Of a DNA stretch of 64,000 bases, positions 1 to 64,000 are shown piece after piece. The DNA is from Demequina salsinemoris (GTDB lineage Bacteria; Actinomycetota; Actinomycetes; Actinomycetales; Demequinaceae), in assembly GCF_000974805.1 (NCBI RefSeq), contig NZ_BBQZ01000007.1, positions 124,001-188,000 on the forward strand, written 5' to 3'. The position numbers and the translations under genes were made by a program. Below the pieces are notes generated by a model. The model had not been told where the DNA came from and ran no database searches. It was given only the letters and a program-made list of their open reading frames with translations. The stretch's first letter is position 1. Each line of letters opens with the position of its first letter.

Positions 1-2100
1 GTTCGCGTTGTGGAGCTCCTCGGGGTTCATCCCGATGCCCGTGTCAGCGACCTCGACGACGTAGCCGTCCTCCGACGCGATGGTGCGGACCGCGACCATC
101 GTGCCGGGGTCGGAGAAGACGGTGGCGTTCTCCAACAGCTCCGCGAACAGGTGCGCGGTGGTGAGCGCCGAGTGGCCGACCATCTGCGGGTCGGCGTCGA
201 GCTGCAGGTCGATGCGCTCGTACAGCTCGATCTCGGACGATGCGGTACGGATCACGTCGGACAGCGGCATCGGGCGACGCAGGCGGCGTCCGGTGTCGAT
301 GCCGGCGAGCACCAGGAGCGACTCGGAGTTACGGCGCATCCGGGTCGCGAGGTGGTCGAGCGCGAACAGCTTGGTGAGCGTGTCGGGATCGTCCTCGGAG
401 CGCTCCATCTCGTCGATCGAGGCGAGCTGGCGGTTGAGGAGCACCTGGTCGCGACGCGCGACGTTGACGAACATCTCCGAGATCGAGCCACGCAGAGCGG
501 CCTGCTCGGCGGCGATGGACAGCGTCGCCGCGTTGACGCCGTTGAACGCCTCCGCGAGACGGCCGACCTCATCCTCGGACTCCACAGGGATCTGCACCTC
601 GGAGAGGTCCACGGTCTCACCCGGCATCGCGACCCGCTCCACCAGGCGCGGCAGCTCCTGGCGGACCGCGGTCGCGGTGGTGGTCAGGCGGCGAAGCGGG
701 TTGACGATGCGGCGGGCGATCGCGTTCGCGACGACGACGGCGATGAGGAACGCCGCGACGACCGCGGCGACGACGATGAGGAGCTGGGCGGTCAGCGACT
801 GCACGTCGGAGGTCGCGCCCGACTTGACCTCGTCCCACACCTGGTCGGCGAACGGCTGGTAGCGGGCGACCTCGTCATCGACGGCCTCGACCCAGGGCTC
901 GTCCTGCGCCGCGACGAGCGCCGAGTCGCCGCCGAGCAGCAGGGCGGTCTGGATCGCGGTGTAGTTGGTGCCGGTCGTGTCGGATGCGGTCGACGCGAAC
1001 GCCGGCACTGCGCTGAGCGTGGAGACGATCTCCGAAGACGTCTGGGCGTCCTCGAGTGAGAGGTCGGCGCGCACGGAGAGCTCGCGAAGCTCGCTCTCAC
1101 CGTTGTCGCCGAACTCACCGTCGAGGATGAGGCGCTGGACCACGATCTTCTCGTACTCGAGAGACTCGGTGAGCGCGGACAGGCGTCCGAACGCATTGAT
1201 TCGCGACGTGAGGGCGGCGTCCGCGGCGGCCGCGGACGCGGAGCTCGCGGCCTGGAGGTTCAGGGCGATCAGCTCGGAGTAGTACTCGAGCGTCGAGGAC
1301 GAGTTCGCCGAGCCGAGCGCCGCGGACTGGCGGGTGCTCTCCAACTCCTGAAGCAGCTCGTTTCCGTCCGCGACTCGTGCGAGAACCGCGGCGTTGTCGT
1401 CGTTGTCGGCGATGTCGGCGACCGAGTCGGTCAGCTCGGTGATCGCGCTCTCGGTCGGCGTCCACGCCGCGAGCATGCCCTCGAGGAACGGCACCGGCGT
1501 GGTGAAGAGGATGCGCGAGGCGAGACCCTCGGCGTCGAGGCTGGCCGCAAGCGTGTCGAGCTGGGTCGTGGTGCCCGTTGCGCTGGCGTCGGCGCTGACG
1601 GCGAGCTTCTCGACCGCGGCGGAGACATCGGCGTAGTCGAGTCGCAGCTGGTTCGCCGCGGAGGTCGTGGGGAAGGACAGGCCCTCCTCGGTCGTCTCGA
1701 TCGTGACGGAGCGGAGGTCGGGCAGGAAGTCGTCACTGGTGCCGAGCATCGACCCGACCCGCTTGATCAGCTGGTCGGCCGTTTCGGTGTCCTCCGAGGC
1801 CTCGAGCGCCGCGATCAGGTCCCCGTAGGCCTGGTTCGTCGCGAGGCGTGCGGCGGTCTGGTCGTTGCGCCCGATCTGAAGGGCGTCGAGGAAGCTGACC
1901 GCGTAGTAGCGCTCGTCGGTGAGCGCCTCACCGAGGTCACGAGCGTCATCGAGGGCGACGACGACCGTCTCGGCGTTGCGGGCGTAGCTGAGGTCGACCC
2001 AGGAGAATCCGACGACGCCGACACCGGTGAGCAGCAGCACAAGCAGCGGCACAGCGACTGTCAGCAGCATCTTGCTGCGGATACTCATTCTCTGGAGCAT
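1..2100 (-). CDS. Conservon-type sensor histidine kinase (C-terminus off the left edge)
   Basis: Membrane sensor kinase of the actinobacterial conservon (CvnA/nitrate-sensor-like) type. From the start there is a signal-anchor helix (about residues 10-32), a long helical Ala/Leu/Asp-rich extracytoplasmic region, a second membrane helix near residues 437-465 (window 700-790), a HAMP segment, an H-box reading DHLATRMRRN (around 340-400), an N-box reading HLFAELLENAT (121-180) and a G-box reading ADTGIGM at the window edge. Start ATG at 2100 has GGGAGAAG upstream; an in-frame ATG at 2088 is less likely. In Streptomyces such kinases are followed by roadblock, DUF742 and small GTPase genes; here those would lie left of the window. 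The ligand is unknown. Confidence 0.85.
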   Translation of the reverse strand, partial: MLQRMSIRSKMLLTVAVPLLVLLLTGVGVVGFSWVDLSYARNAETVVVALDDARDLGEALTDERYYAVSFLDALQIGRNDQTAARLATNQAYGDLIAALEASEDTETADQLIKRVGSMLGTSDDFLPDLRSVTIETTEEGLSFPTTSAANQLRLDYADVSAAVEKLAVSADASATGTTTQLDTLAASLDAEGLASRILFTTPVPFLEGMLAAWTPTESAITELTDSVADIADNDDNAAVLARVADGNELLQELESTRQSAALGSANSSSTLEYYSELIALNLQAASSASAAAADAALTSRINAFGRLSALTESLEYEKIVVQRLILDGEFGDNGESELRELSVRADLSLEDAQTSSEIVSTLSAVPAFASTASDTTGTNYTAIQTALLLGGDSALVAAQDEPWVEAVDDEVARYQPFADQVWDEVKSGATSDVQSLTAQLLIVVAAVVAAFLIAVVVANAIARRIVNPLRRLTTTATAVRQELPRLVERVAMPGETVDLSEVQIPVESEDEVGRLAEAFNGVNAATLSIAAEQAALRGSISEMFVNVARRDQVLLNRQLASIDEMERSEDDPDTLTKLFALDHLATRMRRNSESLLVLAGIDTGRRLRRPMPLSDVIRTASSEIELYERIDLQLDADPQMVGHSALTTAHLFAELLENATVFSDPGTMVAVRTIASEDGYVVEVADTGIGMNPEELHNAN

Positions 2101-2276
2101 CGACTCTTCTCCCTCGCCCTACGAATCGTCACCCGTAGGCGTCAGCCTCGCGCATCCGGTATGCGCCGGCACTCCCTGTTATCGACCCGGTCTTCGAGAA
2201 CATGAGCGCGTGTGGCCTGACTCACCCTGAGACGCTATACCGTCGTGACTATGACGGGACAGGGCCGGAGAGTGTG

Positions 2277-3239
2277 ATGAATATCACCCGCTGCGCCACA
2301 TCCGGAGGTCCGGAGGTGCTGAAACCAGCCACCTTCCGGGATCCGTCGGCGGGCCCCGGAGAGGTCATCATCGACGTTGCGGCATCTGGTGTCAATTATG
2401 CGGACGTCCTCCAGCGCCGGGGGCTCTACCCTTCGCCGCCTGGCGCTCCCGACTGGCCGGGGCTCGAGGTCGCAGGAACGGTCTCCGCGGTGGGCGAGGG
2501 CGTGACGGGACGATGCGTGGGCGACCGGGTGTGCGCGCTGACGTCGGGCGGCGGTTACGCGGAGCGGATCGCGATCCACGAGTCCCTCACGCTGCCCGTG
2601 CCCTCCGACGTCTCCATGGTCGAGGCCGCGGCGCTCGTCGAGGCCTCCTGCACGGCGCTGTCCAACCTGCGCGAGGCGTCCGCGATCCCCGGAGAGACGA
2701 TGCTCGTGCACGGGGGGCTGGGGGGCGTCGGGTCGATCGCGGTGCAGCTCGGCGCGGCGCTCGGGCTGCGGGTGCTCGCGACGGCAGGCGGCCGCGCGCG
2801 CGCCGACCGCTGCCTTGAGCTGGGCGCCGCGGCAGCGTTCGACTACCGCACCGAGGACTGGGCGACCGAGGTCTCCGCCCTCGGCGGCGCGGACATCATC
2901 CTCGACGTGGTCGGCGCCGCCTACCTCGAGCCGAACCTGCGCGCGCTTGCCACGGGCGGGCGGCTCGTCGTGATCGGCATGCAGCGGGGAGCGCGAGGCG
3001 AGCTCGACCTCGGGATGCTGCTCACGAAGCGGGCTCGGGTGATCGGCACCGCGTTGCGCTCTCGTCCTCTGGCCGAACGCGCGGCGATCGTGGCCGACGT
3101 GGAGCGCACGGCGTGGCCGCTCGTGCCCGAACGCGTGCGGCCGCTGGTCCACGCGACGTTCCCGCTCGCCGACGCGGCCTCGGCGCACACGATGCTCGAG
3201 GCCGGAGGGGTCACCGGCTCGCTCGTGCTGACGGTTTGA
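2277..3239 (+). CDS. NADPH:quinone oxidoreductase / zinc-type alcohol dehydrogenase-like protein
   Basis: Medium-chain dehydrogenase/reductase of the quinone oxidoreductase branch, about 320 residues, probably reducing quinones or enals with NADPH in the cytoplasm. Visible motifs are the N-terminal GroES-like fold with GVNYADVLQRRGLYP, the ERIAIHE stretch, and a Rossmann motif HGGLGGVGSIAVQLG near residue 145. The catalytic zinc cysteines of true alcohol dehydrogenases are absent, as in the QOR group. Start ATG at 2277 is preceded at 6 nt by GGAG. It is divergent from the sensor kinase and convergent with the AGE-family gene. Substrate not determinable. Confidence 0.85.
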   Translation: MNITRCATSGGPEVLKPATFRDPSAGPGEVIIDVAASGVNYADVLQRRGLYPSPPGAPDWPGLEVAGTVSAVGEGVTGRCVGDRVCALTSGGGYAERIAIHESLTLPVPSDVSMVEAAALVEASCTALSNLREASAIPGETMLVHGGLGGVGSIAVQLGAALGLRVLATAGGRARADRCLELGAAAAFDYRTEDWATEVSALGGADIILDVVGAAYLEPNLRALATGGRLVVIGMQRGARGELDLGMLLTKRARVIGTALRSRPLAERAAIVADVERTAWPLVPERVRPLVHATFPLADAASAHTMLEAGGVTGSLVLTV

Positions 3240-3300
3240 GCCTGCGCCCGCATCGTCCTTCTGCCTCCGCCCGCCGGCAACCTGACGACGAGAGGCCGGG

Positions 3301-4539
3301 CTACCCGCGGTCCAGGTTGCCCGCGGCGAGCGAGGCCGCGAGCGCTGGCGAGGCGGGCAGGCGTGGCAGGAGCGTCGCCTGGAGCGCGTGATAGAGGTCG
3401 GGCTTGCCGGCCCAGACCGTGGAGGAGAGCTCGTTGGCGGTCGACAGCTCGTGATGCCACGAGCCCTTCTCCAGGTCGATGAGGTGCTCGCCCGCGAAGT
3501 CCCACCACCGCTGATAGTCGTTCGCGTAGTCGAGCGCCTTCGTCGCGCGCCACAGCACGCCGGCAGCGCCGATCGCCTCGGCGAGCACCCAATGCATCCG
3601 TTCCCGGACGACGGGGGCGCCCTCCCAGTCGGTCGTGTAGACGAAGCCCGAGTGCCCGTCGACATGCCAGCCGTCGCGCACCGCGGCCGCGTACAGCTCC
3701 CGCGCCGCGGGGATCATCCAGTCGGGAGCCGCGCGTCCGGTCTGCTGGAGCGACGATGCGCACTGCACGATCAGCCGCGACCATTCGAGCGCGTGCCCGA
3801 CCGTCGCGCCGTACGGGCGGAACGGGTGCGCGGGCTCGTCCTCGTTGTAGTCGAGCAGCGGATTCCACTCGGCGTCGAAGTGCTCGGGCAGGCGCCAGCC
3901 GTTCGCGCGCCCGAACTCGTCGATCACCCGTCCCGTGATGCGGGCCGCCCGGCCCAGGAGCTCGCGATCGCCCAGCACGTCGGAGGCCGCGAGGTACGCC
4001 TCGACGGTGTGCATGTTGGCGTTGACCCCGCGGTAGTCCTCCTCATCCGACCAGTCCCGCGAGAACGACTCGCGGCTCATGCCGGCCTCGTCGTCCCAGA
4101 AGTGCTCGGTGTGGACGGCGACGGCCTCCTCCAGCAGCGCGGTCGCGCCCGGGCGGCCGATCGCGGCGGCGGAGGCGGCGGCGAGGATCACGAAGGCGTG
4201 CCCGTAGGCCTCCTTCGCCGTGTTCGTGGGGCCGTCGGCGCCGATCGCGGCGAACCAGCCGCCGTGCTCGTCGTCGCGCAGACGCCCCAGCAGCGCATCG
4301 AGGCCGTGGTCCACGTACGCGGTGCAGCCGGGCCTGCCCAGGAGCGCCCCGAGCGCGTAGACGTGGGTCATGCGGCACGTGATCCACAGCTCCACGTCGC
4401 GCGTCGCGTCGATCGCGCCCGAGTCGTCGAGGTAGCCGAAGCCGCCCCGGGCGTCGCGCGCGTCGCGGCCGAACGCGAGCAGCCTGTCGGTCTCGCCCTC
4501 GAGCCAGCGGCGGTGAGCATCGGAGGTCAGCCACGTCAT
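3301..4539 (-). CDS. AGE-family sugar epimerase/isomerase (mannose isomerase-like)
   Basis: N-acylglucosamine 2-epimerase superfamily enzyme, 412 residues, expected to be an (alpha/alpha)6 barrel acting on a free sugar such as mannose/fructose or mannose/glucose. Family features seen include RMTHVYALG near residue 57, KEAYGHAFVILAAAS near 109, NMHTVEAYLAASDV, an HALEWSRL segment and RERMHWVLAEAIGA, supplying the conserved Arg and His residues. The start ATG has no ribosome binding site but has TAGTCT six bases upstream on the minus strand, so it is probably leaderless. No sialic acid genes are nearby, so a hexose isomerase role is more likely than ManNAc epimerisation. Confidence 0.8.
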   Translation of the reverse strand: MTWLTSDAHRRWLEGETDRLLAFGRDARDARGGFGYLDDSGAIDATRDVELWITCRMTHVYALGALLGRPGCTAYVDHGLDALLGRLRDDEHGGWFAAIGADGPTNTAKEAYGHAFVILAAASAAAIGRPGATALLEEAVAVHTEHFWDDEAGMSRESFSRDWSDEEDYRGVNANMHTVEAYLAASDVLGDRELLGRAARITGRVIDEFGRANGWRLPEHFDAEWNPLLDYNEDEPAHPFRPYGATVGHALEWSRLIVQCASSLQQTGRAAPDWMIPAARELYAAAVRDGWHVDGHSGFVYTTDWEGAPVVRERMHWVLAEAIGAAGVLWRATKALDYANDYQRWWDFAGEHLIDLEKGSWHHELSTANELSSTVWAGKPDLYHALQATLLPRLPASPALAASLAAGNLDRG

Positions 4540-4590
4540 GCGGCCAGACTAGCCAGGCACCAGGGGCTACGTCACGAGATGCGCGGGGCG

Positions 4591-4668
4591 CGCATCGTCC
4601 CTCCCCATCCCCGGACACTTTGAACCAATCTCGCCACCGACACGCGAGCGTGTCGCGGGACGATGCGG
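4591..4668. repeat. Inverted pair of the GGACGATGCG repeat
   Basis: CGCATCGTCCC at 4591-4601 and GGGACGATGCG at 4658-4668 are perfect 11-base inverted copies of the interspersed motif. They flank the left half of the palindromic element at 4614-4710. A related arrangement (12981 and 13061) flanks the second, partial copy of that element. Confidence 0.7.
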
Positions 4669-4710
4669 CGTGTCACCGGGGTGCCGGCATCCAGATTGGT
4701 TCGAACTGTC
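4614..4710. repeat. Palindromic intergenic element B, full copy
   Basis: About 97 bp bounded by 18-base terminal inverted repeats: GACACTTTGAACCAATCT at 4614-4631 and AGATTGGTTCGAACTGTC at 4693-4710, 16 of 18 pairing. Inside is a perfect hairpin CGACACGCGAGCGTGTCG (4638-4655), then GGGACGATGCGG. It lies in the 265-bp gap between the AGE-family gene and the downstream end of the HAD gene. No coding capacity. It resembles a REP/MITE-like element; origin unknown. Confidence 0.6.
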
Positions 4711-4804
4711 GGGCGGGCGCGGGGGGGGACAGGGGGACAGGGACGATGCGGCGGCCGGGCGGCGGGACGGGCGGGCCCGGCCGGGTCGGCCAGGCCGGGT
4801 CAGA

Positions 4805-5665
4805 TCAGAGGACTGCGAGCCGCTCCGGGTCGATCAGCGGCAGCAGCACCTCGAGCACGCCGTCCTCGTCGACCGAGCCGACCACCTGGTCCGCGACAGC
4901 GCACACGCCCTCGGGGGCGTTGCCCATCGCGGCGGAGAACCCCGCCCACTTGAGCATGTCGATGTCGTTGTTGCCGTCGCCGACCGCGACCGTGTGGTCG
5001 GGGTACACGCCCAACTGGCGGCGCAGCGCCTCGAGGGCGGACGCCTTGGTCACGTTGGGCGGGGTGAGGTCGAGCCACGCGGAGTAGCCGACCGCGTAGG
5101 TCACGTCGTTGAGGCCGATGCGGTGGACCAGGTCGTCGAAGTGGCTCACGTCGGCGTCGGGCTTGCGGATGACGACGCGCGTGACCTCCTTGGCCGCGAG
5201 CTCCTCGAACGAGTCGACGACGATCTGGCGGCCGTCGAGCTCGCCCATGGGGAACTCCCGGTTCACGCGGAAGCCGACGCCGAGGTCCTCGACCGCGAAG
5301 AACGCGTCGGGCATCTCCTGGCGGATCAGGTCGAGCGCGGCGGTCGGATCGAAGGTCGTGGTCTCGACGATGTCGTAGCCGCCGGGGCTCTGGGGGTTGA
5401 GCTTCACGGTCACGGCGCCGTTCGCGCACACCGCCCAGCCCCGCCGGATGCCGAGCCGCTCGAGCACCGGCATGGTCCCGATGATGGTGCGACCGGTCGC
5501 GAGAATGACGTGCGAGCGGCACATCCTGACCTTGGAGACCGCCTCGACCACCGCATCGGAGATGTCCCCGCCCCAGTGCATGAGGGTGCCGTCGATGTCG
5601 AGCCCGACGAGGCGCCAGGCATCGCGATCGAGGGGCGGGTGCATGGTCGCCGGGTCGCGCGTCAT
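4805..5665 (-). CDS. Cof-type HAD-IIB family phosphatase
   Basis: HAD-superfamily hydrolase with a type IIB cap, 286 residues, probably dephosphorylating sugar phosphates or cofactors. Motif I is GLDIDGTLMHWGG near residue 22, motif II is ILATGRT, the motif III Lys is in RVVIRKPD, and motif IV is VAVGDGNNDIDMLKWAG near residue 235. ATG at 5665 is chosen because TAGGGT sits seven bases upstream, fitting the leaderless starts seen around it; an in-frame ATG at 5644 is possible. It follows serS in the same direction at 52 bp, an order I recall from other actinobacteria. Confidence 0.85.
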   Translation of the reverse strand: MTRDPATMHPPLDRDAWRLVGLDIDGTLMHWGGDISDAVVEAVSKVRMCRSHVILATGRTIIGTMPVLERLGIRRGWAVCANGAVTVKLNPQSPGGYDIVETTTFDPTAALDLIRQEMPDAFFAVEDLGVGFRVNREFPMGELDGRQIVVDSFEELAAKEVTRVVIRKPDADVSHFDDLVHRIGLNDVTYAVGYSAWLDLTPPNVTKASALEALRRQLGVYPDHTVAVGDGNNDIDMLKWAGFSAAMGNAPEGVCAVADQVVGSVDEDGVLEVLLPLIDPERLAVL

Positions 5666-5717
5666 GCGTGGCACCCTACGCCAGCGATGCGGCGGGCAGG
5701 TGAACCTGTGGACCGGC

Positions 5718-6992
5718 TCACACGACGGGGCGCAGGTACTCCTCGCCGCCCAGGTAGGGACGCAGGATCTCGGGCACGTAGACCGAGCCGTCGGCCTGCT
5801 GGTGGTTCTCAAGCAGCGCGACGAGCCAGCGCGTGGTGCCGATCGTGCCGTTGACGGTCGCGACGGGCTCGGTGCCGCCGGACTCGCGCTTCTCGCGGAT
5901 CTTGAGGCGACGCGCCTGGTACGTGGTGGTGTTCGAGGTCGACGTGACCTCCATCCACCGCTCCTGGCTCGGGAGCCACGCCTCGCAGTCGAACTTGCGG
6001 GCCGCGCTCATGCCGAGGTCGCCGGCGGCGGTGTCGATCACGCGGTACGGAAGCTCGAGCGCCTGCAGCATGTACTCCTCGGCGGCCAGGAAGCGCGCGT
6101 GCTCCTCGGCGGCGTCCTCGGGACGGCAGTAGGCGTACATCTCCACCTTGTGGAACTGGTGGACGCGGATGATGCCGCGGGTGTCGCGGCCCGCCGACCC
6201 GGCCTCGCGGCGGTAGCACGCGCTCCAGCCCGCGTAGCGCAGCGCGCCATCCTCGAGGTCGAGGATCTCGTCCGAGTGGTAGCCCGCGAGCGCGACCTCG
6301 GACGTGCCGACCAGGTAGAGGTCGTCACGCTCGAGGTAGTAGATCTCCTCCGCGTGCTTGCCGAGGAAGCCGGTGCCCGACATCGACTCGGGGCGCACGA
6401 GCGTGGGGGTGATCATGGGCGAGAAGCCGTGGTCGATCGCGGTCGCCATCGCGGCGTTGAGGATCGCGAGCTCGAGGCGCGCGCCGATGCCCGTGAGGAA
6501 GTAGAAGCGCGAGCCCGACACCTTCGCGCCGCGCTCCATGTCGATCGCCTTGAGGCCCTCGCCGATCGCGAGGTGGTCCTGGACCTCCACGCCCTCGGCC
6601 GCGAAGTCGCGCGGCGTTCCGACGTGGCGCAGCACGGCGTAGTCATCCTCGCCTCCGGCGGGGACGCCGGGCTCGGGGATGTTGCCGAGCGACCACGCGA
6701 GCTCGACGGCCTTGGCCGAGGCGGCGTCGGCGTCGGCCTGGAGCTGCTTCACGCGAGCCGACAGCTCCTTGGTGCGCGCGAGGAGCTCCTGCTTCTCGTC
6801 GCCCTTGGCCTGCGCGACGAGCTTGCCGAGGGACTTCTGCTCGGCGCGCGCGACCTCGAACTCCTGGAGGGCGGAGCGGTTCGCGGCGTCGGCCTCGAGG
6901 ACCTGATCCACGATCGCGGGGTCGTCGCCACGGGCGATCTGCGACTGCCGGACGACGTCGGGCTCGGCGCGGAGGAGCTTGAGGTCGATCAT
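5718..6992 (-). CDS. serS: Serine--tRNA ligase
   Basis: Class II seryl-tRNA synthetase, 424 residues, the usual bacterial length. The first ~110 residues form the Glu/Lys/Ala-rich coiled-coil arm that grips tRNA-Ser. The catalytic domain shows motif 2 ([22 protein letters not shown]) in two adjoining parts and motif 3 in [17 protein letters not shown]. It begins [12 protein letters not shown], the family N-terminus. ATG at 6992 has TAGACT seven bases upstream and no Shine-Dalgarno sequence, so the transcript is probably leaderless. It is divergent from the lipid kinase-like gene, with only 37 bp between the starts. No T-box or other leader could fit. Confidence 0.97.
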
Positions 6993-6999
6993 GCAGGCG

Positions 7000-7023
7000 A
7001 GTCTATCCGCGTGGCCGTAGGCT
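7000..7023. promoter_or_regulatory. Divergent leaderless -10 elements of serS and the lipid kinase gene
   Basis: TAGACT on the minus strand (7005-7000) lies seven bases before serS, and TAGGCT on the plus strand (7018-7023) lies six bases before the ATG at 7030. Both fit an actinobacterial -10 box placing transcription at the start codon. The two promoters overlap within the 37-bp gap. The -35 regions are poor. Confidence 0.55.
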
Positions 7024-7029
7024 CGGAGC

Positions 7030-8226
7030 ATGGTCGCCGACGTGCTCGCGATCGTCGCGGTCATCATCGCGACGGCCTCCTTGTCCCTCACCGTCGTGAT
7101 CACGCGGCGGATCGGGTCGCGCGATCCCATGGCGGTTCCCCGCATGTGGCGACGGATCCTCAAGATCCAGCCGCTGCCATCGTCCATGACGCCGTTCACG
7201 ACCCCCCGCGAGGGCCACGAGCAGGTCGCGTTCATCGCGAACCCCACCAAGCCCGGCATCGAGGAGCTGCGCGAGCAGGCGCTCCGGGCATGCTCGATCC
7301 GCTACCTGCCGCAGCCGATGTGGTTCTACACGACGGCCGACGACCCGGGCACGGGCCAGGCCAAGCAGGCGCTCGAGGCCGGCGCGGACCTCGTCGTGGC
7401 AGTGGGGGGCGACGGCACCGTGCGCGCCGTCGCGCAGTCGCTCGCGGGCAGCGGCACGCCCATGGGCATCCTGCCGATGGGCACGGGCAACCTCTTCGCG
7501 CGCAACCTCTCGCTGCCGCTCGGCGAGACGCAGACCCTGCTGCGCACCGTCCTCGAGGGCGACGAGCGCACCGTCGACGTCGGCTGGATGGACATCACCC
7601 GCGCCCACCCCGGCCACGGCGAGGACGGGCGCCACCTGTTCCTCGTGATCGCGGGCGCCGGCTTCGACGCCGAGATGGTCGCGGGCGCCGACGAGGGCCT
7701 CAAGAAGCGCCTGGGCTGGTTCGCCTACTTCTTCGCCGCGATCCACCACCTGGGCGAGAAGCGCATGAAGGCCCGCGTCTCCGTCGACGGCGGCCCCGAG
7801 GTCGAGAGCACCATGCGCACCGTCATGATGGCCAACATCGGGCAGCTCCCCGGCGGCATCACGCTCGTGCCCGACGCGACCATGGACGACGGCCACCTCG
7901 ACATCGCGACCCTCGACGCGCGCGGCGGCCTCGTGGGCTGGACCGAGCTCTTCGGTCAGGTGATGGCCCAGGGCGCGGGCATCAAGGACACGAGCCTCCT
8001 GCGCGTGCTCAACACCTCGCGCATCGACCACGTTCGCGGCACGCAGTTCGACATCGCGATGGAGCAGCCGCAGAAGGTCCAGGTGGACGGCGAGTCCCTG
8101 GGCCGAGCCTCGAAGGTCCATGCCTTCGTGCAGCCCGCCGCGCTCACCCTGCGCGTGCCGCCGGGCACCGCGCCCAAGATCGAGTGGGCGGCGACGGACG
8201 ACGCGGGCGACGATCCGAGCATCTGA
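7030..8226 (+). CDS. Diacylglycerol kinase-family lipid kinase (membrane-anchored)
   Basis: DagK/YegS/LCB5-type lipid kinase, 398 residues. An N-terminal membrane helix (about residues 4-24) is followed by a kinase domain beginning [11 protein letters not shown] near residue 68. Signature motifs are [13 protein letters not shown] (nucleotide loop, near 130) and [12 protein letters not shown] near 158; the C-terminal beta-sandwich carries GAGFDAEMV. It would phosphorylate diacylglycerol or another lipid, possibly in phosphatidylinositol-type or glycolipid metabolism. The ATG is preceded by TAGGCT at six bases and GGAGC immediately upstream. Exact lipid substrate unknown. Confidence 0.85.
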
Positions 8227-8268
8227 GCCGCCGCCTCGCCCGCTCTCCCCACCCGCCCGGAAGGAACC

Positions 8269-9552
8269 ATGACCGACGCGTCCCCAGCGCCGAGCGCCCC
8301 CGATCGGCCCCGCCTGGATCGGCCCCGCCTCGCGACGCTCGCGCTCGCCCAGCTGGTCGCGGGCATCGGCGTCGCGGCGGGCATCTCGGTGGGAGCGCTG
8401 CTCGCGGAGGAGATCGCGGGCACGGCGGCGTGGTCGGGGCTGCCGCAGACCGCCCTGGTGCTCGGCTCGGCGCTCGCAGCCGTGCCGCTGGCGCGCCTTG
8501 CCGGACGACGCGGGCGTCGGGTCGCGCTCACGACGGGCTACGGCCTCGCGGCGGCGGGAGCCGCGCTCGCCTTCGCCGCAGGGACGATGCGGGTCCTCCC
8601 CCTCCTGCTGGTCGCGATGTTCGTCACGGGCGGCGGCATGGCGGCCGGCCTGCAGGCGCGGTTCGCCGCGACCGACGGGGTCGCTGACCATCTGCGCGGG
8701 CGCGTGCTGAGCATCGTGGTGTGGGCCTCCGCCGTGGGCTCCGTCGCGGGCCCGAACCTCCTGTCCCCGGGGACCGATCTCGGAGAGGCGCTCGGGGTGA
8801 CAGCGCTCGCGGGGCCGTGGCTGTTCGCGGTCGCGTCGCTCGCGATCGCCGCGGTCGGCATCGGCCTGCTGCTGCGCGATCCCAGGCCAGTCGCGCCCCC
8901 CGCTCCCCGCAGCATCGTCCGGACCCTGAAGGATCTGTGGGCCCACCCGTCGGGCCGACTCGGCCTGACCGCGATGGCCACGGGCCATGCGGTGATGGTG
9001 GGCGTCATGGCGATGTCGAGCGTGCACCTCCACGGGCACGGCTCGACGCTGACGTTCATCGGCGTCGTCGTCAGCGCGCACGTCGCGGGGATGTACGCGC
9101 TCGCGCCCGTGTTCGGCTGGATGACCGACCGGCTCGGACCGTGGGGCGCGGTGGGCGTCGGCGCCGCGCTTCTGCTCGCGGGCGCGATCCTGACCGCCGT
9201 CTCGGGGCGGATCGACGCCGCCGGCGGGATGCACAGCCATGCCGAGGGCTTCGCGACCGCGGGCCTCGTGCTGATCGGCCTCGGCTGGTCGGCGGCCACG
9301 ATCGCCGCGGCGACGCTCGTGTCCGTGCTGTCGCACGAGGGCACCGCGAGCCCGACGGACGTCCAGGGCGTCGCGGACCTCACGATGGGCATCGCGGGCG
9401 CCCTTGCGGGAGCCCTGTCAGGCGTCGCGCTGGCGGCGTGGGGCTACGACGGGCTGTCGATCGCGGGCGCGGCGCTGCTCATCCCGCTCGTGTGGGAGCT
9501 CATCCGCGCGAGGCGCCTCGACAGCGCGCACACGCACGCGCTCGAGAACTAG
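8269..9552 (+). CDS. Major facilitator superfamily transporter
   Basis: A 427-residue polytopic membrane protein with about 12 hydrophobic segments and the MFS cytoplasmic loop basic motif (RLAGRRGRRVAL near residue 75, and WMTDRLGPWGAV in the second half). A good GGAAGGAACC precedes the ATG. The substrate cannot be told; such stand-alone actinobacterial MFS proteins are often drug or metabolite exporters. Its TAG stop (9550-9552) interlocks with the stop codon of the convergent FMN reductase gene inside the shared tetramer ctag. Confidence 0.85.
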   Translation: MTDASPAPSAPDRPRLDRPRLATLALAQLVAGIGVAAGISVGALLAEEIAGTAAWSGLPQTALVLGSALAAVPLARLAGRRGRRVALTTGYGLAAAGAALAFAAGTMRVLPLLLVAMFVTGGGMAAGLQARFAATDGVADHLRGRVLSIVVWASAVGSVAGPNLLSPGTDLGEALGVTALAGPWLFAVASLAIAAVGIGLLLRDPRPVAPPAPRSIVRTLKDLWAHPSGRLGLTAMATGHAVMVGVMAMSSVHLHGHGSTLTFIGVVVSAHVAGMYALAPVFGWMTDRLGPWGAVGVGAALLLAGAILTAVSGRIDAAGGMHSHAEGFATAGLVLIGLGWSAATIAAATLVSVLSHEGTASPTDVQGVADLTMGIAGALAGALSGVALAAWGYDGLSIAGAALLIPLVWELIRARRLDSAHTHALEN

Positions 9553-10124
9553 CCGACGAGGGCGTCGGCCGCAGGCGCGGCGAGCCGCGCGACGGCGGTC
9601 TCGAGGTCGGAGAGCATCGTCTCGGCCTCGGCGGCACGCCGGTCGATCGCGGCGACCGAGCCGTCGCCGGCGAAGTCCGTGAACATGCCCAGCGCGATCG
9701 CGCTGCGGATGCCGAACATCTGGAAGTTCGCGACGATCTGACGCCACTGCTCCACGGCGCGGACCCCGCCGTCGGCGCCGTAGGAGACGAAGGCGACGGG
9801 CTTGTTGCGCCACTCGGGGCCGAGCGAGTCGACGGCGTTCTTGAAGGCGCCGGGCACGCCGTGGTTGTACTCGGGCGTGACGAAGATGAAGGCGTCGCAC
9901 GCGTCGATGGCCGCGCTCCAGCGCTGCACCGCGGGGTCCTCGTAGGCCCGTCCCGCAACCGCGGGCGACACCGAGCTCGTGAACAGCGGGACGTCGTGCT
10001 CCTTGAGGTCGATCAGCTCGTAGTCGGCGTCCGGGCGGTTCGCGGCGTGAGCGAGCACCCACTGCCCGACGCCTCGGCCACGACGGCCCTCACGGATGGA
10101 CCCGACGATGATCCCGATCTTCAT
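9549..10124 (-). CDS. NADPH-dependent FMN reductase
   Basis: Flavodoxin-fold NAD(P)H:FMN reductase/azoreductase-like protein, 191 residues. The start MKIGIIVGSIREGRRG carries the phosphate-binding loop for FMN, and VTPEYNHGVPGAFKNAVD near residue 75 is the family's PEYN-SxPG-type motif. It probably supplies reduced flavin or reduces quinones in the cytosol. ATG at 10124 has AGGCAG upstream and gives the standard N-terminus; a GTG at 10142 would add six residues. Its last four bases overlap the end of the convergent MFS gene. Confidence 0.88.
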   Translation of the reverse strand: MKIGIIVGSIREGRRGRGVGQWVLAHAANRPDADYELIDLKEHDVPLFTSSVSPAVAGRAYEDPAVQRWSAAIDACDAFIFVTPEYNHGVPGAFKNAVDSLGPEWRNKPVAFVSYGADGGVRAVEQWRQIVANFQMFGIRSAIALGMFTDFAGDGSVAAIDRRAAEAETMLSDLETAVARLAAPAADALVG

Positions 10125-10271
10125 GCACTGCCTGTCTTTCACGAAACGTTGAATGTCACATCAATTACAGCATGCGTTCGTGGACAGATGTCACGCACTG
10201 TGGCGCGGGCCACGCCCGTTGACCGGCGCACGCGGTGCCGGACGGCCCCGCACGCGCGGGCGCGATGCGTC

Positions 10272-11204
10272 CTACGCGCGGCCGTCCCTGAGCGCCTGGA
10301 CCCAGTCGCGCGCCTCGTCGAACGACGCGTCGGTGGTCTCGGGAGCGACGGGCGTCGCCTCGCCGTTGAAGGCGGGATACGAGCCGAGGAAGCGGACGAC
10401 GGGGCACGTGCGCCGCAGCCCGATGAGCGCCTCGGCGACCCGCGCCTCCGCGATGTGCCCCATGGCGTCCATGGAGAACGAGTACTCCCCCGGCTTGTCG
10501 CCGCGCGGGCGCGACTCGATGCGGCTGAGGTTCACGCCGCGCACCGAGAACTGCTCGAGCATCTCGAGCAGCGCTCCCGCGCGGTCGCTCGGCAGGTGGA
10601 CGACGAGGCTGGTCTTGTCGGCTCCGGTGGGCGCGGGCATCGCGCCGGGACGCCCGATGCGGACGAAGCGGGTGCGCGACGAGTCGCGGTCGCTCACGCC
10701 GTCGACGAGCACGTCGAGCCCGAGGCTCGCCGCGGTCCCGGGCGGTGCGAGGGCGGCGTCGATCTCCTTGGAGCCGTCAGCGAGCGCGACGGCCGCCGCG
10801 GCGTTGGACGGTGCGGGCACCTGCACCACGCCGGGGAGGTTCTCCGCGATCCAGCGCCGGCACTGGTTGAGGCCATGCGAGTGGGCCGAGACGCGCGCGA
10901 CGTCCTCGAGCCGGGTCCCCGGCTTGGCGACCAGCTCGAACGAGATCGGCAGGACGTGCTCGCCCAGGATCATGAGCGGATCCCCCTCGGCGAGGGTGTC
11001 GAGCGTCGCGGTGACGCCACCCTCGACGGAGTTCTCGATCGCGACGACCGCGAAGTCGACCTCGCCGGACCTCACGGCTCCGAGCGCCGACGGGACGTCG
11101 ACCATCGGCACGTGCTCGGCGGTGCCCTCGGGCGCCATCGCGCGCAGCGCTGCCTCGGTGAAGGTGCCGGCGGGACCCAGGTACGCGTAGCGGGGCAGGG
11201 TCAC
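10272..11204 (-). CDS. pheA: Prephenate dehydratase
   Basis: Converts prephenate to phenylpyruvate, the committed step to phenylalanine. 310 residues: a type II periplasmic-binding-like catalytic domain from YAYLGPAGTFTEAAL, the AIENSVEGGV motif near residue 55, and SSRTRFVRIG carrying the catalytic Thr-Arg-Phe triad near residue 172; then an ACT regulatory domain with GALLEMLEQFSVRGVNLSRI and the ESRP motif that binds phenylalanine. It is monofunctional, with no chorismate mutase domain. The GTG start overlaps the glycosyltransferase stop in GTGA, with GGGAGGA upstream, so it is translationally coupled. Feedback inhibition by Phe is expected. Confidence 0.95.
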   Translation of the reverse strand: MTLPRYAYLGPAGTFTEAALRAMAPEGTAEHVPMVDVPSALGAVRSGEVDFAVVAIENSVEGGVTATLDTLAEGDPLMILGEHVLPISFELVAKPGTRLEDVARVSAHSHGLNQCRRWIAENLPGVVQVPAPSNAAAAVALADGSKEIDAALAPPGTAASLGLDVLVDGVSDRDSSRTRFVRIGRPGAMPAPTGADKTSLVVHLPSDRAGALLEMLEQFSVRGVNLSRIESRPRGDKPGEYSFSMDAMGHIAEARVAEALIGLRRTCPVVRFLGSYPAFNGEATPVAPETTDASFDEARDWVQALRDGRA

Positions 11205-12052
11205 TCGTCGTCCTCCCGGGCCTGGCCGGCGCGGGACAGGCGCATCCTGCGCGCCCCGATCGCCATGAGCACATCGCGGTACTGGTTCGCACGGCCGGGC
11301 AGCGTCTTGGCCACGCCGGAGCGGGAGTTGCCTGAGATCTCGCACTCGACCTCGGTGACCGTGAGCCCGGCATGGAGCACGTCGAGGGTCATGGCGGGCT
11401 CGAGGCCCGATCCGCGCGCGAGCGGCAGGCAGGCCTCGAACGCCTTGCGCGTCATGCAGCGGATGGAGCTCATCGGCTGCCTGGACTCCCAGTTCGAGGA
11501 GTTCTTGATCGCCTTGCGGGAGGCCTTGGTGCTGAGCCCGAGCGCGTCGCCACCGCCGGCCGTGAGCGCGATCGCGAGGTCGCACACGCCCTCGCTCACC
11601 GCGGGGACGAGCGGCGCGGCGCCGATCGCCTGGTTGCCCAGGCGGCCGTCGAGCAGCAGCAGCGCGCGAGGCGGCATGCTCGGGTCGTCGCGCATCGCGA
11701 TGACGGCGGCGCCGGTCTCGGTCGCGGCGCTGCGCCCGCGCGGATGCGGGTGCCGCACCACGACGGCGCCCGAGTTGCGCGCGAGGTCCTGGGTGTTGTC
11801 GGTCGAGCCGTCGTCCACCACGAGCACCATGTCGACGCCGGGGATCGCGGCCGCGGCGCGCACCGTCGCGGCGATCCGTCGAGCCTGATTGTGGGCGACG
11901 ACGAGCGCCGCGCAGCCCTGGGTCACGGGTGCAGGGGCGTCGGCGCGGGACGCACCGGCACGGCGACGCGGCGACCTCTTGCCCGAGGCGCCGGCCACCT
12001 TCGACGAGGATGTCGCAGCCACGGACTCAGCGTAGCGACTGCGCGGGTCCAC
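11201..12052 (-). CDS. Family 2 glycosyltransferase
   Basis: GT-A fold glycosyltransferase-like protein, 283 residues. After a basic, Ser/Ala-rich N-terminus of about 45 residues come AALVVAHNQARRI and VLVVDDGSTDNTQDLA, the nucleotide-sugar-binding segment with its Asp pair; GRSAATETG follows where family members carry the donor loop. The later LLLLDGRLGNQ replaces the usual DxD, an oddity worth noting. No membrane helix. GTG at 12052 is chosen for its AAGGAG at six bases. It sits between the DUF5926 gene and pheA, and is coupled to pheA. Acceptor unknown. Confidence 0.7.
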   Translation of the reverse strand: MDPRSRYAESVAATSSSKVAGASGKRSPRRRAGASRADAPAPVTQGCAALVVAHNQARRIAATVRAAAAIPGVDMVLVVDDGSTDNTQDLARNSGAVVVRHPHPRGRSAATETGAAVIAMRDDPSMPPRALLLLDGRLGNQAIGAAPLVPAVSEGVCDLAIALTAGGGDALGLSTKASRKAIKNSSNWESRQPMSSIRCMTRKAFEACLPLARGSGLEPAMTLDVLHAGLTVTEVECEISGNSRSGVAKTLPGRANQYRDVLMAIGARRMRLSRAGQAREDDE

Positions 12053-12093
12053 GCAAACTCCTTTTTACCTTCTCCTGAAGAACCTGTGACCTG

Positions 12094-12118
12094 ATTGTCG
12101 GGACCCTCACAGGGCCCC
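12094..12118. terminator. Possible intrinsic terminator after the DUF5926 gene
   Basis: An imperfect hairpin: TCGGGACCCT pairs across CAC with AGGGCCCCGA between the end of the DUF5926 gene (12136) and the start of the glycosyltransferase (12052). No long U-run follows. It could equally be an attenuating structure in a shared transcript. Confidence 0.35.
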
Positions 12119-12135
12119 GATCCAGGCCCGATGCG

Positions 12136-12963
12136 TCAGCGGATGGTGACCTGACGCGAGACGAGGCCCGCGCGGGCACGACGCTCGTCGGCCGTGAGCG
12201 GCGCATCGTCCGCGAGCGCCGCGGCGAGCTTGGGCGCGAAGGCGGCGACCGGCTTCTCGAGCTCGTCGGGCTCGGTGCCCGCGACCATCTCCCACACGGG
12301 GATCTGGAGGCCGCACGCGCGGAAGGCGCCGAGGAGCTTGGTGCCCTCCTCGATCGCGGTCTCGCGCTTGGCCTGGAGGCGCGCGAGCGCGTCGAGCAGC
12401 TTCTCCTCGTCCACCGACTGACCCCAGCGCAGGTACTCGCGCGCACCCATGCGGCACCAGTAGGCGCCGTCGACGGAAGCGAGCTTGACGGTGGGGAAGA
12501 TCCCCTCGTTGGCCTGCTCGAGCGCGGCCTGCACCTCGGGGTCCTTCTCGCCCTCGGGAAGCCAGAAGTCGTAGCCCTCGGTCACGGTGACCGCCCACGG
12601 CACGGTGGGGTCGAGGATGTCCTGGAGGCGCGGTCCGGCCTCGAGGTTGCCGAGCTGCGGAAGCAGGTCACCCTCCTCGAGGTCCTTCGCCGCGAGGATC
12701 GCCGCGGCGATGTCGCGCGACGGGTCTCCCGAGGCGCCCGCGCCGCGCATCGCGACGAGCAGCAGGCCGTCCTTGCGGCGCATCGCGGGGCGGTCCAGGG
12801 GCAGGACGGTCACGAGCAGGAGGTCGTCGCCGCCGAACTCGGCCGTCAGCCTCGCGGGCGCCGAGGCGGCGGGCACGATCTCGCGCATCGCGACGAGGTC
12901 GACCTCTCCTGCCAGGCCCTCGAAGGGACGGGGAACGAACGGGACGCGGTTCTTCTTCGCCAT
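12136..12963 (-). CDS. DUF5926 family protein
   Basis: 275-residue cytoplasmic protein of a conserved actinobacterial family of unknown function, starting MAKKNRVPFVPRPFEGL with the typical basic start. The rest is acidic, with a GYDFWLPEG segment, YWCRMGAREYLRWGQ near residue 175, and a helical C-terminus that may be a coiled coil. No catalytic motif that I recognise. ATG at 12963 lacks a Shine-Dalgarno sequence and has TACCCT eight bases upstream, so it may be leaderless. Its neighbours pheA and serS are recurrent partners of this family as I remember it. Confidence 0.75.
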   Translation of the reverse strand: MAKKNRVPFVPRPFEGLAGEVDLVAMREIVPAASAPARLTAEFGGDDLLLVTVLPLDRPAMRRKDGLLLVAMRGAGASGDPSRDIAAAILAAKDLEEGDLLPQLGNLEAGPRLQDILDPTVPWAVTVTEGYDFWLPEGEKDPEVQAALEQANEGIFPTVKLASVDGAYWCRMGAREYLRWGQSVDEEKLLDALARLQAKRETAIEEGTKLLGAFRACGLQIPVWEMVAGTEPDELEKPVAAFAPKLAAALADDAPLTADERRARAGLVSRQVTIR

Positions 12964-13016
12964 GGTGTCCAAGGGTAGTGCCGCATCGTCGCTCCCGGGC
13001 GCCCGCAGCCCCACCG

Positions 13017-13072
13017 GACAGTTCGAACCAATCTCACTGGCGACACGCGAGCGTGTCCCAGGACGATGCGGC
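13017..13072. repeat. Palindromic element B, partial copy
   Basis: GACAGTTCGAACCAATCT at 13017-13034 is identical to the inverted right end of the element at 4614-4710, followed by the same core hairpin (CGACACGCGAGCGTGTC at 13041-13057) and GGACGATGCGG (13061-13071). The right half is missing; element A begins 30 bp further on. Confidence 0.6.
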
Positions 13073-13101
13073 GGCCAGGACGATGCTCGGGCTCCCAGAC
13101 A

Positions 13102-13201
13102 CCGCACGTCCTGCACACACTTCGCCCTGCGCAAGGCGTGTCGCACGTGGATTCGGCGTCGACACGCCGTCTGCAGTGTCACCTGTGTGCAGGACGTGCG
13201 G
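13102..13201. repeat. 100-bp palindromic element A, copy 1
   Basis: Bounded by perfect 18-base inverted repeats (CCGCACGTCCTGCACACA and its complement). An inner stem pairs GGCGTGTCG with CGACACGCC. The element can fold as one long cruciform/hairpin. A second copy of exactly the same length is at 58987-59086; stem bases are mostly conserved while the central loop differs. It lies between divergent genes, so it is not simply a terminator. Confidence 0.75.
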
Positions 13202-13210
13202 CGGAGCCGG

Positions 13211-13258
13211 GGACGATGCGGTTCGGTGGCTTGGACGCGACGGTCACCGCATCGTCCA
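13211..13258. repeat. Inverted pair of the GGACGATGCG repeat
   Basis: GGACGATGCGGT at 13211-13222 and ACCGCATCGTCC at 13247-13258 form a perfect 12-base inverted repeat with a 24-base spacer, about 60 bp upstream of pgm. Same arrangement as at 35399-35442. Confidence 0.7.
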
Positions 13259-13315
13259 TGAAGGTCGGCCGAAGGGCCCGCGACATCCGGGCGCTCTTCC
13301 TGCAAGACTGGCCGC

Positions 13316-14992
<1,677 letters not shown>

Positions 14993-15034
14993 GCCGGCGC
15001 GGGGAGAGCCGCCCGGTCCTCCTAGGCTGTCCCC

Positions 15035-15820
15035 ATGCGTTCCGCCCTCGCCGTCACCCTGCTCGCCGCCGCCTCCTTGGCGCTGAGCCCAGCCGCGACC
15101 GCGGCGACGTCGGGCACCCCGTCGCCCACCGCATCGTCCTCATCGACCGCATCGTCCAGCGCCGCCCCGTCCAGCGCCGCCCCGGCCGAGCAGGGCTACT
15201 CCTTCCCCGACTCGTGCGACGCATCGTCCATCAACATCTCCGACTCCGACTGCGTGGACGGCAGGACCGACATCGATCTGCATGAGGACGGCACGGCCAC
15301 CTGGGTGAGCCAGACCGCCTACCCACGCGCGGCCTTCGACGCGTATCTGGTCGAGTACGAGGGATGGGACGGCACGACCCAGGAGTACATGGACGAGCAG
15401 CTCGCCGACTCCGAGGACAGCACGGGCACGTCGGAGGCGACCGTGACCGACGACCTCGTGCTCGTCGACATCACGTACGAGCTCACGGGCGACGACGCGT
15501 ACCAGACCGGGTTCGCCCTCGCCGCCGACGACGAGCTCTACGTCGCGATCGCCGTGGACGATGTCGCGGGATCCTCGACCGTCACCCTCACCGCGCCCGG
15601 CACCATCCAGGAGGCCAACGGCTACGTCGACGGCACGACGGTCACCTGGGACGCGGAGCTGCTGGCAGGGACCGACGAGCTCGACGTCAACGCGCTCACC
15701 TCGATCGAGTCCGACGGGTCGCTTCCCGTCTGGCTGTGGCTCGTGGGCGGAGCGCTGCTCGCCGTGATCGGGGTCGCGGGCTGGCTCGGCTTCGGCAGGC
15801 GCGCAGGGGACGACGGCTGA
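15035..15820 (+). CDS. Exported LppM-like protein with C-terminal membrane anchor
   Basis: 261 residues: a cleavable signal peptide (about 1-23, ending ATA-AT), a Ser/Pro/Thr/Ala-rich linker (24-50), an acidic extracellular domain, and one C-terminal membrane helix (about 231-251) ending in basic residues. Its distal half (APGTIQEANGYVDGTTVTW) resembles the corresponding part of the next two genes, marking it as a divergent LppM/DUF3153-like paralog, but without a lipobox. ATG preceded by TAGGCT at six bases. Three copies of the GCATCGTCC repeat encode Ala-Ser-Ser in the linker region. Function unknown. Confidence 0.6.
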   Translation: MRSALAVTLLAAASLALSPAATAATSGTPSPTASSSSTASSSAAPSSAAPAEQGYSFPDSCDASSINISDSDCVDGRTDIDLHEDGTATWVSQTAYPRAAFDAYLVEYEGWDGTTQEYMDEQLADSEDSTGTSEATVTDDLVLVDITYELTGDDAYQTGFALAADDELYVAIAVDDVAGSSTVTLTAPGTIQEANGYVDGTTVTWDAELLAGTDELDVNALTSIESDGSLPVWLWLVGGALLAVIGVAGWLGFGRRAGDDG

Positions 15821-15870
15821 TCCCCTCGATGCCCTAGGTGCCATCCGCTCGCCTGTGGGATCGTTGCTGC

Positions 15871-16896
15871 ATGAACGCGACACTCACGCGCGCGGGGAGG
15901 GCCATCGCGGTCGCCCTCTTCGCCACGCTCGCACTGACAGGCTGCATCAAGGTGGACTTCGAGCTGGTGCTCCAGCCGGACGACACCGTCGACGGCTCCA
16001 TCACCTACGCGATCGCGCAGGGCTCAGGCGAGCTCATGTCCGACGATGAGACGACGTACACCGATGAGGACCTGCTCGACAGCCTCTTCGGCGACATCGA
16101 CGCGTCGGAGTACGCGAACGGCGTCCTCAGCGACTTCACCGACGACGACTGGGTCGGCAAGACCATCACGTTCGAGGGCGAGGAGCTGTCCGGCTTCTCG
16201 CTCGACGAGGACACCGAGGGCGTGACGATCACGCGCGAGGGCGACGAGTTCGTCATCTCCGGTCCGTACTCCACGAGCGAGGAGGACATGACCGAGGGCA
16301 TGGACGGCGCCGAGATGTCGATGACCGTCACGTTCCCTGGTGAGATCACCGAGACCAACGGCACCCTGAGCGAGGACAAGCACACGGTCACGTGGGACCT
16401 CCTGGACCCGCCGGAGTCGCTCGAGGCGCGCGGTGGCGCGACCGAGGGCAGCGACTTCCCGATGTGGATCGTCTACGTCGCCGCGGGAGTCGTGGCGCTC
16501 GCCGCGATCGTGGTCGTCGTTGTCGTCCTCGTGAGCCGCAAGGGCAAGAAGAAGGGCTCCGAGGCCGAGGGCGCCGACGAGACCACGGCCGGCGTCGCAG
16601 CCGCGCCGATGATGCTGCCCGTGGACGCGATCCCCGCCACGCCCGGCGAGGTGCCGGGGGACGTCGTCATCCCCGACGCGGACGACGAGCCGCCGTTCGA
16701 GCCGACGCCCAAGGAGGACGAGTCCACGCCGACCGAGATCCTGCCGACCGAGGAGTCCGAGGACGATGCGGCAGCCGAGGACGAGGAGTCGGTCGCCGAC
16801 GAGGACGAGGACCACGGGGCCGATGCCTGGGACGATGACGAGGTCGATGCCTGGGACGACGATCCCATCGACGACGACGGCGACGTGAAGGACTGA
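15871..16896 (+). CDS. LppM family lipoprotein with membrane anchor
   Basis: 341 residues. The N-terminal signal ends in the lipobox LTGC (Cys near residue 25), followed directly by IKVDFELVLQPDDTVDGS, the start of an LppM (DUF3153) domain. A C-terminal membrane helix (about 208-230) leads to a very acidic cytoplasmic tail rich in Asp/Glu with the repeated unit DAWDDD. LppM of mycobacteria is a surface lipoprotein affecting the envelope; that role is inferred only. ATG at 15871 has GATCGT six bases before it. Middle member of a three-gene paralogous run. Confidence 0.75.
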   Translation: MNATLTRAGRAIAVALFATLALTGCIKVDFELVLQPDDTVDGSITYAIAQGSGELMSDDETTYTDEDLLDSLFGDIDASEYANGVLSDFTDDDWVGKTITFEGEELSGFSLDEDTEGVTITREGDEFVISGPYSTSEEDMTEGMDGAEMSMTVTFPGEITETNGTLSEDKHTVTWDLLDPPESLEARGGATEGSDFPMWIVYVAAGVVALAAIVVVVVVLVSRKGKKKGSEAEGADETTAGVAAAPMMLPVDAIPATPGEVPGDVVIPDADDEPPFEPTPKEDESTPTEILPTEESEDDAAAEDEESVADEDEDHGADAWDDDEVDAWDDDPIDDDGDVKD

Positions 16897-16946
16897 CCGG
16901 ATCCGACCGCGGCCGGGGCACCGTCTCCTTGAGGGACACTGGGGCG

Positions 16947-17894
16947 ATGGAGTTCCATCCCGAGGCGCCCCGGCCGCGTCGTCTCCGGACCCTCGCGTCG
17001 GCCGGGGTCCTCGCACTCGCGCTCGCGGGCTGCGTGCGCCTCGACTCCGCGACCGAGCTGAAGGCGGACGACACCTTCGACCAGCATCTCGTGATCGCGC
17101 TCGCGCCCGACATCGGGGATGAGCTGAGCAGCGGCGCGGCCTCCGGCCTCGGCTCGGGGCTGGGCGACCTCACCGAGCTGGGCGATGCGATGGACGGGCT
17201 CTCGCTCGAGGACCTTGACCCCTCCGCGCTGTATGACGAGCTCGCGGACAGCGAGGAGCTCCAAGCCTTCGAGGACGAGCACCCGGGCCACGTGACGCTC
17301 GAGCCCTACGATGACGGCGAGCTCGTCGGCGTCGAGCTGACCCTCACCGACCTGCCGCTGTCCCTGTACGACCAGGCGCTCGCCGGCGCGGGTGCGGACG
17401 TGGGCCTCGCCGCGACGATCGAGCATGCCGACGGCGAGTTCGTGGTGACGATCCCGGCCGACGAGGCACGCGACGCATCGTCCCTGGGGCTGACCTCCGC
17501 CAACCTCGCGCTGCTCGGCAGCGCGGTCGAGGTCGAGGTGAGCTTCACGTTCCCCGGCCTCGTGACCGAGGCGCCCGACGGGACCGCCGAGGGTCGCACC
17601 GCGACCCTCGCGCTCGAGGACCTGCTCACTCCCGACGAGATCCGCATCGTCGCCTCCGACGAGCGCCAGATCTACTGGGCGCCGATCCTGACCTGGGGCG
17701 GCATCGTGCTGGCGGCGATCGTGATCGTGGGCGGCGCGACCCTGCTCGTGCTCCAGGACGTCCGGGCGCGACGTCACACCGGCCTGCCCGCGCCCGACGC
17801 ACGTCACGAGAGCCGGATCGGCACGCTCGAGCCAGACGAGCCCGAGGTGGCCCCCGACGACGACTCCGGGCAGGAGGAACCCCCCGCAAGGTGA
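16947..17894 (+). CDS. LppM family lipoprotein
   Basis: 315 residues. The basic N-terminus and hydrophobic segment end in the lipobox LAGC (Cys near residue 30), then VRLDSATELKADDTFDQH as in other LppM proteins. A C-terminal membrane helix (about 252-273) is followed by an acidic/basic tail. It lies 51 bp after its paralog and just before an MFS gene. ATG at 16947 is chosen because it follows GAGGGA and precedes the charged signal region; a TTG at 16929 would add six residues. Function unknown, presumed cell envelope. Confidence 0.75.
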   Translation: MEFHPEAPRPRRLRTLASAGVLALALAGCVRLDSATELKADDTFDQHLVIALAPDIGDELSSGAASGLGSGLGDLTELGDAMDGLSLEDLDPSALYDELADSEELQAFEDEHPGHVTLEPYDDGELVGVELTLTDLPLSLYDQALAGAGADVGLAATIEHADGEFVVTIPADEARDASSLGLTSANLALLGSAVEVEVSFTFPGLVTEAPDGTAEGRTATLALEDLLTPDEIRIVASDERQIYWAPILTWGGIVLAAIVIVGGATLLVLQDVRARRHTGLPAPDARHESRIGTLEPDEPEVAPDDDSGQEEPPAR

Positions 17895-17906
17895 GACGAT
17901 GCGCTG

Positions 17907-19169
17907 GTGCTCACCACCTATCGCGCCCTGCTCGCCCGCCCGGGCGCGCTGGCCTTCACGCTCGCCGGGCTGCTGTCACGCTTCCCGACGTCGATGCTCA
18001 ACCTCTCCGTCATCCTCCTCATCGAGGGCACGTACGGGAGCTGGGAGATGTCGGGGCGCGTCGCCGCGGTGGGCGTGATCGCGTGGGCCGCGCAGTCGGT
18101 GCCGACGGCCCGCTGGGTCGACCGGGTGGGGCAGCGCAAGGCAATGTGGCCGCTCACCGGGATCTCCGTGCTTGGCGCGGTCATCGTCCTCGTCACCGCC
18201 CTCGCGCGCGGCCCCGAGGCGATCCTGTGGATCGGCGTGATCCTCGGGTCGATGTCCGGCCCGCTCGGCTCGCTCACGCGCGCACGGTGGTCGCACGTGC
18301 TCGAGACGGACGACGAGATCCACTCCGCGTTCTCCATGGAGGGCGCGCTCGACGAGATCCTCTTCATCCTCGGCCCGACGCTCGTGACGATCCTCGCGAC
18401 CACGGTCCACCCCGCCGCCGGAATGCTCGTCGCGATCGCGGGGCTCCTCCTCGGCATGACGTTCCTGCTGTCACAGACGGCGACCGAGCCGCCTGCGCGC
18501 GGATCCGAGGGCGCGAGCGGCCTCGGCCTGCGCATCCCCGGCGCGGTCGCCGCCATCTCGGTGCTCACGATCGGCGTCGGCGTCACCTTCGGCTCGGTGG
18601 ACATCACGACCGTCGCGTTCGCCGAGGACGCGGGCCGGCCCGCGCTCGGAGGACTCGTGCTCGGCGTCCTGTCCGGCGGGTCCTTCGTGGGCGGACTGCT
18701 CTACGGCGCGCGGCGGTGGACCACGCCGCTGTGGGCGCGCGTCGTGGCCGTGAGCATCCTCTTCGCGATCGGCTTCGCCCTGCTCGGTCAGATGCCGAAC
18801 CTGTGGGCCTACGCGGCGATCGGTTTCCTCGCCGGCGCCACGGTCGCGCCGCTGCTCGCGTCGGCCGACACCGTCGTGCAGCGCGTCGTCTCCCAGGAGC
18901 AGCTCACCGAGGGCATGGCGTGGGTGCGCATCGGCATGGGCGCGGGCGTCGCGTTCGGCGCGTGGATCGCGGGCAAGGGGATCGACGAGTCGGGCCACAC
19001 CGCGGGCATGACGGTCACCGCGTGGGCGGCCGGGAGCGTCGCTGTGCTGGCCCTCGCGATGGCGTGGTGGATCCGGAAGGACACGCTCCCCACGAGGCCT
19101 GCGGCGCCCGAGGAGGAGACGGCGCCCGACGAGCACGTCGACGGCCCGCCGCTTCCGCCTCAGGTGTAG
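17907..19169 (+). CDS. Major facilitator superfamily transporter
   Basis: 420-residue MFS protein with about 12 membrane segments; the loop motif VDRVGQRKAMWPL lies near residue 72. It is clearly related to the MFS protein at 35518-36840 (shared segments such as GGLLYGARRW and EGMAWVRIGMGAGVA), so the window holds two paralogs. The GTG start is 12 bp after the LppM stop, with GACGAT six bases upstream acting as a possible -10. It converges with the propeller gene, one base between stops. Substrate unknown. Confidence 0.8.
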   Translation: MLTTYRALLARPGALAFTLAGLLSRFPTSMLNLSVILLIEGTYGSWEMSGRVAAVGVIAWAAQSVPTARWVDRVGQRKAMWPLTGISVLGAVIVLVTALARGPEAILWIGVILGSMSGPLGSLTRARWSHVLETDDEIHSAFSMEGALDEILFILGPTLVTILATTVHPAAGMLVAIAGLLLGMTFLLSQTATEPPARGSEGASGLGLRIPGAVAAISVLTIGVGVTFGSVDITTVAFAEDAGRPALGGLVLGVLSGGSFVGGLLYGARRWTTPLWARVVAVSILFAIGFALLGQMPNLWAYAAIGFLAGATVAPLLASADTVVQRVVSQEQLTEGMAWVRIGMGAGVAFGAWIAGKGIDESGHTAGMTVTAWAAGSVAVLALAMAWWIRKDTLPTRPAAPEEETAPDEHVDGPPLPPQV

Positions 19170-19170
19170 C

Positions 19171-20358
19171 TCAGCAGCCGCAGGCGAACCAGGTGGCGGC
19201 GTTGTCGGTCGCGGCACCCCACTCGATGCTCCCGTCCCACGTGCCGCCATCGGCCTCCGGCATGGCCTCGAGCTCGGACACGTCCCCGGAGTCGATGTCG
19301 ATGCTCACGACCGCGGTGTCCTCCCCGTCCGCGCCCCAGGTCTCCACGAGGAGGGCGCGGTCCGCGAAGCGAAGGTCGAGGCTCGTCGTGTCCAGGCCCG
19401 ACGCCTCGTCGATCGTGAACTCGTAGGACGTGTCCGCGGCCAGGTCGTAGACGACGAAGACGCTGTCGAGCTCCCCGTCGAGACGGAGCGCCACCAGCTC
19501 GCCGTCGTCGGAGACCGTCCTGCCCCACGTTCCCGGGTAGGACCACTCGGAGTCGATGTCCGGGTAGGTGTCCACCAGGGACGATGCCGACCACTCGCCG
19601 GTCGCCGCGTCCCACCGATAGTGCTTGGTCCCGTTGTCCGAGGTCGCGCTCCAGAGCTCGTTGCCCGCGGCATCGGCCGCGACGAACGCGGGTGACGACG
19701 CCTTCGCGCCGTAGACCGCGAACGTGAGATCCTCGGTCTTCCCCGTGCGCAGGTCGTAGCGCGCCGCGCCATCGGCCCACTCGAGGCGGATGTACCCCTC
19801 GTCCTCGACCCACGAGACGACGCGCGCGTCGTCCCACATGCGCTTCGGCAGCTGCCCGACCTCGAAGTACACCTCCTCCGGGCTCACGAGGTAGACCACC
19901 GCCGCGGGCTGCGTCCACGCCTCGTCGTAGTAGTACTGCTGCGTCGCCACCACCTCCACGGCCCAGTCCTCGCCCACGCGGTCCCACACCCAGTCCTCCA
20001 TCACGAGGGCGTCGGGGTAGGAGATGGCGTTGCTGTACTCCAGGGCGGTGTTGGGATCGGTGCGGGTCGCGGCAGCCGCCGGGTACTCGTCGTCCAGGAT
20101 GCCGTCCGCGTCGCCCGCGTACGGGTCGACAGAATCGCTCGGCTCGGCGCTCGGGCTGGCGCTCGCGCTGGGTTCGGCGGTGGCCGAGGACGATGCGACG
20201 ACCGGCTCGGCGGACGCCGTCGCGGTCACCTCCACGTCCGGGGCGGCCTCCACGCCACCCTTGGAGCCCGCGAGCGCCCACCCGACACCGACCGCGAGCA
20301 CCGCGACAGCGCCGACGGCCCCGCCGATCCAGGCATTCCTCGAGATCCTCACAGCCAT
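19171..20358 (-). CDS. Membrane-anchored beta-propeller-like protein ending in Cys-Gly-Cys (paralog 2)
   Basis: 395 residues: short cytoplasmic start, one membrane helix (about 9-28), a Ser/Ala/Pro linker, then a Trp-rich extracytoplasmic domain with repeated segments of WD40/TolB-like look (SWVEDEGYIRLEWADG, NELWSATSDNGTKHYRWD). The protein ends WFACGC. It is about half identical by eye to the preceding gene, but lacks that gene's ~45-residue cytoplasmic N-terminus. ATG at 20358 follows a GAGGGGG 10 bp after the paralog's stop. Third gene of an ECF sigma operon. Unknown function; sensor or anti-sigma accessory are guesses. Confidence 0.6.
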   Translation of the reverse strand: MAVRISRNAWIGGAVGAVAVLAVGVGWALAGSKGGVEAAPDVEVTATASAEPVVASSSATAEPSASASPSAEPSDSVDPYAGDADGILDDEYPAAAATRTDPNTALEYSNAISYPDALVMEDWVWDRVGEDWAVEVVATQQYYYDEAWTQPAAVVYLVSPEEVYFEVGQLPKRMWDDARVVSWVEDEGYIRLEWADGAARYDLRTGKTEDLTFAVYGAKASSPAFVAADAAGNELWSATSDNGTKHYRWDAATGEWSASSLVDTYPDIDSEWSYPGTWGRTVSDDGELVALRLDGELDSVFVVYDLAADTSYEFTIDEASGLDTTSLDLRFADRALLVETWGADGEDTAVVSIDIDSGDVSELEAMPEADGGTWDGSIEWGAATDNAATWFACGC

Positions 20359-20368
20359 GTCATCCCCC

Positions 20369-21670
20369 TCAGCAACCGCAGGTCCAGAAGGTCGCGCCCG
20401 TGGGCGTCGCCTCGCCGTAGCCGATGCGGCCGTCCCAGGCGGCCACATCGTCCATCGCCATCTCGCCGATCTCCGTGAGCACGCCGCTCGCGATGTCGTA
20501 GCTCACGACGGTGAGCTCATCGTCGTCACCATAGACCTGCATCACCACGGCTCCGTCGACGATGTCCCGGGTAATCGCACCGAGGTACACGCCTTCCGCC
20601 TCGGGAACCGTGAACTCGGAGGAGGTGTCGGAGGCGAGGTCGTACACCCCGAAGCGCCCGGTGGTGGCGCCGGAGCCGCGCCCACCGTCGTACTCGACGA
20701 GGAGCACGGAGTCCCCGTCGTCGGAGGTCACGGTCTCCCACTCGATGTAGTCCCACCACGCGTCGAGCTCCGGATGGTCGTCGACCACCGAGGCGGCGGA
20801 CCAGTCGCCGGTCGCGGCGTCCCAGCGGTAGAGCTTCGTGCCACTCTCGGACGTCGCGCTCCACAGCTCGTTGCCTTCGGCGTCGGCGGACACGAACGAG
20901 TTCGAGTCGGCCGTCTCGCCGTAGGCGGAGAACACGACGTCCTCGGTCGCGCCCGTGAGCAGGTCGTAGCGGGCTCCGTAGTCGCCGCCGCTCCAGGTCA
21001 CTCGGACGTAGCCGTCGTCCTCGACCCACGAGACGACGCGCGCGTCGTCCCACATGCGCTCGGGCAGCTCGCCGACCTCGAAGTACACGTCCTCGGGGCT
21101 GACCAGGTAGAGCACGGCGGGCGGCTGGTCCCAGCTCTCGTCGTACCCGTACGACTGAACGGAGACGACCTCGACCGACCAGCCCTCGCCCACGCGGTCC
21201 CACACCCAGTCCTCCATGACGAGGGCATCCGGGTAGGAGATCTCGGTGCCTCCCTCCACGCCCGCGTTGGGGTCGGTGCGGGTCGCGGCCGCCTCGGGGT
21301 ACTCGTCGTCCAGGATGCCGTCGGCGTCACCCGCGTACGGGTCGGCGGTCTCACTCGGCGTGGCGCTCGGAGCAGCGCTCGCGCTGGGCTCTGCTGAGGA
21401 CGATGCGTCGGACGACGCGGTCACCGTCACGTCAGCGGACGGCTGCGCGACCGGCCCGGTCGACCGCGTCGACGTCGTGACCGCCCAGCTCGCCCCGCCG
21501 ATCGCGAGCACTCCCACCGAGGCGGCGACGACGGACAGCAGCGTGCGCGACCTGCGTCGGCGTCCGGCACCGGCCAGCACCGCGGCGACCACCGCGTCGG
21601 GCGCGGCACCGCGGTCAGCATCAGCCTGCGCGAACAGCCCGCGCAGCTCGTTCCCCAGATCCTCAGCCAC
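20369..21670 (-). CDS. Putative transmembrane anti-sigma/sensor protein with propeller domain (paralog 1)
   Basis: 433 residues. A cytoplasmic segment (1-42, AEDLGNELRGLFAQAD start, basic RRRRSR end), one membrane helix (about 43-63), a Ser/Ala linker, then the same extracytoplasmic repeat domain as the next gene, ending FWTCGC. The GTG at 21670 overlaps the sigma-factor stop by 8 bases, with GGAGGAGG upstream; GTG 21679 is an alternative too close to that site. Position and topology fit an anti-sigma factor, but I see no zinc HxxxCxxC motif, so this is inference. Confidence 0.55.
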   Translation of the reverse strand: MAEDLGNELRGLFAQADADRGAAPDAVVAAVLAGAGRRRRSRTLLSVVAASVGVLAIGGASWAVTTSTRSTGPVAQPSADVTVTASSDASSSAEPSASAAPSATPSETADPYAGDADGILDDEYPEAAATRTDPNAGVEGGTEISYPDALVMEDWVWDRVGEGWSVEVVSVQSYGYDESWDQPPAVLYLVSPEDVYFEVGELPERMWDDARVVSWVEDDGYVRVTWSGGDYGARYDLLTGATEDVVFSAYGETADSNSFVSADAEGNELWSATSESGTKLYRWDAATGDWSAASVVDDHPELDAWWDYIEWETVTSDDGDSVLLVEYDGGRGSGATTGRFGVYDLASDTSSEFTVPEAEGVYLGAITRDIVDGAVVMQVYGDDDELTVVSYDIASGVLTEIGEMAMDDVAAWDGRIGYGEATPTGATFWTCGC

Positions 21671-22202
21671 GGCCGACACCTCCTCCCGTCGCGATGCCCG
21701 ACCATTCGGGCGGCATCGCCTCCACGCCCAGCAGGGTGCTCAACTTCTTCGAGCCATCGTGCACGTAGCGCTTCACGCTGCCCTCGCCCAGGCCGAGCTC
21801 GTGCGCGGTCTCCGCGGTCGTGAGCTGCTCGACGTAGCGCAGCACGATGCACGCGCGCTCGCGCGGGCTCAGGGTCTGGAGCGCCTCGGCGACCGACACG
21901 GAATCGACCGCGCGCTGCTCGGGACCGGCAGAGAGGTCGATCTCCCTCATCAGCAGCGTCCGCTCGCTCTCGCGCTTGCGCGAGCGCGCCCTGTCGATCG
22001 TGCGGGTCACGATCGCCCGCTTCACGTATCCCTCGGCCGCCCGGAGATTCGGGAAGGTCCGCGCGCGGCCGAACACCGCGATCATCGCCTCCTGCACCGC
22101 ATCCTCCGCCTCCGAAGGATCCGCGCACACCAGTCGCGCATAGCCGACCAGCGCGCCGTAGCGCTCGGTCAGCAGCTGCGTCGCCTCGTCCTGCCAGCCC
22201 AC
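21663..22202 (-). CDS. ECF (extracytoplasmic function) RNA polymerase sigma factor
   Basis: 179 residues with region 2 (LVCADPSEAEDAVQEAMIAV near residue 25, then YVKRAIVTRTIDRARSRKR) and region 4 (LSPRERACIVLRYVEQLTTAETAHELGL with its helix-turn-helix near 120). No region 3 and no extra C-terminal SnoaL domain. It resembles the SigE-family actinobacterial ECF group. GTG at 22202 is chosen for GGGGG eight bases upstream. It heads an operon with two membrane propeller proteins, implying regulation through an envelope signal. Confidence 0.88.
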   Translation of the reverse strand: MGWQDEATQLLTERYGALVGYARLVCADPSEAEDAVQEAMIAVFGRARTFPNLRAAEGYVKRAIVTRTIDRARSRKRESERTLLMREIDLSAGPEQRAVDSVSVAEALQTLSPRERACIVLRYVEQLTTAETAHELGLGEGSVKRYVHDGSKKLSTLLGVEAMPPEWSGIATGGGVGRG

Positions 22203-22635
22203 GTGGATCCCCCTACGACTTGCACGGTCCCTCCGTGCGCATCCACCCAAGAGAACGGGCACTGAGGCGCGGAAGTTGGGGGAATGCTCGCAGAATCTTC
22301 ACCGTCGGGAAAGGACGTGCGTCACACATCGGCAGTCGCACGCCCAGGGAGCCTCCCCGAATCCTCAGTCGGTCCGACTTCGGGGACCAAGGTCCCGAGC
22401 GCGCTATCCAACTGACTCGTAGTGTCTACATCAGACGTGACGGCGACTGAAGAAGTCGCCCGATATAGATCGTGGCTCGGACAGTCATCCGGGGACTTGA
22501 CTGTCCGGGCCGCACCCCCTTTCTGGCGCTGAGATCTCGCTCCCTCCCCTGAGATCCGGCGCCAGAATTTTGTCTGCGGCCAGGTTGCCGCCGCACGCGC
22601 ACGCCAGCCCTCTCGCGAACCGCTAGGTTGCCGCC
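22203..22635. other. 433-bp intergenic region with several hairpins, no gene
   Basis: Between the divergent ECF sigma and ATP-grasp genes I see no coding frame. It holds GGGACCAAGGTCCC (22383-22396), GGCGACT paired with AGTCGCC (22442-22460), CGGACAGTCA paired with TGACTGTCCG (22476-22507), and CTGGCGC paired with GCGCCAG (about 22521-22566) followed by AATTTTG, which could be a terminator. The density of stems suggests an untranslated leader or small RNA; none matches a family I know. Confidence 0.4.
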
Positions 22636-23505
22636 ATGACGCGCATCGCCCTCGCCACCACCCGCGACCTCGCAGAGATCGACGCCGAGGACGCCCTGCT
22701 GCTCGCCGCGCTTCCCGAGTCCGAGCTGCTCGCGTGGGAGGACGATCACGACTGGGCCGCCTTCGACCTCGTCGTCCTTCGTTCCACGTGGAACTACATC
22801 GACAGGCTCGAGGAGTTCCTCGCGTGGGCCGAGCGCGTCGCCTCGGTCACCCGGCTCGCGAACCCCGTCCCGGTGATCCGGTGGAACACCGACAAGCGCT
22901 ACCTGGGCCAGCTCGCCGACCAGGGCGTGCCCGTGGTCCCGAGCGTCTTCGTGGCGCCCGGCGATCATGCGGACGATGCGGCAGTGGCCGGCAAGGTCGT
23001 CGTCAAGCCGACCGTCGGCAATGGATCGAACGGTGCGAAGCTGATCGACCACGACCCCGAGAGCGCGCACGAGCACATCGCCTTCCTCCACTCGACCGGC
23101 CGCACCGCGCTGATCCAGCCGTACCTGGACCGCGTGGACGACGAGGGCGAGAGGTCGCTCATCCATCTGAACGGCGAGTTCTCCCACGCCGCCACGAAGG
23201 GCGCGATCCTGTCGCAGCAGATGTCCTTCTCCGCGGGCCTCTACGCCGACGAGGACCTGTCGCCCGCGACCGCGACGGACCAGGAGCGAGCGGTCGCGCT
23301 CGCCGTGCTCGAGGCCTCGGCACGCGTGCTCCCCGAGGCCGCCGACCTCGCCTACGCGCGCGTCGACCTGCTGCCCAGCGACGACGGCCCGATGCTGCTC
23401 GAGCTCGAGCTGACCGAGCCGAGCCTGTTCATGCCGTTCGCCCCCGGATCCCCCGAGCGCGTCGCCGAGGCTTTCCGCACCCTCGCAACGTCCCGTAAGA
23501 TCTGA
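22636..23505 (+). CDS. ATP-grasp domain enzyme (RimK/glutathione synthetase-like)
   Basis: 289-residue cytoplasmic ATP-grasp protein, expected to form a peptide or amide bond using ATP. Seen: N-terminal FDLVVLRSTWNYIDRLEEF, the Lys-bearing strand VVVKPTVGNGSNGAKL near residue 125, LIQPYLDRVDDEGERS near 160, and the metal-binding end LLELELTEPSLFMPF near 255. Substrate unknown; a stand-alone gene. ATG has TAGGTT six bases before it and no ribosome binding site, so it is probably leaderless. The GGACGATGCGG repeat lies within the coding sequence as Asp-Asp-Ala. Confidence 0.75.
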   Translation: MTRIALATTRDLAEIDAEDALLLAALPESELLAWEDDHDWAAFDLVVLRSTWNYIDRLEEFLAWAERVASVTRLANPVPVIRWNTDKRYLGQLADQGVPVVPSVFVAPGDHADDAAVAGKVVVKPTVGNGSNGAKLIDHDPESAHEHIAFLHSTGRTALIQPYLDRVDDEGERSLIHLNGEFSHAATKGAILSQQMSFSAGLYADEDLSPATATDQERAVALAVLEASARVLPEAADLAYARVDLLPSDDGPMLLELELTEPSLFMPFAPGSPERVAEAFRTLATSRKI

Positions 23506-23511
23506 CCCTCG

Positions 23512-23598
23512 AGGGGAGTACTTCCCAAGCTCCGACCCGGTCAGTACGAGATCTCCGTGGATCTCCCGGGCGGACGCCGCGCCAGCGGTGAAGGAGAC
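23512..23598 (+). promoter_or_regulatory. Probable yybP-ykoY (manganese) riboswitch
   Basis: Directly upstream of the TerC gene the sequence has GAGGGGAGTA followed by CTCCGACCCGG and a GATCTCC/GGATCTCCC pairing, the look of the yybP-ykoY leader, a Mn2+ riboswitch that commonly precedes TerC/Alx genes. The match is by eye only; a covariance-model search would decide it. Confidence 0.6.
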
Positions 23599-23620
23599 CT
23601 CAGGAACGCATCGTCCTGAG
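23599..23620 (+). promoter_or_regulatory. Hairpin occluding the TerC ribosome binding site
   Basis: CTCAGGA pairs perfectly with TCCTGAG around a loop that contains the GCATCGTCC repeat. The right arm abuts and partly includes GAGGAG, the ribosome binding site for the ATG at 23628. This is a plausible expression platform for the upstream riboswitch. Confidence 0.5.
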
Positions 23621-23627
23621 GAGACCC

Positions 23628-24722
23628 ATGTCTGCCGTGACCCTGTCCCCGCTCGCCGCCACCGGCATCGTCCCGCTCGGGTCCGAGCCCACCACCGGGC
23701 TCGAGACCATCGCGACGCCCGGCCTGTGGGCCATCACGTTCGGCGTCGTCATCGCGCTCATCGCCTTCGACTTCCTGCTCACGCGCCGCCCCCACGAGGT
23801 GTCGTTCAAGGAGGCGCTCGGCTGGAGCGCGTTCTACATCGCGTTGCCGCTGCTGTTCGGCGTGTGGGTGTGGCAGGCGCACGGCTCCGAGATCGCGACG
23901 CACTACTACACGGGCTACATCGTGGAGAAGAGCCTGTCGGTCGACAACCTCTTCGTCTTCATCCTGATCCTCAGCGCGTTCGCGGTGCCGCGCGCGCTTC
24001 AGCAGCGAGTGCTGCTCGTCGGCGTCGTGGGCGCGATCGTGCTGCGAGGGATCTTCATCGCGCTCGGCGCGGGCCTCATCGCGACGTTCGACTGGGCGTT
24101 CCTGCTGTTCGGCGCGATCCTTCTGGTCACCGCGGTCAAGGTCCTCCGCGACGCGCGCTCCGAGGAGGACGAGCACATCGAGCCCGGTGAGATCGGCATC
24201 GTCAAGGTCATCCGCAGGATCTGGCCCGTCACCGACGACTACCGCGGCACCAAGGTCTCGGTGAAGGAGAGCGGACGACGGCTGCTCACCCCGCTCGCCC
24301 TCGTGATGGCGGCGATCATGGCGACCGACCTCCTGTTCGCCGTCGACTCGGTGCCCGCCGTCTACGGCATCACGGGCGACCCGTACCTCGTGTTCGCGAC
24401 CAACGCGTTCGCGCTGCTGGGCCTGCGCGCGCTGTACTTCGTGCTCGAGAACGCGCTGTCCAAGCTCGTCTACCTCGGCTACGGCCTGTCCGTGATCCTC
24501 GCCTTCATCGGCGTGAAGCTCGTGCTGCACTGGGCCCACGGCACGTGGGAGGGCGTCCCGACGGTGTCGACCAACGTGTCGCTGATCGTCATCGTCGCCG
24601 TGCTCGCCGTCACCACGGTCGCGTCGCTGTGGAAGTCGGGACGGATGGCCGAGGAGGACCAGGACGATGCGGTGGTCGCCGTGGACGATGCGGCCGACGG
24701 CGTCGACGGGGTCGAGCGCTAG
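23628..24722 (+). CDS. TerC family integral membrane protein (Alx/MntP-like metal exporter)
   Basis: 364 residues with about nine membrane segments. TerC landmarks: SVDNLFVFILILSAF near residue 105, the acidic pair in ATDLLFAVDSVPAVYGIT near 230, and FVLENALSKLVYLGYGL near 275. TerC/Alx proteins are implicated in Mn2+ export and metallation of secreted proteins. A GAGGAG site precedes the ATG within a leader resembling the manganese riboswitch. The hydrophilic C-terminus contains two direct copies of the GGACGATGCGG repeat encoding Asp-Asp-Ala, unlike conserved parts of the family. Confidence 0.88.
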   Translation: MSAVTLSPLAATGIVPLGSEPTTGLETIATPGLWAITFGVVIALIAFDFLLTRRPHEVSFKEALGWSAFYIALPLLFGVWVWQAHGSEIATHYYTGYIVEKSLSVDNLFVFILILSAFAVPRALQQRVLLVGVVGAIVLRGIFIALGAGLIATFDWAFLLFGAILLVTAVKVLRDARSEEDEHIEPGEIGIVKVIRRIWPVTDDYRGTKVSVKESGRRLLTPLALVMAAIMATDLLFAVDSVPAVYGITGDPYLVFATNAFALLGLRALYFVLENALSKLVYLGYGLSVILAFIGVKLVLHWAHGTWEGVPTVSTNVSLIVIVAVLAVTTVASLWKSGRMAEEDQDDAVVAVDDAADGVDGVER

Positions 24723-24840
24723 GTCCGCGACGGGCGGGAGGCCCGCGGCGGGCGGGAGCTCCGCGCCGCTGGGTTCCGGCGGGCCGGACCAGTAGAGTCG
24801 AGCGCGCACCAGGTGCCGCCTGGCGCGGAAGGAGCATCAC

Positions 24841-25821
24841 GTGGCTGACGACGAGCGCAGGAACCCCGACGACCCCTGGGTCGCGCCGCCCCTGGGCAGC
24901 GAGGGCGCTTCGAGCGGCACGTACGCCGACCCCTTCGCGGCACCGACCGAGCAGTTCCCGACCCAGGCGACGCCGGGCTCGATCCCGCCGCCGCCCTCCG
25001 CATCGTCTCTCCAGCCCTCCGACCCGTTCGCGCAGCCCTACGGACAGCCGTACGCCGCGCCGGGGATGCCGGGCGCGCCGCGCAGCGACAAGAACTGGAT
25101 GGGCATCACGAGCCTCGTGACGAGCCTCATCAGCCTCCCGTTCATCGCCGTGATCTTCGGCCACCTCGGCCTGCGCGCGGTCAAGCGGGGCGAGGCGAAC
25201 AACCGCGGGATCGCGCTCGCCGGCACGATCCTCGGCTGGATCGGCATGGCGGTCGTCCTGGTCTGGATCGGCATCGGAATGGTCTGGTTCGTCACCGGCA
25301 CCCAGAGCGCGTCCACCTTCGACGACGACTTCACCTGGGATGACTCGACTCCCGAGCCCTCCCAGTCCGCGACCGCGGACCCGTACAGCGACCTCGCGCA
25401 GCCCGGCGACGGCGTGTTCGGCCTCAGCGAGGCGACCTACTACTTCGTCGTCTACGTGAACGGCACCCCCGCGGCCGACACATGCCTCGCGCCATCGTCG
25501 ACCTCGGGCTACGACCTCGACGTCGTCGACTGCTCCGAGTCGCACGTGGGCGAGATCTACTCCACGGCGCCGCTGTCCGACCTCATCGTGGACGGCGACG
25601 TCACGAGCGACGAGACGTGGGCCGCCTTCGGCGCGGCGTGCGATGCGGCTTTCGACCCGTACCTGGACGCGGACGGAAGCGCGACGACGAACCAGTGGCT
25701 GTTCGCCGCCTCGGACGACGACAACGCCTCCGCTGACGACACCCTCATGTGCGTCGCCTCGGACGACTTCAGCGAGACGACGGGTTCGCTGAGCTCGGGC
25801 TCGAGCGGCGAGATCTACTAG
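24841..25821 (+). CDS. DUF4190 membrane protein with extracellular domain
   Basis: 326 residues: a Pro/Ala/Gln-rich cytoplasmic region with SDPFAQPYGQPYAAPG (1-80), two membrane helices of a DUF4190 unit (about 88-150, including the linking AIVFGHLGLRAVKRGEAN-like turn), then a Ser/Asp-rich extracellular part with two to three Cys (DTCLAP, VVDCSESHVGEIYS, LMCVASDD), which resembles septum-formation-type domains of actinobacteria. GTG at 24841 follows AAGGAG. No enzymatic motif seen; function unknown. Confidence 0.7.
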   Translation: MADDERRNPDDPWVAPPLGSEGASSGTYADPFAAPTEQFPTQATPGSIPPPPSASSLQPSDPFAQPYGQPYAAPGMPGAPRSDKNWMGITSLVTSLISLPFIAVIFGHLGLRAVKRGEANNRGIALAGTILGWIGMAVVLVWIGIGMVWFVTGTQSASTFDDDFTWDDSTPEPSQSATADPYSDLAQPGDGVFGLSEATYYFVVYVNGTPAADTCLAPSSTSGYDLDVVDCSESHVGEIYSTAPLSDLIVDGDVTSDETWAAFGAACDAAFDPYLDADGSATTNQWLFAASDDDNASADDTLMCVASDDFSETTGSLSSGSSGEIY

Positions 25822-26018
25822 GCGGCCGACGACCGCATCGTCCCTCCCGGCGACCACACCCGCCGCCCACCCGGCGACCGCATCGTTCCTCCGCCATGCA
25901 CTCCGCACGGATCTGGATCCGACACCCCGGCGACGCGCCGACACGAGCCGCGACACGCTGGCGTGGCGCGCGTGAATCCGTGCGGAGCGCAGGGGGAGGG
26001 AACGGGCGCGAGTCTTCC
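25822..26018. other. Intergenic region with direct repeats and palindromic element C
   Basis: Two direct copies of GACCGCATCGTYCCTCC (25831 and 25876), variants of the interspersed motif, then a ~93-bp inverted-repeat element (25898-25990). No plausible gene. Confidence 0.5.
25898..25990. repeat. Palindromic intergenic element C
   Basis: GCACTCCGCACGGAT (25898-25912) pairs with ATCCGTGCGGAGCGC (25976-25990), 14 of 15 positions. The interior contains CGACACG twice, reminiscent of the core of elements A and B. One copy only in this window. Confidence 0.55.
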
Positions 26019-26047
26019 TAGACACCAAGTGCCACGTTCCCTACGAT
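26019..26047 (+). promoter_or_regulatory. Promoter upstream of the small Cys ORF and C-S lyase
   Basis: TAGACA (26019-26024), exactly 17 bases, then TACGAT (26042-26047). This is one of the best sigma-70-like promoters in the window. It would give a ~110-nt leader to the 49-residue ORF at 26160. Confidence 0.5.
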
Positions 26048-26159
26048 GAGCCTCAGCTCCCTCCCCCGGGAGCCTTGATGGACCAGCATCGAGCACTGTG
26101 GCGCACCCCGGCGCGGCCCCCCGCGACGCGACAGACGATGCTGCGCGAAAGGAACCGCC

Positions 26160-26309
26160 GTGTGCCCCCACTCGACGCTCGTCGCGCCGCCGATCCCGGC
26201 GGGCGAGCATCCGATCCGCGAGCGCCTCACGCTCCGCGAGGAGACGTGCTGCTGGCGCGCGTGGGCCTACAGCGACACCCCCGACGACGAGCCGCGCCCC
26301 GGGTCCTGA
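26160..26309 (+). CDS. Possible 49-residue ORF with a Cys-Cys pair (leader peptide candidate)
   Basis: GTG start with AAAGGA seven bases upstream and a good promoter ~110 bp before. The peptide begins VCPHSTLVAPPIPAGEHPI and ends with REETCCWRAWAYSDTPDD and five more residues. It has three Cys, two adjacent. It stops 65 bp before a PatB-type cystathionine beta-lyase gene. Mycobacteria use cysteine-rich leader ORFs as cysteine-responsive attenuators; whether this is one is speculation. It could also be an unrelated small protein or not expressed. Confidence 0.4.
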   Translation: MCPHSTLVAPPIPAGEHPIRERLTLREETCCWRAWAYSDTPDDEPRPGS

Positions 26310-26374
26310 GCGCGGACCGGCGCGGATCCTGAGACCGTGCACCGGCACCACGTGCCGGACGTAGGCTGGCGGAC

Positions 26375-27550
26375 GTGAACCCCCTCGACCAGCTCACCCT
26401 CGACCAGCTCCGCGAGCGCCGCTCCTTCAAGTGGGCGCACTACGACGCGGACGTCATCCCGATGTTCGTCGCCGAGATGGACGTGCCGCTCGCACCCCCG
26501 ATCCGCGAGGCGCTCGAGCGCGCGATCGCGATCGGCGACACGGGCTATCCCGGCTCATGGCCGATGGTCGACGAGTTCATCGCGTTCGCGGGACGACGCT
26601 GGGGCTGGGAGATCGATCCGCGGCTCGTCGCGCCGGCGCCGGCGGTCATCCCCGCCTATGTCGACGCGTTCGTGGAGGACACGGAGCCCGGCGACGAGGT
26701 CATCATCACGGCGCCGGTCTACCCGCCCTTCACGACGTACCTGCGTCAGGCCGGTCGCGTCGTGACCGAGGCGCCCCTCACCGAGGATCTCCGCCTGGAC
26801 CTGGCCGCCCTCGAGGCGGCGTTCGAGGCGGCCACCGCGCCTCGGGAGGGCTCCACGCAGCGCCGCGCCGCGGGATTCCTGCTGTGCAACCCGCACAACC
26901 CGGGCGGCACCGTCCACACGCGCGCGGAGCTCGAGGCTGTCGCTGCCCTCGCCCACCGCTACGACGTGACGGTCGTCTCCGACGAGATCCACGCGCCGCT
27001 CGTCTACACGGGCGCCGAGTTCGTCCCGTACGCGTCGGTGGACCCGCGAGGCATCGCCATCCAGTCGGCCTCCAAGGCGTTCAACCTCGCCGCGATGCCG
27101 GCCGCTCAGACGATCGTCGGCGAGGAGCGCCGCTCATGGCTCGCCCAGTTCCGCAAGGGCGCGCACGGCCACCCGACCTACCTCGGCACCGTCGCGGCCT
27201 CGGTCGCCTACCGCGAGGGCGACGCGTGGCTCGCTGGCCTGCTCGCGGGGCTCGAGGCCAATCGCGACACGATGCTCGACCTCGTCGCGACCAGCCTCCC
27301 CGGCGTGACGGCCTCCCCGAACCCCGCGACGTTCCTCGCGTGGCTCGACTTCCGCGGCACCGCGGCCGCCGGCGGCCGCGACCTCGGCGATGAGCCCGCG
27401 ACCGCGCTGCTCAAGGAGGGACGCGTCGCGCTCAACCCCGGCACGTCGTTCGGGGGCGGCGGCGTCGGCCACGCGCGCCTCAACTTCGCGGCGCCCCCGG
27501 CGGTGCTGCGCGAGGGTCTCGCACGGATCGCGTCGGTCGTCACCGGCTGA
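26375..27550 (+). CDS. MalY/PatB-type cystathionine beta-lyase (PLP C-S lyase)
   Basis: Fold-type I aminotransferase-like enzyme, 391 residues, expected to cleave cystathionine or cysteine conjugates to a thiol, pyruvate and ammonia. Typical features: FKWAHYDADVIPMFVAEMD near residue 18, FLLCNPHNPGG near 170, VVSDEIHAPLVY near 207, and the PLP-binding Lys in QSASKAFNLA near 232. GTG start has TAGGCT seven bases upstream, so a second leaderless transcript is likely in addition to read-through from 26019. With metE and metF elsewhere it may serve methionine synthesis. Confidence 0.85.
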   Translation: MNPLDQLTLDQLRERRSFKWAHYDADVIPMFVAEMDVPLAPPIREALERAIAIGDTGYPGSWPMVDEFIAFAGRRWGWEIDPRLVAPAPAVIPAYVDAFVEDTEPGDEVIITAPVYPPFTTYLRQAGRVVTEAPLTEDLRLDLAALEAAFEAATAPREGSTQRRAAGFLLCNPHNPGGTVHTRAELEAVAALAHRYDVTVVSDEIHAPLVYTGAEFVPYASVDPRGIAIQSASKAFNLAAMPAAQTIVGEERRSWLAQFRKGAHGHPTYLGTVAASVAYREGDAWLAGLLAGLEANRDTMLDLVATSLPGVTASPNPATFLAWLDFRGTAAAGGRDLGDEPATALLKEGRVALNPGTSFGGGGVGHARLNFAAPPAVLREGLARIASVVTG

Positions 27551-27573
27551 CCGGCGCACGGGAGGGGACCGAG

Positions 27574-28155
27574 ATGACCGACATGCGCGTCCTGCTGCTG
27601 CACGGCCTGGGCAACCACCGTCCGCGCGAGCACTGGCAGTGGTGGCTCGCCGAGCGGCTTCGCCGCGACCGCGTGCCCGTGCAGCATCCGCAGCTGCCCG
27701 ACCCCGACGCACCGTCGTTCGAGGCGTGGCGTGAGGTCGCGCTCGCCGAGCTCGAGATGCTCGCGGGTGGCGGCGAGCGGGTCCTGCTCACGCACTCCCT
27801 GTCGTGCGTGCTGTGGGCGCGCCTCGCGCCCGAGCTGCCCGAGCGGCTCCGCCCTCACCGCGTCGCGCTGATCGCGCCGCCGTCGCCCGGCCGCCTGGCC
27901 GAGGTGCTGCCGGGCTTCCCCTTCGCGACCGACGCCGACCTCGGCGCCGTCACCGACACCCGCCTTGTGGCCCGCGAGCGCGACCCGTACCGCGAGACCT
28001 CGGTCGCCGACGCATCGTCCCTGTGGAAGGTCCCCGGGTTCGAGCTGGACGGCGACGGCCATCTCAACCACGAGGACGGCCACGGCCCGTGGCCCTCGGT
28101 GCTCGCATGGACCCTCACCGGCGATGATCAGGCATGGAGTGCCGCCACCCGTTAG
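27574..28155 (+). CDS. RBBP9/YdeN-type alpha/beta hydrolase
   Basis: 193-residue cytoplasmic hydrolase-fold protein. LLLHGLGNHRPREHWQWWL at the start, nucleophile elbow THSLSC (Ser near residue 76, in place of GxSxG), and the C-terminal His in GDGHLNHEDGHGPWP. The acid residue region reads ARERDPYRE, where the family has a SxDDPY-like motif. Probably a serine hydrolase of unknown substrate. It starts 23 bp after the lyase gene and is likely co-transcribed. The TCCTC-side repeat GCATCGTCC is used as Ala-Ser-Ser. Confidence 0.75.
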   Translation: MTDMRVLLLHGLGNHRPREHWQWWLAERLRRDRVPVQHPQLPDPDAPSFEAWREVALAELEMLAGGGERVLLTHSLSCVLWARLAPELPERLRPHRVALIAPPSPGRLAEVLPGFPFATDADLGAVTDTRLVARERDPYRETSVADASSLWKVPGFELDGDGHLNHEDGHGPWPSVLAWTLTGDDQAWSAATR

Positions 28156-28164
28156 GGTGGTCGC

Positions 28165-29091
28165 ATGCCCACGGGCCTTGCCCCGGACGCCGAGGTCCGG
28201 ATCGACGATGCACTGGTGTCACGCCTGCTCGCGGCGCAGCACCCTGAGCTCGCGGCGCTTCCGCTCGGCGAACACCACGAGGGCTGGGACAACGTCACGG
28301 TGCGGCTGGGCGACGATCTCGCGGTCCGCCTCCCCCGACGTCAGCTGGGCGCCGACCTCGCCGACCGCGAGCACCGCTGGCTGACCGAGCTCGCGCCCCG
28401 CTGGGGCTTCCGCGTTCCCGCGCCGGTGCGCCTCGGCGTGCCCGGCGAGGACTATCCGTGGCGCTGGTCGGTCGTCCCGTACTTCGAGGGCGACCGCTGC
28501 TTCGACGCGCCGCTGTCGCGCGACGGCGTCGCGGACCTCGGCACGGCGCTCGCCCAGGTGCACCGCCCCGCCCCCGAGGACGCGCCCCGCAACTCCTTCC
28601 GCTCGGCGACGCTCGCGGACCGGGCCGAGGTCTTCGACGCCAGGATCAACACGGTGCTCGCGATCGCGGACGCCCCCGTCACGCTGCTCGAGGAGGAGGC
28701 GCGCGAGGCCTTCGAGGCCGGTGCCAACGCGGGACGCGAGATGGAGACCTGGGCACATCTGGACCTTCACGGCGGCAACGTGCTGACCCGCGAGGGCCGG
28801 CTCGAGGCGCTGCTCGACTGGGGCGACCTCGGGGTAGCCGATCCCGCGACGGACCTGGGGCAGGCGCTGTCGCTCGTGGGACGAGCGGCGTTCCGGCCGC
28901 TGCTCGAGGCGTATGCGGAGGCCGAGGGCGCGGCCGCGAGCGCGGGCGGCGCGCTCGATCAGGTGACGGCGCTGCGCGTGGAGGCGGAGGCCGTCGGCTA
29001 CTCGCTCACGCTCGCGTGCCACGAGAAGGCGATCCATCCGGGCGCGGGCTGGTCGGCGCTGATCGACCTGGGCTACGCGCGCCCGGCATAG
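28165..29091 (+). CDS. Aminoglycoside phosphotransferase-family kinase
   Basis: 308-residue APH-fold small-molecule kinase. The catalytic loop WAHLDLHGGNVL (near residue 197) has the Brenner motif HxDxxxxN, and LLDWGDLGVADPATDL supplies the DFG-like Asp. Antibiotic resistance should not be assumed; chromosomal members phosphorylate varied hydroxyl substrates. ATG has TAGGGT six bases upstream. It is a distant paralog of the degenerate gene at 32629. Convergent with the siderophore-interacting protein gene, 12 bp between stops. Confidence 0.8.
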   Translation: MPTGLAPDAEVRIDDALVSRLLAAQHPELAALPLGEHHEGWDNVTVRLGDDLAVRLPRRQLGADLADREHRWLTELAPRWGFRVPAPVRLGVPGEDYPWRWSVVPYFEGDRCFDAPLSRDGVADLGTALAQVHRPAPEDAPRNSFRSATLADRAEVFDARINTVLAIADAPVTLLEEEAREAFEAGANAGREMETWAHLDLHGGNVLTREGRLEALLDWGDLGVADPATDLGQALSLVGRAAFRPLLEAYAEAEGAAASAGGALDQVTALRVEAEAVGYSLTLACHEKAIHPGAGWSALIDLGYARPA

Positions 29092-29103
29092 GCCCGATGC
29101 GGG

Positions 29104-29934
29104 TCAGACGCCGAGCGACCTCAGGAACGGCTCGTACTCGACCCAGTTCTCCTCGTCGGTGCGGTCCTCGCGCCAGATCGACTGCGCGTAGGCGAGCTGC
29201 TCGTCGCTGAGGCTGTTCCACACGCTCATGATGCGGTCGTGGTCGCCGTGCCAGTAGCCGACGAGGCGCATCGAGGCCATCGGCAGCCCGGCCTCCTTGC
29301 GCAGGCTCTGGCGGATGCGCCGCGACTCGGCGGCCTCGCACGCGACCCACACGTAGGGCTCGCAGTCCGCGTCGCGCAGGCCCGGGAGCAGGGACCTCAG
29401 CTCCGAGCACAGCACGGACGGCGCGTAGCCGTTGCCACCGAGCCGCCACTCGACGCTGACCTCCGCCGCGGACGGGAGCTCACGCTTGTCCACGAGGGAC
29501 GCGAGCTCGATCACGACGGAGAAGCGCTCGTCGGGGTTCGCCTCCGCGAGGATGCGCGCGATCGCGGGCAGCGCGGTCGCGTCCCCGACGAGCACTCGAC
29601 GATGCGCGGCCGACGGGGGCGCGTAGTACGCCTTGGGCTCGGAGACGTCGACCGCGTCGCCGGGGCGGACCTGCTGTCCCCACAGCGCGCCGGGGCCGTG
29701 CCCGTGCAGCGCGATCTCCATCTCGAACCCGTCGGACAGCACCTTGCTCACGCTGTAGTGCCGGGAGCTGTGGCCGTCGCCCGCGTCCATGTTCTCCGCG
29801 CCGACCTCGACGTGGATGAACTCGTCCGCGGCGCCTGTCGTGACCCACGTGTCGGGGGCCGTGACGCGCACGCGCACGAAGCCGGGGCTCACCTGCTCCA
29901 CGCCGGTGACGACGGTCGTGATCGTGGTCTCCAT
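29104..29934 (-). CDS. Siderophore-interacting protein (ferric-siderophore reductase)
   Basis: 276 residues of the SIP/ViuB family: FAD-binding domain with SSRHYSVSK (RxYS motif, near residue 60), an ALWGQQVRPGDAVDVS segment, then a C-terminal SIP domain with VACEAAESRRIRQSLR and MRLVGYWHGD. It would reduce ferric siderophores in the cytoplasm to release iron. ATG preceded by GGAAGGACCC. An IdeR/DtxR-like site lies ~60 bp upstream, consistent with iron control. No siderophore biosynthesis or transporter genes are adjacent. Confidence 0.88.
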   Translation of the reverse strand: METTITTVVTGVEQVSPGFVRVRVTAPDTWVTTGAADEFIHVEVGAENMDAGDGHSSRHYSVSKVLSDGFEMEIALHGHGPGALWGQQVRPGDAVDVSEPKAYYAPPSAAHRRVLVGDATALPAIARILAEANPDERFSVVIELASLVDKRELPSAAEVSVEWRLGGNGYAPSVLCSELRSLLPGLRDADCEPYVWVACEAAESRRIRQSLRKEAGLPMASMRLVGYWHGDHDRIMSVWNSLSDEQLAYAQSIWREDRTDEENWVEYEPFLRSLGV

Positions 29935-29992
29935 GGGTCCTTCCGGGAGCAGGGACGATGCGGCACGGACGATGCGATCCGGGCTCGTTCGG

Positions 29993-30009
29993 GTAAGGCT
30001 CACCTCACC
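29993..30009. promoter_or_regulatory. IdeR/DtxR-like iron box
   Basis: GTAAGGCTCACCTCACC upstream of the siderophore-interacting protein gene matches the half of the IdeR consensus TTAGGCTAACCT at 10 of 12 positions. It lies between the divergent siderophore and copper operons, close to their A/T-rich promoter region (30010-30060). Confidence 0.45.
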
Positions 30010-30072
30010 ATAGATTAGGAAACGAGTCAATTTCGTAAATACGTCAACTACTTCTCGTGCGAGAATCCCCGC

Positions 30073-30669
30073 ATGCGCGTGTCCGCTCGACGTCGACTCA
30101 CACGCGCCCTCGCGGGCGCGGCGGTGACGACGTTCGCCGCGCTCGGATCCCACGTCCTCGCCGGCGCACACACCCCGACCCTCGTCGGCGTCGCGATGCC
30201 TTTCGCGCTCGCGTTCGTCGTCTGCTTCCACCTGGTCGGCACGCGGCTCACGCTCCCGCGCCTCACCGCGGCGGTGATCGCGAGCCAGGGGATCTTCCAC
30301 CTCCTGTTCGCGTGGGGCACGGCATCGGCGACGCTCTCGGGGGACACGTCGGCTCACCACGTCGAGCCCGGGTCGCTCGCGGTGCACGCGAGCCACGCGG
30401 GTCACTCCGGCACCGGCATGACGATCGCCCACCTCATGGCGGCGGTCGCGACCATCGCGGCGATCCACCGCGCCGACCGACTGTGGGCCGCGCTGCGCGG
30501 CCTCGCCACGCACCTCGCCCGCCGCTGGCGCGAGGCGCTGACCGCGCCGGCGCCGCTCCCGGCCCCCGCGACCCGCATCGTCCCGGCCGTGCGACGCCCC
30601 GTCGCCGCACGCCGCGCCGTCGTCTCCCAGCCCGCGCTCCTGCGCGGACCCCCGGCCTTCTCTCTCTGA
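30073..30669 (+). CDS. His-rich polytopic membrane protein of a copper operon
   Basis: 198 residues with four predicted membrane segments (about 10-30, 34-54, 58-80, 112-130). A loop between the third and fourth contains several His (AHHVEPGSLAVHASHAGHS), likely metal ligands. The C-terminus is Pro/Ala/Arg-rich and cytoplasmic. No family recognised with certainty; position before a PCuAC chaperone and DyP peroxidase suggests copper handling, similar to the Streptomyces dtpA region. ATG at 30073 has GAGAAT six bases upstream. Confidence 0.6.
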   Translation: MRVSARRRLTRALAGAAVTTFAALGSHVLAGAHTPTLVGVAMPFALAFVVCFHLVGTRLTLPRLTAAVIASQGIFHLLFAWGTASATLSGDTSAHHVEPGSLAVHASHAGHSGTGMTIAHLMAAVATIAAIHRADRLWAALRGLATHLARRWREALTAPAPLPAPATRIVPAVRRPVAARRAVVSQPALLRGPPAFSL

Positions 30670-30824
30670 CAACGCCCGCGCACGGCCCGACGCCGAGCGC
30701 GGACTCCGCACGCGCGCCGCACACCGTGCCGCCGCGAGCGAACCCCAGGAACCAGCCCGTCGTCCCTGCGCGCCCACGCGCGACCCAGGCGACCCCCGCA
30801 CGGGCGCCCCATGAAGAGAGAACC

Positions 30825-31412
30825 ATGTTCACGTCCCCCACCCGCTTCCCCTCCACCACCCGCCTCGTCGCCGCCGCGGCCCTGATCGGCTCGGCGTTCG
30901 CGCTGACCGCGTGCTCGACCGACGCCGAGGCGGAGACCTCGGAGCCCCTCACCATCACCGATGCCTGGGTCAAGGCCGTCGACGACGGCATGACCGGCGC
31001 GTTCGCTCTGATCGAGAACACCTCGGACGAGGCCGTCACGATCGTCGGCGCCACGACCGACGCCTCCTCGATGGTCCAGCTGCACGAGACCGTCGCCGAC
31101 GAGTCCGGGAGCACGACGATGCAGGAGGTCGACGGCGGCTTCACGATCGAGCCCGGCGCGGCCCTCACGCTCGAGCCCGGCGGCGACCACCTCATGCTCA
31201 TGGGCGTCGCCGACCCCCTCGAGGCGGGCGCCGACGTGGACATCACGCTCGAGCTGTCGGACGGCACCGAGTTGCCGTTCACGGCCGTCGTGAAGGAGTT
31301 CAGCGGCGCCCAGGAGGAGTACAGCGCCGACATGGACGGCATGGACATGAGCTCCGACGACTCGGACATGGAGATGTCGCCGAGCGCGTCGATGTCCATG
31401 GACGGCGAGTGA
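30825..31412 (+). CDS. PCuAC family copper chaperone lipoprotein
   Basis: 195 residues. Lipobox LTAC near residue 30, then the PCuAC domain with the copper site arranged H-x10-M ... H-x-M: QLHETVADESGSTTM near residue 90 and GGDHLMLMG near 125. The C-terminus adds a Met/Asp-rich tail (MDGMDM, MEM, MSM), a likely extra Cu(I) site. Extracellular Cu(I) delivery to cuproenzymes is the family role. GAAGAGAGAACC precedes the ATG. Its TGA overlaps the GTG of the DyP gene. Confidence 0.88.
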   Translation: MFTSPTRFPSTTRLVAAAALIGSAFALTACSTDAEAETSEPLTITDAWVKAVDDGMTGAFALIENTSDEAVTIVGATTDASSMVQLHETVADESGSTTMQEVDGGFTIEPGAALTLEPGGDHLMLMGVADPLEAGADVDITLELSDGTELPFTAVVKEFSGAQEEYSADMDGMDMSSDDSDMEMSPSASMSMDGE

Positions 31413-32632
31413 TCCGGCGCACGAGCGCCACCGCGTCCGGTCCGAGCCGCCGCGGATTCCTCACGGGATCCGCGGCGGCGGCCGGAGTCGTCGTCGGCGC
31501 GGCGGGCGGGGCGACGGTCGCGCGCGCGGCCGAGCCCGAGGCGACGACCGACACGACCGGGTTGAACGGCGCGCGCACCGCGTCGTTCCACGGCGCGCAC
31601 CAGGCGGGCGTCACGTCGAGCCCGGGCGCGCACGGCACGTTCGTGACGTTCGACCTGGTAGAGGGGTCGACGAGGGACGACCTACGCCGCCTCATGCGGC
31701 TGTGGACGGACGATGCGCGCCGCCTCATGGCGGGCGACGGCGCCCTGGCCGACACCGAGCCCGAGCTCGCGAGCGCCCCGGCGGGCCTCACGATCACCGT
31801 GGGCTGGGGCCGCGCCGCCGCCCTGCTGGCGGACGAGAGCCAGGTCCCGTCCTGGCTCGGGCCGCTGCCCGCCTTCTCGATCGACGCGCTCGAGGACCGC
31901 TGGTCCGACGGCGACCTGCTCGTGATGATCCACGCGGACGACCCCACGACGGTGAGCCATGCGACCCGCATGATCGTCAAGGACGCGACGAGCCTCGCGA
32001 CCGAGCGCTGGCGGCAGACGGGCTTCCGCCAGGCGTACGGCAGCCACGCGTCGGGCACGACGATGCGCAACCTCTTCGGCCAGGTCGACGGCACCACGAA
32101 CCCGCCGACCGCGGCCGACGAGTTCGCGGCCCGCGTGTGGATCGAGGACGGCTGGCTCGCCGGCGGCACCTCCCTGGTGCTGCGCCGCATCCGCATGGAC
32201 ATGGCCACGTGGGACGAGGCCGACCGCGTGGGCCGCGAGAACGCGATGGGCCGCACGCTCGACACGGGCGCGCCCCTCACCGGGACGGCCGAGCACGACG
32301 AGCCCGACTTCGAGGCCGTGAACGAGCGCGGCTTCCCGATCATCTCCGACGTCGCCCACATCCGGCGGGCGAGGCCCGACGATCCCAGCCGGCGCATCGT
32401 CCGTCTGGCCTACAACTACGACGAGCCCGCCAGGGGCGGGGACGACGCCGAGGTCGGGCTGCTGTTCGGCAGCCTCCAGGCGGACGTGGACGCGCAGTTC
32501 GTGCCGATCCAGGAGCGCCTGGCCGAGGCGGACCTGCTCAACGTGTGGACCACGCCCGTGGGCTCGGCGGTCTTCGCGATCCTGCCGGGCTGCGCCGAGG
32601 ACGGATTCCTGGGGGACACGCTGCTGGCATGA
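31409..32632 (+). CDS. Tat-exported Dyp-type haem peroxidase
   Basis: 407 residues. Twin-arginine signal SRRGFLTGSAAAAG near residue 15 with a hydrophobic stretch to ~45. The DyP motif appears as FGQVDGTTNP (GxxDG, distal Asp) near residue 225, and the proximal His lies in SDVAHIRR near residue 320. It oxidises substrates with H2O2 outside the membrane. In Streptomyces a homologous enzyme (DtpA) is co-expressed with an ECuC/PCuAC chaperone, matching this order. Start GTG overlaps the chaperone stop (GTGA); its own stop overlaps the next gene (ATGA), so all three are coupled. Confidence 0.9.
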   Translation: MIRRTSATASGPSRRGFLTGSAAAAGVVVGAAGGATVARAAEPEATTDTTGLNGARTASFHGAHQAGVTSSPGAHGTFVTFDLVEGSTRDDLRRLMRLWTDDARRLMAGDGALADTEPELASAPAGLTITVGWGRAAALLADESQVPSWLGPLPAFSIDALEDRWSDGDLLVMIHADDPTTVSHATRMIVKDATSLATERWRQTGFRQAYGSHASGTTMRNLFGQVDGTTNPPTAADEFAARVWIEDGWLAGGTSLVLRRIRMDMATWDEADRVGRENAMGRTLDTGAPLTGTAEHDEPDFEAVNERGFPIISDVAHIRRARPDDPSRRIVRLAYNYDEPARGGDDAEVGLLFGSLQADVDAQFVPIQERLAEADLLNVWTTPVGSAVFAILPGCAEDGFLGDTLLA

Positions 32633-33567
32633 TTCTTCGCATGGACTCGCTCTCGACCCGCTTCCCGCGGGTCAGCGCGGGCACGATCCTTCCGGACGAG
32701 TTCGTGCATGCGCTGCTCAAGGAGAGCGCCCCGGAGTACGCCCACCTTCCGCTCGGGCACCGGTACACGGATGCCGAGGAGCACTTCGCCATCAGGCTCG
32801 GGGACGAGATGGTCGTGGAGCTTCCGCACGCGCGACGCACCCCGTCCTGGGACCCCGTCGCGATGCGATACCTCGCGCACGCGGCGCCAGGCTGGGACTT
32901 CCATGCGCGCGTGCCCTCCCTGGTGTGCGAGCCCGCGCTCGGCTACCCGCACCGCTTCGAGATCTCGCGATGGATCGACGCCTCCACCGCGAGCCGCTCC
33001 CCTCTGCACGTGGATGCGGCTCCGGCGATCGGTCGCGCGCTGGCCCAGGTCCATGCGGGCCCGGTCGGGCCCGACGCGCCGCTGCACGGCTCGTTCGCCG
33101 ACAGCCTCGCCTCGCGGCTCGCGCGAGCGCACGACCGCCTGGACGATGCGGCTCCCGCCTCCTCGCCCGAGGGCGCGCGGGTGCGCACGGATGCGGTGAG
33201 CGCAACCTGGGAGGCGGCGCTCGACGCCCCCGCGGTGCTCGAGCACGGCTGGATCACCGGCGCGCTCGATCCGCGCGTGGTGATGGCGCGAGGCGGGCGC
33301 TTCCTGGGCCTCGTGCACTGGCGCGAGCTGTCCGTCGGCGATCCCCTGAGCGATCTGGGCGCGGCGGCGCTGCTGTTCGAGCCGGCCGGGCTCGACGGAC
33401 TCCTCGAGGGCTACGGCCAGGACGGCCCGGACCTGCGGGCGCAGATCAGGGCCGCCGCCGTGGCCCGCGCCCTCGGGTACGTCGGCTCGAGTGCTGCGCC
33501 GATCGCGCGGCTCGGCTGGACGCGCCTCGAGGAGATGGGGATGCTCGGCGACCCGAGCCGCGACTGA
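32629..33567 (+). CDS. APH-like pseudokinase
   Basis: 312 residues, alignable by eye to the APH kinase at 28165 (LPLGHRYTDAEEHFAIRLGDE, RALAQVHAGPVG, LSVGDPLSDLGAAAL). The catalytic loop that should read HxDxxxxN is HGWITGALDP, and the metal Asp region is HWRELSVGDP instead of DWGDLG. Catalytic Asp, Asn and metal Asp are thus all replaced, so kinase activity is doubtful. ATG at 32629 overlaps the DyP stop as ATGA; ATG at 32641 is an alternative. Role unknown. Confidence 0.6.
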   Translation: MILRMDSLSTRFPRVSAGTILPDEFVHALLKESAPEYAHLPLGHRYTDAEEHFAIRLGDEMVVELPHARRTPSWDPVAMRYLAHAAPGWDFHARVPSLVCEPALGYPHRFEISRWIDASTASRSPLHVDAAPAIGRALAQVHAGPVGPDAPLHGSFADSLASRLARAHDRLDDAAPASSPEGARVRTDAVSATWEAALDAPAVLEHGWITGALDPRVVMARGGRFLGLVHWRELSVGDPLSDLGAAALLFEPAGLDGLLEGYGQDGPDLRAQIRAAAVARALGYVGSSAAPIARLGWTRLEEMGMLGDPSRD

Positions 33568-33603
33568 CGGCGCACGCACGCCGCATCGTGCCAAGGTAGG
33601 GGC

Positions 33604-34083
33604 ATGGACATCTTCGAGACGCCCCTTCCCGGGGTCGGCGTCCGCTACGAGTTCACGGCGGAGAGCGGCGACCGCGTCGGCATCGTGGTCAGGCGCGACG
33701 GCAAGCGCGACATCGGCATCTACGACCGCGAGGACCCGGACGACTGCACCGGCACGCTCGAGCTGTCCGAGGGCGACGCGTCCGCGCTCGCCGAGCTGCT
33801 CGGCGGCACGAACATCACCGCCCGGCTCGAGTCGCTGCGTCACACGGTCGAGGGCCTCGCGATCGAGTGGATCACGATGCCCGCGCATGGGGGCCTCACG
33901 AACCGGACCATCGGCGACGGCCGCATCCGCACCACGACGGCCGCGTCCATCGTGGCGGTCATCCGCGACGAGGTCGGCGTCCCCGGCCCCGGCCCGAGCT
34001 TCGAGCTGCGCGCCGGCGACACCGTCCTGGTGATGGGCAGCGAGCACGCCGTGGGCCAGGCGCGGCAGATCCTGATCGGATAG
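33604..34083 (+). CDS. KhtT-like TrkA-C regulatory subunit of a cation/proton antiporter
   Basis: 159 residues, soluble. N-terminal domain MDIFETPLPGVGVRYEF with RDGKRDIGIYDRED, then a TrkA-C (RCK-C) domain with TIGDGRIRTTTAASIVAVIR, ending in DTVLVMGSEHAVGQARQIL. KhtT binds nucleotide (c-di-AMP in Bacillus) and gates the KhtU K+/H+ antiporter. It sits 4 bp before the antiporter gene and must be co-translated with it. Confidence 0.85.
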   Translation: MDIFETPLPGVGVRYEFTAESGDRVGIVVRRDGKRDIGIYDREDPDDCTGTLELSEGDASALAELLGGTNITARLESLRHTVEGLAIEWITMPAHGGLTNRTIGDGRIRTTTAASIVAVIRDEVGVPGPGPSFELRAGDTVLVMGSEHAVGQARQILIG

Positions 34084-34087
34084 GACG

Positions 34088-35314
34088 ATGCTCCCCACCG
34101 GCAGCGTGAGCGCGCTGAGGCTTGCCGCCGCCGGTCCGGAGGGGACGAGCGACATCCTCGTCGAGCTGGGCATCGTCCTGCTCGTGCTCGCGATCCTGGG
34201 ACGGCTCGCGGCGCGCATGGGGATCCCGTCGATCCCGCTGTACCTGCTCGCGGGCCTCATGCTCGGCGAGGGAGGGCTGATCCCGCTCGACGCGGGCGAG
34301 GAGTTCCTGGCCGTCGGCGCGCAGATCGGCGTGGTGCTGCTGCTCCTCCTGCTCGGGCTCGAGTACTCGCCCGAGGACCTGCGGCACGGGCTCAGGACCA
34401 CGTGGCTCGCGGGGCTCGTCGACGGGCTCGCCAACGGCCTGCCCGGCTTCGCGCTCGGCCTCCTCATGGGCTGGTCCGTGACGGCGTCGCTGCTGCTCGC
34501 GGGCGTCACCTACATCTCGTCGTCCGGGATCATCGCGCGCCTCCTGGGCGACTTCGAGCGCTACACCAACCGCGAGACCCCCGTCATCCTCAGCATCCTC
34601 GTGATGGAGGACATCGTCATGGCGGTGTTCCTGCCGATCATGGCGGTGCTGCTGGTGGGCGCGTCGGTCGCGCAGGGGGCCGTGGCCGCGGGCGTCGCGA
34701 TCGCGCTGGTCGCCGCCGCGGTGTTCGTGTCCTTCAAGTTCTCCCGCCACGTGTCCGCCGCGGTGCACTCCCGCTCGCGCGAGCTGCTGCTGCTGTCGGT
34801 CCTCGGCCTCACGTTCCTGGTCGCGGGCCTCGCCGAGGCCGCGCAGGTCTCCGCCGCGGTCGGGGCGTTCCTCCTGGGGCTCACGCTCTCGGGCCAGGTC
34901 GCCGACGACGTGCGCGACCTCATGCCTCCCCTGCGCGACGTGTTCGGCGGCATCTTCTTCGTGTTCTTCGGCGTCACGATCGACCCGCGCGACCTGATCC
35001 CCGTCCTGCTTCCAGCGCTCGCTCTCGCGGTCGTCACGGCCGCCACCAAGATCGCCACAGGGATGTGGGCCGCCAAGCGCGCCGGGATCGGGCCCAAGGG
35101 CCAGTGGCGCGCGGGCGTCTCGCTCGTGCCCCGCGGCGAGTTCTCGATCGTCATCGCGGGCCTCGGCATCGGCGCAGGAGTGCAGCCTCAGCTCGGACCG
35201 CTCGCCGCCGCGTACGTGCTGATCCTGGCCTTCTCGGGAAGCCTCATGATGCGCTACGCCGCGAAGATCGGGCCGCCGTCGCGCTGGCTGCCGGCGCGAG
35301 CCGACGCGCGGTGA
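34088..35314 (+). CDS. KhtU/KefB-like CPA2 cation/proton antiporter
   Basis: 408 residues with 11-13 membrane segments and no cytoplasmic RCK domain of its own, as in KhtU. Typical CPA2 stretches: IPLYLLAGLMLGEGG near residue 50, LLLLLLGLEYSPEDL near 85, and VGAFLLGLTLSGQVADDV near 258. Expected to export K+ (or Na+) for H+ under control of the preceding KhtT-like protein. The ATG start codon is itself part of a GGACGATGC repeat (34083-34091). Confidence 0.85.
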   Translation: MLPTGSVSALRLAAAGPEGTSDILVELGIVLLVLAILGRLAARMGIPSIPLYLLAGLMLGEGGLIPLDAGEEFLAVGAQIGVVLLLLLLGLEYSPEDLRHGLRTTWLAGLVDGLANGLPGFALGLLMGWSVTASLLLAGVTYISSSGIIARLLGDFERYTNRETPVILSILVMEDIVMAVFLPIMAVLLVGASVAQGAVAAGVAIALVAAAVFVSFKFSRHVSAAVHSRSRELLLLSVLGLTFLVAGLAEAAQVSAAVGAFLLGLTLSGQVADDVRDLMPPLRDVFGGIFFVFFGVTIDPRDLIPVLLPALALAVVTAATKIATGMWAAKRAGIGPKGQWRAGVSLVPRGEFSIVIAGLGIGAGVQPQLGPLAAAYVLILAFSGSLMMRYAAKIGPPSRWLPARADAR

Positions 35315-35398
35315 CCACGCGCTGAGAAGGCGCCCCCGCATCGTCCCTTCGCCGCCCGGCCCGTGAACCGGGGGCCGCTCGCCGTGTGAGACGATATG

Positions 35399-35442
35399 GC
35401 ATCGTCCCGCGAGGCCTGAGTCCCGCGGCCGCGGGACGATGC
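35399..35442. repeat. Inverted pair of the GGACGATGC repeat (hairpin)
   Basis: GCATCGTCCCGCG (35399-35411) and CGCGGGACGATGC (35430-35442) are perfect 13-base inverted repeats with an 18-base loop. It lies 85 bp after the antiporter gene and could act as a terminator, just as paired uptake sequences do in Neisseria and Haemophilus. No U-run follows. Confidence 0.65.
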
Positions 35443-35517
35443 GCCGGTCGCGTCGCGCAGGTGGTGCGGCAGACGTGCGATGCAGCGCGTCGTCTCCTTC
35501 ACACAAGCGGGGTGGAC

Positions 35518-36840
35518 ATGTTCTCGCGCTATCGCGACATCCTTGCGCTTCCTGGCGCGTCCGCGTTCTTCTGGTGGGGCCTGATCTCCCGCATCCAGAT
35601 GGGCATGACGTCGCTCGCGACCTTCCTGCTGGTGCAGATCGAGTACGGCTCCTACGCGACCGCGGGCCTCGTCGTGGGAGTGTTCGCGCTGGGCGCCGCC
35701 GTGATCAACCCGCAGATCAGCCGCCTCGTCGACGAGTACGGGCAGTCGCGCGTGCTGCGGTTCGGGTTCGCGGTCGCGGTGCTCGCGCGCCTCGCGTTCG
35801 TCGCCGCCGCGCTCATGCACGCCCCCACCTGGGCGCTGCTGATCATCGTGCCGTTCTTCGCCGGCGCCGGCTCCCAGGGAACCCTGACACGCGCCAGGTG
35901 GACCCACATCGTCCCCGACAAGCACGCCCTGAACTCCGCGTTCTCGCTCGAGAGCTCGATGGAGGAGACGCTGTTCATCGCGGGCCCCGCGCTCGCGACG
36001 ATCCTCGCGACCCAGGTCGCGTCATGGCTTCCGTCCGTGGTGGCCGCCGCGACCCTGCTGGTCGGCGGCTACGTCTTCCTGTCGCTGCGCGACACCGAGC
36101 CGCCCGCCAAGCGCGTCGACGGCGGCACGTCGCCGCTGACGACTGTCGTGCCGATGATCGACGGCTCCCTGCCGCGCGTGGGCTACCAGGAGCCGCCGCG
36201 CAAGGTGCAGCGCTACCGCCGCCCGCTGCGCGGCCACCTGCTCGTCACGACGCCCGCGCTGGTCCTCACGTCCTTCGTGTTCGCGACGCAGGGCGCGCTG
36301 TTCGCGTCCGCCGACGCGGCGACGGTCGCGTTCGCGGAGGAGCTCGGGCTCAAGTCATGGTCCGGGCCCGTGCTCGCGGTGTTCGCGCTCGGCTCGCTCG
36401 TGGGCGGGCTGCTGTACGGCTCGCGCGTGTGGAGCCGCACCCTCGCGTCGCGCCTGCTGTGGGGCGTGACCGCCTCGGGCATCGGCGCGATCACGTTCCA
36501 CCTCGCGGGGAACCTCGTGTGGCTCGGCGCGCTCATGTTCCTCACGGGCCTCGCGATCGCGCCGACCATGGCCGTCGGCGACGGCGTGGTCCACGCGCTC
36601 GTGCCCCGCACCCGCGTCACCGAGGGCATGGCGTGGACCCGCGTCGGCCTCGACGCGGGAGTCGCGCTCGGCGCCTGGGTCACGGGCATCGCGATCGACA
36701 GCTACGGCGCCCACGGAGGCTTCACCGTCACCGCGTGGTCCGGCGCGCTCGGCATCGTCCTCATGCTCAGCGGCTGGAGCTACCTGCGCCGCAAGAAGGC
36801 CTACGAGGAGACCGTGTCGCGAGCGCCCGCGGTGGCGTGA
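35518..36840 (+). CDS. Major facilitator superfamily transporter (paralog of 17907-19169)
   Basis: 440 residues, about 12 membrane segments, with a ~50-residue hydrophilic insert in the middle (DTEPPAKRVDGG to YRRPLRGHLL). Shares several segments with the MFS protein at 17907: FFAGAGSQGTLTRARWTHIV vs the MSGPLGSLTRARWSHV region, and TEGMAWTRVGLDAGVALGAW. ATG at 35518 follows GGGGTGG. The 203-bp upstream gap contains three copies of the interspersed motif and nothing else recognised. Substrate unknown. Confidence 0.8.
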   Translation: MFSRYRDILALPGASAFFWWGLISRIQMGMTSLATFLLVQIEYGSYATAGLVVGVFALGAAVINPQISRLVDEYGQSRVLRFGFAVAVLARLAFVAAALMHAPTWALLIIVPFFAGAGSQGTLTRARWTHIVPDKHALNSAFSLESSMEETLFIAGPALATILATQVASWLPSVVAAATLLVGGYVFLSLRDTEPPAKRVDGGTSPLTTVVPMIDGSLPRVGYQEPPRKVQRYRRPLRGHLLVTTPALVLTSFVFATQGALFASADAATVAFAEELGLKSWSGPVLAVFALGSLVGGLLYGSRVWSRTLASRLLWGVTASGIGAITFHLAGNLVWLGALMFLTGLAIAPTMAVGDGVVHALVPRTRVTEGMAWTRVGLDAGVALGAWVTGIAIDSYGAHGGFTVTAWSGALGIVLMLSGWSYLRRKKAYEETVSRAPAVA

Positions 36841-36856
36841 AGGACGCCGTCTACCA

Positions 36857-36871
36857 GGCACTCCGTGCCTT
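36857..36871. terminator. Short hairpin after the MFS gene
   Basis: AGGCAC pairs with GTGCCT around TCC, 16 bp after the MFS stop. Small and without a U-run; a weak terminator at best. Confidence 0.25.
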
Positions 36872-36880
36872 GGTGGACAT

Positions 36881-36922
36881 ATCACCCAGGTGATTGCGCG
36901 CGGAGGCGATCCTCCCTATCCT
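36881..36922 (+). promoter_or_regulatory. Promoter and palindromic operator of the double-propeller protein
   Basis: TTGCGC (36894-36899), 17 bases, TATCCT (36917-36922), then seven bases to the ATG at 36930, which fixes that start as leaderless. A perfect 14-base palindrome ATCACCCAGGTGAT (36881-36894) abuts the -35 box and may bind a regulator. Confidence 0.5.
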
Positions 36923-36929
36923 CAGCGAC

Positions 36930-39716
36930 ATGTCCCCCACGCTGAGGCCCCTGTCCCTGTCGCGCGCCTGGGGGGAGTCCCCAGCCAGCTCGCCCGCATC
37001 ATCGCTGCTGCGCCGATGGTTCACGGCCGCGCTCGTCGCGGCGTTGATGCTCGTGACGGCGGCCGTCGTGTCGCCTCCCGCGAGCGCCGTGGCTGTCGCG
37101 GGCACGATCAGCGGCATCGCCAAGCCGACGGGCGTCGCCTTCAGCCCCGACGGCAGCATCGCCTACGTCACCGACTTGGGCGCCAACAGGGTGCGAGTGG
37201 TCGACACCGCCACCGAGACGATCATCGCGACCGTCGCGGTCGGAACCGCGCCCTATGCCATCGCCGTCACCCCCGACGGCACGCGCGCGTATGTCACGAA
37301 CTGCACCAACGGCACCGTGTCCGTCATCGACACCTCGTCCGCCACGGTGATCGCCACCGTCGCAGTCGGAACCACGCCCTACGGCATCGCGGTCACCCCC
37401 GACGGAAGCAAGGCCTACGTCACGAATTACTCCACGAACAACGTCAGCGTCATCGATACCGCCACGAACTCCGTGACCGCGACGGTTGCGACCGGCGCGG
37501 GCCCGGTCGACCTCGCCGTCAGCCCCGACGGCAGCAAGGTCTACACGTCGAACGCGAACAGCCCGACGATGACGGTGATCGACACGGCGACGCACACCGT
37601 GACGGCCACGATCCCTACGGAACGCTACAACTACGGCATCGCGCTGAGCCCCGATGGGACGAAGGCCTACGTCTTGTTGGCCAGCCTGGATCGGGTGGAC
37701 GTCATCGACATCGCCGCGGAGACGACGATCGCCAGCGTGCCCGTGGGCGACAACCCGCTGTACATCGCGGCAAGCGCCGACGGTTCGACCCTCTACACCG
37801 CGAACCAGTCCGACGGCACCGTCTCCGTCATCGATACGGCCACCGCCACCGTCACGGAGACCGTCGCGGTCGGGCGCTATCCGTTCGACATCGCGGTCAA
37901 TCCGAACGGAGAGACCGCGTACGTCGCCGTCTGGGGGGACTCGGCGGTCAAGGTGATCAATCTGGCGGCCGCGCCCACCGCCCCGACCTCGGTGACCGCC
38001 ACCGCCGGCGAGTCCTCGGTGTTCGTCACGTGGGACGAGCCCGTCGACGACGACGGCGAGGACGTCACCGGCTACACCGTCACCGTCTCCGACTCCTCGG
38101 GGGTCGTCGCGACGGCCCAGGCCGGTCCCGAGCTGCGCGGCCGCACGATCGGCGATCTCGAGAACGGCGTCGAGTACGCCGTCACCGTCACGGCGACGAG
38201 CGCGGCGGGCACGAGCCCGGCCTCGAGCGCGGTCACCGCAACCCCGGTCGACGCGGCCGGACCGAACGCCGAGACCGGCACGATCGACGCGGGCGCCGGC
38301 CCGTGGGGCGTCGCGGTCAGCCCCGACGGCTCCACCGCGTACGTCGTCAATCACGACCCGGAGACGGTCTCCGTCGTCGACGTGGCGACAGGGACCGTGA
38401 CCCACACGATCACCGTCGGCACCTGGCCCAGCGCCATCGCGCTCACTCCCGACGGCGCCAAGGCGTACGTCACCAACGGCCTGGGTGGAATCGTGTCGGT
38501 CATCGACACCGCCGCAGGCGCCGTCATCGCGACCGTCACGGTGGGCACCTACCCCTACGGGGTCACGATCAGCCCTGACGGCACGATCGCCTACGTGACC
38601 GCCTTCAACGGAGGCACCGTGACCGGGATCGACACCGCGACGGACACGGTGCTCTTCACCGAGACGATCGGTGGCAACCCCGCAGGCATCGTCTCGAGCC
38701 CCGACGGCGAGACGCTGTACGTGGTCGACCTTGGCGGAGCCCGCATCGTCGTGCTCGAGGCCGCCACCCAGCACACGCTCGCGAGGATCCCGGTCGGCGC
38801 CGACCCGTACAACATCGCGATCTCCCCTGACGGGGCCACGCTGTACGTCAGCAACAGCTCAGACGACACCGTGACGGCGATCGACGCCGCGACGTACGGC
38901 GTGCTCGACACCATCGCGGTCGGGGCCTCGCCGTACGGCCTGGCAGTCACCCCCGACGGCACCGCCGTCTACGTGCTCAACGGCTCCGATGACAGCGTCT
39001 CCGTCATCGACACCGCGACGGCGATGGTGACACGGACCTTCGACGTCGGCGACCGGCCCTACAGGATCGCCTTCGCCCCCGACGGCACCACCGCGTATGT
39101 CACGAACTTCTTCGACGGCACGCTCTCGGTGGTCACGTTCACGACGACGCCCGCCGCGCCGACCGCTCTCGTCGCCACGCCGGACGATGCGTCGGTCGCG
39201 CTGACGTGGGACGCTCCCGCGGACGACGGCGGTCTCCCGGTCACCGACTACGTTGTCGAGTTCCGCGCGGCCGGTGACGCGTGGGCGGCATTCGACGACG
39301 GAGTCTCCGCCGCGACGTCAGCGACGGTCACCGGACTGACCAACGACACGATGTACGAGTTCCGCGTCAGCGCCGTCAACGCCCATGGCACCGGCGTCGC
39401 CTCGGCGACCGCGACCGCGACGCCCGTGACACCTGTCACCGTCGAGGACGCCGACCAACCCGACGACGGGGAAGCCGCCACGCCCGCCGAGTCCGACGAC
39501 TCCGACGCGCTCGCGACGAGCGATTCCGCGGACGCGTCGGCCGGACGGTCGGAGGAGCTCGCGGCCGCAGACACGGCGTCCGAGGAGACCGTCTCGACGG
39601 ACGACGAGCTCGCGGCGACCGGCGCGAACGGCGCCTTCAGCATCGTCCTGGCGCTCGTCCTCGCTCTCGGAGGTGCAGCCCTGCTCGCGGTGCGCCGCGT
39701 GTACGCAGAGCGCTGA
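36930..39716 (+). CDS. Sortase-anchored surface protein with two YVTN beta-propellers and two Fn3 domains
   Basis: 928 residues. Signal peptide to about residue 55; a first propeller of seven repeats of the form IAVTPDGxxAYVTN; an Fn3 domain (about 347-440, APTSVTATAGESSVFVTWD); a second set of seven repeats (about 450-735); a second Fn3 (about 740-830); an Asp/Ala/Ser-rich stalk; then LAATG (near 892), a hydrophobic helix and RRVYAER. LAATG is the class E sortase signal of high-GC Gram-positives. Probably a wall-attached binding or adhesion protein; ligand unknown. No sortase gene in the window. Confidence 0.85.
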   Translation: MSPTLRPLSLSRAWGESPASSPASSLLRRWFTAALVAALMLVTAAVVSPPASAVAVAGTISGIAKPTGVAFSPDGSIAYVTDLGANRVRVVDTATETIIATVAVGTAPYAIAVTPDGTRAYVTNCTNGTVSVIDTSSATVIATVAVGTTPYGIAVTPDGSKAYVTNYSTNNVSVIDTATNSVTATVATGAGPVDLAVSPDGSKVYTSNANSPTMTVIDTATHTVTATIPTERYNYGIALSPDGTKAYVLLASLDRVDVIDIAAETTIASVPVGDNPLYIAASADGSTLYTANQSDGTVSVIDTATATVTETVAVGRYPFDIAVNPNGETAYVAVWGDSAVKVINLAAAPTAPTSVTATAGESSVFVTWDEPVDDDGEDVTGYTVTVSDSSGVVATAQAGPELRGRTIGDLENGVEYAVTVTATSAAGTSPASSAVTATPVDAAGPNAETGTIDAGAGPWGVAVSPDGSTAYVVNHDPETVSVVDVATGTVTHTITVGTWPSAIALTPDGAKAYVTNGLGGIVSVIDTAAGAVIATVTVGTYPYGVTISPDGTIAYVTAFNGGTVTGIDTATDTVLFTETIGGNPAGIVSSPDGETLYVVDLGGARIVVLEAATQHTLARIPVGADPYNIAISPDGATLYVSNSSDDTVTAIDAATYGVLDTIAVGASPYGLAVTPDGTAVYVLNGSDDSVSVIDTATAMVTRTFDVGDRPYRIAFAPDGTTAYVTNFFDGTLSVVTFTTTPAAPTALVATPDDASVALTWDAPADDGGLPVTDYVVEFRAAGDAWAAFDDGVSAATSATVTGLTNDTMYEFRVSAVNAHGTGVASATATATPVTPVTVEDADQPDDGEAATPAESDDSDALATSDSADASAGRSEELAAADTASEETVSTDDELAATGANGAFSIVLALVLALGGAALLAVRRVYAER

Positions 39717-39722
39717 GAGAGG

Positions 39723-39757
39723 CATCGGCGCCCGGATTCCGGTCCGGGCGCCGATGC
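39723..39757. terminator. Strong hairpin terminator, probably bidirectional
   Basis: GCATCGGCGCCCGGA pairs perfectly with TCCGGGCGCCGATGC around a short loop, starting about 10 bp after the double-propeller gene and 25 bp from the convergent DUF4242 gene. No U-run, as is common in high-GC actinobacteria. Confidence 0.7.
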
Positions 39758-39782
39758 TCCCCCTCAGGGGTGAGCTCACGGC

Positions 39783-40034
39783 TCAGCTGAACTCGCCGAC
39801 CTCGTAGACCTCGTCGGCCATGATCCCGTTGGCCTCCTGATGCACCGCGTTCGGTGCGGAGGCGTCGGGTGCCTCGGACAGGCAGAAGACCTTGCCCTGC
39901 TCCTCATCGAGCCAGTACTTGAGGAACTGGACGCCGTGAGCCTTCTGATGCTCCAGATCCTTGGCGTGGATCGCGGCGACGGTGGCGGCATCGATCCCGC
40001 CAGCGATGTTGTGGACATCCATGTACTTCGGCAT
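39783..40034 (-). CDS. DUF4242 (SCO4226-like) small metal-binding protein
   Basis: 83 residues, starting MPKYMDVHNIAGGIDAATVA and containing DLEHQKAHGVQFLKYWLDEE and GKVFCLSEAPDASA, the DUF4242 signature. The Streptomyces homologue SCO4226 binds nickel as a ferredoxin-like dimer; His and Cys residues here could serve the same use. ATG at 40034 follows a very good GGAGG at 6 bases. Single gene, convergent with the surface protein. Confidence 0.8.
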   Translation of the reverse strand: MPKYMDVHNIAGGIDAATVAAIHAKDLEHQKAHGVQFLKYWLDEEQGKVFCLSEAPDASAPNAVHQEANGIMADEVYEVGEFS

Positions 40035-40252
40035 GTGAACCTCCGGGGACTTGCGCCGAATTGCTGCGGATGGGTGGGGCGGAGCGCCCCGGACAGGCCC
40101 GTCACGGCCCGGCACACGGTAGGTGCGCGACAGGCGGGCCCCTCATCCCGCCTGGCTTGAGGCTAACCCCGCGCGAACGGGTGCGCTCAGCAAGGGCACC
40201 CGGTGCCGCACCAGGGGTGACAGGTCCGCGCGGAGGCTGGGACGATGGGGGC

Positions 40253-40786
40253 ATGCAGCCCACCCTTGTGCTCCGCGACGCGACGCCCGACGACGGCGCC
40301 ACGCTCGCCGCGATCTACAACCCCTACGTGCGCGACACGGTCATCACCTTCGAGACCGAGGAGGTCCCGGCCGAGCAGATGGGCGCACGCGTCGCGAAGG
40401 TGCAGGCCGCCGGCCTGCCGTGGCTCGTGGCCTCGGATCCGGACAGCGGGACGATGCTGGGGTTCGCGTACGCGGGTCCGTTCCAGGATCGCGACGCGTA
40501 CCGGCACGCGCTCGAACTCACGATCTACCTCGCCTCCGACGCGCGCGGGCGCGGCCTGGGGACGATGCTGTTCGAGGCCGTGATCGCCCGCGTGCAGGAC
40601 CTCCCCGCCTCGTCGAAGCACGCCCCCGCGCACGGCCTGTACTCGCGCATCGCGCTCCCGAACGCCGCGTCGGCGGCGCTTCACGACAGGTTCGGCTTCA
40701 CGCAGGTCGGCACGTTCGGCGAGGTCGGGCACAAGCTCGGGCGATGGATCGACGTCGGCGTCTGGCAGCTGCTGCTCGACGACTGA
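40253..40786 (+). CDS. GNAT acetyltransferase (phosphinothricin acetyltransferase-like)
   Basis: 177 residues. LRDATPDDGATLAAIYNPYVRDTVITFE at the start, the acetyl-CoA loop SDARGRGLGTMLFEAVI near residue 95, and LPNAASAALHDRFGF near 138 are typical of the PAT/YncA group, acting on methionine sulfone-like or phosphinothricin-like amino acids. ATG at 40253 has GACGAT six bases upstream and no ribosome binding site. Two GGACGATGC copies lie in the coding sequence. Confidence 0.8.
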   Translation: MQPTLVLRDATPDDGATLAAIYNPYVRDTVITFETEEVPAEQMGARVAKVQAAGLPWLVASDPDSGTMLGFAYAGPFQDRDAYRHALELTIYLASDARGRGLGTMLFEAVIARVQDLPASSKHAPAHGLYSRIALPNAASAALHDRFGFTQVGTFGEVGHKLGRWIDVGVWQLLLDD

Positions 40787-40880
40787 ACGGGCCCGGCTTT
40801 GGGCCCCGCATACCCGACATAGCAGGCACTTCCACGTGCGCCATTGCGTCACGCCACCGAGTCGGTCACCATAGTGAGAA

Positions 40881-40920
40881 CAGTTGCCGCCCCGGGGCAA
40901 CGGCGCGAGGGGCGCCGTGG
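40881..40920 (+). other. Two tandem hairpins in the pilin leader
   Basis: GTTGCC pairs with GGCAAC around GCCCCGG, and immediately after, ACGGCGC pairs with GCGCCGT around GAGGG-type loop bases. They lie 25-60 bp before the pilin start. The sequence does not match the conserved core of c-di-GMP riboswitches. Confidence 0.4.
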
Positions 40921-40944
40921 CCGACGGGCCGAATGGGGATCACC

Positions 40945-41382
40945 GTGCTTCGCCACAGGACTCACACGAACGACAGGGGATTCTCCCTGGTCGAGCTGCT
41001 CGTCGTCATCATCGTGATCGGCGTGCTCGCCGCGATCGCGATCCCGATCTACCTCGACCACCAGGCGAAGGCGAAGGACTCCGTCGCGCAGTCCGACGCG
41101 ATGAACCTCGGCATCCAGATCCGCGCCGCGTTCGATGAGGACACGACGGCGGTCACCGTCACCGCGGACACGACTGCCGGCGTGTACAAGGTCAACGGGG
41201 AGGCCGTGCTGGGGATCTCCCCCGGCGTCGAGTTCGTGGGCTTCACCGGCTCGGCGATCGATGACTGGTGCGTCCAGCTCAAGAACCCGGGAGGCTACGT
41301 CTCCAACGAGCCCGGCGTCAGCTTCGACTCCGCGCGAGGCTACGTCGAGAACACCGCCTGCGCCGCCCTCGCGACGCCCTGA
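40945..41382 (+). CDS. Type IV pilin / pseudopilin
   Basis: 145 residues. A 12-residue basic leader ends in Gly, followed by FSLVELLVVIIVIGVLAAIA: prepilin peptidase site G/F, the N-methylated Phe+1 and Glu+5 needed for assembly, and the hydrophobic N-terminal helix. The mature ~133-residue protein has two Cys near the end (DDWCVQLK, ENTACAAL), a likely C-terminal disulfide loop. GTG at 40945 is chosen for GGGGA at six bases; ATG 40933 is possible. It stands alone, without pil or com genes beside it. Roles could be adhesion, twitching or DNA uptake. Confidence 0.85.
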   Translation: MLRHRTHTNDRGFSLVELLVVIIVIGVLAAIAIPIYLDHQAKAKDSVAQSDAMNLGIQIRAAFDEDTTAVTVTADTTAGVYKVNGEAVLGISPGVEFVGFTGSAIDDWCVQLKNPGGYVSNEPGVSFDSARGYVENTACAALATP

Positions 41383-41394
41383 CGCCGGACGCAC

Positions 41395-41428
41395 AGCGCG
41401 GCGCCGCCCCTCAGGACGACGCCGCGCT
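41395..41428. terminator. Bidirectional hairpin between pilin and metE
   Basis: AGCGCGGCG (41395-41403) pairs perfectly with CGCCGCGCT (41420-41428) in the 56-bp gap between convergent genes. Confidence 0.6.
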
Positions 41429-41438
41429 CGCTTGAGTC

Positions 41439-43760
41439 CTAGCGGACGGCCTTGGTGGCCTCGATGAGGTGCTCGAGGCTAGCGACGGTCTCCTTGTAGC
41501 CGCGAGTCTTGAGACCGCAGTCGGGGTTGACCCACAGCTGGCGGCCGGGGATCGACTCCTTGGCGAGGCTCAGCAGCTCGGTCATCTCCTGCGTGGAGGG
41601 CACGCGCGGCGAATGGATGTCCCACACGCCCGGCCCGATCTGGCGCTCGTAGCCGTGGGTGCGGATCGCGGGCAGCACCTCCATGCGGGAGCGCGCGGCC
41701 TCGATCGACGTGACGTCGGCGTCGAGGCCGTCGATCGCGTCGATGATCTCGCTGAACTCCGAGTAGCACAGGTGGGTGTGGATCTGCGTGTCGTCCTTGG
41801 CGCCCGCGGTGGACAGGCGGAACGAGCCGACCGACCACTCGAGGTACGCGGCCTGGTCGCGCTTGCGCAGCGGCAGGAGCTCGCGCAGGGCGGGCTCGTC
41901 GACCTGGATGATGCCGATGCCCGCGGCCTCGAGGTCGGTGACCTCGTCGCGCAGCGCGAGACCGACCTGGTCGGCGGTGACCCCGAGAGGCTGGTCGTCG
42001 CGCACGAACGACCACGCGAGGATCGTGACCGGGCCGGTGAGCATGCCCTTGACCGGCTTGGTGGACAGCGACTGCGCATACTGGGCCCAGCGCACCGTCA
42101 TCGGCGCGGGGCGCGAGACGTCGCCCCACAGGATCGAGGGGCGCGTGCAGCGCGAGCCATAGGACTGGACCCAGCCGTTCTTCGTGACCGAGAAGCCGTC
42201 GAGCAGCTCGGCGAAGTACTGGACCATGTCGTTGCGCTCGGCCTCGCCGTGCACGAGCACGTCGAGCCCGAGGTCCTCCTGGAGGCCGATGACCGAGTCG
42301 ATCTCGGCCTTCATCGCGTCCTCGTAGGCGGCGTCGTCGATCTCGCCCTTGGCCCACGCGGCGCGGGCCTTGCGGATCTCTGCGGTCTGCGGGAACGAGC
42401 CGATGGTCGTGGTCGCGAGCTCGGGCAGGTCGAAGCGGTCGTGCTGGGCCGCCTCACGCGCCACGTACGAGGAGCGATCGCGGTCCGCGGGGGTGACGGC
42501 CGCGAGCGCCGCGCGCACGTCGGCGCGGTTGGTGCCCGGGTGCGCGGCGCGGTCGGCGAGGGCCGCACGAGCCTCGGCGAGCGCGTCGGCGACGGCGTCC
42601 TCACCCTCCCGCAGCGCGGTCGCGAACGTGACGACCTCGCCGATCTTCTCGTCGGCGAACGACAGCCAGCTGAGCAGCTCCTCGCCCAGGTGCTCCTCGC
42701 CCTTGAGGGTGTGGGGCACGTGGAACAGCGAGGTCGCGGTGCCGACCGTGACGGCGCCGCCGAGCTCGGCGACGGCCGCGAGCTTCGCGAGCGCCTTGTC
42801 AGGGTCAGTGCGCCAGATGTTGTGGCCGTCGACGACGCCCGCGACGACCGTGAGACCCGCGAGGTCGACGTCGGTCGGGACCGCACCCTTGACGAGGTCG
42901 AGCGCGACAGCCTCGACGCCGGACGATGCGAGGACGGGCAGGGCGTCCTCGAGCGAGCCCATGGGGGCGGCGACGAGGATCTGCGGGCGGTCCGTGGACG
43001 ATGCGAGGGCCGCGTAGACCTTCTCGGCGCCTGCGAGCACGTCCTCACGGGAGGCGTCGATGTCGGCGACCAGGACGGGCTCGTCGATCTGGACCCACTC
43101 GGCTCCCGCGGCCTTGAAGGCCGCGAGGAGCTCGACGTAGATCGGGAGCAGGTCGTCAAGGCGCTCGATCGGCGCGAAGCCCGTGGGCGCATCGTCCGTG
43201 GGCTTGGCGAGGTACAGGTAGGTGAGCGGGCCGGTGATGACCGGGCGGGTGAGGAAGCCCGCCTCCTTGGCCTCGACGAACTCGTCGACCCAGCGGGTCG
43301 ACGACAGCGCGAAGACCGTCTCGGGGCCGATCTCGGGGACCAGGTAGTGGTAGTTCGAGTCGAACCACTTGGTCATCTCGAGCGGGGCGTCGGCGCCCTC
43401 GCCGCGGGCGATGGTCGAGTAGCCGGCGAGATCCACCGAGCCGTCCTCGGCGCGCAGGCGCGAGAAGCGGGCGGGGATCGCGCCGAACGTCACCGACGCG
43501 TCGAGCACGTGGTCGTAGAACGAGAAGTTGGAGGGGATGGACGAGTCGTCCTTCGTAAGGCCCAGCTCGGCCATGCGCTCGCGCGTGACGGACCGGAGCT
43601 GCTTCGCGGTCGCCTCGAGGTCGGACTGGGCGGTGTTGCCCTTCCAGAACGACTCGAGCGCCTTCTTGAGCTCACGGTTACGGCCGATGCGGGGATAACC
43701 CAGGACGGTGCCACCGGGGAACGCGGGTGCGGTCGCGGCAGCATCAAAGTTGTCAGACAT
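41439..43760 (-). CDS. metE: Cobalamin-independent methionine synthase
   Basis: 773 residues, the full two-barrel MetE. It transfers the methyl group of 5-methyltetrahydropteroyl-triglutamate to homocysteine. Zinc ligands are visible in HTHLCYSEF (His, Cys; near residue 663), [12 protein letters not shown] (Glu/Asp region, near 500) and [10 protein letters not shown] (Cys, near 748); the N-terminus [19 protein letters not shown] is standard. ATG follows GAGGTAG. The ~190-bp leader shows no cobalamin riboswitch. With metF and gcv genes it completes a one-carbon route in this window. Confidence 0.97.
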
Positions 43761-43951
43761 GACTACCTCAAGCAGATGTTGCGCGGCGGGCTCGCCATTG
43801 CGCTTTGTCGACGCGCGCTCAGGCGCACCGAGATTGTGTCGGGGATGTTACGCGGGTTTTCGCGCGTCTGCCAGGGGTATTCAGGCGATTATGGAAATGC
43901 CAGGCACCTTGGACAGGTGTCGGGCGACCTCCAGTGCCGTCCGGAGTGTGG
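43761..43951 (-). promoter_or_regulatory. metE leader/promoter region
   Basis: On the minus strand TGTCCA, 16 bases, CATAAT (about 43890-43917) is a possible promoter giving a leader of over 100 nt. GCGCGAAAACCCGCG-type local pairing is present. No riboswitch consensus recognised. Confidence 0.3.
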
Positions 43952-44377
43952 TCAGACCTTCTCAACCAGTGAGACGGGAACGCCGGCCTCGACGGTGCGC
44001 GACACGGTGCAGTACTTCTCGTGACTCGCCTTGAGGGCCGAGGCGACGCGCGCGCGAGCCTTGTCGCCGTCCTCACCCTCGGGGAAGGCAAGGTCGAAGG
44101 CGACCTGGATCTCGCGCAGGATGTTGCCCTCGTCGTTCTTGACGGCCTCGGCGGTCGCCGTGACCTCGAAGGTGTCGGGCTCCGCGCGGCGCGTCGTCAT
44201 CATGTCCACGTCGATGCTCGAGCAGCCCGCGATCGCCGCCAGCAGCATCTCGACCGGCGACACGAGCCCCTCGCCGCGGCCGAACGTGAGCTGCGCACCC
44301 GACTCGGTCGTGACCGTGTACACGCCCTCCGACTCGCGGCTCATCGTGATCTTCTTGGGGGTGGTCTGGTCGGGCAT
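43952..44377 (-). CDS. OsmC-family protein
   Basis: 141 residues of the OsmC/YhfA family. MSRESEGVYTVTTESG near the start, GLVSPVEMLLAAIAGCSSIDVDMM near residue 50 with the first conserved Cys, and HEKYCTVSRTV near 122 with the second. These two Cys form the peroxidatic pair in OsmC/Ohr proteins; a hydroperoxide-detoxifying role is expected but the subgroup is uncertain. ATG at 44377 follows GAGAGGAACGC. Confidence 0.85.
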   Translation of the reverse strand: MPDQTTPKKITMSRESEGVYTVTTESGAQLTFGRGEGLVSPVEMLLAAIAGCSSIDVDMMTTRRAEPDTFEVTATAEAVKNDEGNILREIQVAFDLAFPEGEDGDKARARVASALKASHEKYCTVSRTVEAGVPVSLVEKV

Positions 44378-44385
44378 GCGTTCCT

Positions 44386-44424
44386 CTCGGGGCGTCGGCG
44401 TACGACTGAGGCTAACGCCCCGAG
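44386..44424. terminator. Hairpin upstream of osmC
   Basis: CTCGGGGCGT (44386-44395) pairs perfectly with ACGCCCCGAG (44415-44424). It lies between the end of the 94-residue membrane protein gene (44479) and the OsmC gene, so it may end the former transcript; it would also fall in the OsmC leader if transcription starts further up. Confidence 0.45.
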
Positions 44425-44478
44425 CGGGTGATGGCTTCCACGTGGGAAGAGGCCACCCTGAGGTGGAGCGCGATCTCA

Positions 44479-44763
44479 TCACCGGGTCGGAGTAGTCCTC
44501 CCTCGTTCGCGTCGACGCCAAAGCATGCGGCCCAGCACGTACGCCAACAGGCCAGGAGCAATGACGAACACGGCCCACTTCACCAGCATCGACCCAAGGA
44601 GATCTGTCCGGGCGAAGAGCCACCCCCAGACGACGGAGAGCGCCAGGCTTCCGTAGACCACGCCCGTCCGAAACCGCGTGAACTCGTCTCGGTCGCCGTA
44701 CGCGATGGAGAACGCAACCACCGTGGTCAAGACCGACATCACGGTCACGATGATCCCAACCAT
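44479..44763 (-). CDS. Small membrane protein coupled to the secreted protein gene
   Basis: 94 residues with three hydrophobic helices (about 2-20, 33-50, 58-75) and a basic end (RRRERGRTTPTR). No family recognised. Its ATG at 44763 overlaps the upstream gene's stop as TGATG, with AGGGCG five bases upstream, so expression follows that of the secreted protein. A small multi-helix partner right after a secreted protein could be an immunity or export factor; this is a guess. Confidence 0.6.
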   Translation of the reverse strand: MVGIIVTVMSVLTTVVAFSIAYGDRDEFTRFRTGVVYGSLALSVVWGWLFARTDLLGSMLVKWAVFVIAPGLLAYVLGRMLWRRRERGRTTPTR

Positions 44764-46010
44764 CAGAACGCCCTGATCAACGAGACGCAGCTCCCAATTC
44801 CCAGCCACTCCGACAGTGCATTGGACCCGAATTCAACCACGGCCGCCAGCTGCGCCTTGGATGCCTTCGACATTGAACTGTAGCCGGTGGCGGCTTTCTT
44901 GATGAGTCTGAGCGTCGCCTTGAGGCCACCGATCGCGTCCACAGCCTTCTTGAGCCTGGCAGAGCTCGCAATGATCTTCTCCACCTTCGCGAGCGCAGCA
45001 GCGATCTTCGCCTCGCCAATGAAGGGCGCGACAAGTGCAGCCACCTGGACCGCGCAGGTCGCCGCGGTGGCCACCCACCACCATACTGCGGGGTCCGCGG
45101 TGACGGGGAAGGCCGTCGAATCGTCGGTCTGGATGACCTGGGTCAGGGTGGAGCCGTCCAACTCGTAGGAGGTGTCCAAGGCTTCGCCGTTGGCATCGAC
45201 GGCCCAAGGCGCGGCCACGCTGGCAACAGTAGTCTCGACCGTCTCCGTCGTCGTCGCCACCGGCTCGATCGCGTCGAGCGCAGCCCACTGCTCGTCGGTG
45301 AGGTCGTCCAGGTCCTCGACGCCGTCGAGGAGCGCATCGACCTCGGCATCCGCCCGCGCCTCATCGGCAGGATCCGCAACCTCAACCTGTTGCTCCACGA
45401 CCACGTCGATCGAGCCGTCCTCCTGCTCGACGAGCTCCGCACCCTCGGGGATGTCCAGCGCGAAGTCCACGCTCGCGGCAGCCTCCGCATCCTCCAGGAC
45501 TGCGACGAGCTGCACGCCGTCCTCAGTCGCGCGCGTCACCACGTCGGTCCCGTCCGCGACATCCTGCGCCACCGAGGCACCATCGACGAGCTCGCTCTCG
45601 GTCGCGTCGCCGACCGCGGAGATCCCCAACTCCACACCGGTCTCATCCGACATCGTCGCGCCAGCATCGGTCACCGTGACGTCCACCGGCTGCAGCGTGC
45701 CCGTCTCCACCGAGGCCTCGTCGTCCGTACCTTCAAGCGCCACTGCATCCGTCGCGGACGCCGCCTCGACCAGCTCAGCCGCGCTCGCGGAGTCATCGGC
45801 GTCGAAAACTTCCGCCGCCGCGGCGATCGCCGCCGCATCGTCGGACGCCCCGGTCGCCGAGGCCTCCACGGCCTCCTGAACCACAAAGTCCGATTCCGTC
45901 GTCTCGTCGGCGCTGGCCGACGTGAACGCCAGACCGCTGATCACCAGACTCATCGCCATGGCAGCCGCCACACGCCCGAACGCACGACGCGTTCCCCCAT
46001 TGAGATGCAC
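44763..46010 (-). CDS. Secreted protein with acidic pro-region and hydrophobic C-terminal domain
   Basis: 415 residues. A signal peptide (to about residue 33, ending TSASA) precedes a long very acidic Ala/Asp/Glu/Thr/Val region with no Cys (about 35-300), then AFPVTADPAVWWW near residue 303 and a C-terminal ~110-residue part rich in Ala/Lys/Ile helices with two Cys (ATCAVQV, GSCVSLIRAF). The FPVTADP-type boundary separating an acidic region from a short C-terminal domain recalls other processed actinobacterial exoproteins. GTG at 46010 follows GAGGGG. Its promoter contains a G9 tract. Function unknown. Confidence 0.55.
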   Translation of the reverse strand: MHLNGGTRRAFGRVAAAMAMSLVISGLAFTSASADETTESDFVVQEAVEASATGASDDAAAIAAAAEVFDADDSASAAELVEAASATDAVALEGTDDEASVETGTLQPVDVTVTDAGATMSDETGVELGISAVGDATESELVDGASVAQDVADGTDVVTRATEDGVQLVAVLEDAEAAASVDFALDIPEGAELVEQEDGSIDVVVEQQVEVADPADEARADAEVDALLDGVEDLDDLTDEQWAALDAIEPVATTTETVETTVASVAAPWAVDANGEALDTSYELDGSTLTQVIQTDDSTAFPVTADPAVWWWVATAATCAVQVAALVAPFIGEAKIAAALAKVEKIIASSARLKKAVDAIGGLKATLRLIKKAATGYSSMSKASKAQLAAVVEFGSNALSEWLGIGSCVSLIRAF

Positions 46011-46067
46011 CAACTGAAACCCCTCGCAAATCCCCCAAAATGTGACCCAGTGCCACAAAGTTCCTGA

Positions 46068-46099
46068 AGTATATGGGGGGGGGAGGCACTCGGTGTCAA
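46068..46099 (-). promoter_or_regulatory. Promoter with G9 tract in the -10/-35 spacer
   Basis: Reading the minus strand: TTGACA (46099-46094), a 20-base spacer, TATACT (46073-46068). The spacer contains nine consecutive C on this strand (G9 on the plus strand, 46075-46083). Near-consensus boxes with a slippable homopolymer between them are the layout of phase-variable promoters; 17-base spacing would be optimal, so loss of G bases would strengthen it. Confidence 0.6.
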
Positions 46100-46154
46100 T
46101 AATCGCCGGCTTGGCGCGCGTCGGCGTGTCGCACCGCCGCCCGACAAACGCGAT

Positions 46155-46238
46155 TCATGCGGCCGCCGCCCCCGCCCTGTGACGACGCCACACCGCGCCC
46201 GCGAGCACTCCGAACACGATGCGCACGACGTCGCCCAC
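46155..46238 (-). CDS. Possible 27-residue hydrophobic micropeptide
   Basis: GTG-started frame two bases after the preceding stop: VGDVVRIVFGVLAGAVWRRH followed by seven small residues. One short hydrophobic helix and a basic end. Only its tight linkage to the two upstream small membrane protein genes supports it. Confidence 0.25.
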   Translation of the reverse strand: MGDVVRIVFGVLAGAVWRRHRAGAAAA

Positions 46239-46239
46239 C

Positions 46240-46683
46240 TCAGCTCACCCCGCCGATGCGGTTCCACCACGACAGCAGCAACGCCCCCACCACGATCCCT
46301 GCGACGTAGCCCGCATTCTCGAGCGCCCACCGGCGCCAGAAGCCTCGATCGAGTCGCCCGCGCCGACGCGCCTCCCACACAGTCGCGACGGCGGCCACCG
46401 CCACGCCGAGGCCAACGGTGACGACGAGCATCGTCGGCACGGAGACCTCGATCCCCACCGAATCCGCCAACTCGAATGCCGCGATGCCGAGCAGGAGCAG
46501 CCAGAGCCAGCTCAGCCGCGGTTCCCCGAGGACGATGCGCCAGCGCGGGGCGTCGACCGGGTCGCCGGCGCCTTCGCCGGGGTCCCGCACCGATGCGGCC
46601 CCCTTGAGCCACCAGCCGACCGCGGCGAGCCCCGCGAGCACGAGCGTCACCGCGCCGAGCAGGATCGTCACGACGTCACTCAC
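46240..46683 (-). CDS. Small polytopic membrane protein
   Basis: 147 residues with four hydrophobic segments (about 5-25, 50-68, 78-97, 122-140) and a basic loop WEARRRGRLDRGFWRR. No family recognised. GTG at 46683 overlaps the preceding gene by 8 bases and has AGGT upstream. Forms a two- or three-gene unit of membrane proteins. Confidence 0.5.
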   Translation of the reverse strand: MSDVVTILLGAVTLVLAGLAAVGWWLKGAASVRDPGEGAGDPVDAPRWRIVLGEPRLSWLWLLLLGIAAFELADSVGIEVSVPTMLVVTVGLGVAVAAVATVWEARRRGRLDRGFWRRWALENAGYVAGIVVGALLLSWWNRIGGVS

Positions 46684-46918
46684 GCTCGGACCTCGTGCGG
46701 CGCGCGAGGGATGCCACGGCGAAGCCTGCCGCCGCGGCGAGGACGCTTCCGCCGACCACGACCACTGTGCCGGCGCGCTCGAGCGCGACCGAGGCGGCGC
46801 CGGCGGCGACGAGGAAGCAGACGATCCCGAGCATCGTCCTGGCGGCACGCGAGCGCAACGGCTCGAACCCCCACACGAGACAGGCGGCGAAGATCACCGC
46901 CCACGCACCCCAGACCAC
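46676..46918 (-). CDS. Small membrane protein
   Basis: 80 residues, three hydrophobic segments (about 3-18, 28-45, 50-68), ending RRTRSERE. GTG at 46918 is chosen for GGGGG five bases upstream, the same arrangement as the ECF sigma start; an in-frame ATG at 46957 would add 13 polar residues. No known family. First gene of a small membrane-protein operon, 88 bp from the end of metF. Confidence 0.5.
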   Translation of the reverse strand: MVWGAWAVIFAACLVWGFEPLRSRAARTMLGIVCFLVAAGAASVALERAGTVVVVGGSVLAAAAGFAVASLARRTRSERE

Positions 46919-47006
46919 GGATCCCCCTGCATGTCGCGATGCGGGCGGGCGCCGCATCGTCCCCGCAGTCTACGGGCGCGCGGCACCGGGTGTCGCGCCC
47001 CCGGTT

Positions 47007-47903
47007 CTAGGGGAGCGAGCGTCCGGCGAGCCCCATCGCGTCGACGAGCTCGAGCGCCGCGGCCGACTGGTTGAACGTGATGACGTGGATGCCGGGGGCG
47101 CCCGCATCCAGGAGTTCGCGCGAGAGACGCGCGGCATGCGCGACGCCCGCGGCGCGCGCCGCGTCGTCCGTCTCCGCCTGCTCGAGCGCGGAGACGAGCT
47201 CGGCCGGCGTCGGCACGCCCGTGAGCTCGGAGGCCCTGGCCGCGCGCTTGGCCGACACGATCGGCATCACCTCGGGGATGATCGGCATCTCGATGCCCTG
47301 GGCACGCGCGTCCTCGACCATCGCCGTGTACTGCGAGGCCTCGTAGAACACCTGGGTGATCGCGAAGCTCGCGCCCGCGTGCTCCTTGTAGCGCAGGACG
47401 TCGATCGTGGACTGACGCCAGCGCTCCATCGCGTGGGTCGCGGGGAAGGCGGCGACGCCGACGCAGATGTCGAGGATCCCGTGCGCGCGGGCGACCTCGT
47501 GGACGAGCGAGACGAGCTGACTCGCGTAGTTCAGGCCGTCGGGGTGGGGACGCCAGGTGGTCGTGCCGCGCGGGGGGTCGCCGCGCAGCGCGAGGAAGTC
47601 CTTCACGTCCTCCTCGAGGTACTCCTCGATGACCTCGATCAGCTCCGCGCGCGACTGGTCGACGCACGTGAGGTGCGCGAGCGGCGGGACCGTGTGGGCC
47701 TCGGCGAGCAGCTGCACCACCTTGCGCGACGTCGATCGCGTGGTGCCCGAGGCGCCGTAGGTGATCGACATGAAGTCCGGCTGCGTGTCGAGGAGCAGGC
47801 GCGCGGTGGCGCGCAGGTTCTCCTCCGCCGCGGGCGTGCGCGGCGGGAACAGCTCGTAGCTCAGTGTCGGGCGCCCGTGGCGCAGAAGACCCGCGATGGT
47901 CAT
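47007..47903 (-). CDS. metF: 5,10-methylenetetrahydrofolate reductase
   Basis: 298-residue TIM-barrel flavoprotein that reduces methylene-THF to methyl-THF, the methyl donor for MetE. LSYELFPPRTPAAEENL near residue 14 carries the catalytic Glu, FMSITYGASGTTR near 45, LALRGDPPRG near 105 binds FAD, and ITQVFYEASQY near 175 binds folate. ATG at 47903 has TATTCT seven bases upstream, so it is probably leaderless. Divergent from tag. Confidence 0.95.
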   Translation of the reverse strand: MTIAGLLRHGRPTLSYELFPPRTPAAEENLRATARLLLDTQPDFMSITYGASGTTRSTSRKVVQLLAEAHTVPPLAHLTCVDQSRAELIEVIEEYLEEDVKDFLALRGDPPRGTTTWRPHPDGLNYASQLVSLVHEVARAHGILDICVGVAAFPATHAMERWRQSTIDVLRYKEHAGASFAITQVFYEASQYTAMVEDARAQGIEMPIIPEVMPIVSAKRAARASELTGVPTPAELVSALEQAETDDAARAAGVAHAARLSRELLDAGAPGIHVITFNQSAAALELVDAMGLAGRSLP

Positions 47904-48070
47904 GGCGGGAAGAATACGCACGTTCGAGAGGCGATGCTGTGGACAGGTGTCGGTCATCCTGGCTCCCCGAAGCGGCCCGGCGTCGTCCACAGGGACGATG
48001 CGACAGCTCGGTCTCCCCACGTGTCCGGCGCCGTTCTGGTCGCGTCAGGGGCGGGAGGCAGACTGGGGGC

Positions 48071-48637
48071 ATGACCTCGGAATCCCCGCTCGCCGTCCGC
48101 TGCTTCGGCAACGACGACCCCCTGTACGCGACCTATCACGACGAGGAATGGGGCGTGCCGGTCCACGGCGACGCCGCGCTCTACGAGCGGCTCGTGCTCG
48201 AGGCGATGCAGTCGGGGCTGTCGTGGCTGACGGTGCTGCGCAAGCGGGAGGGGTTCAGGGCGGCCTTCGCGGGCTTCGAGCCCTCCGTGGTGGCCGAGTT
48301 CGGCCCGGACGACGTCGAACGGCTCATGGCCGACGCGGGCATCATCCGCAACCGCCGCAAGATCGAGGCGGCGATCACCAACGCGCGGGCGCTCGTCGAG
48401 CTGCAGGCCGCGGGCGGTTCGCTCGACGAGCTGGTGTGGTCGCATGCGCCCACGCCCCGCTCCGAACCGCCCGCAACGTGGGCCGACGTGCCTGCTCAGA
48501 CCCCCGAGTCCGTCGCCCTCGCCAAGGCCCTCAAGAAGGCCGGCTTCGTCTTCGTGGGGCCGACCACGATGTACGCGGCGATGCAGGCGTGCGGGCTTGT
48601 CGACGACCACATCGCGGGCTGCGTCGCGCGGGGGTGA
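48071..48637 (+). CDS. tag: DNA-3-methyladenine glycosylase I
   Basis: 188-residue base-excision repair enzyme removing 3-methyladenine. RCFGNDDPLYATYHDEEWGVP holds the first Cys and His of the zinc snap; LVLEAMQSGLSWLTVLRKREGFRAAF follows; the second zinc pair lies in CGLVDDHIAGC at the end. The conserved Glu and Trp of the base pocket are visible in HDEEWG and LSWLTVL. ATG has CAGACT six bases upstream, no ribosome binding site. Confidence 0.93.
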   Translation: MTSESPLAVRCFGNDDPLYATYHDEEWGVPVHGDAALYERLVLEAMQSGLSWLTVLRKREGFRAAFAGFEPSVVAEFGPDDVERLMADAGIIRNRRKIEAAITNARALVELQAAGGSLDELVWSHAPTPRSEPPATWADVPAQTPESVALAKALKKAGFVFVGPTTMYAAMQACGLVDDHIAGCVARG

Positions 48638-48649
48638 CGCTTCCCCGAG

Positions 48650-49057
48650 TCAGCCCTGCACTCTGAGCGCGCGCAGCAGGTAGGTGCCGCCGAGGATCAC
48701 GAGCAGCAGCATCATGGGCTCGGCGAGCCCGTAGGTCGTACCCCACAGCGATGGCCACCGCTCGTCGAGCAGCGCGACCACGGCACCGACGAAGATCATC
48801 AGGCCCGAGACCAGGGCGACCTGGCCAGAAGGCTCGATCTTCCTGAAGGCCGCCCCGCTGCGGAACACGAAGTGGAGAGCCACCGCCAGGTAGGCAAGTG
48901 CACCGATCCCCGTTCCAGAGACGTCGTCTCCTCCGAAAGCCGTCGCGAACGCCACGACCAACGCGCACGCCCCGATCCCTGCGTGAAGCCACCGTTCATT
49001 GCGCGCCGTCCACGCGACGTAGCGGCCGAGCCTGCCGCCAGCATCGTCGTGGCTCAC
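48650..49057 (-). CDS. Small polytopic membrane protein
   Basis: 135 residues with four hydrophobic segments (about 27-45, 50-68, 82-100, 110-128) and a hydrophilic N-terminus VSHDDAGGRLGRYVAWTARN. GTG at 49057 is chosen for AGGGG six bases upstream; GTG 49063 is also possible. It starts about 9 bp after the stop of the upstream membrane protein gene, so the two are one transcript. Family unknown. Its end lies 12 bp from the convergent tag stop. Confidence 0.55.
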   Translation of the reverse strand: MSHDDAGGRLGRYVAWTARNERWLHAGIGACALVVAFATAFGGDDVSGTGIGALAYLAVALHFVFRSGAAFRKIEPSGQVALVSGLMIFVGAVVALLDERWPSLWGTTYGLAEPMMLLLVILGGTYLLRALRVQG

Positions 49058-49065
49058 GGCCACCC

Positions 49066-49428
49066 CTATGCCTGCGCGGGGCCGGCAGGCCCCGCGCCCC
49101 GCGGTCGGAACACGTTCCAGATCACCGTGAGCGACAGGCCGGTGACGACCGCGGCGGTGAACACCGAGATCGCGAAGAGGACGGTGTCGCCCGCGGACCC
49201 GATCAGGCCCGCCTCGCGGGCCCACGTGCCGGGCGTCCACCAGCCCCAGGCGTCAGCCCCCAGCCCGTAGAGCGCCGACACAAGAACGATCACGGAGAAG
49301 GCAGCCTCTGACGCCGTCGACTTGGTGTGCCACAGCCGCCACATGAGCGCGCCCCACACCCCCAGAACGAGCCCGCAGGCGACTCCGTACAGCATGATCA
49401 GCGCCGGGCTGGCGGGCAGCAGCGTCAT
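49066..49428 (-). CDS. Small polytopic membrane protein
   Basis: 120 residues, four hydrophobic segments (about 8-28, 38-58, 72-90, 92-110), including GVWGALMWRLWHTKS and the Trp-rich ADAWGWWTPGTW loop. No family recognised. ATG at 49428 follows AAGGGGGA. An 18-base palindrome and promoter-like TACACT lie just upstream, suggesting that this gene pair is repressed by a dimeric regulator. Confidence 0.55.
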   Translation of the reverse strand: MTLLPASPALIMLYGVACGLVLGVWGALMWRLWHTKSTASEAAFSVIVLVSALYGLGADAWGWWTPGTWAREAGLIGSAGDTVLFAISVFTAAVVTGLSLTVIWNVFRPRGAGPAGPAQA

Positions 49429-49460
49429 CCGATCCCCCTTCGTGGACTTCCCCCCGGAAG

Positions 49461-49493
49461 GAGTGACATGTGTCACTCAGTGAAGGAAGTGTA
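49461..49493 (-). promoter_or_regulatory. Palindromic operator next to a -10 box
   Basis: GAGTGACATGTGTCACTC (49461-49478) is a perfect 18-base palindrome. On the minus strand TACACT (49493-49488) sits ten bases upstream, so the palindrome would cover the transcription start of the membrane protein operon. The TGACA-N2-TGTCA layout suits a dimeric repressor; which one is unknown. Confidence 0.5.
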
Positions 49494-49525
49494 GAGGATT
49501 TCGACGGGCGTCCACGCCGCAGACG

Positions 49526-50101
49526 TCAGCAGAAGCCCTTGCGCAGCCTCGCGATCGCGTCGTCCAGGAGCGCCTCGACGATGCGCGTGTCCGCGGGCAG
49601 CCACGGCACGTCGCGCCAGGCGCCGGGCTCGAGCCAGCGCAGCTCGTCGTGGTCCTCGAGCGGCCGCGGCTCGGGATCGGACCCGTCCGCACCAGGGACG
49701 ATCTTCGCCCACCAGACCCTCAGGACCAGCCTGGGCCCGTCGCCCTCGGCGGCGCGGAGCTCCCACGCGGGGCCCGTGTCGGTGCCGTCGGGCAGGACGA
49801 TGCCGGGGTCGGGTCCGACGATCTCGTCGCCGATCTCGATCGCGACGCCGAGCTCCTCGTCGATCTCGCGGTGGAGCGCCTCCTCGGGCGTCTCGCCCTC
49901 GTCGACCTTGCCGCCGGGGAACTCCCACAGGCCCGCGTAGACGGGCGGCGCCGAGCGGCGCGCGGCGAAGAGCAGGCGCGGCTGATCGAGGTCGTCGGTG
50001 ATGGCGGCCGCGACCACGAGCCGCGCGGGGCCGTTGACGGGGATCTGGGGGATCTGACCGTGGGGATCGTCACCGCCCGGGGAGACGGCGTCCACGGTCA
50101 C
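49526..50101 (-). CDS. NUDIX hydrolase (MutT-like 8-oxo-dGTP diphosphatase)
   Basis: 191 residues. [12 protein letters not shown] start of the fold, [21 protein letters not shown] with REIDEELGV forming the Nudix box (G-x5-E-x7-REUxEExGU) near residue 60. The C-terminal half carries Trp-rich [18 protein letters not shown], as in MutT. Expected to clean oxidised nucleotides. GTG at 50101 overlaps the gcvH stop as GTGA, placing it at the tail of the glycine cleavage cluster. Confidence 0.85.
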
Positions 50102-50481
50102 TCCGTGATCGCCGCGTACGCCTCGGAGTCGAGCAGACCCTCCGGGACCTCGGCCAGGCGGACCTTGAAGATCCATCCCTCGCCGTACGCGTCCTCGCCG
50201 ATCGCCTCGGGGGCGTCCGAGAGCTCGTCGTTGACCGCGACCACGTCGCCCGTGACGGGGCAGTACAGCTCGCTCACGGCCTTGGTCGACTCGAGCTCAC
50301 CGCACACGTCGCCCGCGGACACCGCGGCGCCGACCTCGGGCAGCTCGACGTACACGATGTCGCCGAGCGCCTCGGCGGCGTGCTCGGTGATGCCGATCGT
50401 CACGACGGCGTCGGCAGCGAGCTCGCCGGACACCCACTCGTGCTCCTCGGAGTACTGGAGCTCGTCGGGAACGTTCGCCAT
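50098..50481 (-). CDS. gcvH: Glycine cleavage system H protein
   Basis: 127-residue lipoyl carrier that shuttles the aminomethyl group from P to T protein. The lipoylation Lys is in [15 protein letters not shown] near residue 66; [22 protein letters not shown] and [15 protein letters not shown] end match the family. ATG follows GGAAGG. 32 bp after gcvT. Confidence 0.96.
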
Positions 50482-50513
50482 GTCAGGGTCCTTCCTCGAA
50501 GGGTCGGGGCGCG

Positions 50514-51674
50514 TCAGGCGCCCCTCTTGTAGAACGGTAGCGCGGTCACGGTCATCGTCTCGCGACGACCGCGCACATCGATGCCCACCTCGGTGCCGGG
50601 GGCGGCGAGCGCGAGGGGAACATAGGCCATCGCGATGGGCTTGCCGAGCGTCGGCGACGGCGCACCCGAGGTGACCTCGCCGACCGCCTCTCCCGCATCG
50701 TCCAGGACCGCGTAGCCGGCGCGCGCGGCGCGTCGGCCGTCGCCGACCAGGCCCACCAGGGTCGACAGGGACGATGCGGCGGCGGTGTCCTCGGCGGCCT
50801 TCCAGGTCTCGCGCACGGCCTCGAGCGCGGTGCGGCCCACGAAGTCGCCGCGGGGGTTCTTCTCGGTGCCGAAGACGACGACGCGGCCCAGGCCGGCGTC
50901 GAACGGCGTGCGTGCGCGGCTCAGCTCGTTGCCGTACAGCGGCATGCCTGCCTCGAGGCGGAGCGTGTCACGGCAGGACAGGCCGCAGGGGATCAGGCCG
51001 TCAGCCGCGCCTTGCGCGAGCGCGAGCTGCCACACGGCCGCCGCCTCGTCGGCGCCGACGAACAGCTCGAAGCCGTCCTCGCCCGTGTACCCGGTGCGGG
51101 CCGCGAACACGTGGATGCCGCCGGCGAGCATGACGTTGGCTGCCGAGTAGTACTTCATGGCCTCGATGTCGTCGGCGCCGCGCGCGGTCATGCGGGACAC
51201 GATCGCCTCCGCGCGCGGACCCTGGACGGCGATGAGCGCCACCTGGTCGGAGATGTCCTCGACCTCGGCGTCGAAGCCCTCGACGCGCTCGGTGAGCTCC
51301 GCGAAGACCACGTCCTTGTTGGACGCGTTGGCGACGATCACGAAGTGATCCCAGTCGCGGCGGTACACGATGAGGTCGTCGATCACGCCGCCGTCGGCGG
51401 CGCAGATCATCGTGTACTTGGCTCCCCACAGCTTGACGGCGCTCATCCGACCCACGAGCGCATCGTCCAGGAAGGCCTCGGCGTCGGCGCCGCGCACCGA
51501 GATCTCGCCCATGTGGCTCAGGTCGAACAGGCCTGCCGCGGTGCGAACCGCGGTGTGCTCCGCGATGTCGCCCGTGTAGCGGACCGGCATCTCCCAGCCG
51601 GCGAAGTCCACGAGCGTCGCGCCGAGGGCGACGTGCTCGTCGTGCAGGGGGGAGCGGAGCGTCTCAGTGGTCAC
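50514..51674 (-). CDS. gcvT: Glycine cleavage system T protein (aminomethyltransferase)
   Basis: 386 residues; releases ammonia and makes methylene-THF. LVDFAGWEMPVRY near residue 22, LFDLSHMGEISVRG near 48, RTGYTGEDGFELF near 195 and CGLSCRDTLRLEAGMPLYG near 225 (folate-binding Asp/Glu) are typical. GTG at 51674 has TACGCT six bases upstream, so it may have its own leaderless promoter despite lying in the gcv cluster. Three copies of the interspersed repeat are inside. Confidence 0.96.
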   Translation of the reverse strand: MTTETLRSPLHDEHVALGATLVDFAGWEMPVRYTGDIAEHTAVRTAAGLFDLSHMGEISVRGADAEAFLDDALVGRMSAVKLWGAKYTMICAADGGVIDDLIVYRRDWDHFVIVANASNKDVVFAELTERVEGFDAEVEDISDQVALIAVQGPRAEAIVSRMTARGADDIEAMKYYSAANVMLAGGIHVFAARTGYTGEDGFELFVGADEAAAVWQLALAQGAADGLIPCGLSCRDTLRLEAGMPLYGNELSRARTPFDAGLGRVVVFGTEKNPRGDFVGRTALEAVRETWKAAEDTAAASSLSTLVGLVGDGRRAARAGYAVLDDAGEAVGEVTSGAPSPTLGKPIAMAYVPLALAAPGTEVGIDVRGRRETMTVTALPFYKRGA

Positions 51675-51751
51675 CGGACCAGCGTAGTCGCGCGAGCCGC
51701 GCCTTCGAGGTGCGACGACACGTCAGCGGCCGGCCCCGCGGCCATCCCGCG

Positions 51752-53359
51752 CTATTCGACGCGGCGCAGCACCATCTCGAAGTCGCCGAACAGGACCTTG
51801 CCCACGAGCGGCGTGGGCGCGCCCGGCGGCACGACCGTCTCGCGGCCGTGAGAGTCGACGAGCAGCGTGCCGTTCGTGGACTCCAGGTCCTCGACCATCC
51901 ACACGCCGTCGATCCAGACGAGGCGGGCGTGGGTCTTGGACATCGTGCGCGTCGAGTCGGCGACGTCGATGCGGGCCGAGCCGTCCCCCACGGGCGAACC
52001 GCCGATGCGGCCGACCACGGAGACCGCGCTCGAAAGTCGGTAGGAGATCCCGTCGGACGCGACGAGCTCCCACGGCTCGCGTCGGCGCGGGCTCACTCGG
52101 GTCTCGTCGTAGTCGTCGTCCTCGGTCGGATCGAACGGCTTGTCCTCGGCGATCGCGTCCGCGCCGAGCAGCGCCTGGATGGCGCCCGTGTCGAGCGCGC
52201 TCTGCCACGCGGGCTTGCCCGACGTGCTGAAGGACGGGTCGGAGAAGTCGGGGAGCCGCGTGGGTCGATCGGACAGCGTCGGCATCGCCGCGGTGGGAAG
52301 CGGCTCGGCGAAGACCTCGGGCGTCGTGGCGTACGGCGAGACGGGCTGCGTCGGCGGCACGACCGGGGGCTGCGGCTCGGGAGCGTGTCCGGCCGGAAGC
52401 GGCGCGACGGGCGGCTGGACGGCAGGGACCTGCGGCGACGGCGCGCTGCCCGGGCGGGACGCACCTGTCCCGGTGGGCGCCCACATCGAGCGGCGGTTCG
52501 ACTCGAACGGGTTGTTCACGGGTGTCTCCTCCTGGCCATCACGAGCGTCCGGCTCGAACGGCACGCCGACGGGCGGCGTCAGCGGCGCCTGCGCCGGCGG
52601 CTCGGGGGAGAGCTCGCCGGTCGCCGCGACGTCCGCAGACTGCTCGTCGGTGTCCTCCTCATCGGCGGATTCGGCCCCGGAGTTGAGGGTTTCGGGCACG
52701 ATCTCGTGCTGCGGCGCGGATTCGGGAAGGGACTGCTCGGGAACGACCTCGGTCGGCGTGGACGCAAGGACGTGCGTCTCGGCCTCGACGGCGACGGGCT
52801 CGACCGCCTCGGGCGTGGACTCAGCGACGTCGGGAGCAGGGGCCGTCGCCGAGACGACGGGCTCAGCCGCCTTCGCCGAGAGCGCCGCGGCGGCCTGCGC
52901 CTCGCGCCGGGAGGCGGCGGCCGCGAAGAAGCCCCACAGCGGCGGGACGAGGGCCGCGAGCGCGACGAGCCCGCGCGGGGCCTGAAGCCTCACGCCGAGC
53001 CATCCGGCGTGCCCGATCCACAGGATCCAGCCGACGATGCCCGCGCCGGCGGCGATCACGAGCGGAAGCGCACCGGCCGAACGCGGCAGCTCCAGGCCCG
53101 CGGCGAACGCCCCGGCCGCGCCCACCGCCCCGAGCAGGCCGAGCGCCTCGACGCTGCGAGCGATCGCGACCGGCACGGGCGAGGCGTCGGCGACGCGCGC
53201 GACCTCGGCCCAGCGCCTCACAGGGATCCAGGCGGGCACCACCGGGCCCCCGAGCTGACGGAGCACGCGTCCGAGGGACACGCCCATCACGAGGTAGGCC
53301 AGGAACCACGTGATCGCGACGGCGACGACGATCGCCGAGTACAGCACGCCGTCGTCCAT
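51752..53359 (-). CDS. Membrane protein with C-terminal FHA domain
   Basis: 535 residues. Four to five membrane helices in the first ~165 residues, including LAYLVMGVSLGRVLRQLG and a DUF5684-like region; a long Pro/Ala/Glu/Val-rich cytoplasmic linker (about 170-425); then an FHA phosphothreonine-binding domain with VVGRIGG, SKTHARLVWIDG and LESTNGTLLVD (about 440-530). FHA proteins in actinobacteria typically serve Ser/Thr kinase signalling or cell wall/secretion complexes. It sits between gcvP and gcvT in the same direction. Start ATG follows AAGGACGGACCC. Confidence 0.8.
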   Translation of the reverse strand: MDDGVLYSAIVVAVAITWFLAYLVMGVSLGRVLRQLGGPVVPAWIPVRRWAEVARVADASPVPVAIARSVEALGLLGAVGAAGAFAAGLELPRSAGALPLVIAAGAGIVGWILWIGHAGWLGVRLQAPRGLVALAALVPPLWGFFAAAASRREAQAAAALSAKAAEPVVSATAPAPDVAESTPEAVEPVAVEAETHVLASTPTEVVPEQSLPESAPQHEIVPETLNSGAESADEEDTDEQSADVAATGELSPEPPAQAPLTPPVGVPFEPDARDGQEETPVNNPFESNRRSMWAPTGTGASRPGSAPSPQVPAVQPPVAPLPAGHAPEPQPPVVPPTQPVSPYATTPEVFAEPLPTAAMPTLSDRPTRLPDFSDPSFSTSGKPAWQSALDTGAIQALLGADAIAEDKPFDPTEDDDYDETRVSPRRREPWELVASDGISYRLSSAVSVVGRIGGSPVGDGSARIDVADSTRTMSKTHARLVWIDGVWMVEDLESTNGTLLVDSHGRETVVPPGAPTPLVGKVLFGDFEMVLRRVE

Positions 53360-53471
53360 GGGTCCGTCCTTCCGCGCCGTCCTACGTCGCCGCAGCGCCG
53401 TTCAGGCCACCGACACTAGTCGGGCCGACTCGGGCCGGGGACCCGTGACACACCGGCGCGGGAACCTCGCG

Positions 53472-56327
53472 CTACTCGCCCGTCTCGTCGAACAGCTCGA
53501 GCGGGGGGCACGCGCACACGAGGTTGCGGTCGCCGTGGACGTTGTCGATGCGGCGCACGGGGGGCCAGTACTTGTCGACGCGCAGCGACGGCACCGGGAA
53601 GGCGGCCTGCTCGCGCGAGTACGCGTGGTCCCACTCGTCGGCAACCACGGACGCCGCGGTGTGCGGCGCGTGGCGCAGCGCGGAGTCCGCGACCGCGACC
53701 TCGCCTGCGGCGATCGCGCGGATCTCCTCGCGGATCACCTTCATCGCGTCGATGAACCGGTCGATCTCACCGAGGTCCTCGGACTCGGTCGGCTCGATCA
53801 TGAGCGTGCCCGCGACCGGGAACGACAGCGTCGGCGCGTGGATGCCGAAGTCGATGAGGCGCTTCGCGATGTCCTCCGCGGTGACCCCCGTCTCCTTCGT
53901 GATCGGGCGGATGTCGATGATGCACTCGTGCGCGACGAGGCCGTTCGGGCCCTTGTAGAGCACGGGGTAGTCCGCGTCGAGGCGCGTCGCGACGTAGTTG
54001 GCAGCGAGCACCGCGACCTCGGTCGCGCGGCGCAGGCCGGGACCGCCCATGAGCGCGATGTACGCCCACGAGATCGGCAGGATGCCCGCAGACCCGAACG
54101 GGGCGGCAGAGACGGGCGCGCCCTTGCGCAGCAGCTCCGCGGGACGGCGCACCGTCTGCTGGAGCTCGGGCAGGAAGGGCACGAGGTGCTGCGCGACCGC
54201 GACGGGGCCGACGCCGGGGCCGCCTCCGCCGTGGGGGATGCAGAAGGTCTTGTGGAGGTTGAGGTGCGAGACGTCGCCGCCGAAGTGGCCGGGCTTCGCG
54301 AGCCCGACGAGCGCGTTGAGGTTGGCGCCGTCGATGTAGACCTGACCGCCCGCGTCGTGCACGGCCGCGCACACCTCGCCCACGTGAGCCTCGTAGACGC
54401 CGTGCGTCGAGGGGTAGGTGAGCATGATGCAGCTGACCGTGTCCCCGTGCTTCGCGAGCTTGTCCTTGAGGTCCTCCATGGAGATCTCGCCGTCCTCGGA
54501 GGTCGCGACGACCACGACCTTCATGCCGGCCAGGACCGCGGAGGCGGCGTTGGTGCCGTGCGCCGAGGCGGGGATGAGGCACACGTCGCGCTGCTCCTCG
54601 CCCTGCGCGCGGTGGTAGCCGCGGATCGCGAGCAGGCCCGCGTACTCGCCGCGCGAGCCGGCGTTCGGCTGGACCGAAACGGCCGCGTAGCCCGTGATCT
54701 CCGCGAGCCAGTCCTCGAGCTGGCCGATCATCTCGCGGTAGCCGCGGGTCTGCTCGGCGGGAGCGAACGGGTGGATGGTCGCGAAGCCGGGCCAGCTGAT
54801 CGCGGCCATCTCGACGGCCGAGTTGAGCTTCATGGTGCACGAGCCCAGCGGGATCATCGTCCGGTCGAGGCTCAGGTCGCGGTCCGCGAGACGGCGCATG
54901 TAGCGCATGAGCGACGTCTCGGACCGGTGCATGCTGAAGATCGGGTGCTGGAGGTAGTCGCTCGTGCGGCGCAGCTCGCGGGGGATCGCGACGCGCGGCG
55001 GCGTGTAGATCGGGTGGCGCTTGGTCGCGGTGAACGCCTCGACGACCTTGTCGAGGATGTCGAGGCGCGTCACCTCGTCGCACGACACCGCGACGGTGTC
55101 CGCGTCGACGCGGCGCAGGTTGATGCCTTCGACGGCCGCGCGCGCGACCACGGAGTCGGCGCCGCCGGGGACCTCGCACAGGATCGTGTCGAAGAAGTGC
55201 TCGTGCTGGATGCGGATCCCGGCGGCGGTGAGGGCGTCGGCGGCCGCGACCGCGGTCGAGTGGACCTTCATCGCGATCTCGCGCAGCCCCTCGGGGCCGT
55301 GGTAGACGGCGTACATGCTCGCGACCACGGCGAGCAGCGCCTGCGCGGTGCAGATGTTCGACGTGGCCTTGTCGCGGCGGATGTGCTGCTCGCGCGTCTG
55401 GAGCGTGAGGCGGTAGGCCGGGGCGCCGTCGGCGTCGACCGAGACGCCCACGAGACGGCCGGGCAGCTGGCGCTCGAGGCCGTAGCGCACGGAGATGAAC
55501 GCGGCGTGAGGGCCGCCGAAGTAGAGCGGGACGCCGAAGCGCTGGGCCGAGCCCACCGCGACGTCCGCGCCGAGCTCGCCGGGCGCCTTCATGATCGCGA
55601 GCGACAGCAGGTCCGCGGCGACCGTGACGAGGCCGCCGGCCTCGTGCACGCGGTCGATCACGTGCGCGACGTCACGGACGAGGCCCGATGCGCCGGGCTG
55701 CTGGATCACGAGACCCACCAGGTCCTCGGGGGCCTGCCAGTCCTCGTGCAGCGCCTCGACCCTCAGCGGCAGGCCGATGGCCTCGCACTGGGCCTTCACG
55801 ACGGCGACGGTCTGAGGCAGCGTCTCGGCATCCAGGACGACGACGCCGCCCTCCTTGCCCTTGACCGCGCGCCTCATGAGCAGGACGGCCTCGGAGACGG
55901 CCGTGGCCTCGTCGAGAAGGGAGGCCCCCGCGATCGGCAGCGCCGTGAGGTCCGCGATCATCGTCTGAAAGTTGAGCATGGCCTCGAGGCGACCCTGCGA
56001 GATCTCGGCCTGGTACGGGGTGTACGCGGTGTACCAGGCAGGGTTCTCGAGGATGCCGCGCTGGATCACCTTCGGCGTGATGGTGTCGTGGTAGCCCTGG
56101 CCGATCATCTGCACGGCGGTCTTGTTCATCGTCGCAAGGCGGCGCAGCGCCTCGAGGACCACGTCCTCGGAGCGCGCCTCGGGAAGCTGCAGCACGTCGT
56201 CGAGCCGGATCGACTCGGGCACGGCTGCCTCGATGAGGGTCTCGAGAGACGTGTAGCCGACTGCGTCGAGCATCGTCTCGACTGCATCGTCTGCGGGACC
56301 GATATGGCGATCAACGAACGAGGTCAC
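53472..56327 (-). CDS. gcvP: Glycine dehydrogenase (decarboxylating), P protein
   Basis: 951 residues, the fused homodimeric type. Decarboxylates glycine with PLP and passes the aminomethyl group to H protein. [17 protein letters not shown] at the start, [18 protein letters not shown] near residue 82, and the PLP Lys in [18 protein letters not shown] near residue 695. GTG at 56327 has CACAAT six bases upstream, fitting a leaderless start; no glycine riboswitch fits in the 106 bp before the divergent glgP gene. Confidence 0.96.
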
Positions 56328-56397
56328 CCGCCCATTGTGTCGTAAAGGCCCTCGCTCGGACAGGGAGCGCGCCGGAGCGTCTCCTGGGAGGCACCGG

Positions 56398-56426
56398 CTG
56401 ACAGCGGACCCGTGTGCGCGTAGATT
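56398..56426 (+). promoter_or_regulatory. Leaderless promoter of glgP
   Basis: CTGACA (56398-56403), exactly 17 bases, TAGATT (56421-56426), then seven bases to the GTG at 56434. The start codon should be at or next to +1. Confidence 0.6.
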
Positions 56427-56433
56427 GCCCCAT

Positions 56434-58908
56434 GTGAGCGAGAACACGCCGCCGGTAGCGGTCCCTGAGCACACTGTCGAGAGCTTCACCAGGTCCTACC
56501 TGCGGGAGCTCAACTACGGACGAGGCGTCGACCTCGACCGCGCGAGCCCGAACGACAAGTACTGGGCGCTGTCACGCGCCGTCCGCCACTACCTCACCAC
56601 CCGCTGGCTCGAGAATCTCCGCAACCAGTACCGCGACCAGGCGAAGGTCGTCGCGTACCTGTCGGCGGAGTTCCTGCTCGGCCCGCAGCTCGAGAACGCG
56701 CTGCTCGCGTCCGACCTCGAGGACATCGCGCGCGTCTCGCTCGCGAACCTCGGCATCGACATCGACGAGCTGCGCGACGTGGAGATCGAGCCGGGGCTCG
56801 GCAACGGCGGCCTCGGACGTCTCGCCGCCTGCTTCATCGACTCGCTCGCGACCATGAACGTGCCGTCGATCGGCTACGGCATCCGCTACGAGTACGGCAT
56901 CTTCAAGCAGACCTTCGTCGACGGCAAGCAGGTCGAGCAGCCCGACAACTGGCTGCGCCTGGGCTCGCCGTGGGAGCTTCCGCACCCCGAGTACTCGGTC
57001 GACGTGTCCTTCGGCGGCCACACCGAGGACGCCCCGGGCGGCTCCGACGGCGCGCGCACGTGGGTCCCGGCCTGGTCGGTCACCGCCGTGCCGTTCAACT
57101 ACATGGTCCCCGGCTACCGCAACGGCCGCGTCAACACGCTGCGCCTATGGAGCTCGCGCGCCAAGCGGGAGTTCGACCTCAGCGAGTTCAACGCCGGCGA
57201 CTACGCGGAAGCCGTGCGCGCGCGCACCTTCGCGGAGAACATCTCGAAGGTGCTCTACCCCGAGGACTCCACCCCGCAGGGCAAGGAGCTGCGCCTCCAG
57301 CAGCAGTACTTCTTCGTCGCCGCGTCGCTGCACGACTTCATCGAGCACGTGCTGCCCGCCGGCTACGACCTGCACAACCTGCCCAACCGCATCACGTGGC
57401 AGCTCAACGACACCCACCCCGTCATCGCGGTGCCCGAGCTCATGCGCATCCTGGTGGACGAGAAGGGATGGGGCTGGGACGAGGCCTGGGCCGTCACGCA
57501 GCAATGCTTCGCGTACACGTGCCACACGCTGCTGCCCGAGGCGCTCGAGGTCTGGTCCGTGGACCTGCTCGGCCGGCTGCTGCCGCGCCACCTGGAGATC
57601 ATCTACCGGATCAACGAGCAGTTCCTCGACGAGGTCCGCGAGGCCTTCCCCGACGACGAGCTGCGCGTGCGCCGCATGTCGATCATCGCCGAGCAGCCCG
57701 AGCGCGGCGTGCGCATGGCGCACCTCGCGACGGTCGCGGGCTTCAAGGTCAACGGCGTGGCCGAGCTGCACTCGCAGCTGCTGCGGGACAAGCTGCTCAA
57801 CGACTTCGCGCAGATGTGGCCGGAGAAGTTCACCAACGTCACCAACGGCGTGACCCCTCGCCGCTTCATGCGGCTCGCCAACCCGGGCCTGTCGGACCTC
57901 ATCACCGAGGCGATCGGCGGCGCGTGGCTCACCGACCTCGAGCAGCTGCGCCAGCTCGACGGGCTCGCGAACGATCCCGAGTTCCGCCGTCGGTTCCGCG
58001 AGATCAAGGGCGCCAACAAGCATCGTCTGGCCCAGGTCCTCAAGGACCGCGACGGGATCGAGATCGCGGGCGACGCGATGGTCGACGCGATGGTCAAGCG
58101 CCTCCACGAGTACAAGCGCCAGAGCCTCAAGCTGCTGCACATCGTGTCGCTGTACGAGGGCATCAAGTCTGGCCGCACGCCGCTCGAATCGGTCACGCCG
58201 CGCACGTTCATGTTCGGCGCGAAGGCCGCGCCCGGCTACGTGCGCGCCAAGGAGACCATCGAGCTCATCAACGCGGTCGGGAAGACCATCAACAGCGACC
58301 CGTCGCTCGAAGGCCGTCTCAAGGTCGTGTTCCCGCCGAACTACAACGTCACGCTCGCCGAGACGCTGATCCCGGCGGCCGACCTGTCGGAGCAGATCTC
58401 GCTCGCGGGCAAGGAGGCGTCGGGCACGGGCAACATGAAGTTCGCGCTCAACGGAGCGCTCACGATCGGCACGGACGACGGCGCGAACGTCGAGATCCGC
58501 CGGCTCGTGGGCGACGACAACTTCTTCCTGTTCGGCATGACCGAGCCCGAGGCAGCGGACCTCGCGGCCAAGGGCTACGACCCCGGCGCGTACTACGAGT
58601 CCGACCCGGAGCTCAAGGCCGCGCTCAACCTCATCGCCTCGGGCCACTTCACGGACGGCGAGAAGGGCGGCGCGGTCGCGTCGATCTTCTCCTCGCTCAC
58701 CGAGCGCGACCGCTTCATGGCGCTCGCCGACTTCCGCTCCTACATGGACGCGCAGGCGCGCGTCGAGGAGGCCTACAAGGACTACGAGGGCTGGAGCCGC
58801 TCCGCGATCCTCAACGTCGCGCACTCTGGCTTCTTCAGCTCGGACCGCTCGATCAAGGACTACCTGGACCGCATCTGGGGCGCGAAGCCGATCGCCCAGA
58901 ACGACTGA
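56434..58908 (+). CDS. glgP: Glycogen/starch phosphorylase
   Basis: 824-residue GT35 enzyme that releases glucose 1-phosphate from glycogen or maltodextrins. [16 protein letters not shown] near residue 75, [20 protein letters not shown] near 125, [18 protein letters not shown] near 325, [18 protein letters not shown] near 555, and the PLP Lys region [20 protein letters not shown] near 660. Length and similarity are to the MalP/GlgP family rather than the short alpha-glucan phosphorylase of mycobacteria. Divergent from gcvP; pgm elsewhere in the window uses its product. Confidence 0.96.
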
Positions 58909-58914
58909 CGCGCA

Positions 58915-58948
58915 CGAGGGGCGCCGGGGGATCCCCGGCGCCCCTCGT
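58915..58948 (+). terminator. glgP terminator hairpin
   Basis: CGAGGGGCGCCGGGG pairs perfectly with CCCCGGCGCCCCTCG around GAT, seven bases after the glgP stop. Strong stem, no U-run. Confidence 0.8.
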
Positions 58949-58986
58949 CGCGTTCAGGTGAGGCGCGGCCGGCAGATCCGCGGCCG

Positions 58987-59086
58987 CCGCACGTCCTGCA
59001 CACACTTCGCACTGCGTCAGGCGTGTCGCCCCCAGAATCGGCGCCGACACGCCGCCTGCAGAGTCACCTGTGTGCAGCACGTGCGG
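58987..59086. repeat. 100-bp palindromic element A, copy 2
   Basis: Same length and ends as copy 1 (13102-13201), with one mismatch in the 18-base terminal inverted repeat and the same inner GGCGTGTCG/CGACACGCC stem; differences concentrate in the central loop. It lies between the convergent glgP and haem peroxidase genes. It is followed by two direct CAGGGACGATGC copies (59115-59141). Confidence 0.75.
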
Positions 59087-59200
59087 CGCCGCCCGGGTGA
59101 GGCGCATGGAGGACAGGGACGATGCGGGACCCAGGGACGATGCTGCGGTCGCCTGAGGCGCGGGCCGGCACGATTGCAGAGCACGTCGTCCCGAGGCACG

Positions 59201-60880
59201 TCACGCCGCCTGGATCGAGCTCCCCATCTGCGCGGCCCCTCCCTGGGCCCCGAGCGCGACGAAGGGCGCGTCCGCAACCGGGACGCCGGCGATGCGGATG
59301 ATCGAGGCGAGCGTCCAGGGGCGCGAACCGTCGACCTGCTCGGTCGAGTCGCGGTTGTCGTCGTAGCCCCACAGCAGCGAGTCCTCGCCGGGCATCCAGC
59401 CCGGCTCCTGGTTGACCCAGGACGTCGGGTCGCCTTTGAGCAGCCCCGCGAACGTGGACGCCACGAGCATCGAGCCGACCGTGCCGAGCCGCCTGCCCTG
59501 CTGCTGCTCCTGCGCCTCCGTGAGGATGTACAGCCACAGCGCGTCGCGATCCGCGGGGATCGCGATCGGCTCGACCCCGAGCGCCTTGGCGACCGCGGTA
59601 CCCGACGGCAGGCCCATGCGCCAGCCGCGCTTGAGGTTGCGGAACGCGAGCCGGTTGAGGAACGACGACGGGTCCAGGTCCTCATCGAGCGCGGACAGAG
59701 AGTTGGACAGCAGCGCGTCGAAGCGGCGCGCGCGCTGCGGGAATCCCGCGTCGGGGTTGCCCATCGGCAGGTAGCGGTCCCACTGGATGAGCCGCTCGGC
59801 GCCCATCGGCCGGAACCCGTGAAGGTCCGCGCCGTCGGGGGCGAGCGCGAAGATCGGGATCTCCTTGCCTCCCTGCGACGCGTTGGTGCGGTAGCTGTTG
59901 CGCACGAGCGTGTGGCCGAAGCGATACGCGGCGACCGAGAACTCGATCGGGATGAAGGGGCGGTCGCGCCAGCTGTAGACATCGCCGAAGCCGGTCGCCC
60001 ACGTCTTGCGCCCCGCCACCGCATCGTCCCCTGCCGGGTCGTGCAGCGCATGCTCCCAGACGTCGGGATCGCACACGCGCTGCACGAAGTCGAACCAGAA
60101 CACGTGCTGGTACAGCCAGCGCAGGGTGCGCCGCGCGCGCTCGAAGGGCTCGTTCTCCGACGCCACGGGAGCGCCCATGCCGGCCGCGCGCTCCGCGTCG
60201 ATGCGCTCGCGCGCCCGCTCGACGAGCGCGTTGTGGGCCATCAGGAACGCGAGCTGGAGCTGGCTGACCATCGCGTTCTCGTCGTTGCGCATGTCACCGA
60301 TCAGCGCGCGCCCCTGCGAGTTGCGCGGCAGGTCGTGGAACGCGACCTCCTCGCCATCGACCGTGACGCACAGGGCGTTGCCCTCGGAGTCGCGCGCGGG
60401 GTCCACGAGGAGCTCGCCCGCGTGGTCGCGGCGCTGGTCGTACAGGTACGGCTGGTCGCCTGGGCCGCGCCCGTAGATGCAGTCGAGGTCGAGCCTCGGC
60501 GTGCGGAAGTTGAGCAGGCCGTTCGGATCGGTGGCCCGCTGCAGGCTCGACGCCGGATCGAAGGTGATGTCGTGATCGACGAACTGTCCGAAGTACGTGT
60601 AGCCGGCGGGCATGCCGGAATCGAACTCGGTGTCGGGGCCCGGCCCCGCGGCGACGATCGCCTCGGCGGTCCGGCCAGGGCGCTCGGTGATGGTGTCGGC
60701 GAGCTCCGCGAGCAGAGCGTCGGCCTCCTCGTCGGAGATGGGACGATGCGGATCCGCCGAGGGCCCGCGTCGTGGCGACCAGGCGGCGAGATCGGGGAAG
60801 AGCCGTCCGAAGGGTCCCTGATACAGAGGCGACTGCGGAGCGAGCGGTGACAGTGAGCTGATTCCAGTGCGGTGCGACAT
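59201..60880 (-). CDS. Animal-type haem peroxidase (peroxicin-like)
   Basis: 559 residues of the peroxidase-cyclooxygenase superfamily. TYFGQFVDHDITFDP near residue 105 carries the distal His and the Asp that links to haem; LIGDMRNDENAMVSQLQLAF near 190 matches the conserved Arg-rich active site; YRFGHTLVRNSYR near 320 contains the proximal His. No export signal is obvious. Bacterial members make hypohalous acids or oxidise lipids; the role here is unknown. ATG at 60880 follows GGGGG. Stand-alone gene. Confidence 0.85.
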   Translation of the reverse strand: MSHRTGISSLSPLAPQSPLYQGPFGRLFPDLAAWSPRRGPSADPHRPISDEEADALLAELADTITERPGRTAEAIVAAGPGPDTEFDSGMPAGYTYFGQFVDHDITFDPASSLQRATDPNGLLNFRTPRLDLDCIYGRGPGDQPYLYDQRRDHAGELLVDPARDSEGNALCVTVDGEEVAFHDLPRNSQGRALIGDMRNDENAMVSQLQLAFLMAHNALVERARERIDAERAAGMGAPVASENEPFERARRTLRWLYQHVFWFDFVQRVCDPDVWEHALHDPAGDDAVAGRKTWATGFGDVYSWRDRPFIPIEFSVAAYRFGHTLVRNSYRTNASQGGKEIPIFALAPDGADLHGFRPMGAERLIQWDRYLPMGNPDAGFPQRARRFDALLSNSLSALDEDLDPSSFLNRLAFRNLKRGWRMGLPSGTAVAKALGVEPIAIPADRDALWLYILTEAQEQQQGRRLGTVGSMLVASTFAGLLKGDPTSWVNQEPGWMPGEDSLLWGYDDNRDSTEQVDGSRPWTLASIIRIAGVPVADAPFVALGAQGGAAQMGSSIQAA

Positions 60881-60990
60881 GGCGACCCCCCAGCGGTGGG
60901 GTGCGGTCGGGGTCCGCACGTTGACCCACCGACTTCAGTGATAAGTCCACTTTCTCCGGTTCGCAACAGGTGGAGGATCGCCGCCTCGGC

Positions 60991-62583
60991 TCAGTACGTG
61001 AAGTACTCGACCTTCGCGCGCAGGTTCGCCGACAGCTCGGCGAGCTCGTTCACGCTCGCGCCGATCTGGTCCAGGACCTGGGCCGCGTCTGATGAGGCCT
61101 GCGCCACCGACGAGATGGTGCCCGCGATGTCCGCGGAACCCGTCGCGGCCTCGGCCACGCCACGGCTCATCTCCTGGGTGGTCGCGGTCTGCTCCTCGAC
61201 TGCGGAGGCGATCGTCATCTGGAAGTCGTTGATCTGACGCACGATCTCGGAGATCTGTCCGATCGACTCGACCGCCCCGCCGGTGCTGTCCTGGATGGCG
61301 GCCACGCGGCGCGCGACCTCCTCCGTGGCCTTCGCTGTCTCCTGCGCGAGGTCCTTGACCTCCGAGGCCACCACGGCGAACCCCTTGCCCGCCTCGCCGG
61401 CACGAGCGGCCTCGATGGTCGCGTTGAGCGCCAGCAGGTTCGTCTGCTCCGCGATCGTGGTGATCACCTTGATGACGTCGCCGATCTCCTGCGAGGAATC
61501 GCCGAGCTTGCCGACCTGGTCGTTGGCCGACTCCGCGACGGTCGTCGCGTTCGCCGCTACCCGGGCGGCCTCATTCGCGTTGTGCGAGATCTCCTTGATC
61601 GACGCGCCCATCTGCTCCGCGCCCGCCGAGACGGCCTGCACGCTGCGGTTGACCTCGTCGGCCGCGCTCGCGACCACCCCGGCCTGCGTCGACGTCTCCT
61701 GCGAGCCCGCAGCGACCTGAGCGTTCGCGGCCGAGAGCTCCTCCGCGGCGGCCGCGACGGTCTGGGCGGACGCGACCACCTCGGCGAGCGTCTCGCGCAA
61801 CGACTTCTGGGCGGTGCTCAGCGACGCGGCCATGTCGCCCATCTCGTCGCGCGAGCTGACCTCGGCGACGACCGTGAGGTCGCCGGACGCCATCGCCTCG
61901 AGCGAGCGGTTGACGGCTGCCGCGGAGCGCGAGATGCGCCTCGTCACGAACCATCCCACGCCGACTCCCACGACGATGCCGACGACGAGGAGCGCGGTCG
62001 CGATCAGGTTGACCGTCGCGGTGCGCTCCTGAGAGTTCTCGATCGCCGCAGTGATCCGGACGTCCACCGCGTAGTTGAACTCACCGATGAGCGAGCCCAT
62101 GGTGATGTCGTAGCCGGTGATGGTCGCGTCGGACGCGGGCTCGACGCCCTCGCTCGGAACCCAGCGAGACTCGACCGCCGCCGTGTAGCCCTCCCAGGTC
62201 GACTCGATGAGGTCCTTGCCGTACACCGGCTCGCCGAAGATCTCCTCGTAATCGGCCGCGAAGGAGGCGAACTCCTCCTCGAAGCCGGCCTGCTCCACGG
62301 CCAGCCTCTCCAGGAGCGCGGGGAGCTTGCCTTCCGAGGCGAGCGCCAGATCGGTCGTGGTCGAGCGGACGTCCCACAACGCGTCGATGAGGCTCGCCTG
62401 CGCCTCCGTCATGTCGTCGAAGTCATCCATGATCGCGTCGTACCGGGCTCCGGTCGATCGCGACGACGCGATCGAGACGGTTCCCACGATGGCGAGGGCG
62501 GCGACGACCGCGCCGACCGCGATGAGCACTTGGACGCCGAGCGCGAGCCTGGGGCCGCGCCCGATACGAGCGAGGTTGTTCAT
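60991..62583 (-). CDS. Methyl-accepting chemotaxis protein 1
   Basis: 530 residues. First membrane helix about 16-38, a four-helix-bundle-type periplasmic ligand domain (about 40-190), second helix about 195-215 ([17 protein letters not shown]), HAMP (about 216-270), then a signalling domain with the hairpin tip [20 protein letters not shown] near residue 385. It ends AKVEYFTY. The signalling domain is near-identical to the next receptor, while the ligand domains differ. ATG at 62583 follows CCGGGAGAA. No flagellar or che genes are in the window. Confidence 0.93.
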
Positions 62584-62663
62584 GATTCTCCCGGGGTGAG
62601 AGGGAACGGGGATGTTCCTCGCCCCCTCATCGACGGCCGGGACAGGGGTGTGAGGACGCATCG

Positions 62664-62682
62664 CGGTACGTGAAGTACTTGG
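62664..62682. repeat. Stray 14-bp copy of the chemoreceptor 3' end
   Basis: GTACGTGAAGTACT at 62666-62679 is identical to the bases encoding the last residues of both chemoreceptors (60994-61007 and 62786-62799), but here lies in the gap between them. It may be a remnant of receptor duplication or loss. Confidence 0.35.
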
Positions 62683-62694
62683 GGCACGCACGGC

Positions 62695-62734
62695 GAGGGC
62701 CCCCGGGGAATTGCTTCCCCGAGGGCCCTCGTGC
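62695..62734 (-). terminator. Hairpin terminator between the two chemoreceptors
   Basis: GAGGGCCCCCGGGGAA pairs with TTCCCCGAGGGCCCTC (15 of 16) around a TTGC-type loop, about 50 bp after the end of chemoreceptor 2. Confidence 0.7.
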
Positions 62735-62782
62735 GGTGCCTCGTCGCTCACCGGTGGCCCGGCTGACGAGGGGCAGTACCGA

Positions 62783-64000
62783 TCAGTACGTGAAGTACTC
62801 GACCCTGGCGCGCAGGTTCGCGGACAGCTGGGCGAGCTCGTTGACGGAGCCGCCGATCTGGTCGAGCACCTGCGCGGCATCCTGGGAGGCCTGCGCCACC
62901 GACGAGATGTTGCCCGCGATGTCCGCGGAACCGGTCGCGGCCTCGGCCACGCCACGCGACATCTCCGACGTCGTCGCGGTCTGCTCCTCGACCGCGGAGG
63001 CGATCGTCATCTGGAAGTCGTTGATCTGCTTGACGATGTCCGAGATCTCGTTGATCGCCTCGACGGCGCCGCTGGTGTCGTCCTGGATGGCGGCCACCCG
63101 GCGGGCGACCTCCTCGGTCGCCTTCGCCGTCTCCTGAGCGAGGTCCTTGACCTCGCCCGCGACGACCGCGAAGCCCTTGCCCGCCTCGCCGGCACGCGCG
63201 GCCTCGATGGTCGCGTTGAGCGCGAGCAGGTTCGTCTGCTCCGCGATCGTGGTGATGACCTTGATGACGTTGCCGATCTCCTGCGACGAGTCGCCGAGCT
63301 TGCCGACCTGCGCGTTCGCGGACTCCGCGACGGTCGTCGCGTTGGCGGCCACGCGGGCAGCCTCGTTGGCGTTGTGCGAGATCTCCTTGATGGAGGCGCC
63401 CATCTGCTCCGCGCCCGAGGCGACGGTCTGCACGTTGCGGTTGACCTCGTCGGCCGCGTTCGCGACCACCCCGGCCTGCGTCGACGTCTCCTGCGAGCCG
63501 GCGGCGACCTGAGCGTTCGCTGCGGAGAGCTCCTCGGCCGCGGCCGCCACCGTCTGCGCGGAGTCGATGACCTCGGCCATCGTCTCCCGCAGCGCCGTCT
63601 GCGCCTTGCCGAGCGACGTCGCCATGTCGCCGATCTCGTCCTTGGTCGTCACGTCGGCGTCGACCGTGAGGTCGCCGTCGCCCATGGCCTCGAGCGCGTG
63701 CTGAACCTTGCCCACCGAGCGCGTGATGCGGCGCGAGATCCAGATGCCCAGCGCGATCGCCGCGGCCACCGCGACGGCGGACACGATGATGAGGAGCAGG
63801 CGCACCTGACCGCTCGACGCGGACCCGGCCTCGATCTCGGCGGTGACCTTGGTCGCGACCTGGTCGGTCAGCGAAGCGACGGACTCACTGGTCTGCGCGC
63901 CGTACGCGTCCTGCTCCTCGTTGGAGATCGCCGTCTCCTCGGAGTCGGGGTTGTAGAGCGCGTCGAGGCCGGCGGTGTACGCGTTCCAGGCCGCGACGTC
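62783..64000 (-). CDS. Methyl-accepting chemotaxis protein 2 (N-terminus off the right edge)
   Basis: At least 405 residues remain. The edge begins inside a periplasmic domain ([18 protein letters not shown]), followed by a membrane helix ([20 protein letters not shown]), HAMP, and a signalling domain with [20 protein letters not shown], ending ARVEYFTY. About 85-90% identical by eye to receptor 1 across the signalling domain but unrelated in the ligand part visible, so the pair arose by duplication with ligand-domain divergence or swapping. Confidence 0.93.

What the first reader, a model, noticed from the sequence alone, without database searches (positions are those of the whole stretch)
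235..60749. A DNA-uptake-sequence-like repeat: GGGACGATGCGG, about 55 copies in 64 kb
Seen: the 9-mer GGACGATGC occurs about 32 times on one strand and 23 on the other. At ~72% GC a random 9-mer of this composition would appear less than once on both strands together. It occurs between genes, in linkers and tails of proteins (as Asp-Asp-Ala, Ala-Ser-Ser or Arg-Ile-Val in different frames), and in both orientations, so protein sequence is not the cause. In coding copies it uses GAT or GCA, codons this genome otherwise avoids. It is absent from the most conserved genes (serS, pgm, gcvP, glgP, both chemoreceptors). Known: Neisseria DUS (10-12 bp) and Haemophilus USS (9-bp core) have about one copy per 1.1-1.25 kb, unbiased orientation and similar avoidance of conserved positions. 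Inference: this may be an uptake or other self-recognition sequence in an actinobacterium, where none is described to my knowledge. Alternatives are a recombination hotspot, a nucleoid-protein site or a proliferating micro-repeat.
Basis: partly seen in the sequence, partly recalled or inferred. Interest (0 to 1): 0.92.

Follow-up and report, generated by a model that had tools for sequence, protein, structure and literature searches.

The report
Uptake-type DNA address tags with dialects
A short DNA word is scattered about 1,400 times through this actinobacterial genome, and related species carry their own variant spellings, which looks like the address tags that some bacteria use to recognise and take up DNA of their own kind, a system not reported from this branch of life in the papers searched.

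Summary
GGACGATGC occurs 59 times in the window (33/26 by strand; 1.9 expected) and GGACGATGCG 1,403 times in the genome (713/690; reversed control 4). Neither protein sequence nor codon use explains it (196 in-gene copies; 34.6 +/- 4.7 after synonymous shuffling), and it has no strand bias within two contigs. The 12-mer has 299 copies here, 0-15 in 393 other genomes of the class. Congeners carry sister words with a common core: GGGACGATGCGG (15 of 44 genomes by the 10-mer), GGGCCGATGC[CT] and GGCCGATGCGC (18 of 44 by the shared 9-mer), GCCCGACGCTG and GGGACGATGCC (samples of one or two genomes). These dialects cluster on the species tree. Sites are preserved between same-dialect relatives (47 of 76 intact, 24.9 expected) but not in a close relative without the motif (1 of 31, 5.9 expected). 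PilB is in 44 of 44 genomes, ComEC in 43. Best reading: a DNA-uptake-sequence system with dialects in a Gram-positive genus, apparently independent of the known ones. Uptake was not tested, no receptor was found, and some congeners with the machinery show no motif.

The parts
235..243 (+). motif copy GGACGATGC
2508..2516 (+). motif copy, intergenic
3250..3258 (-). motif copy, intergenic
4592..4600 (-). motif copy, intergenic
4658..4666 (+). motif copy, intergenic
4741..4749 (+). motif copy, intergenic
8582..8590 (+). motif copy
8912..8920 (-). motif copy
12203..12211 (-). motif copy
13061..13069 (+). motif copy, intergenic, direct pair with 13078
13078..13086 (+). motif copy, intergenic
13211..13219 (+). 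motif copy, intergenic
13249..13257 (-). motif copy, intergenic
15131..15139 (-). motif copy, direct pair with 15149
15149..15157 (-). motif copy
15221..15229 (-). motif copy
16761..16769 (+). motif copy
17475..17483 (-). motif copy
19579..19587 (+). motif copy
20188..20196 (+). motif copy
21398..21406 (+). motif copy
22971..22979 (+). motif copy
23608..23616 (-). motif copy, intergenic
23665..23673 (-). motif copy
24662..24670 (+). motif copy, direct pair with 24683
24683..24691 (+). motif copy
25835..25843 (-). motif copy, intergenic
28012..28020 (-). motif copy
29953..29961 (+). motif copy, intergenic, direct pair with 29967
29967..29975 (+). motif copy, intergenic
30575..30583 (-). motif copy
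31708..31716 (+). motif copy
32394..32402 (-). motif copy, the only one of 31 aligned sites intact in G028
33141..33149 (+). motif copy
34083..34091 (+). motif copy on a gene edge
34170..34178 (-). motif copy
35338..35346 (-). motif copy, intergenic
35399..35407 (-). motif copy, intergenic
35434..35442 (+). motif copy, intergenic
36752..36760 (-). motif copy
39182..39190 (+). motif copy
39640..39648 (-). motif copy
40449..40457 (+). motif copy
40560..40568 (+). motif copy
40933..41382 (+). orphan type IV prepilin (149 aa, GFSLVELLVV leader); a prepilin outside the pilus operon was found in 9 of 9 genomes of the genus searched for the leader (own included); candidate part of the uptake pilus, receptor role not supported by the tests made
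42921..42929 (+). motif copy
42996..43004 (+). motif copy
43189..43197 (-). motif copy
46530..46538 (+). motif copy
46831..46839 (-). motif copy on a gene edge
46954..46962 (-). motif copy, intergenic
47993..48001 (+). motif copy, intergenic
49795..49803 (+). motif copy
50695..50703 (-). motif copy
50769..50777 (+). motif copy
51460..51468 (-). motif copy
59117..59125 (+). motif copy, intergenic, direct pair with 59135
59135..59143 (+). motif copy, intergenic
60021..60029 (-). motif copy
60741..60749 (+). motif copy, intergenic by the gene caller

Best explanation
The motif is a DNA-uptake-type sequence: a non-palindromic tag with a strict 8-base core (GACGATGC) inside weaker preferences over about 20 bases (roughly CAG-GGACGATGC-GGtGG(T/C)CG.C). 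Shown: it is over-represented genome-wide in both orientations; it is preserved by something that acts on the DNA word rather than on proteins; one actinobacterial genus holds several clade-specific dialects with a shared core (CGATGC, or CGACGC in dialect D) and shared flank preferences; PilB is in 44 of 44 and ComEC in 43 of 44 of its genomes. Inferred: a surface receptor of the type IV pilus/ComEA machinery prefers double-stranded DNA carrying the local dialect; DNA of the same kind enters through ComEC and is recombined; intact copies are therefore re-imported more often than mutated ones, so the word accumulates and is kept by molecular drive; a change of receptor preference makes a new dialect and lets the old sites decay.
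For: Genome-wide excess and strand balance. In-gene copies 196 against 34.6 +/- 4.7 (largest of 100: 49) after synonymous shuffling. 15 of 44 genomes have 711-1,564 copies of GGACGATGCG (reversed controls up to 9 in these), the other 29 have 10-235. 18 of 44 have 659-2,018 copies of GGCCGATGC (reversed controls up to 111 in these; 113-219 copies in the word-poor G001, G003, G009, G012, G028), strand-balanced. Scans without a preset word put a word with the core CGATGC or CGACGC first in 16 of the 25 congener samples of 20 kb that gave a word, against 6 of 71 loci from other genera, all six being CGACGCCGA words; among the top five words 22 of 25 against 15 of 71. Dialects A to E all prefer G at +5 after the 9-mer, and A to C prefer A at -2. 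Dialect labels need 12 changes on the species tree, 24.1 when shuffled, as low in 0 of 200. Ten same-dialect pairs keep 47 of 76 sites (24.9 expected from all windows, 21.9 from flank identity); the relative G028 without the motif keeps 1 of 31 (5.9 expected) of the 9-mer, 4 of 44 (9.9 expected) of the 8-mer. One-mismatch copies at positions 2-9 are hardly in excess (324 against 297) while perfect copies are 301 against 14.8; scarcity of singly mismatched copies is described for known uptake sequences (PMC1939737, passages). Type IV pilus locus, ComEA and ComEC, PilB 44 of 44, ComEC 43 of 44.
Against: No uptake or transformation was measured. No receptor was found: ComEA follows the species tree without dialect signal (21 genomes); the two pilus-operon types do not match dialects; the orphan pilin is acidic and only 43% identical between the close dialect-A genomes G000 and G004, unlike basic ComP (recalled). 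G028 and G001 have PilB and ComEC yet no motif was detected in 60 and 40 kb; G013, G033 and G005 gave none either in 20-40 kb. The pilus operon itself is motif-poor: 0.14-0.28 per kb against 0.75-1.37 in its flanks, 28 genomes. Close pairs are mostly direct (34 of 48) and rarely convergent (4 of 48), unlike the terminator-forming pairs of Haemophilus (PMC5217627, passage). Dialect A on this genome's branch is separate from the main A clade, so loss, regain or exchange must be assumed.
Confidence: 0.75

Rival explanations
1. A HIP1-like repeat: a word maintained by DNA methylation or repair bias rather than by uptake.
For: HIP1 of cyanobacteria is also a short, highly iterated word, tied to orphan methyltransferases (PMC4390886, start of abstract in the listing). 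The dialects keep GATGC or GACGC.
Against: HIP1 is a palindrome; this motif is not, and it has weak preferences over about 20 bases. Dialects that change at a few positions while keeping common flanks fit a protein reader with evolving specificity. No methylation data were available and no methyltransferase was searched for.
Confidence: 0.08
2. A Chi-like recombination sequence read by the RecBCD/AdnAB-type nuclease.
For: Chi words are short, over-represented and differ between lineages (recalled).
Against: Chi is enriched on the leading strand (recalled); here contig C14 has 70/72 and C15 50/51, and in-gene orientation is 95 same, 101 opposite.
Confidence: 0.05
3. A chromosome-organising site (nucleoid-associated, segregation or FtsK-type protein).
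For: Present in all sampled 20-kb stretches of this genome, the 8-mer on average every 1.03 kb in 404 kb.
Against: No orientation bias; the close relatives G028 and G001 lack it; dialects turn over within one genus. Many direct pairs 14-21 bp apart, some inside genes, are unusual for such sites.
Confidence: 0.04
4. A proliferating micro-repeat or mobile element that copies itself without host function.
For: Copies cluster (48 adjacent pairs under 100 bp against 18 expected, mostly direct) and are enriched between genes (79 of 282, where genes cover 89%).
Against: No longer unit is seen: only weak preferences lie outside the core. Copies inside genes are accommodated by codon choice. Congeners show graded spelling changes, and sites are preferentially kept within a dialect.
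Confidence: 0.04

Closest known systems
DNA uptake sequence (DUS) of Neisseriaceae
   Same: Non-palindromic word, highly repeated; dialects with a shared core that follow the phylogeny, and one genome with two dialects at once (PMC3630211, passages; compare G022 here); type IV pilus present.
   Different: No resemblance in sequence (GCCGTCTGAA as quoted in PMC6370729); the host is an actinobacterium; fewer copies than the 2,245-5,918 of the Neisseriaceae genomes named in the passages seen; no ComP-like receptor found; uptake not demonstrated.
Uptake signal sequence (USS) of Pasteurellaceae
   Same: A 9-base word; few singly mismatched copies (PMC1939737, passages); flanking preferences (recalled for USS).
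   Different: Different sequence (AAGTGCGGT as quoted in PMC5217627); rarely arranged as convergent pairs here, whereas USS pairs form terminators there (same passage).
HIP1 of cyanobacteria
   Same: Highly iterated short word, genome-wide (PMC4390886, start of abstract).
   Different: Palindromic and linked to methyltransferases; this motif is non-palindromic with extended flanks and dialects.

Membership tests
DUS/USS-type uptake sequence | Short non-palindromic word in large genome-wide excess | tested here: met
DUS/USS-type uptake sequence | No bias by strand or coding orientation | tested here: met
   713/690 genome-wide; 70/72 and 50/51 in two contigs, 95/101 in genes
DUS/USS-type uptake sequence | Lineage dialects with shared core, clustered on the phylogeny | tested here: met
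DUS/USS-type uptake sequence | Scarcity of singly mismatched copies relative to perfect ones | tested here: met
   324 against 297 expected, perfect 301 against 14.8; no known uptake genome was run side by side, and Bakkali reports some excess of singly mismatched copies in H. influenzae and N. gonorrhoeae (PMC1939737)
DUS/USS-type uptake sequence | Host encodes an uptake pilus, ComEA and ComEC | tested here: met
   that this pilus takes up DNA is not shown
DUS/USS-type uptake sequence | Preferential uptake or transformation by DNA with the motif | not testable with these tools
   Needs an experiment
DUS/USS-type uptake sequence | A dialect-specific receptor such as ComP | tested here: inconclusive
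   ComEA, operon types and the orphan pilin gave no dialect signal; other surface proteins not examined
Chi-type recombination site | Over-representation on the leading strand | tested here: not met
   (balance within contigs; origin not mapped)
HIP1 | Palindromic word | tested here: not met
HIP1 | Cognate orphan methyltransferase | not tested
   Not searched

The most novel reading that the evidence does not exclude
Sequence-specific self-DNA uptake with a family of dialects arose independently in a Gram-positive actinobacterial genus. At least five spellings share a core (two of them so far seen only in samples of one or two genomes). The close pair G000+G004 uses the same spelling as a separate clade while its relatives G028 and G001 show none, so dialects may be lost and regained, or exchanged, and act as reproductive barriers.
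Probability: 0.68. Interest if true: 0.92.

Novelty: new variant of a known kind. Interest (0 to 1): 0.87.

Why it matters
Uptake sequences are described, in the papers seen here, for Neisseriaceae and Pasteurellaceae, both Gram-negative. A third, seemingly independent case in a Gram-positive lineage, with several dialects in one genus, would offer a natural series for asking why uptake tags arise, how receptors and tags change together, and whether dialects isolate species. It would also predict natural competence in the genus and tell a bench worker which tag to put on DNA for transformation.

Tried and rejected
Protein-sequence or codon cause: rejected. Chi/KOPS-like strand bias: rejected. 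Confinement to the window: rejected. Dialect set by the pilus operon: two operon types exist but dialect A occurs with both. Dialect set by ComEA: no signal in 21 genomes. Dialect set by the orphan pilin: G000 and G004 share the dialect but are 43% identical; some rows (for example G015, G019, G021, G037, G038) are operon pilins rather than orthologues and G028's row is missing, so that test is weak. Two further pilin-like hits on contigs C18 and C20 lack a prepilin leader by eye and by the leader model. Loss of competence in motif-poor genomes: not seen; ComEC is in 43 of 44, missing only in G005, which is 85% complete. Motif models by iterative fitting drifted in several genomes, so consensus was taken from exact-core sites. 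Naming the genus: the one genome-contig scan may leave out records near the window and returned none of this genus that I recognise; my guess of Demequina is recall and untested. A solved-structure search for the orphan pilin listed pilins only, by their N-terminal part. Structure prediction was not run.

Limits: expectations are Markov or shuffle models. Congener samples are 40-60 kb each, except G005, G013 and G019 (20 kb) and G030 (4 kb). Dialects D and E were not counted over whole genomes. The labels 'weak' and 'none' in the tree are my judgement; G036 and G042, labelled weak there, have 718 and 659 copies of GGCCGATGC, and several dialect-A genomes (for example G002, G011, G020, G038) have 447-488, more than the reversed control. 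40 of 44 genomes are in the tree (G005, G007, G029, G030 are not). The 13 pairs (60 of 98 sites intact, 33.4 expected) share genomes, so I used ten that share none. The longer samples of congeners make their z-scores not strictly comparable with the 22-kb loci; one search uses equal 20 kb. No preprints are held in the paper library.


Full report
CHECK. The window holds 59 copies of GGACGATGC, 33 on + and 26 on -; dinucleotide shuffles give 1.88 on average and 5 at most (100 shuffles), an order-3 Markov model 3.1. The leading words of the window at each length from 8 to 12 are this word, its pieces or its extensions. The exact 12-mer GGGACGATGCGG occurs 13 times in the window and 299 times in the 3.21-Mb draft genome, 159/140 by strand, with no reversed-control match. 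The 10-mer GGACGATGCG occurs 1,403 times, 713/690, reversed control 4. In 488 kb of this genome (window, 20 stretches of 20 kb, two of 12 kb) the 9-mer occurs 301 times; 14.8 are expected from a background with motif copies masked.

NOT PROTEIN, NOT STRAND. In the window plus 20 stretches (464 kb, 282 copies) 196 copies lie inside called genes, 95 in gene orientation and 101 against it, and 79 lie wholly between genes although genes cover 89%. Shuffling synonymous codons within each gene leaves 34.6 +/- 4.7 copies (100 shuffles, largest 49). Within contig C14 the strands hold 70 and 72 copies, within C15 50 and 51. Adjacent copies under 100 bp apart number 48 against 18 expected; 34 are direct, 10 divergent, 4 convergent.

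ANATOMY. Among single-base variants of the 9-mer, position 1 is loose (165 observed, 48 expected) while positions 2-9 are strict: 324 one-mismatch copies against 297 expected, beside 301 perfect copies against 14.8. Around exact cores of this genome the flanks prefer C at -3 (57%) and A at -2 (33%), and G at +1, +2, +4, +5 and +8 and C at +7 (52-74%); the 79 intergenic sites agree in the main and add G at -1 (66%). The unit is therefore an 8-base strict core within about 20 bases of weaker preference, non-palindromic.

CONGENERS AND DIALECTS. Of 44 genomes of the genus, 15 (own included) have 711-1,564 copies of GGACGATGCG and 29 have 10-235. Samples of all 29 low-count genomes (mostly 40-60 kb) were scanned without a preset word. 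Many put a related word at or near the top: GGGCCGATGC[CT] (B), GGCCGATGCGC (C), GCCCGACGCTG (D; G009, weaker G012), GGGACGATGCC (E; G027). No clear word was seen in G001, G005, G013, G028, G033 and the 4-kb sample of G030. With equal 20-kb samples the top 10-mer holds the core CGATGC or CGACGC in 16 of the 25 congeners that gave a word, against 6 of 71 of the 80 named loci, all six being CGACGCCGA words; among the top five words it is 22 of 25 against 15 of 71. The strongest word in the 80 named loci, 22 kb or less each, reaches z 11, against up to 31 in the larger congener samples. Whole-genome counts of GGCCGATGC are 659-2,018 in 18 of 44 genomes, strand-balanced. G022 carries both A (927 10-mers) and B/C (664 9-mers). 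All five spellings prefer G five bases after the 9-mer, and A, B and C prefer A two bases before it (D and E rest on 27 and 13 sites).

PHYLOGENY. A tree of seven proteins flanking the pilus locus (40 of 44 genomes) groups C as one branch and B as its sister except G019 (long branch, place unsure), and A in one branch (with E and the mixed G022) plus the separate pair G000+G004. Dialect labels need 12 changes, 24.1 on shuffled labels, as low in 0 of 200. G028 and G001, the nearest relatives of G000+G004, show no motif. The 12-mer search over 394 genomes of the class finds 0-15 copies in each of the 393 others (no other genome of the genus was in that draw).

MAINTENANCE. In ten pairs of same-dialect relatives that share no genome, 47 of 76 aligned sites are intact; 24.9 are expected from all windows of the same length in the same alignments, 21.9 from the identity of the sites' own flanks. 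From this genome to G028, 1 of 31 aligned 9-mer sites is intact and 5.9 are expected; for the 8-mer 4 of 44 and 9.9. Three of the five one-mismatch G028 sites read GGACGACGC. Comparisons with G001 and G012 have few sites (1 of 6, 0 of 8, 1 of 6, 0 of 8 intact). So the word is kept where the dialect is in use and is lost, or was never gained, where it is not.

MACHINERY. Contig C19 carries pilB, pilT, pilC, a pilin, further prepilin-like genes, a prepilin peptidase, pilM and pilN/pilO-like genes between aroE and aroC (Pfam support for PilB, PilT, PilC, pilin, peptidase and PilM, below cut-off for the pilO-like gene and none for the pilN-like one), and comEA-comEC. PilB is in 44 of 44 genomes, in some as fragments, ComEC in 43 of 44. 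An orphan prepilin lies in the window at 40933-41382. Attempts to tie dialect to ComEA, operon type or orphan pilin failed. The receptor is open.

READING. A word that is genome-wide, orientation-free, strict in its core, preserved at the DNA level, and spelled differently by clade with a common core is what uptake sequences of Neisseriaceae and Pasteurellaceae show (passages of PMC3630211 and PMC1939737). The step 'it directs uptake' is inference. Paper searches listed no paper whose title or abstract start reports an uptake sequence in Actinobacteria; the review passages seen describe a Tad/Flp-pilus competence system in Micrococcus luteus without mention of such a word (PMC6370729). Most subscription papers and all preprints lie outside that library.

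Noticed in passing
pilus locus, L203-L242 and L013/L014: The type IV pilus operon exists as two divergent types in the genus and has been exchanged: G004 is 93-95% identical to this genome in alaS (part), ruvX, aroC, aroK and aroB but 77% in PilB.
   Followed up: partly
L013:11691-19845 and the pilus loci of 28 genomes: The pilus operon is motif-poor in all three main dialects (0.14-0.28 per kb against 0.75-1.37 in its flanks).
   Followed up: partly
L149-L151 (G003) and L158-L160 (G018): Other repeated words of 12 bases or more (8 copies of GCCGTTGTTGCC, 8 of CCTTGCTACCAG) in 60 kb each, different from the uptake-like words.
   Followed up: no
G009, G027, G041: ComEC is split into two pieces in these three assemblies; sequencing errors or true breaks, not examined.
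   Followed up: no
L273:6375-7822 and L274:5388-6011: Proteins weakly similar to the orphan pilin but without a prepilin leader, two with an N-terminal stretch that resembles DUF2510 (name recalled).
   Followed up: no
dialect cores: Dialects A, B, C and E contain GATGC and D contains GACGC, which are the sites of SfaNI and HgaI (recalled); perhaps coincidence.
   Followed up: no
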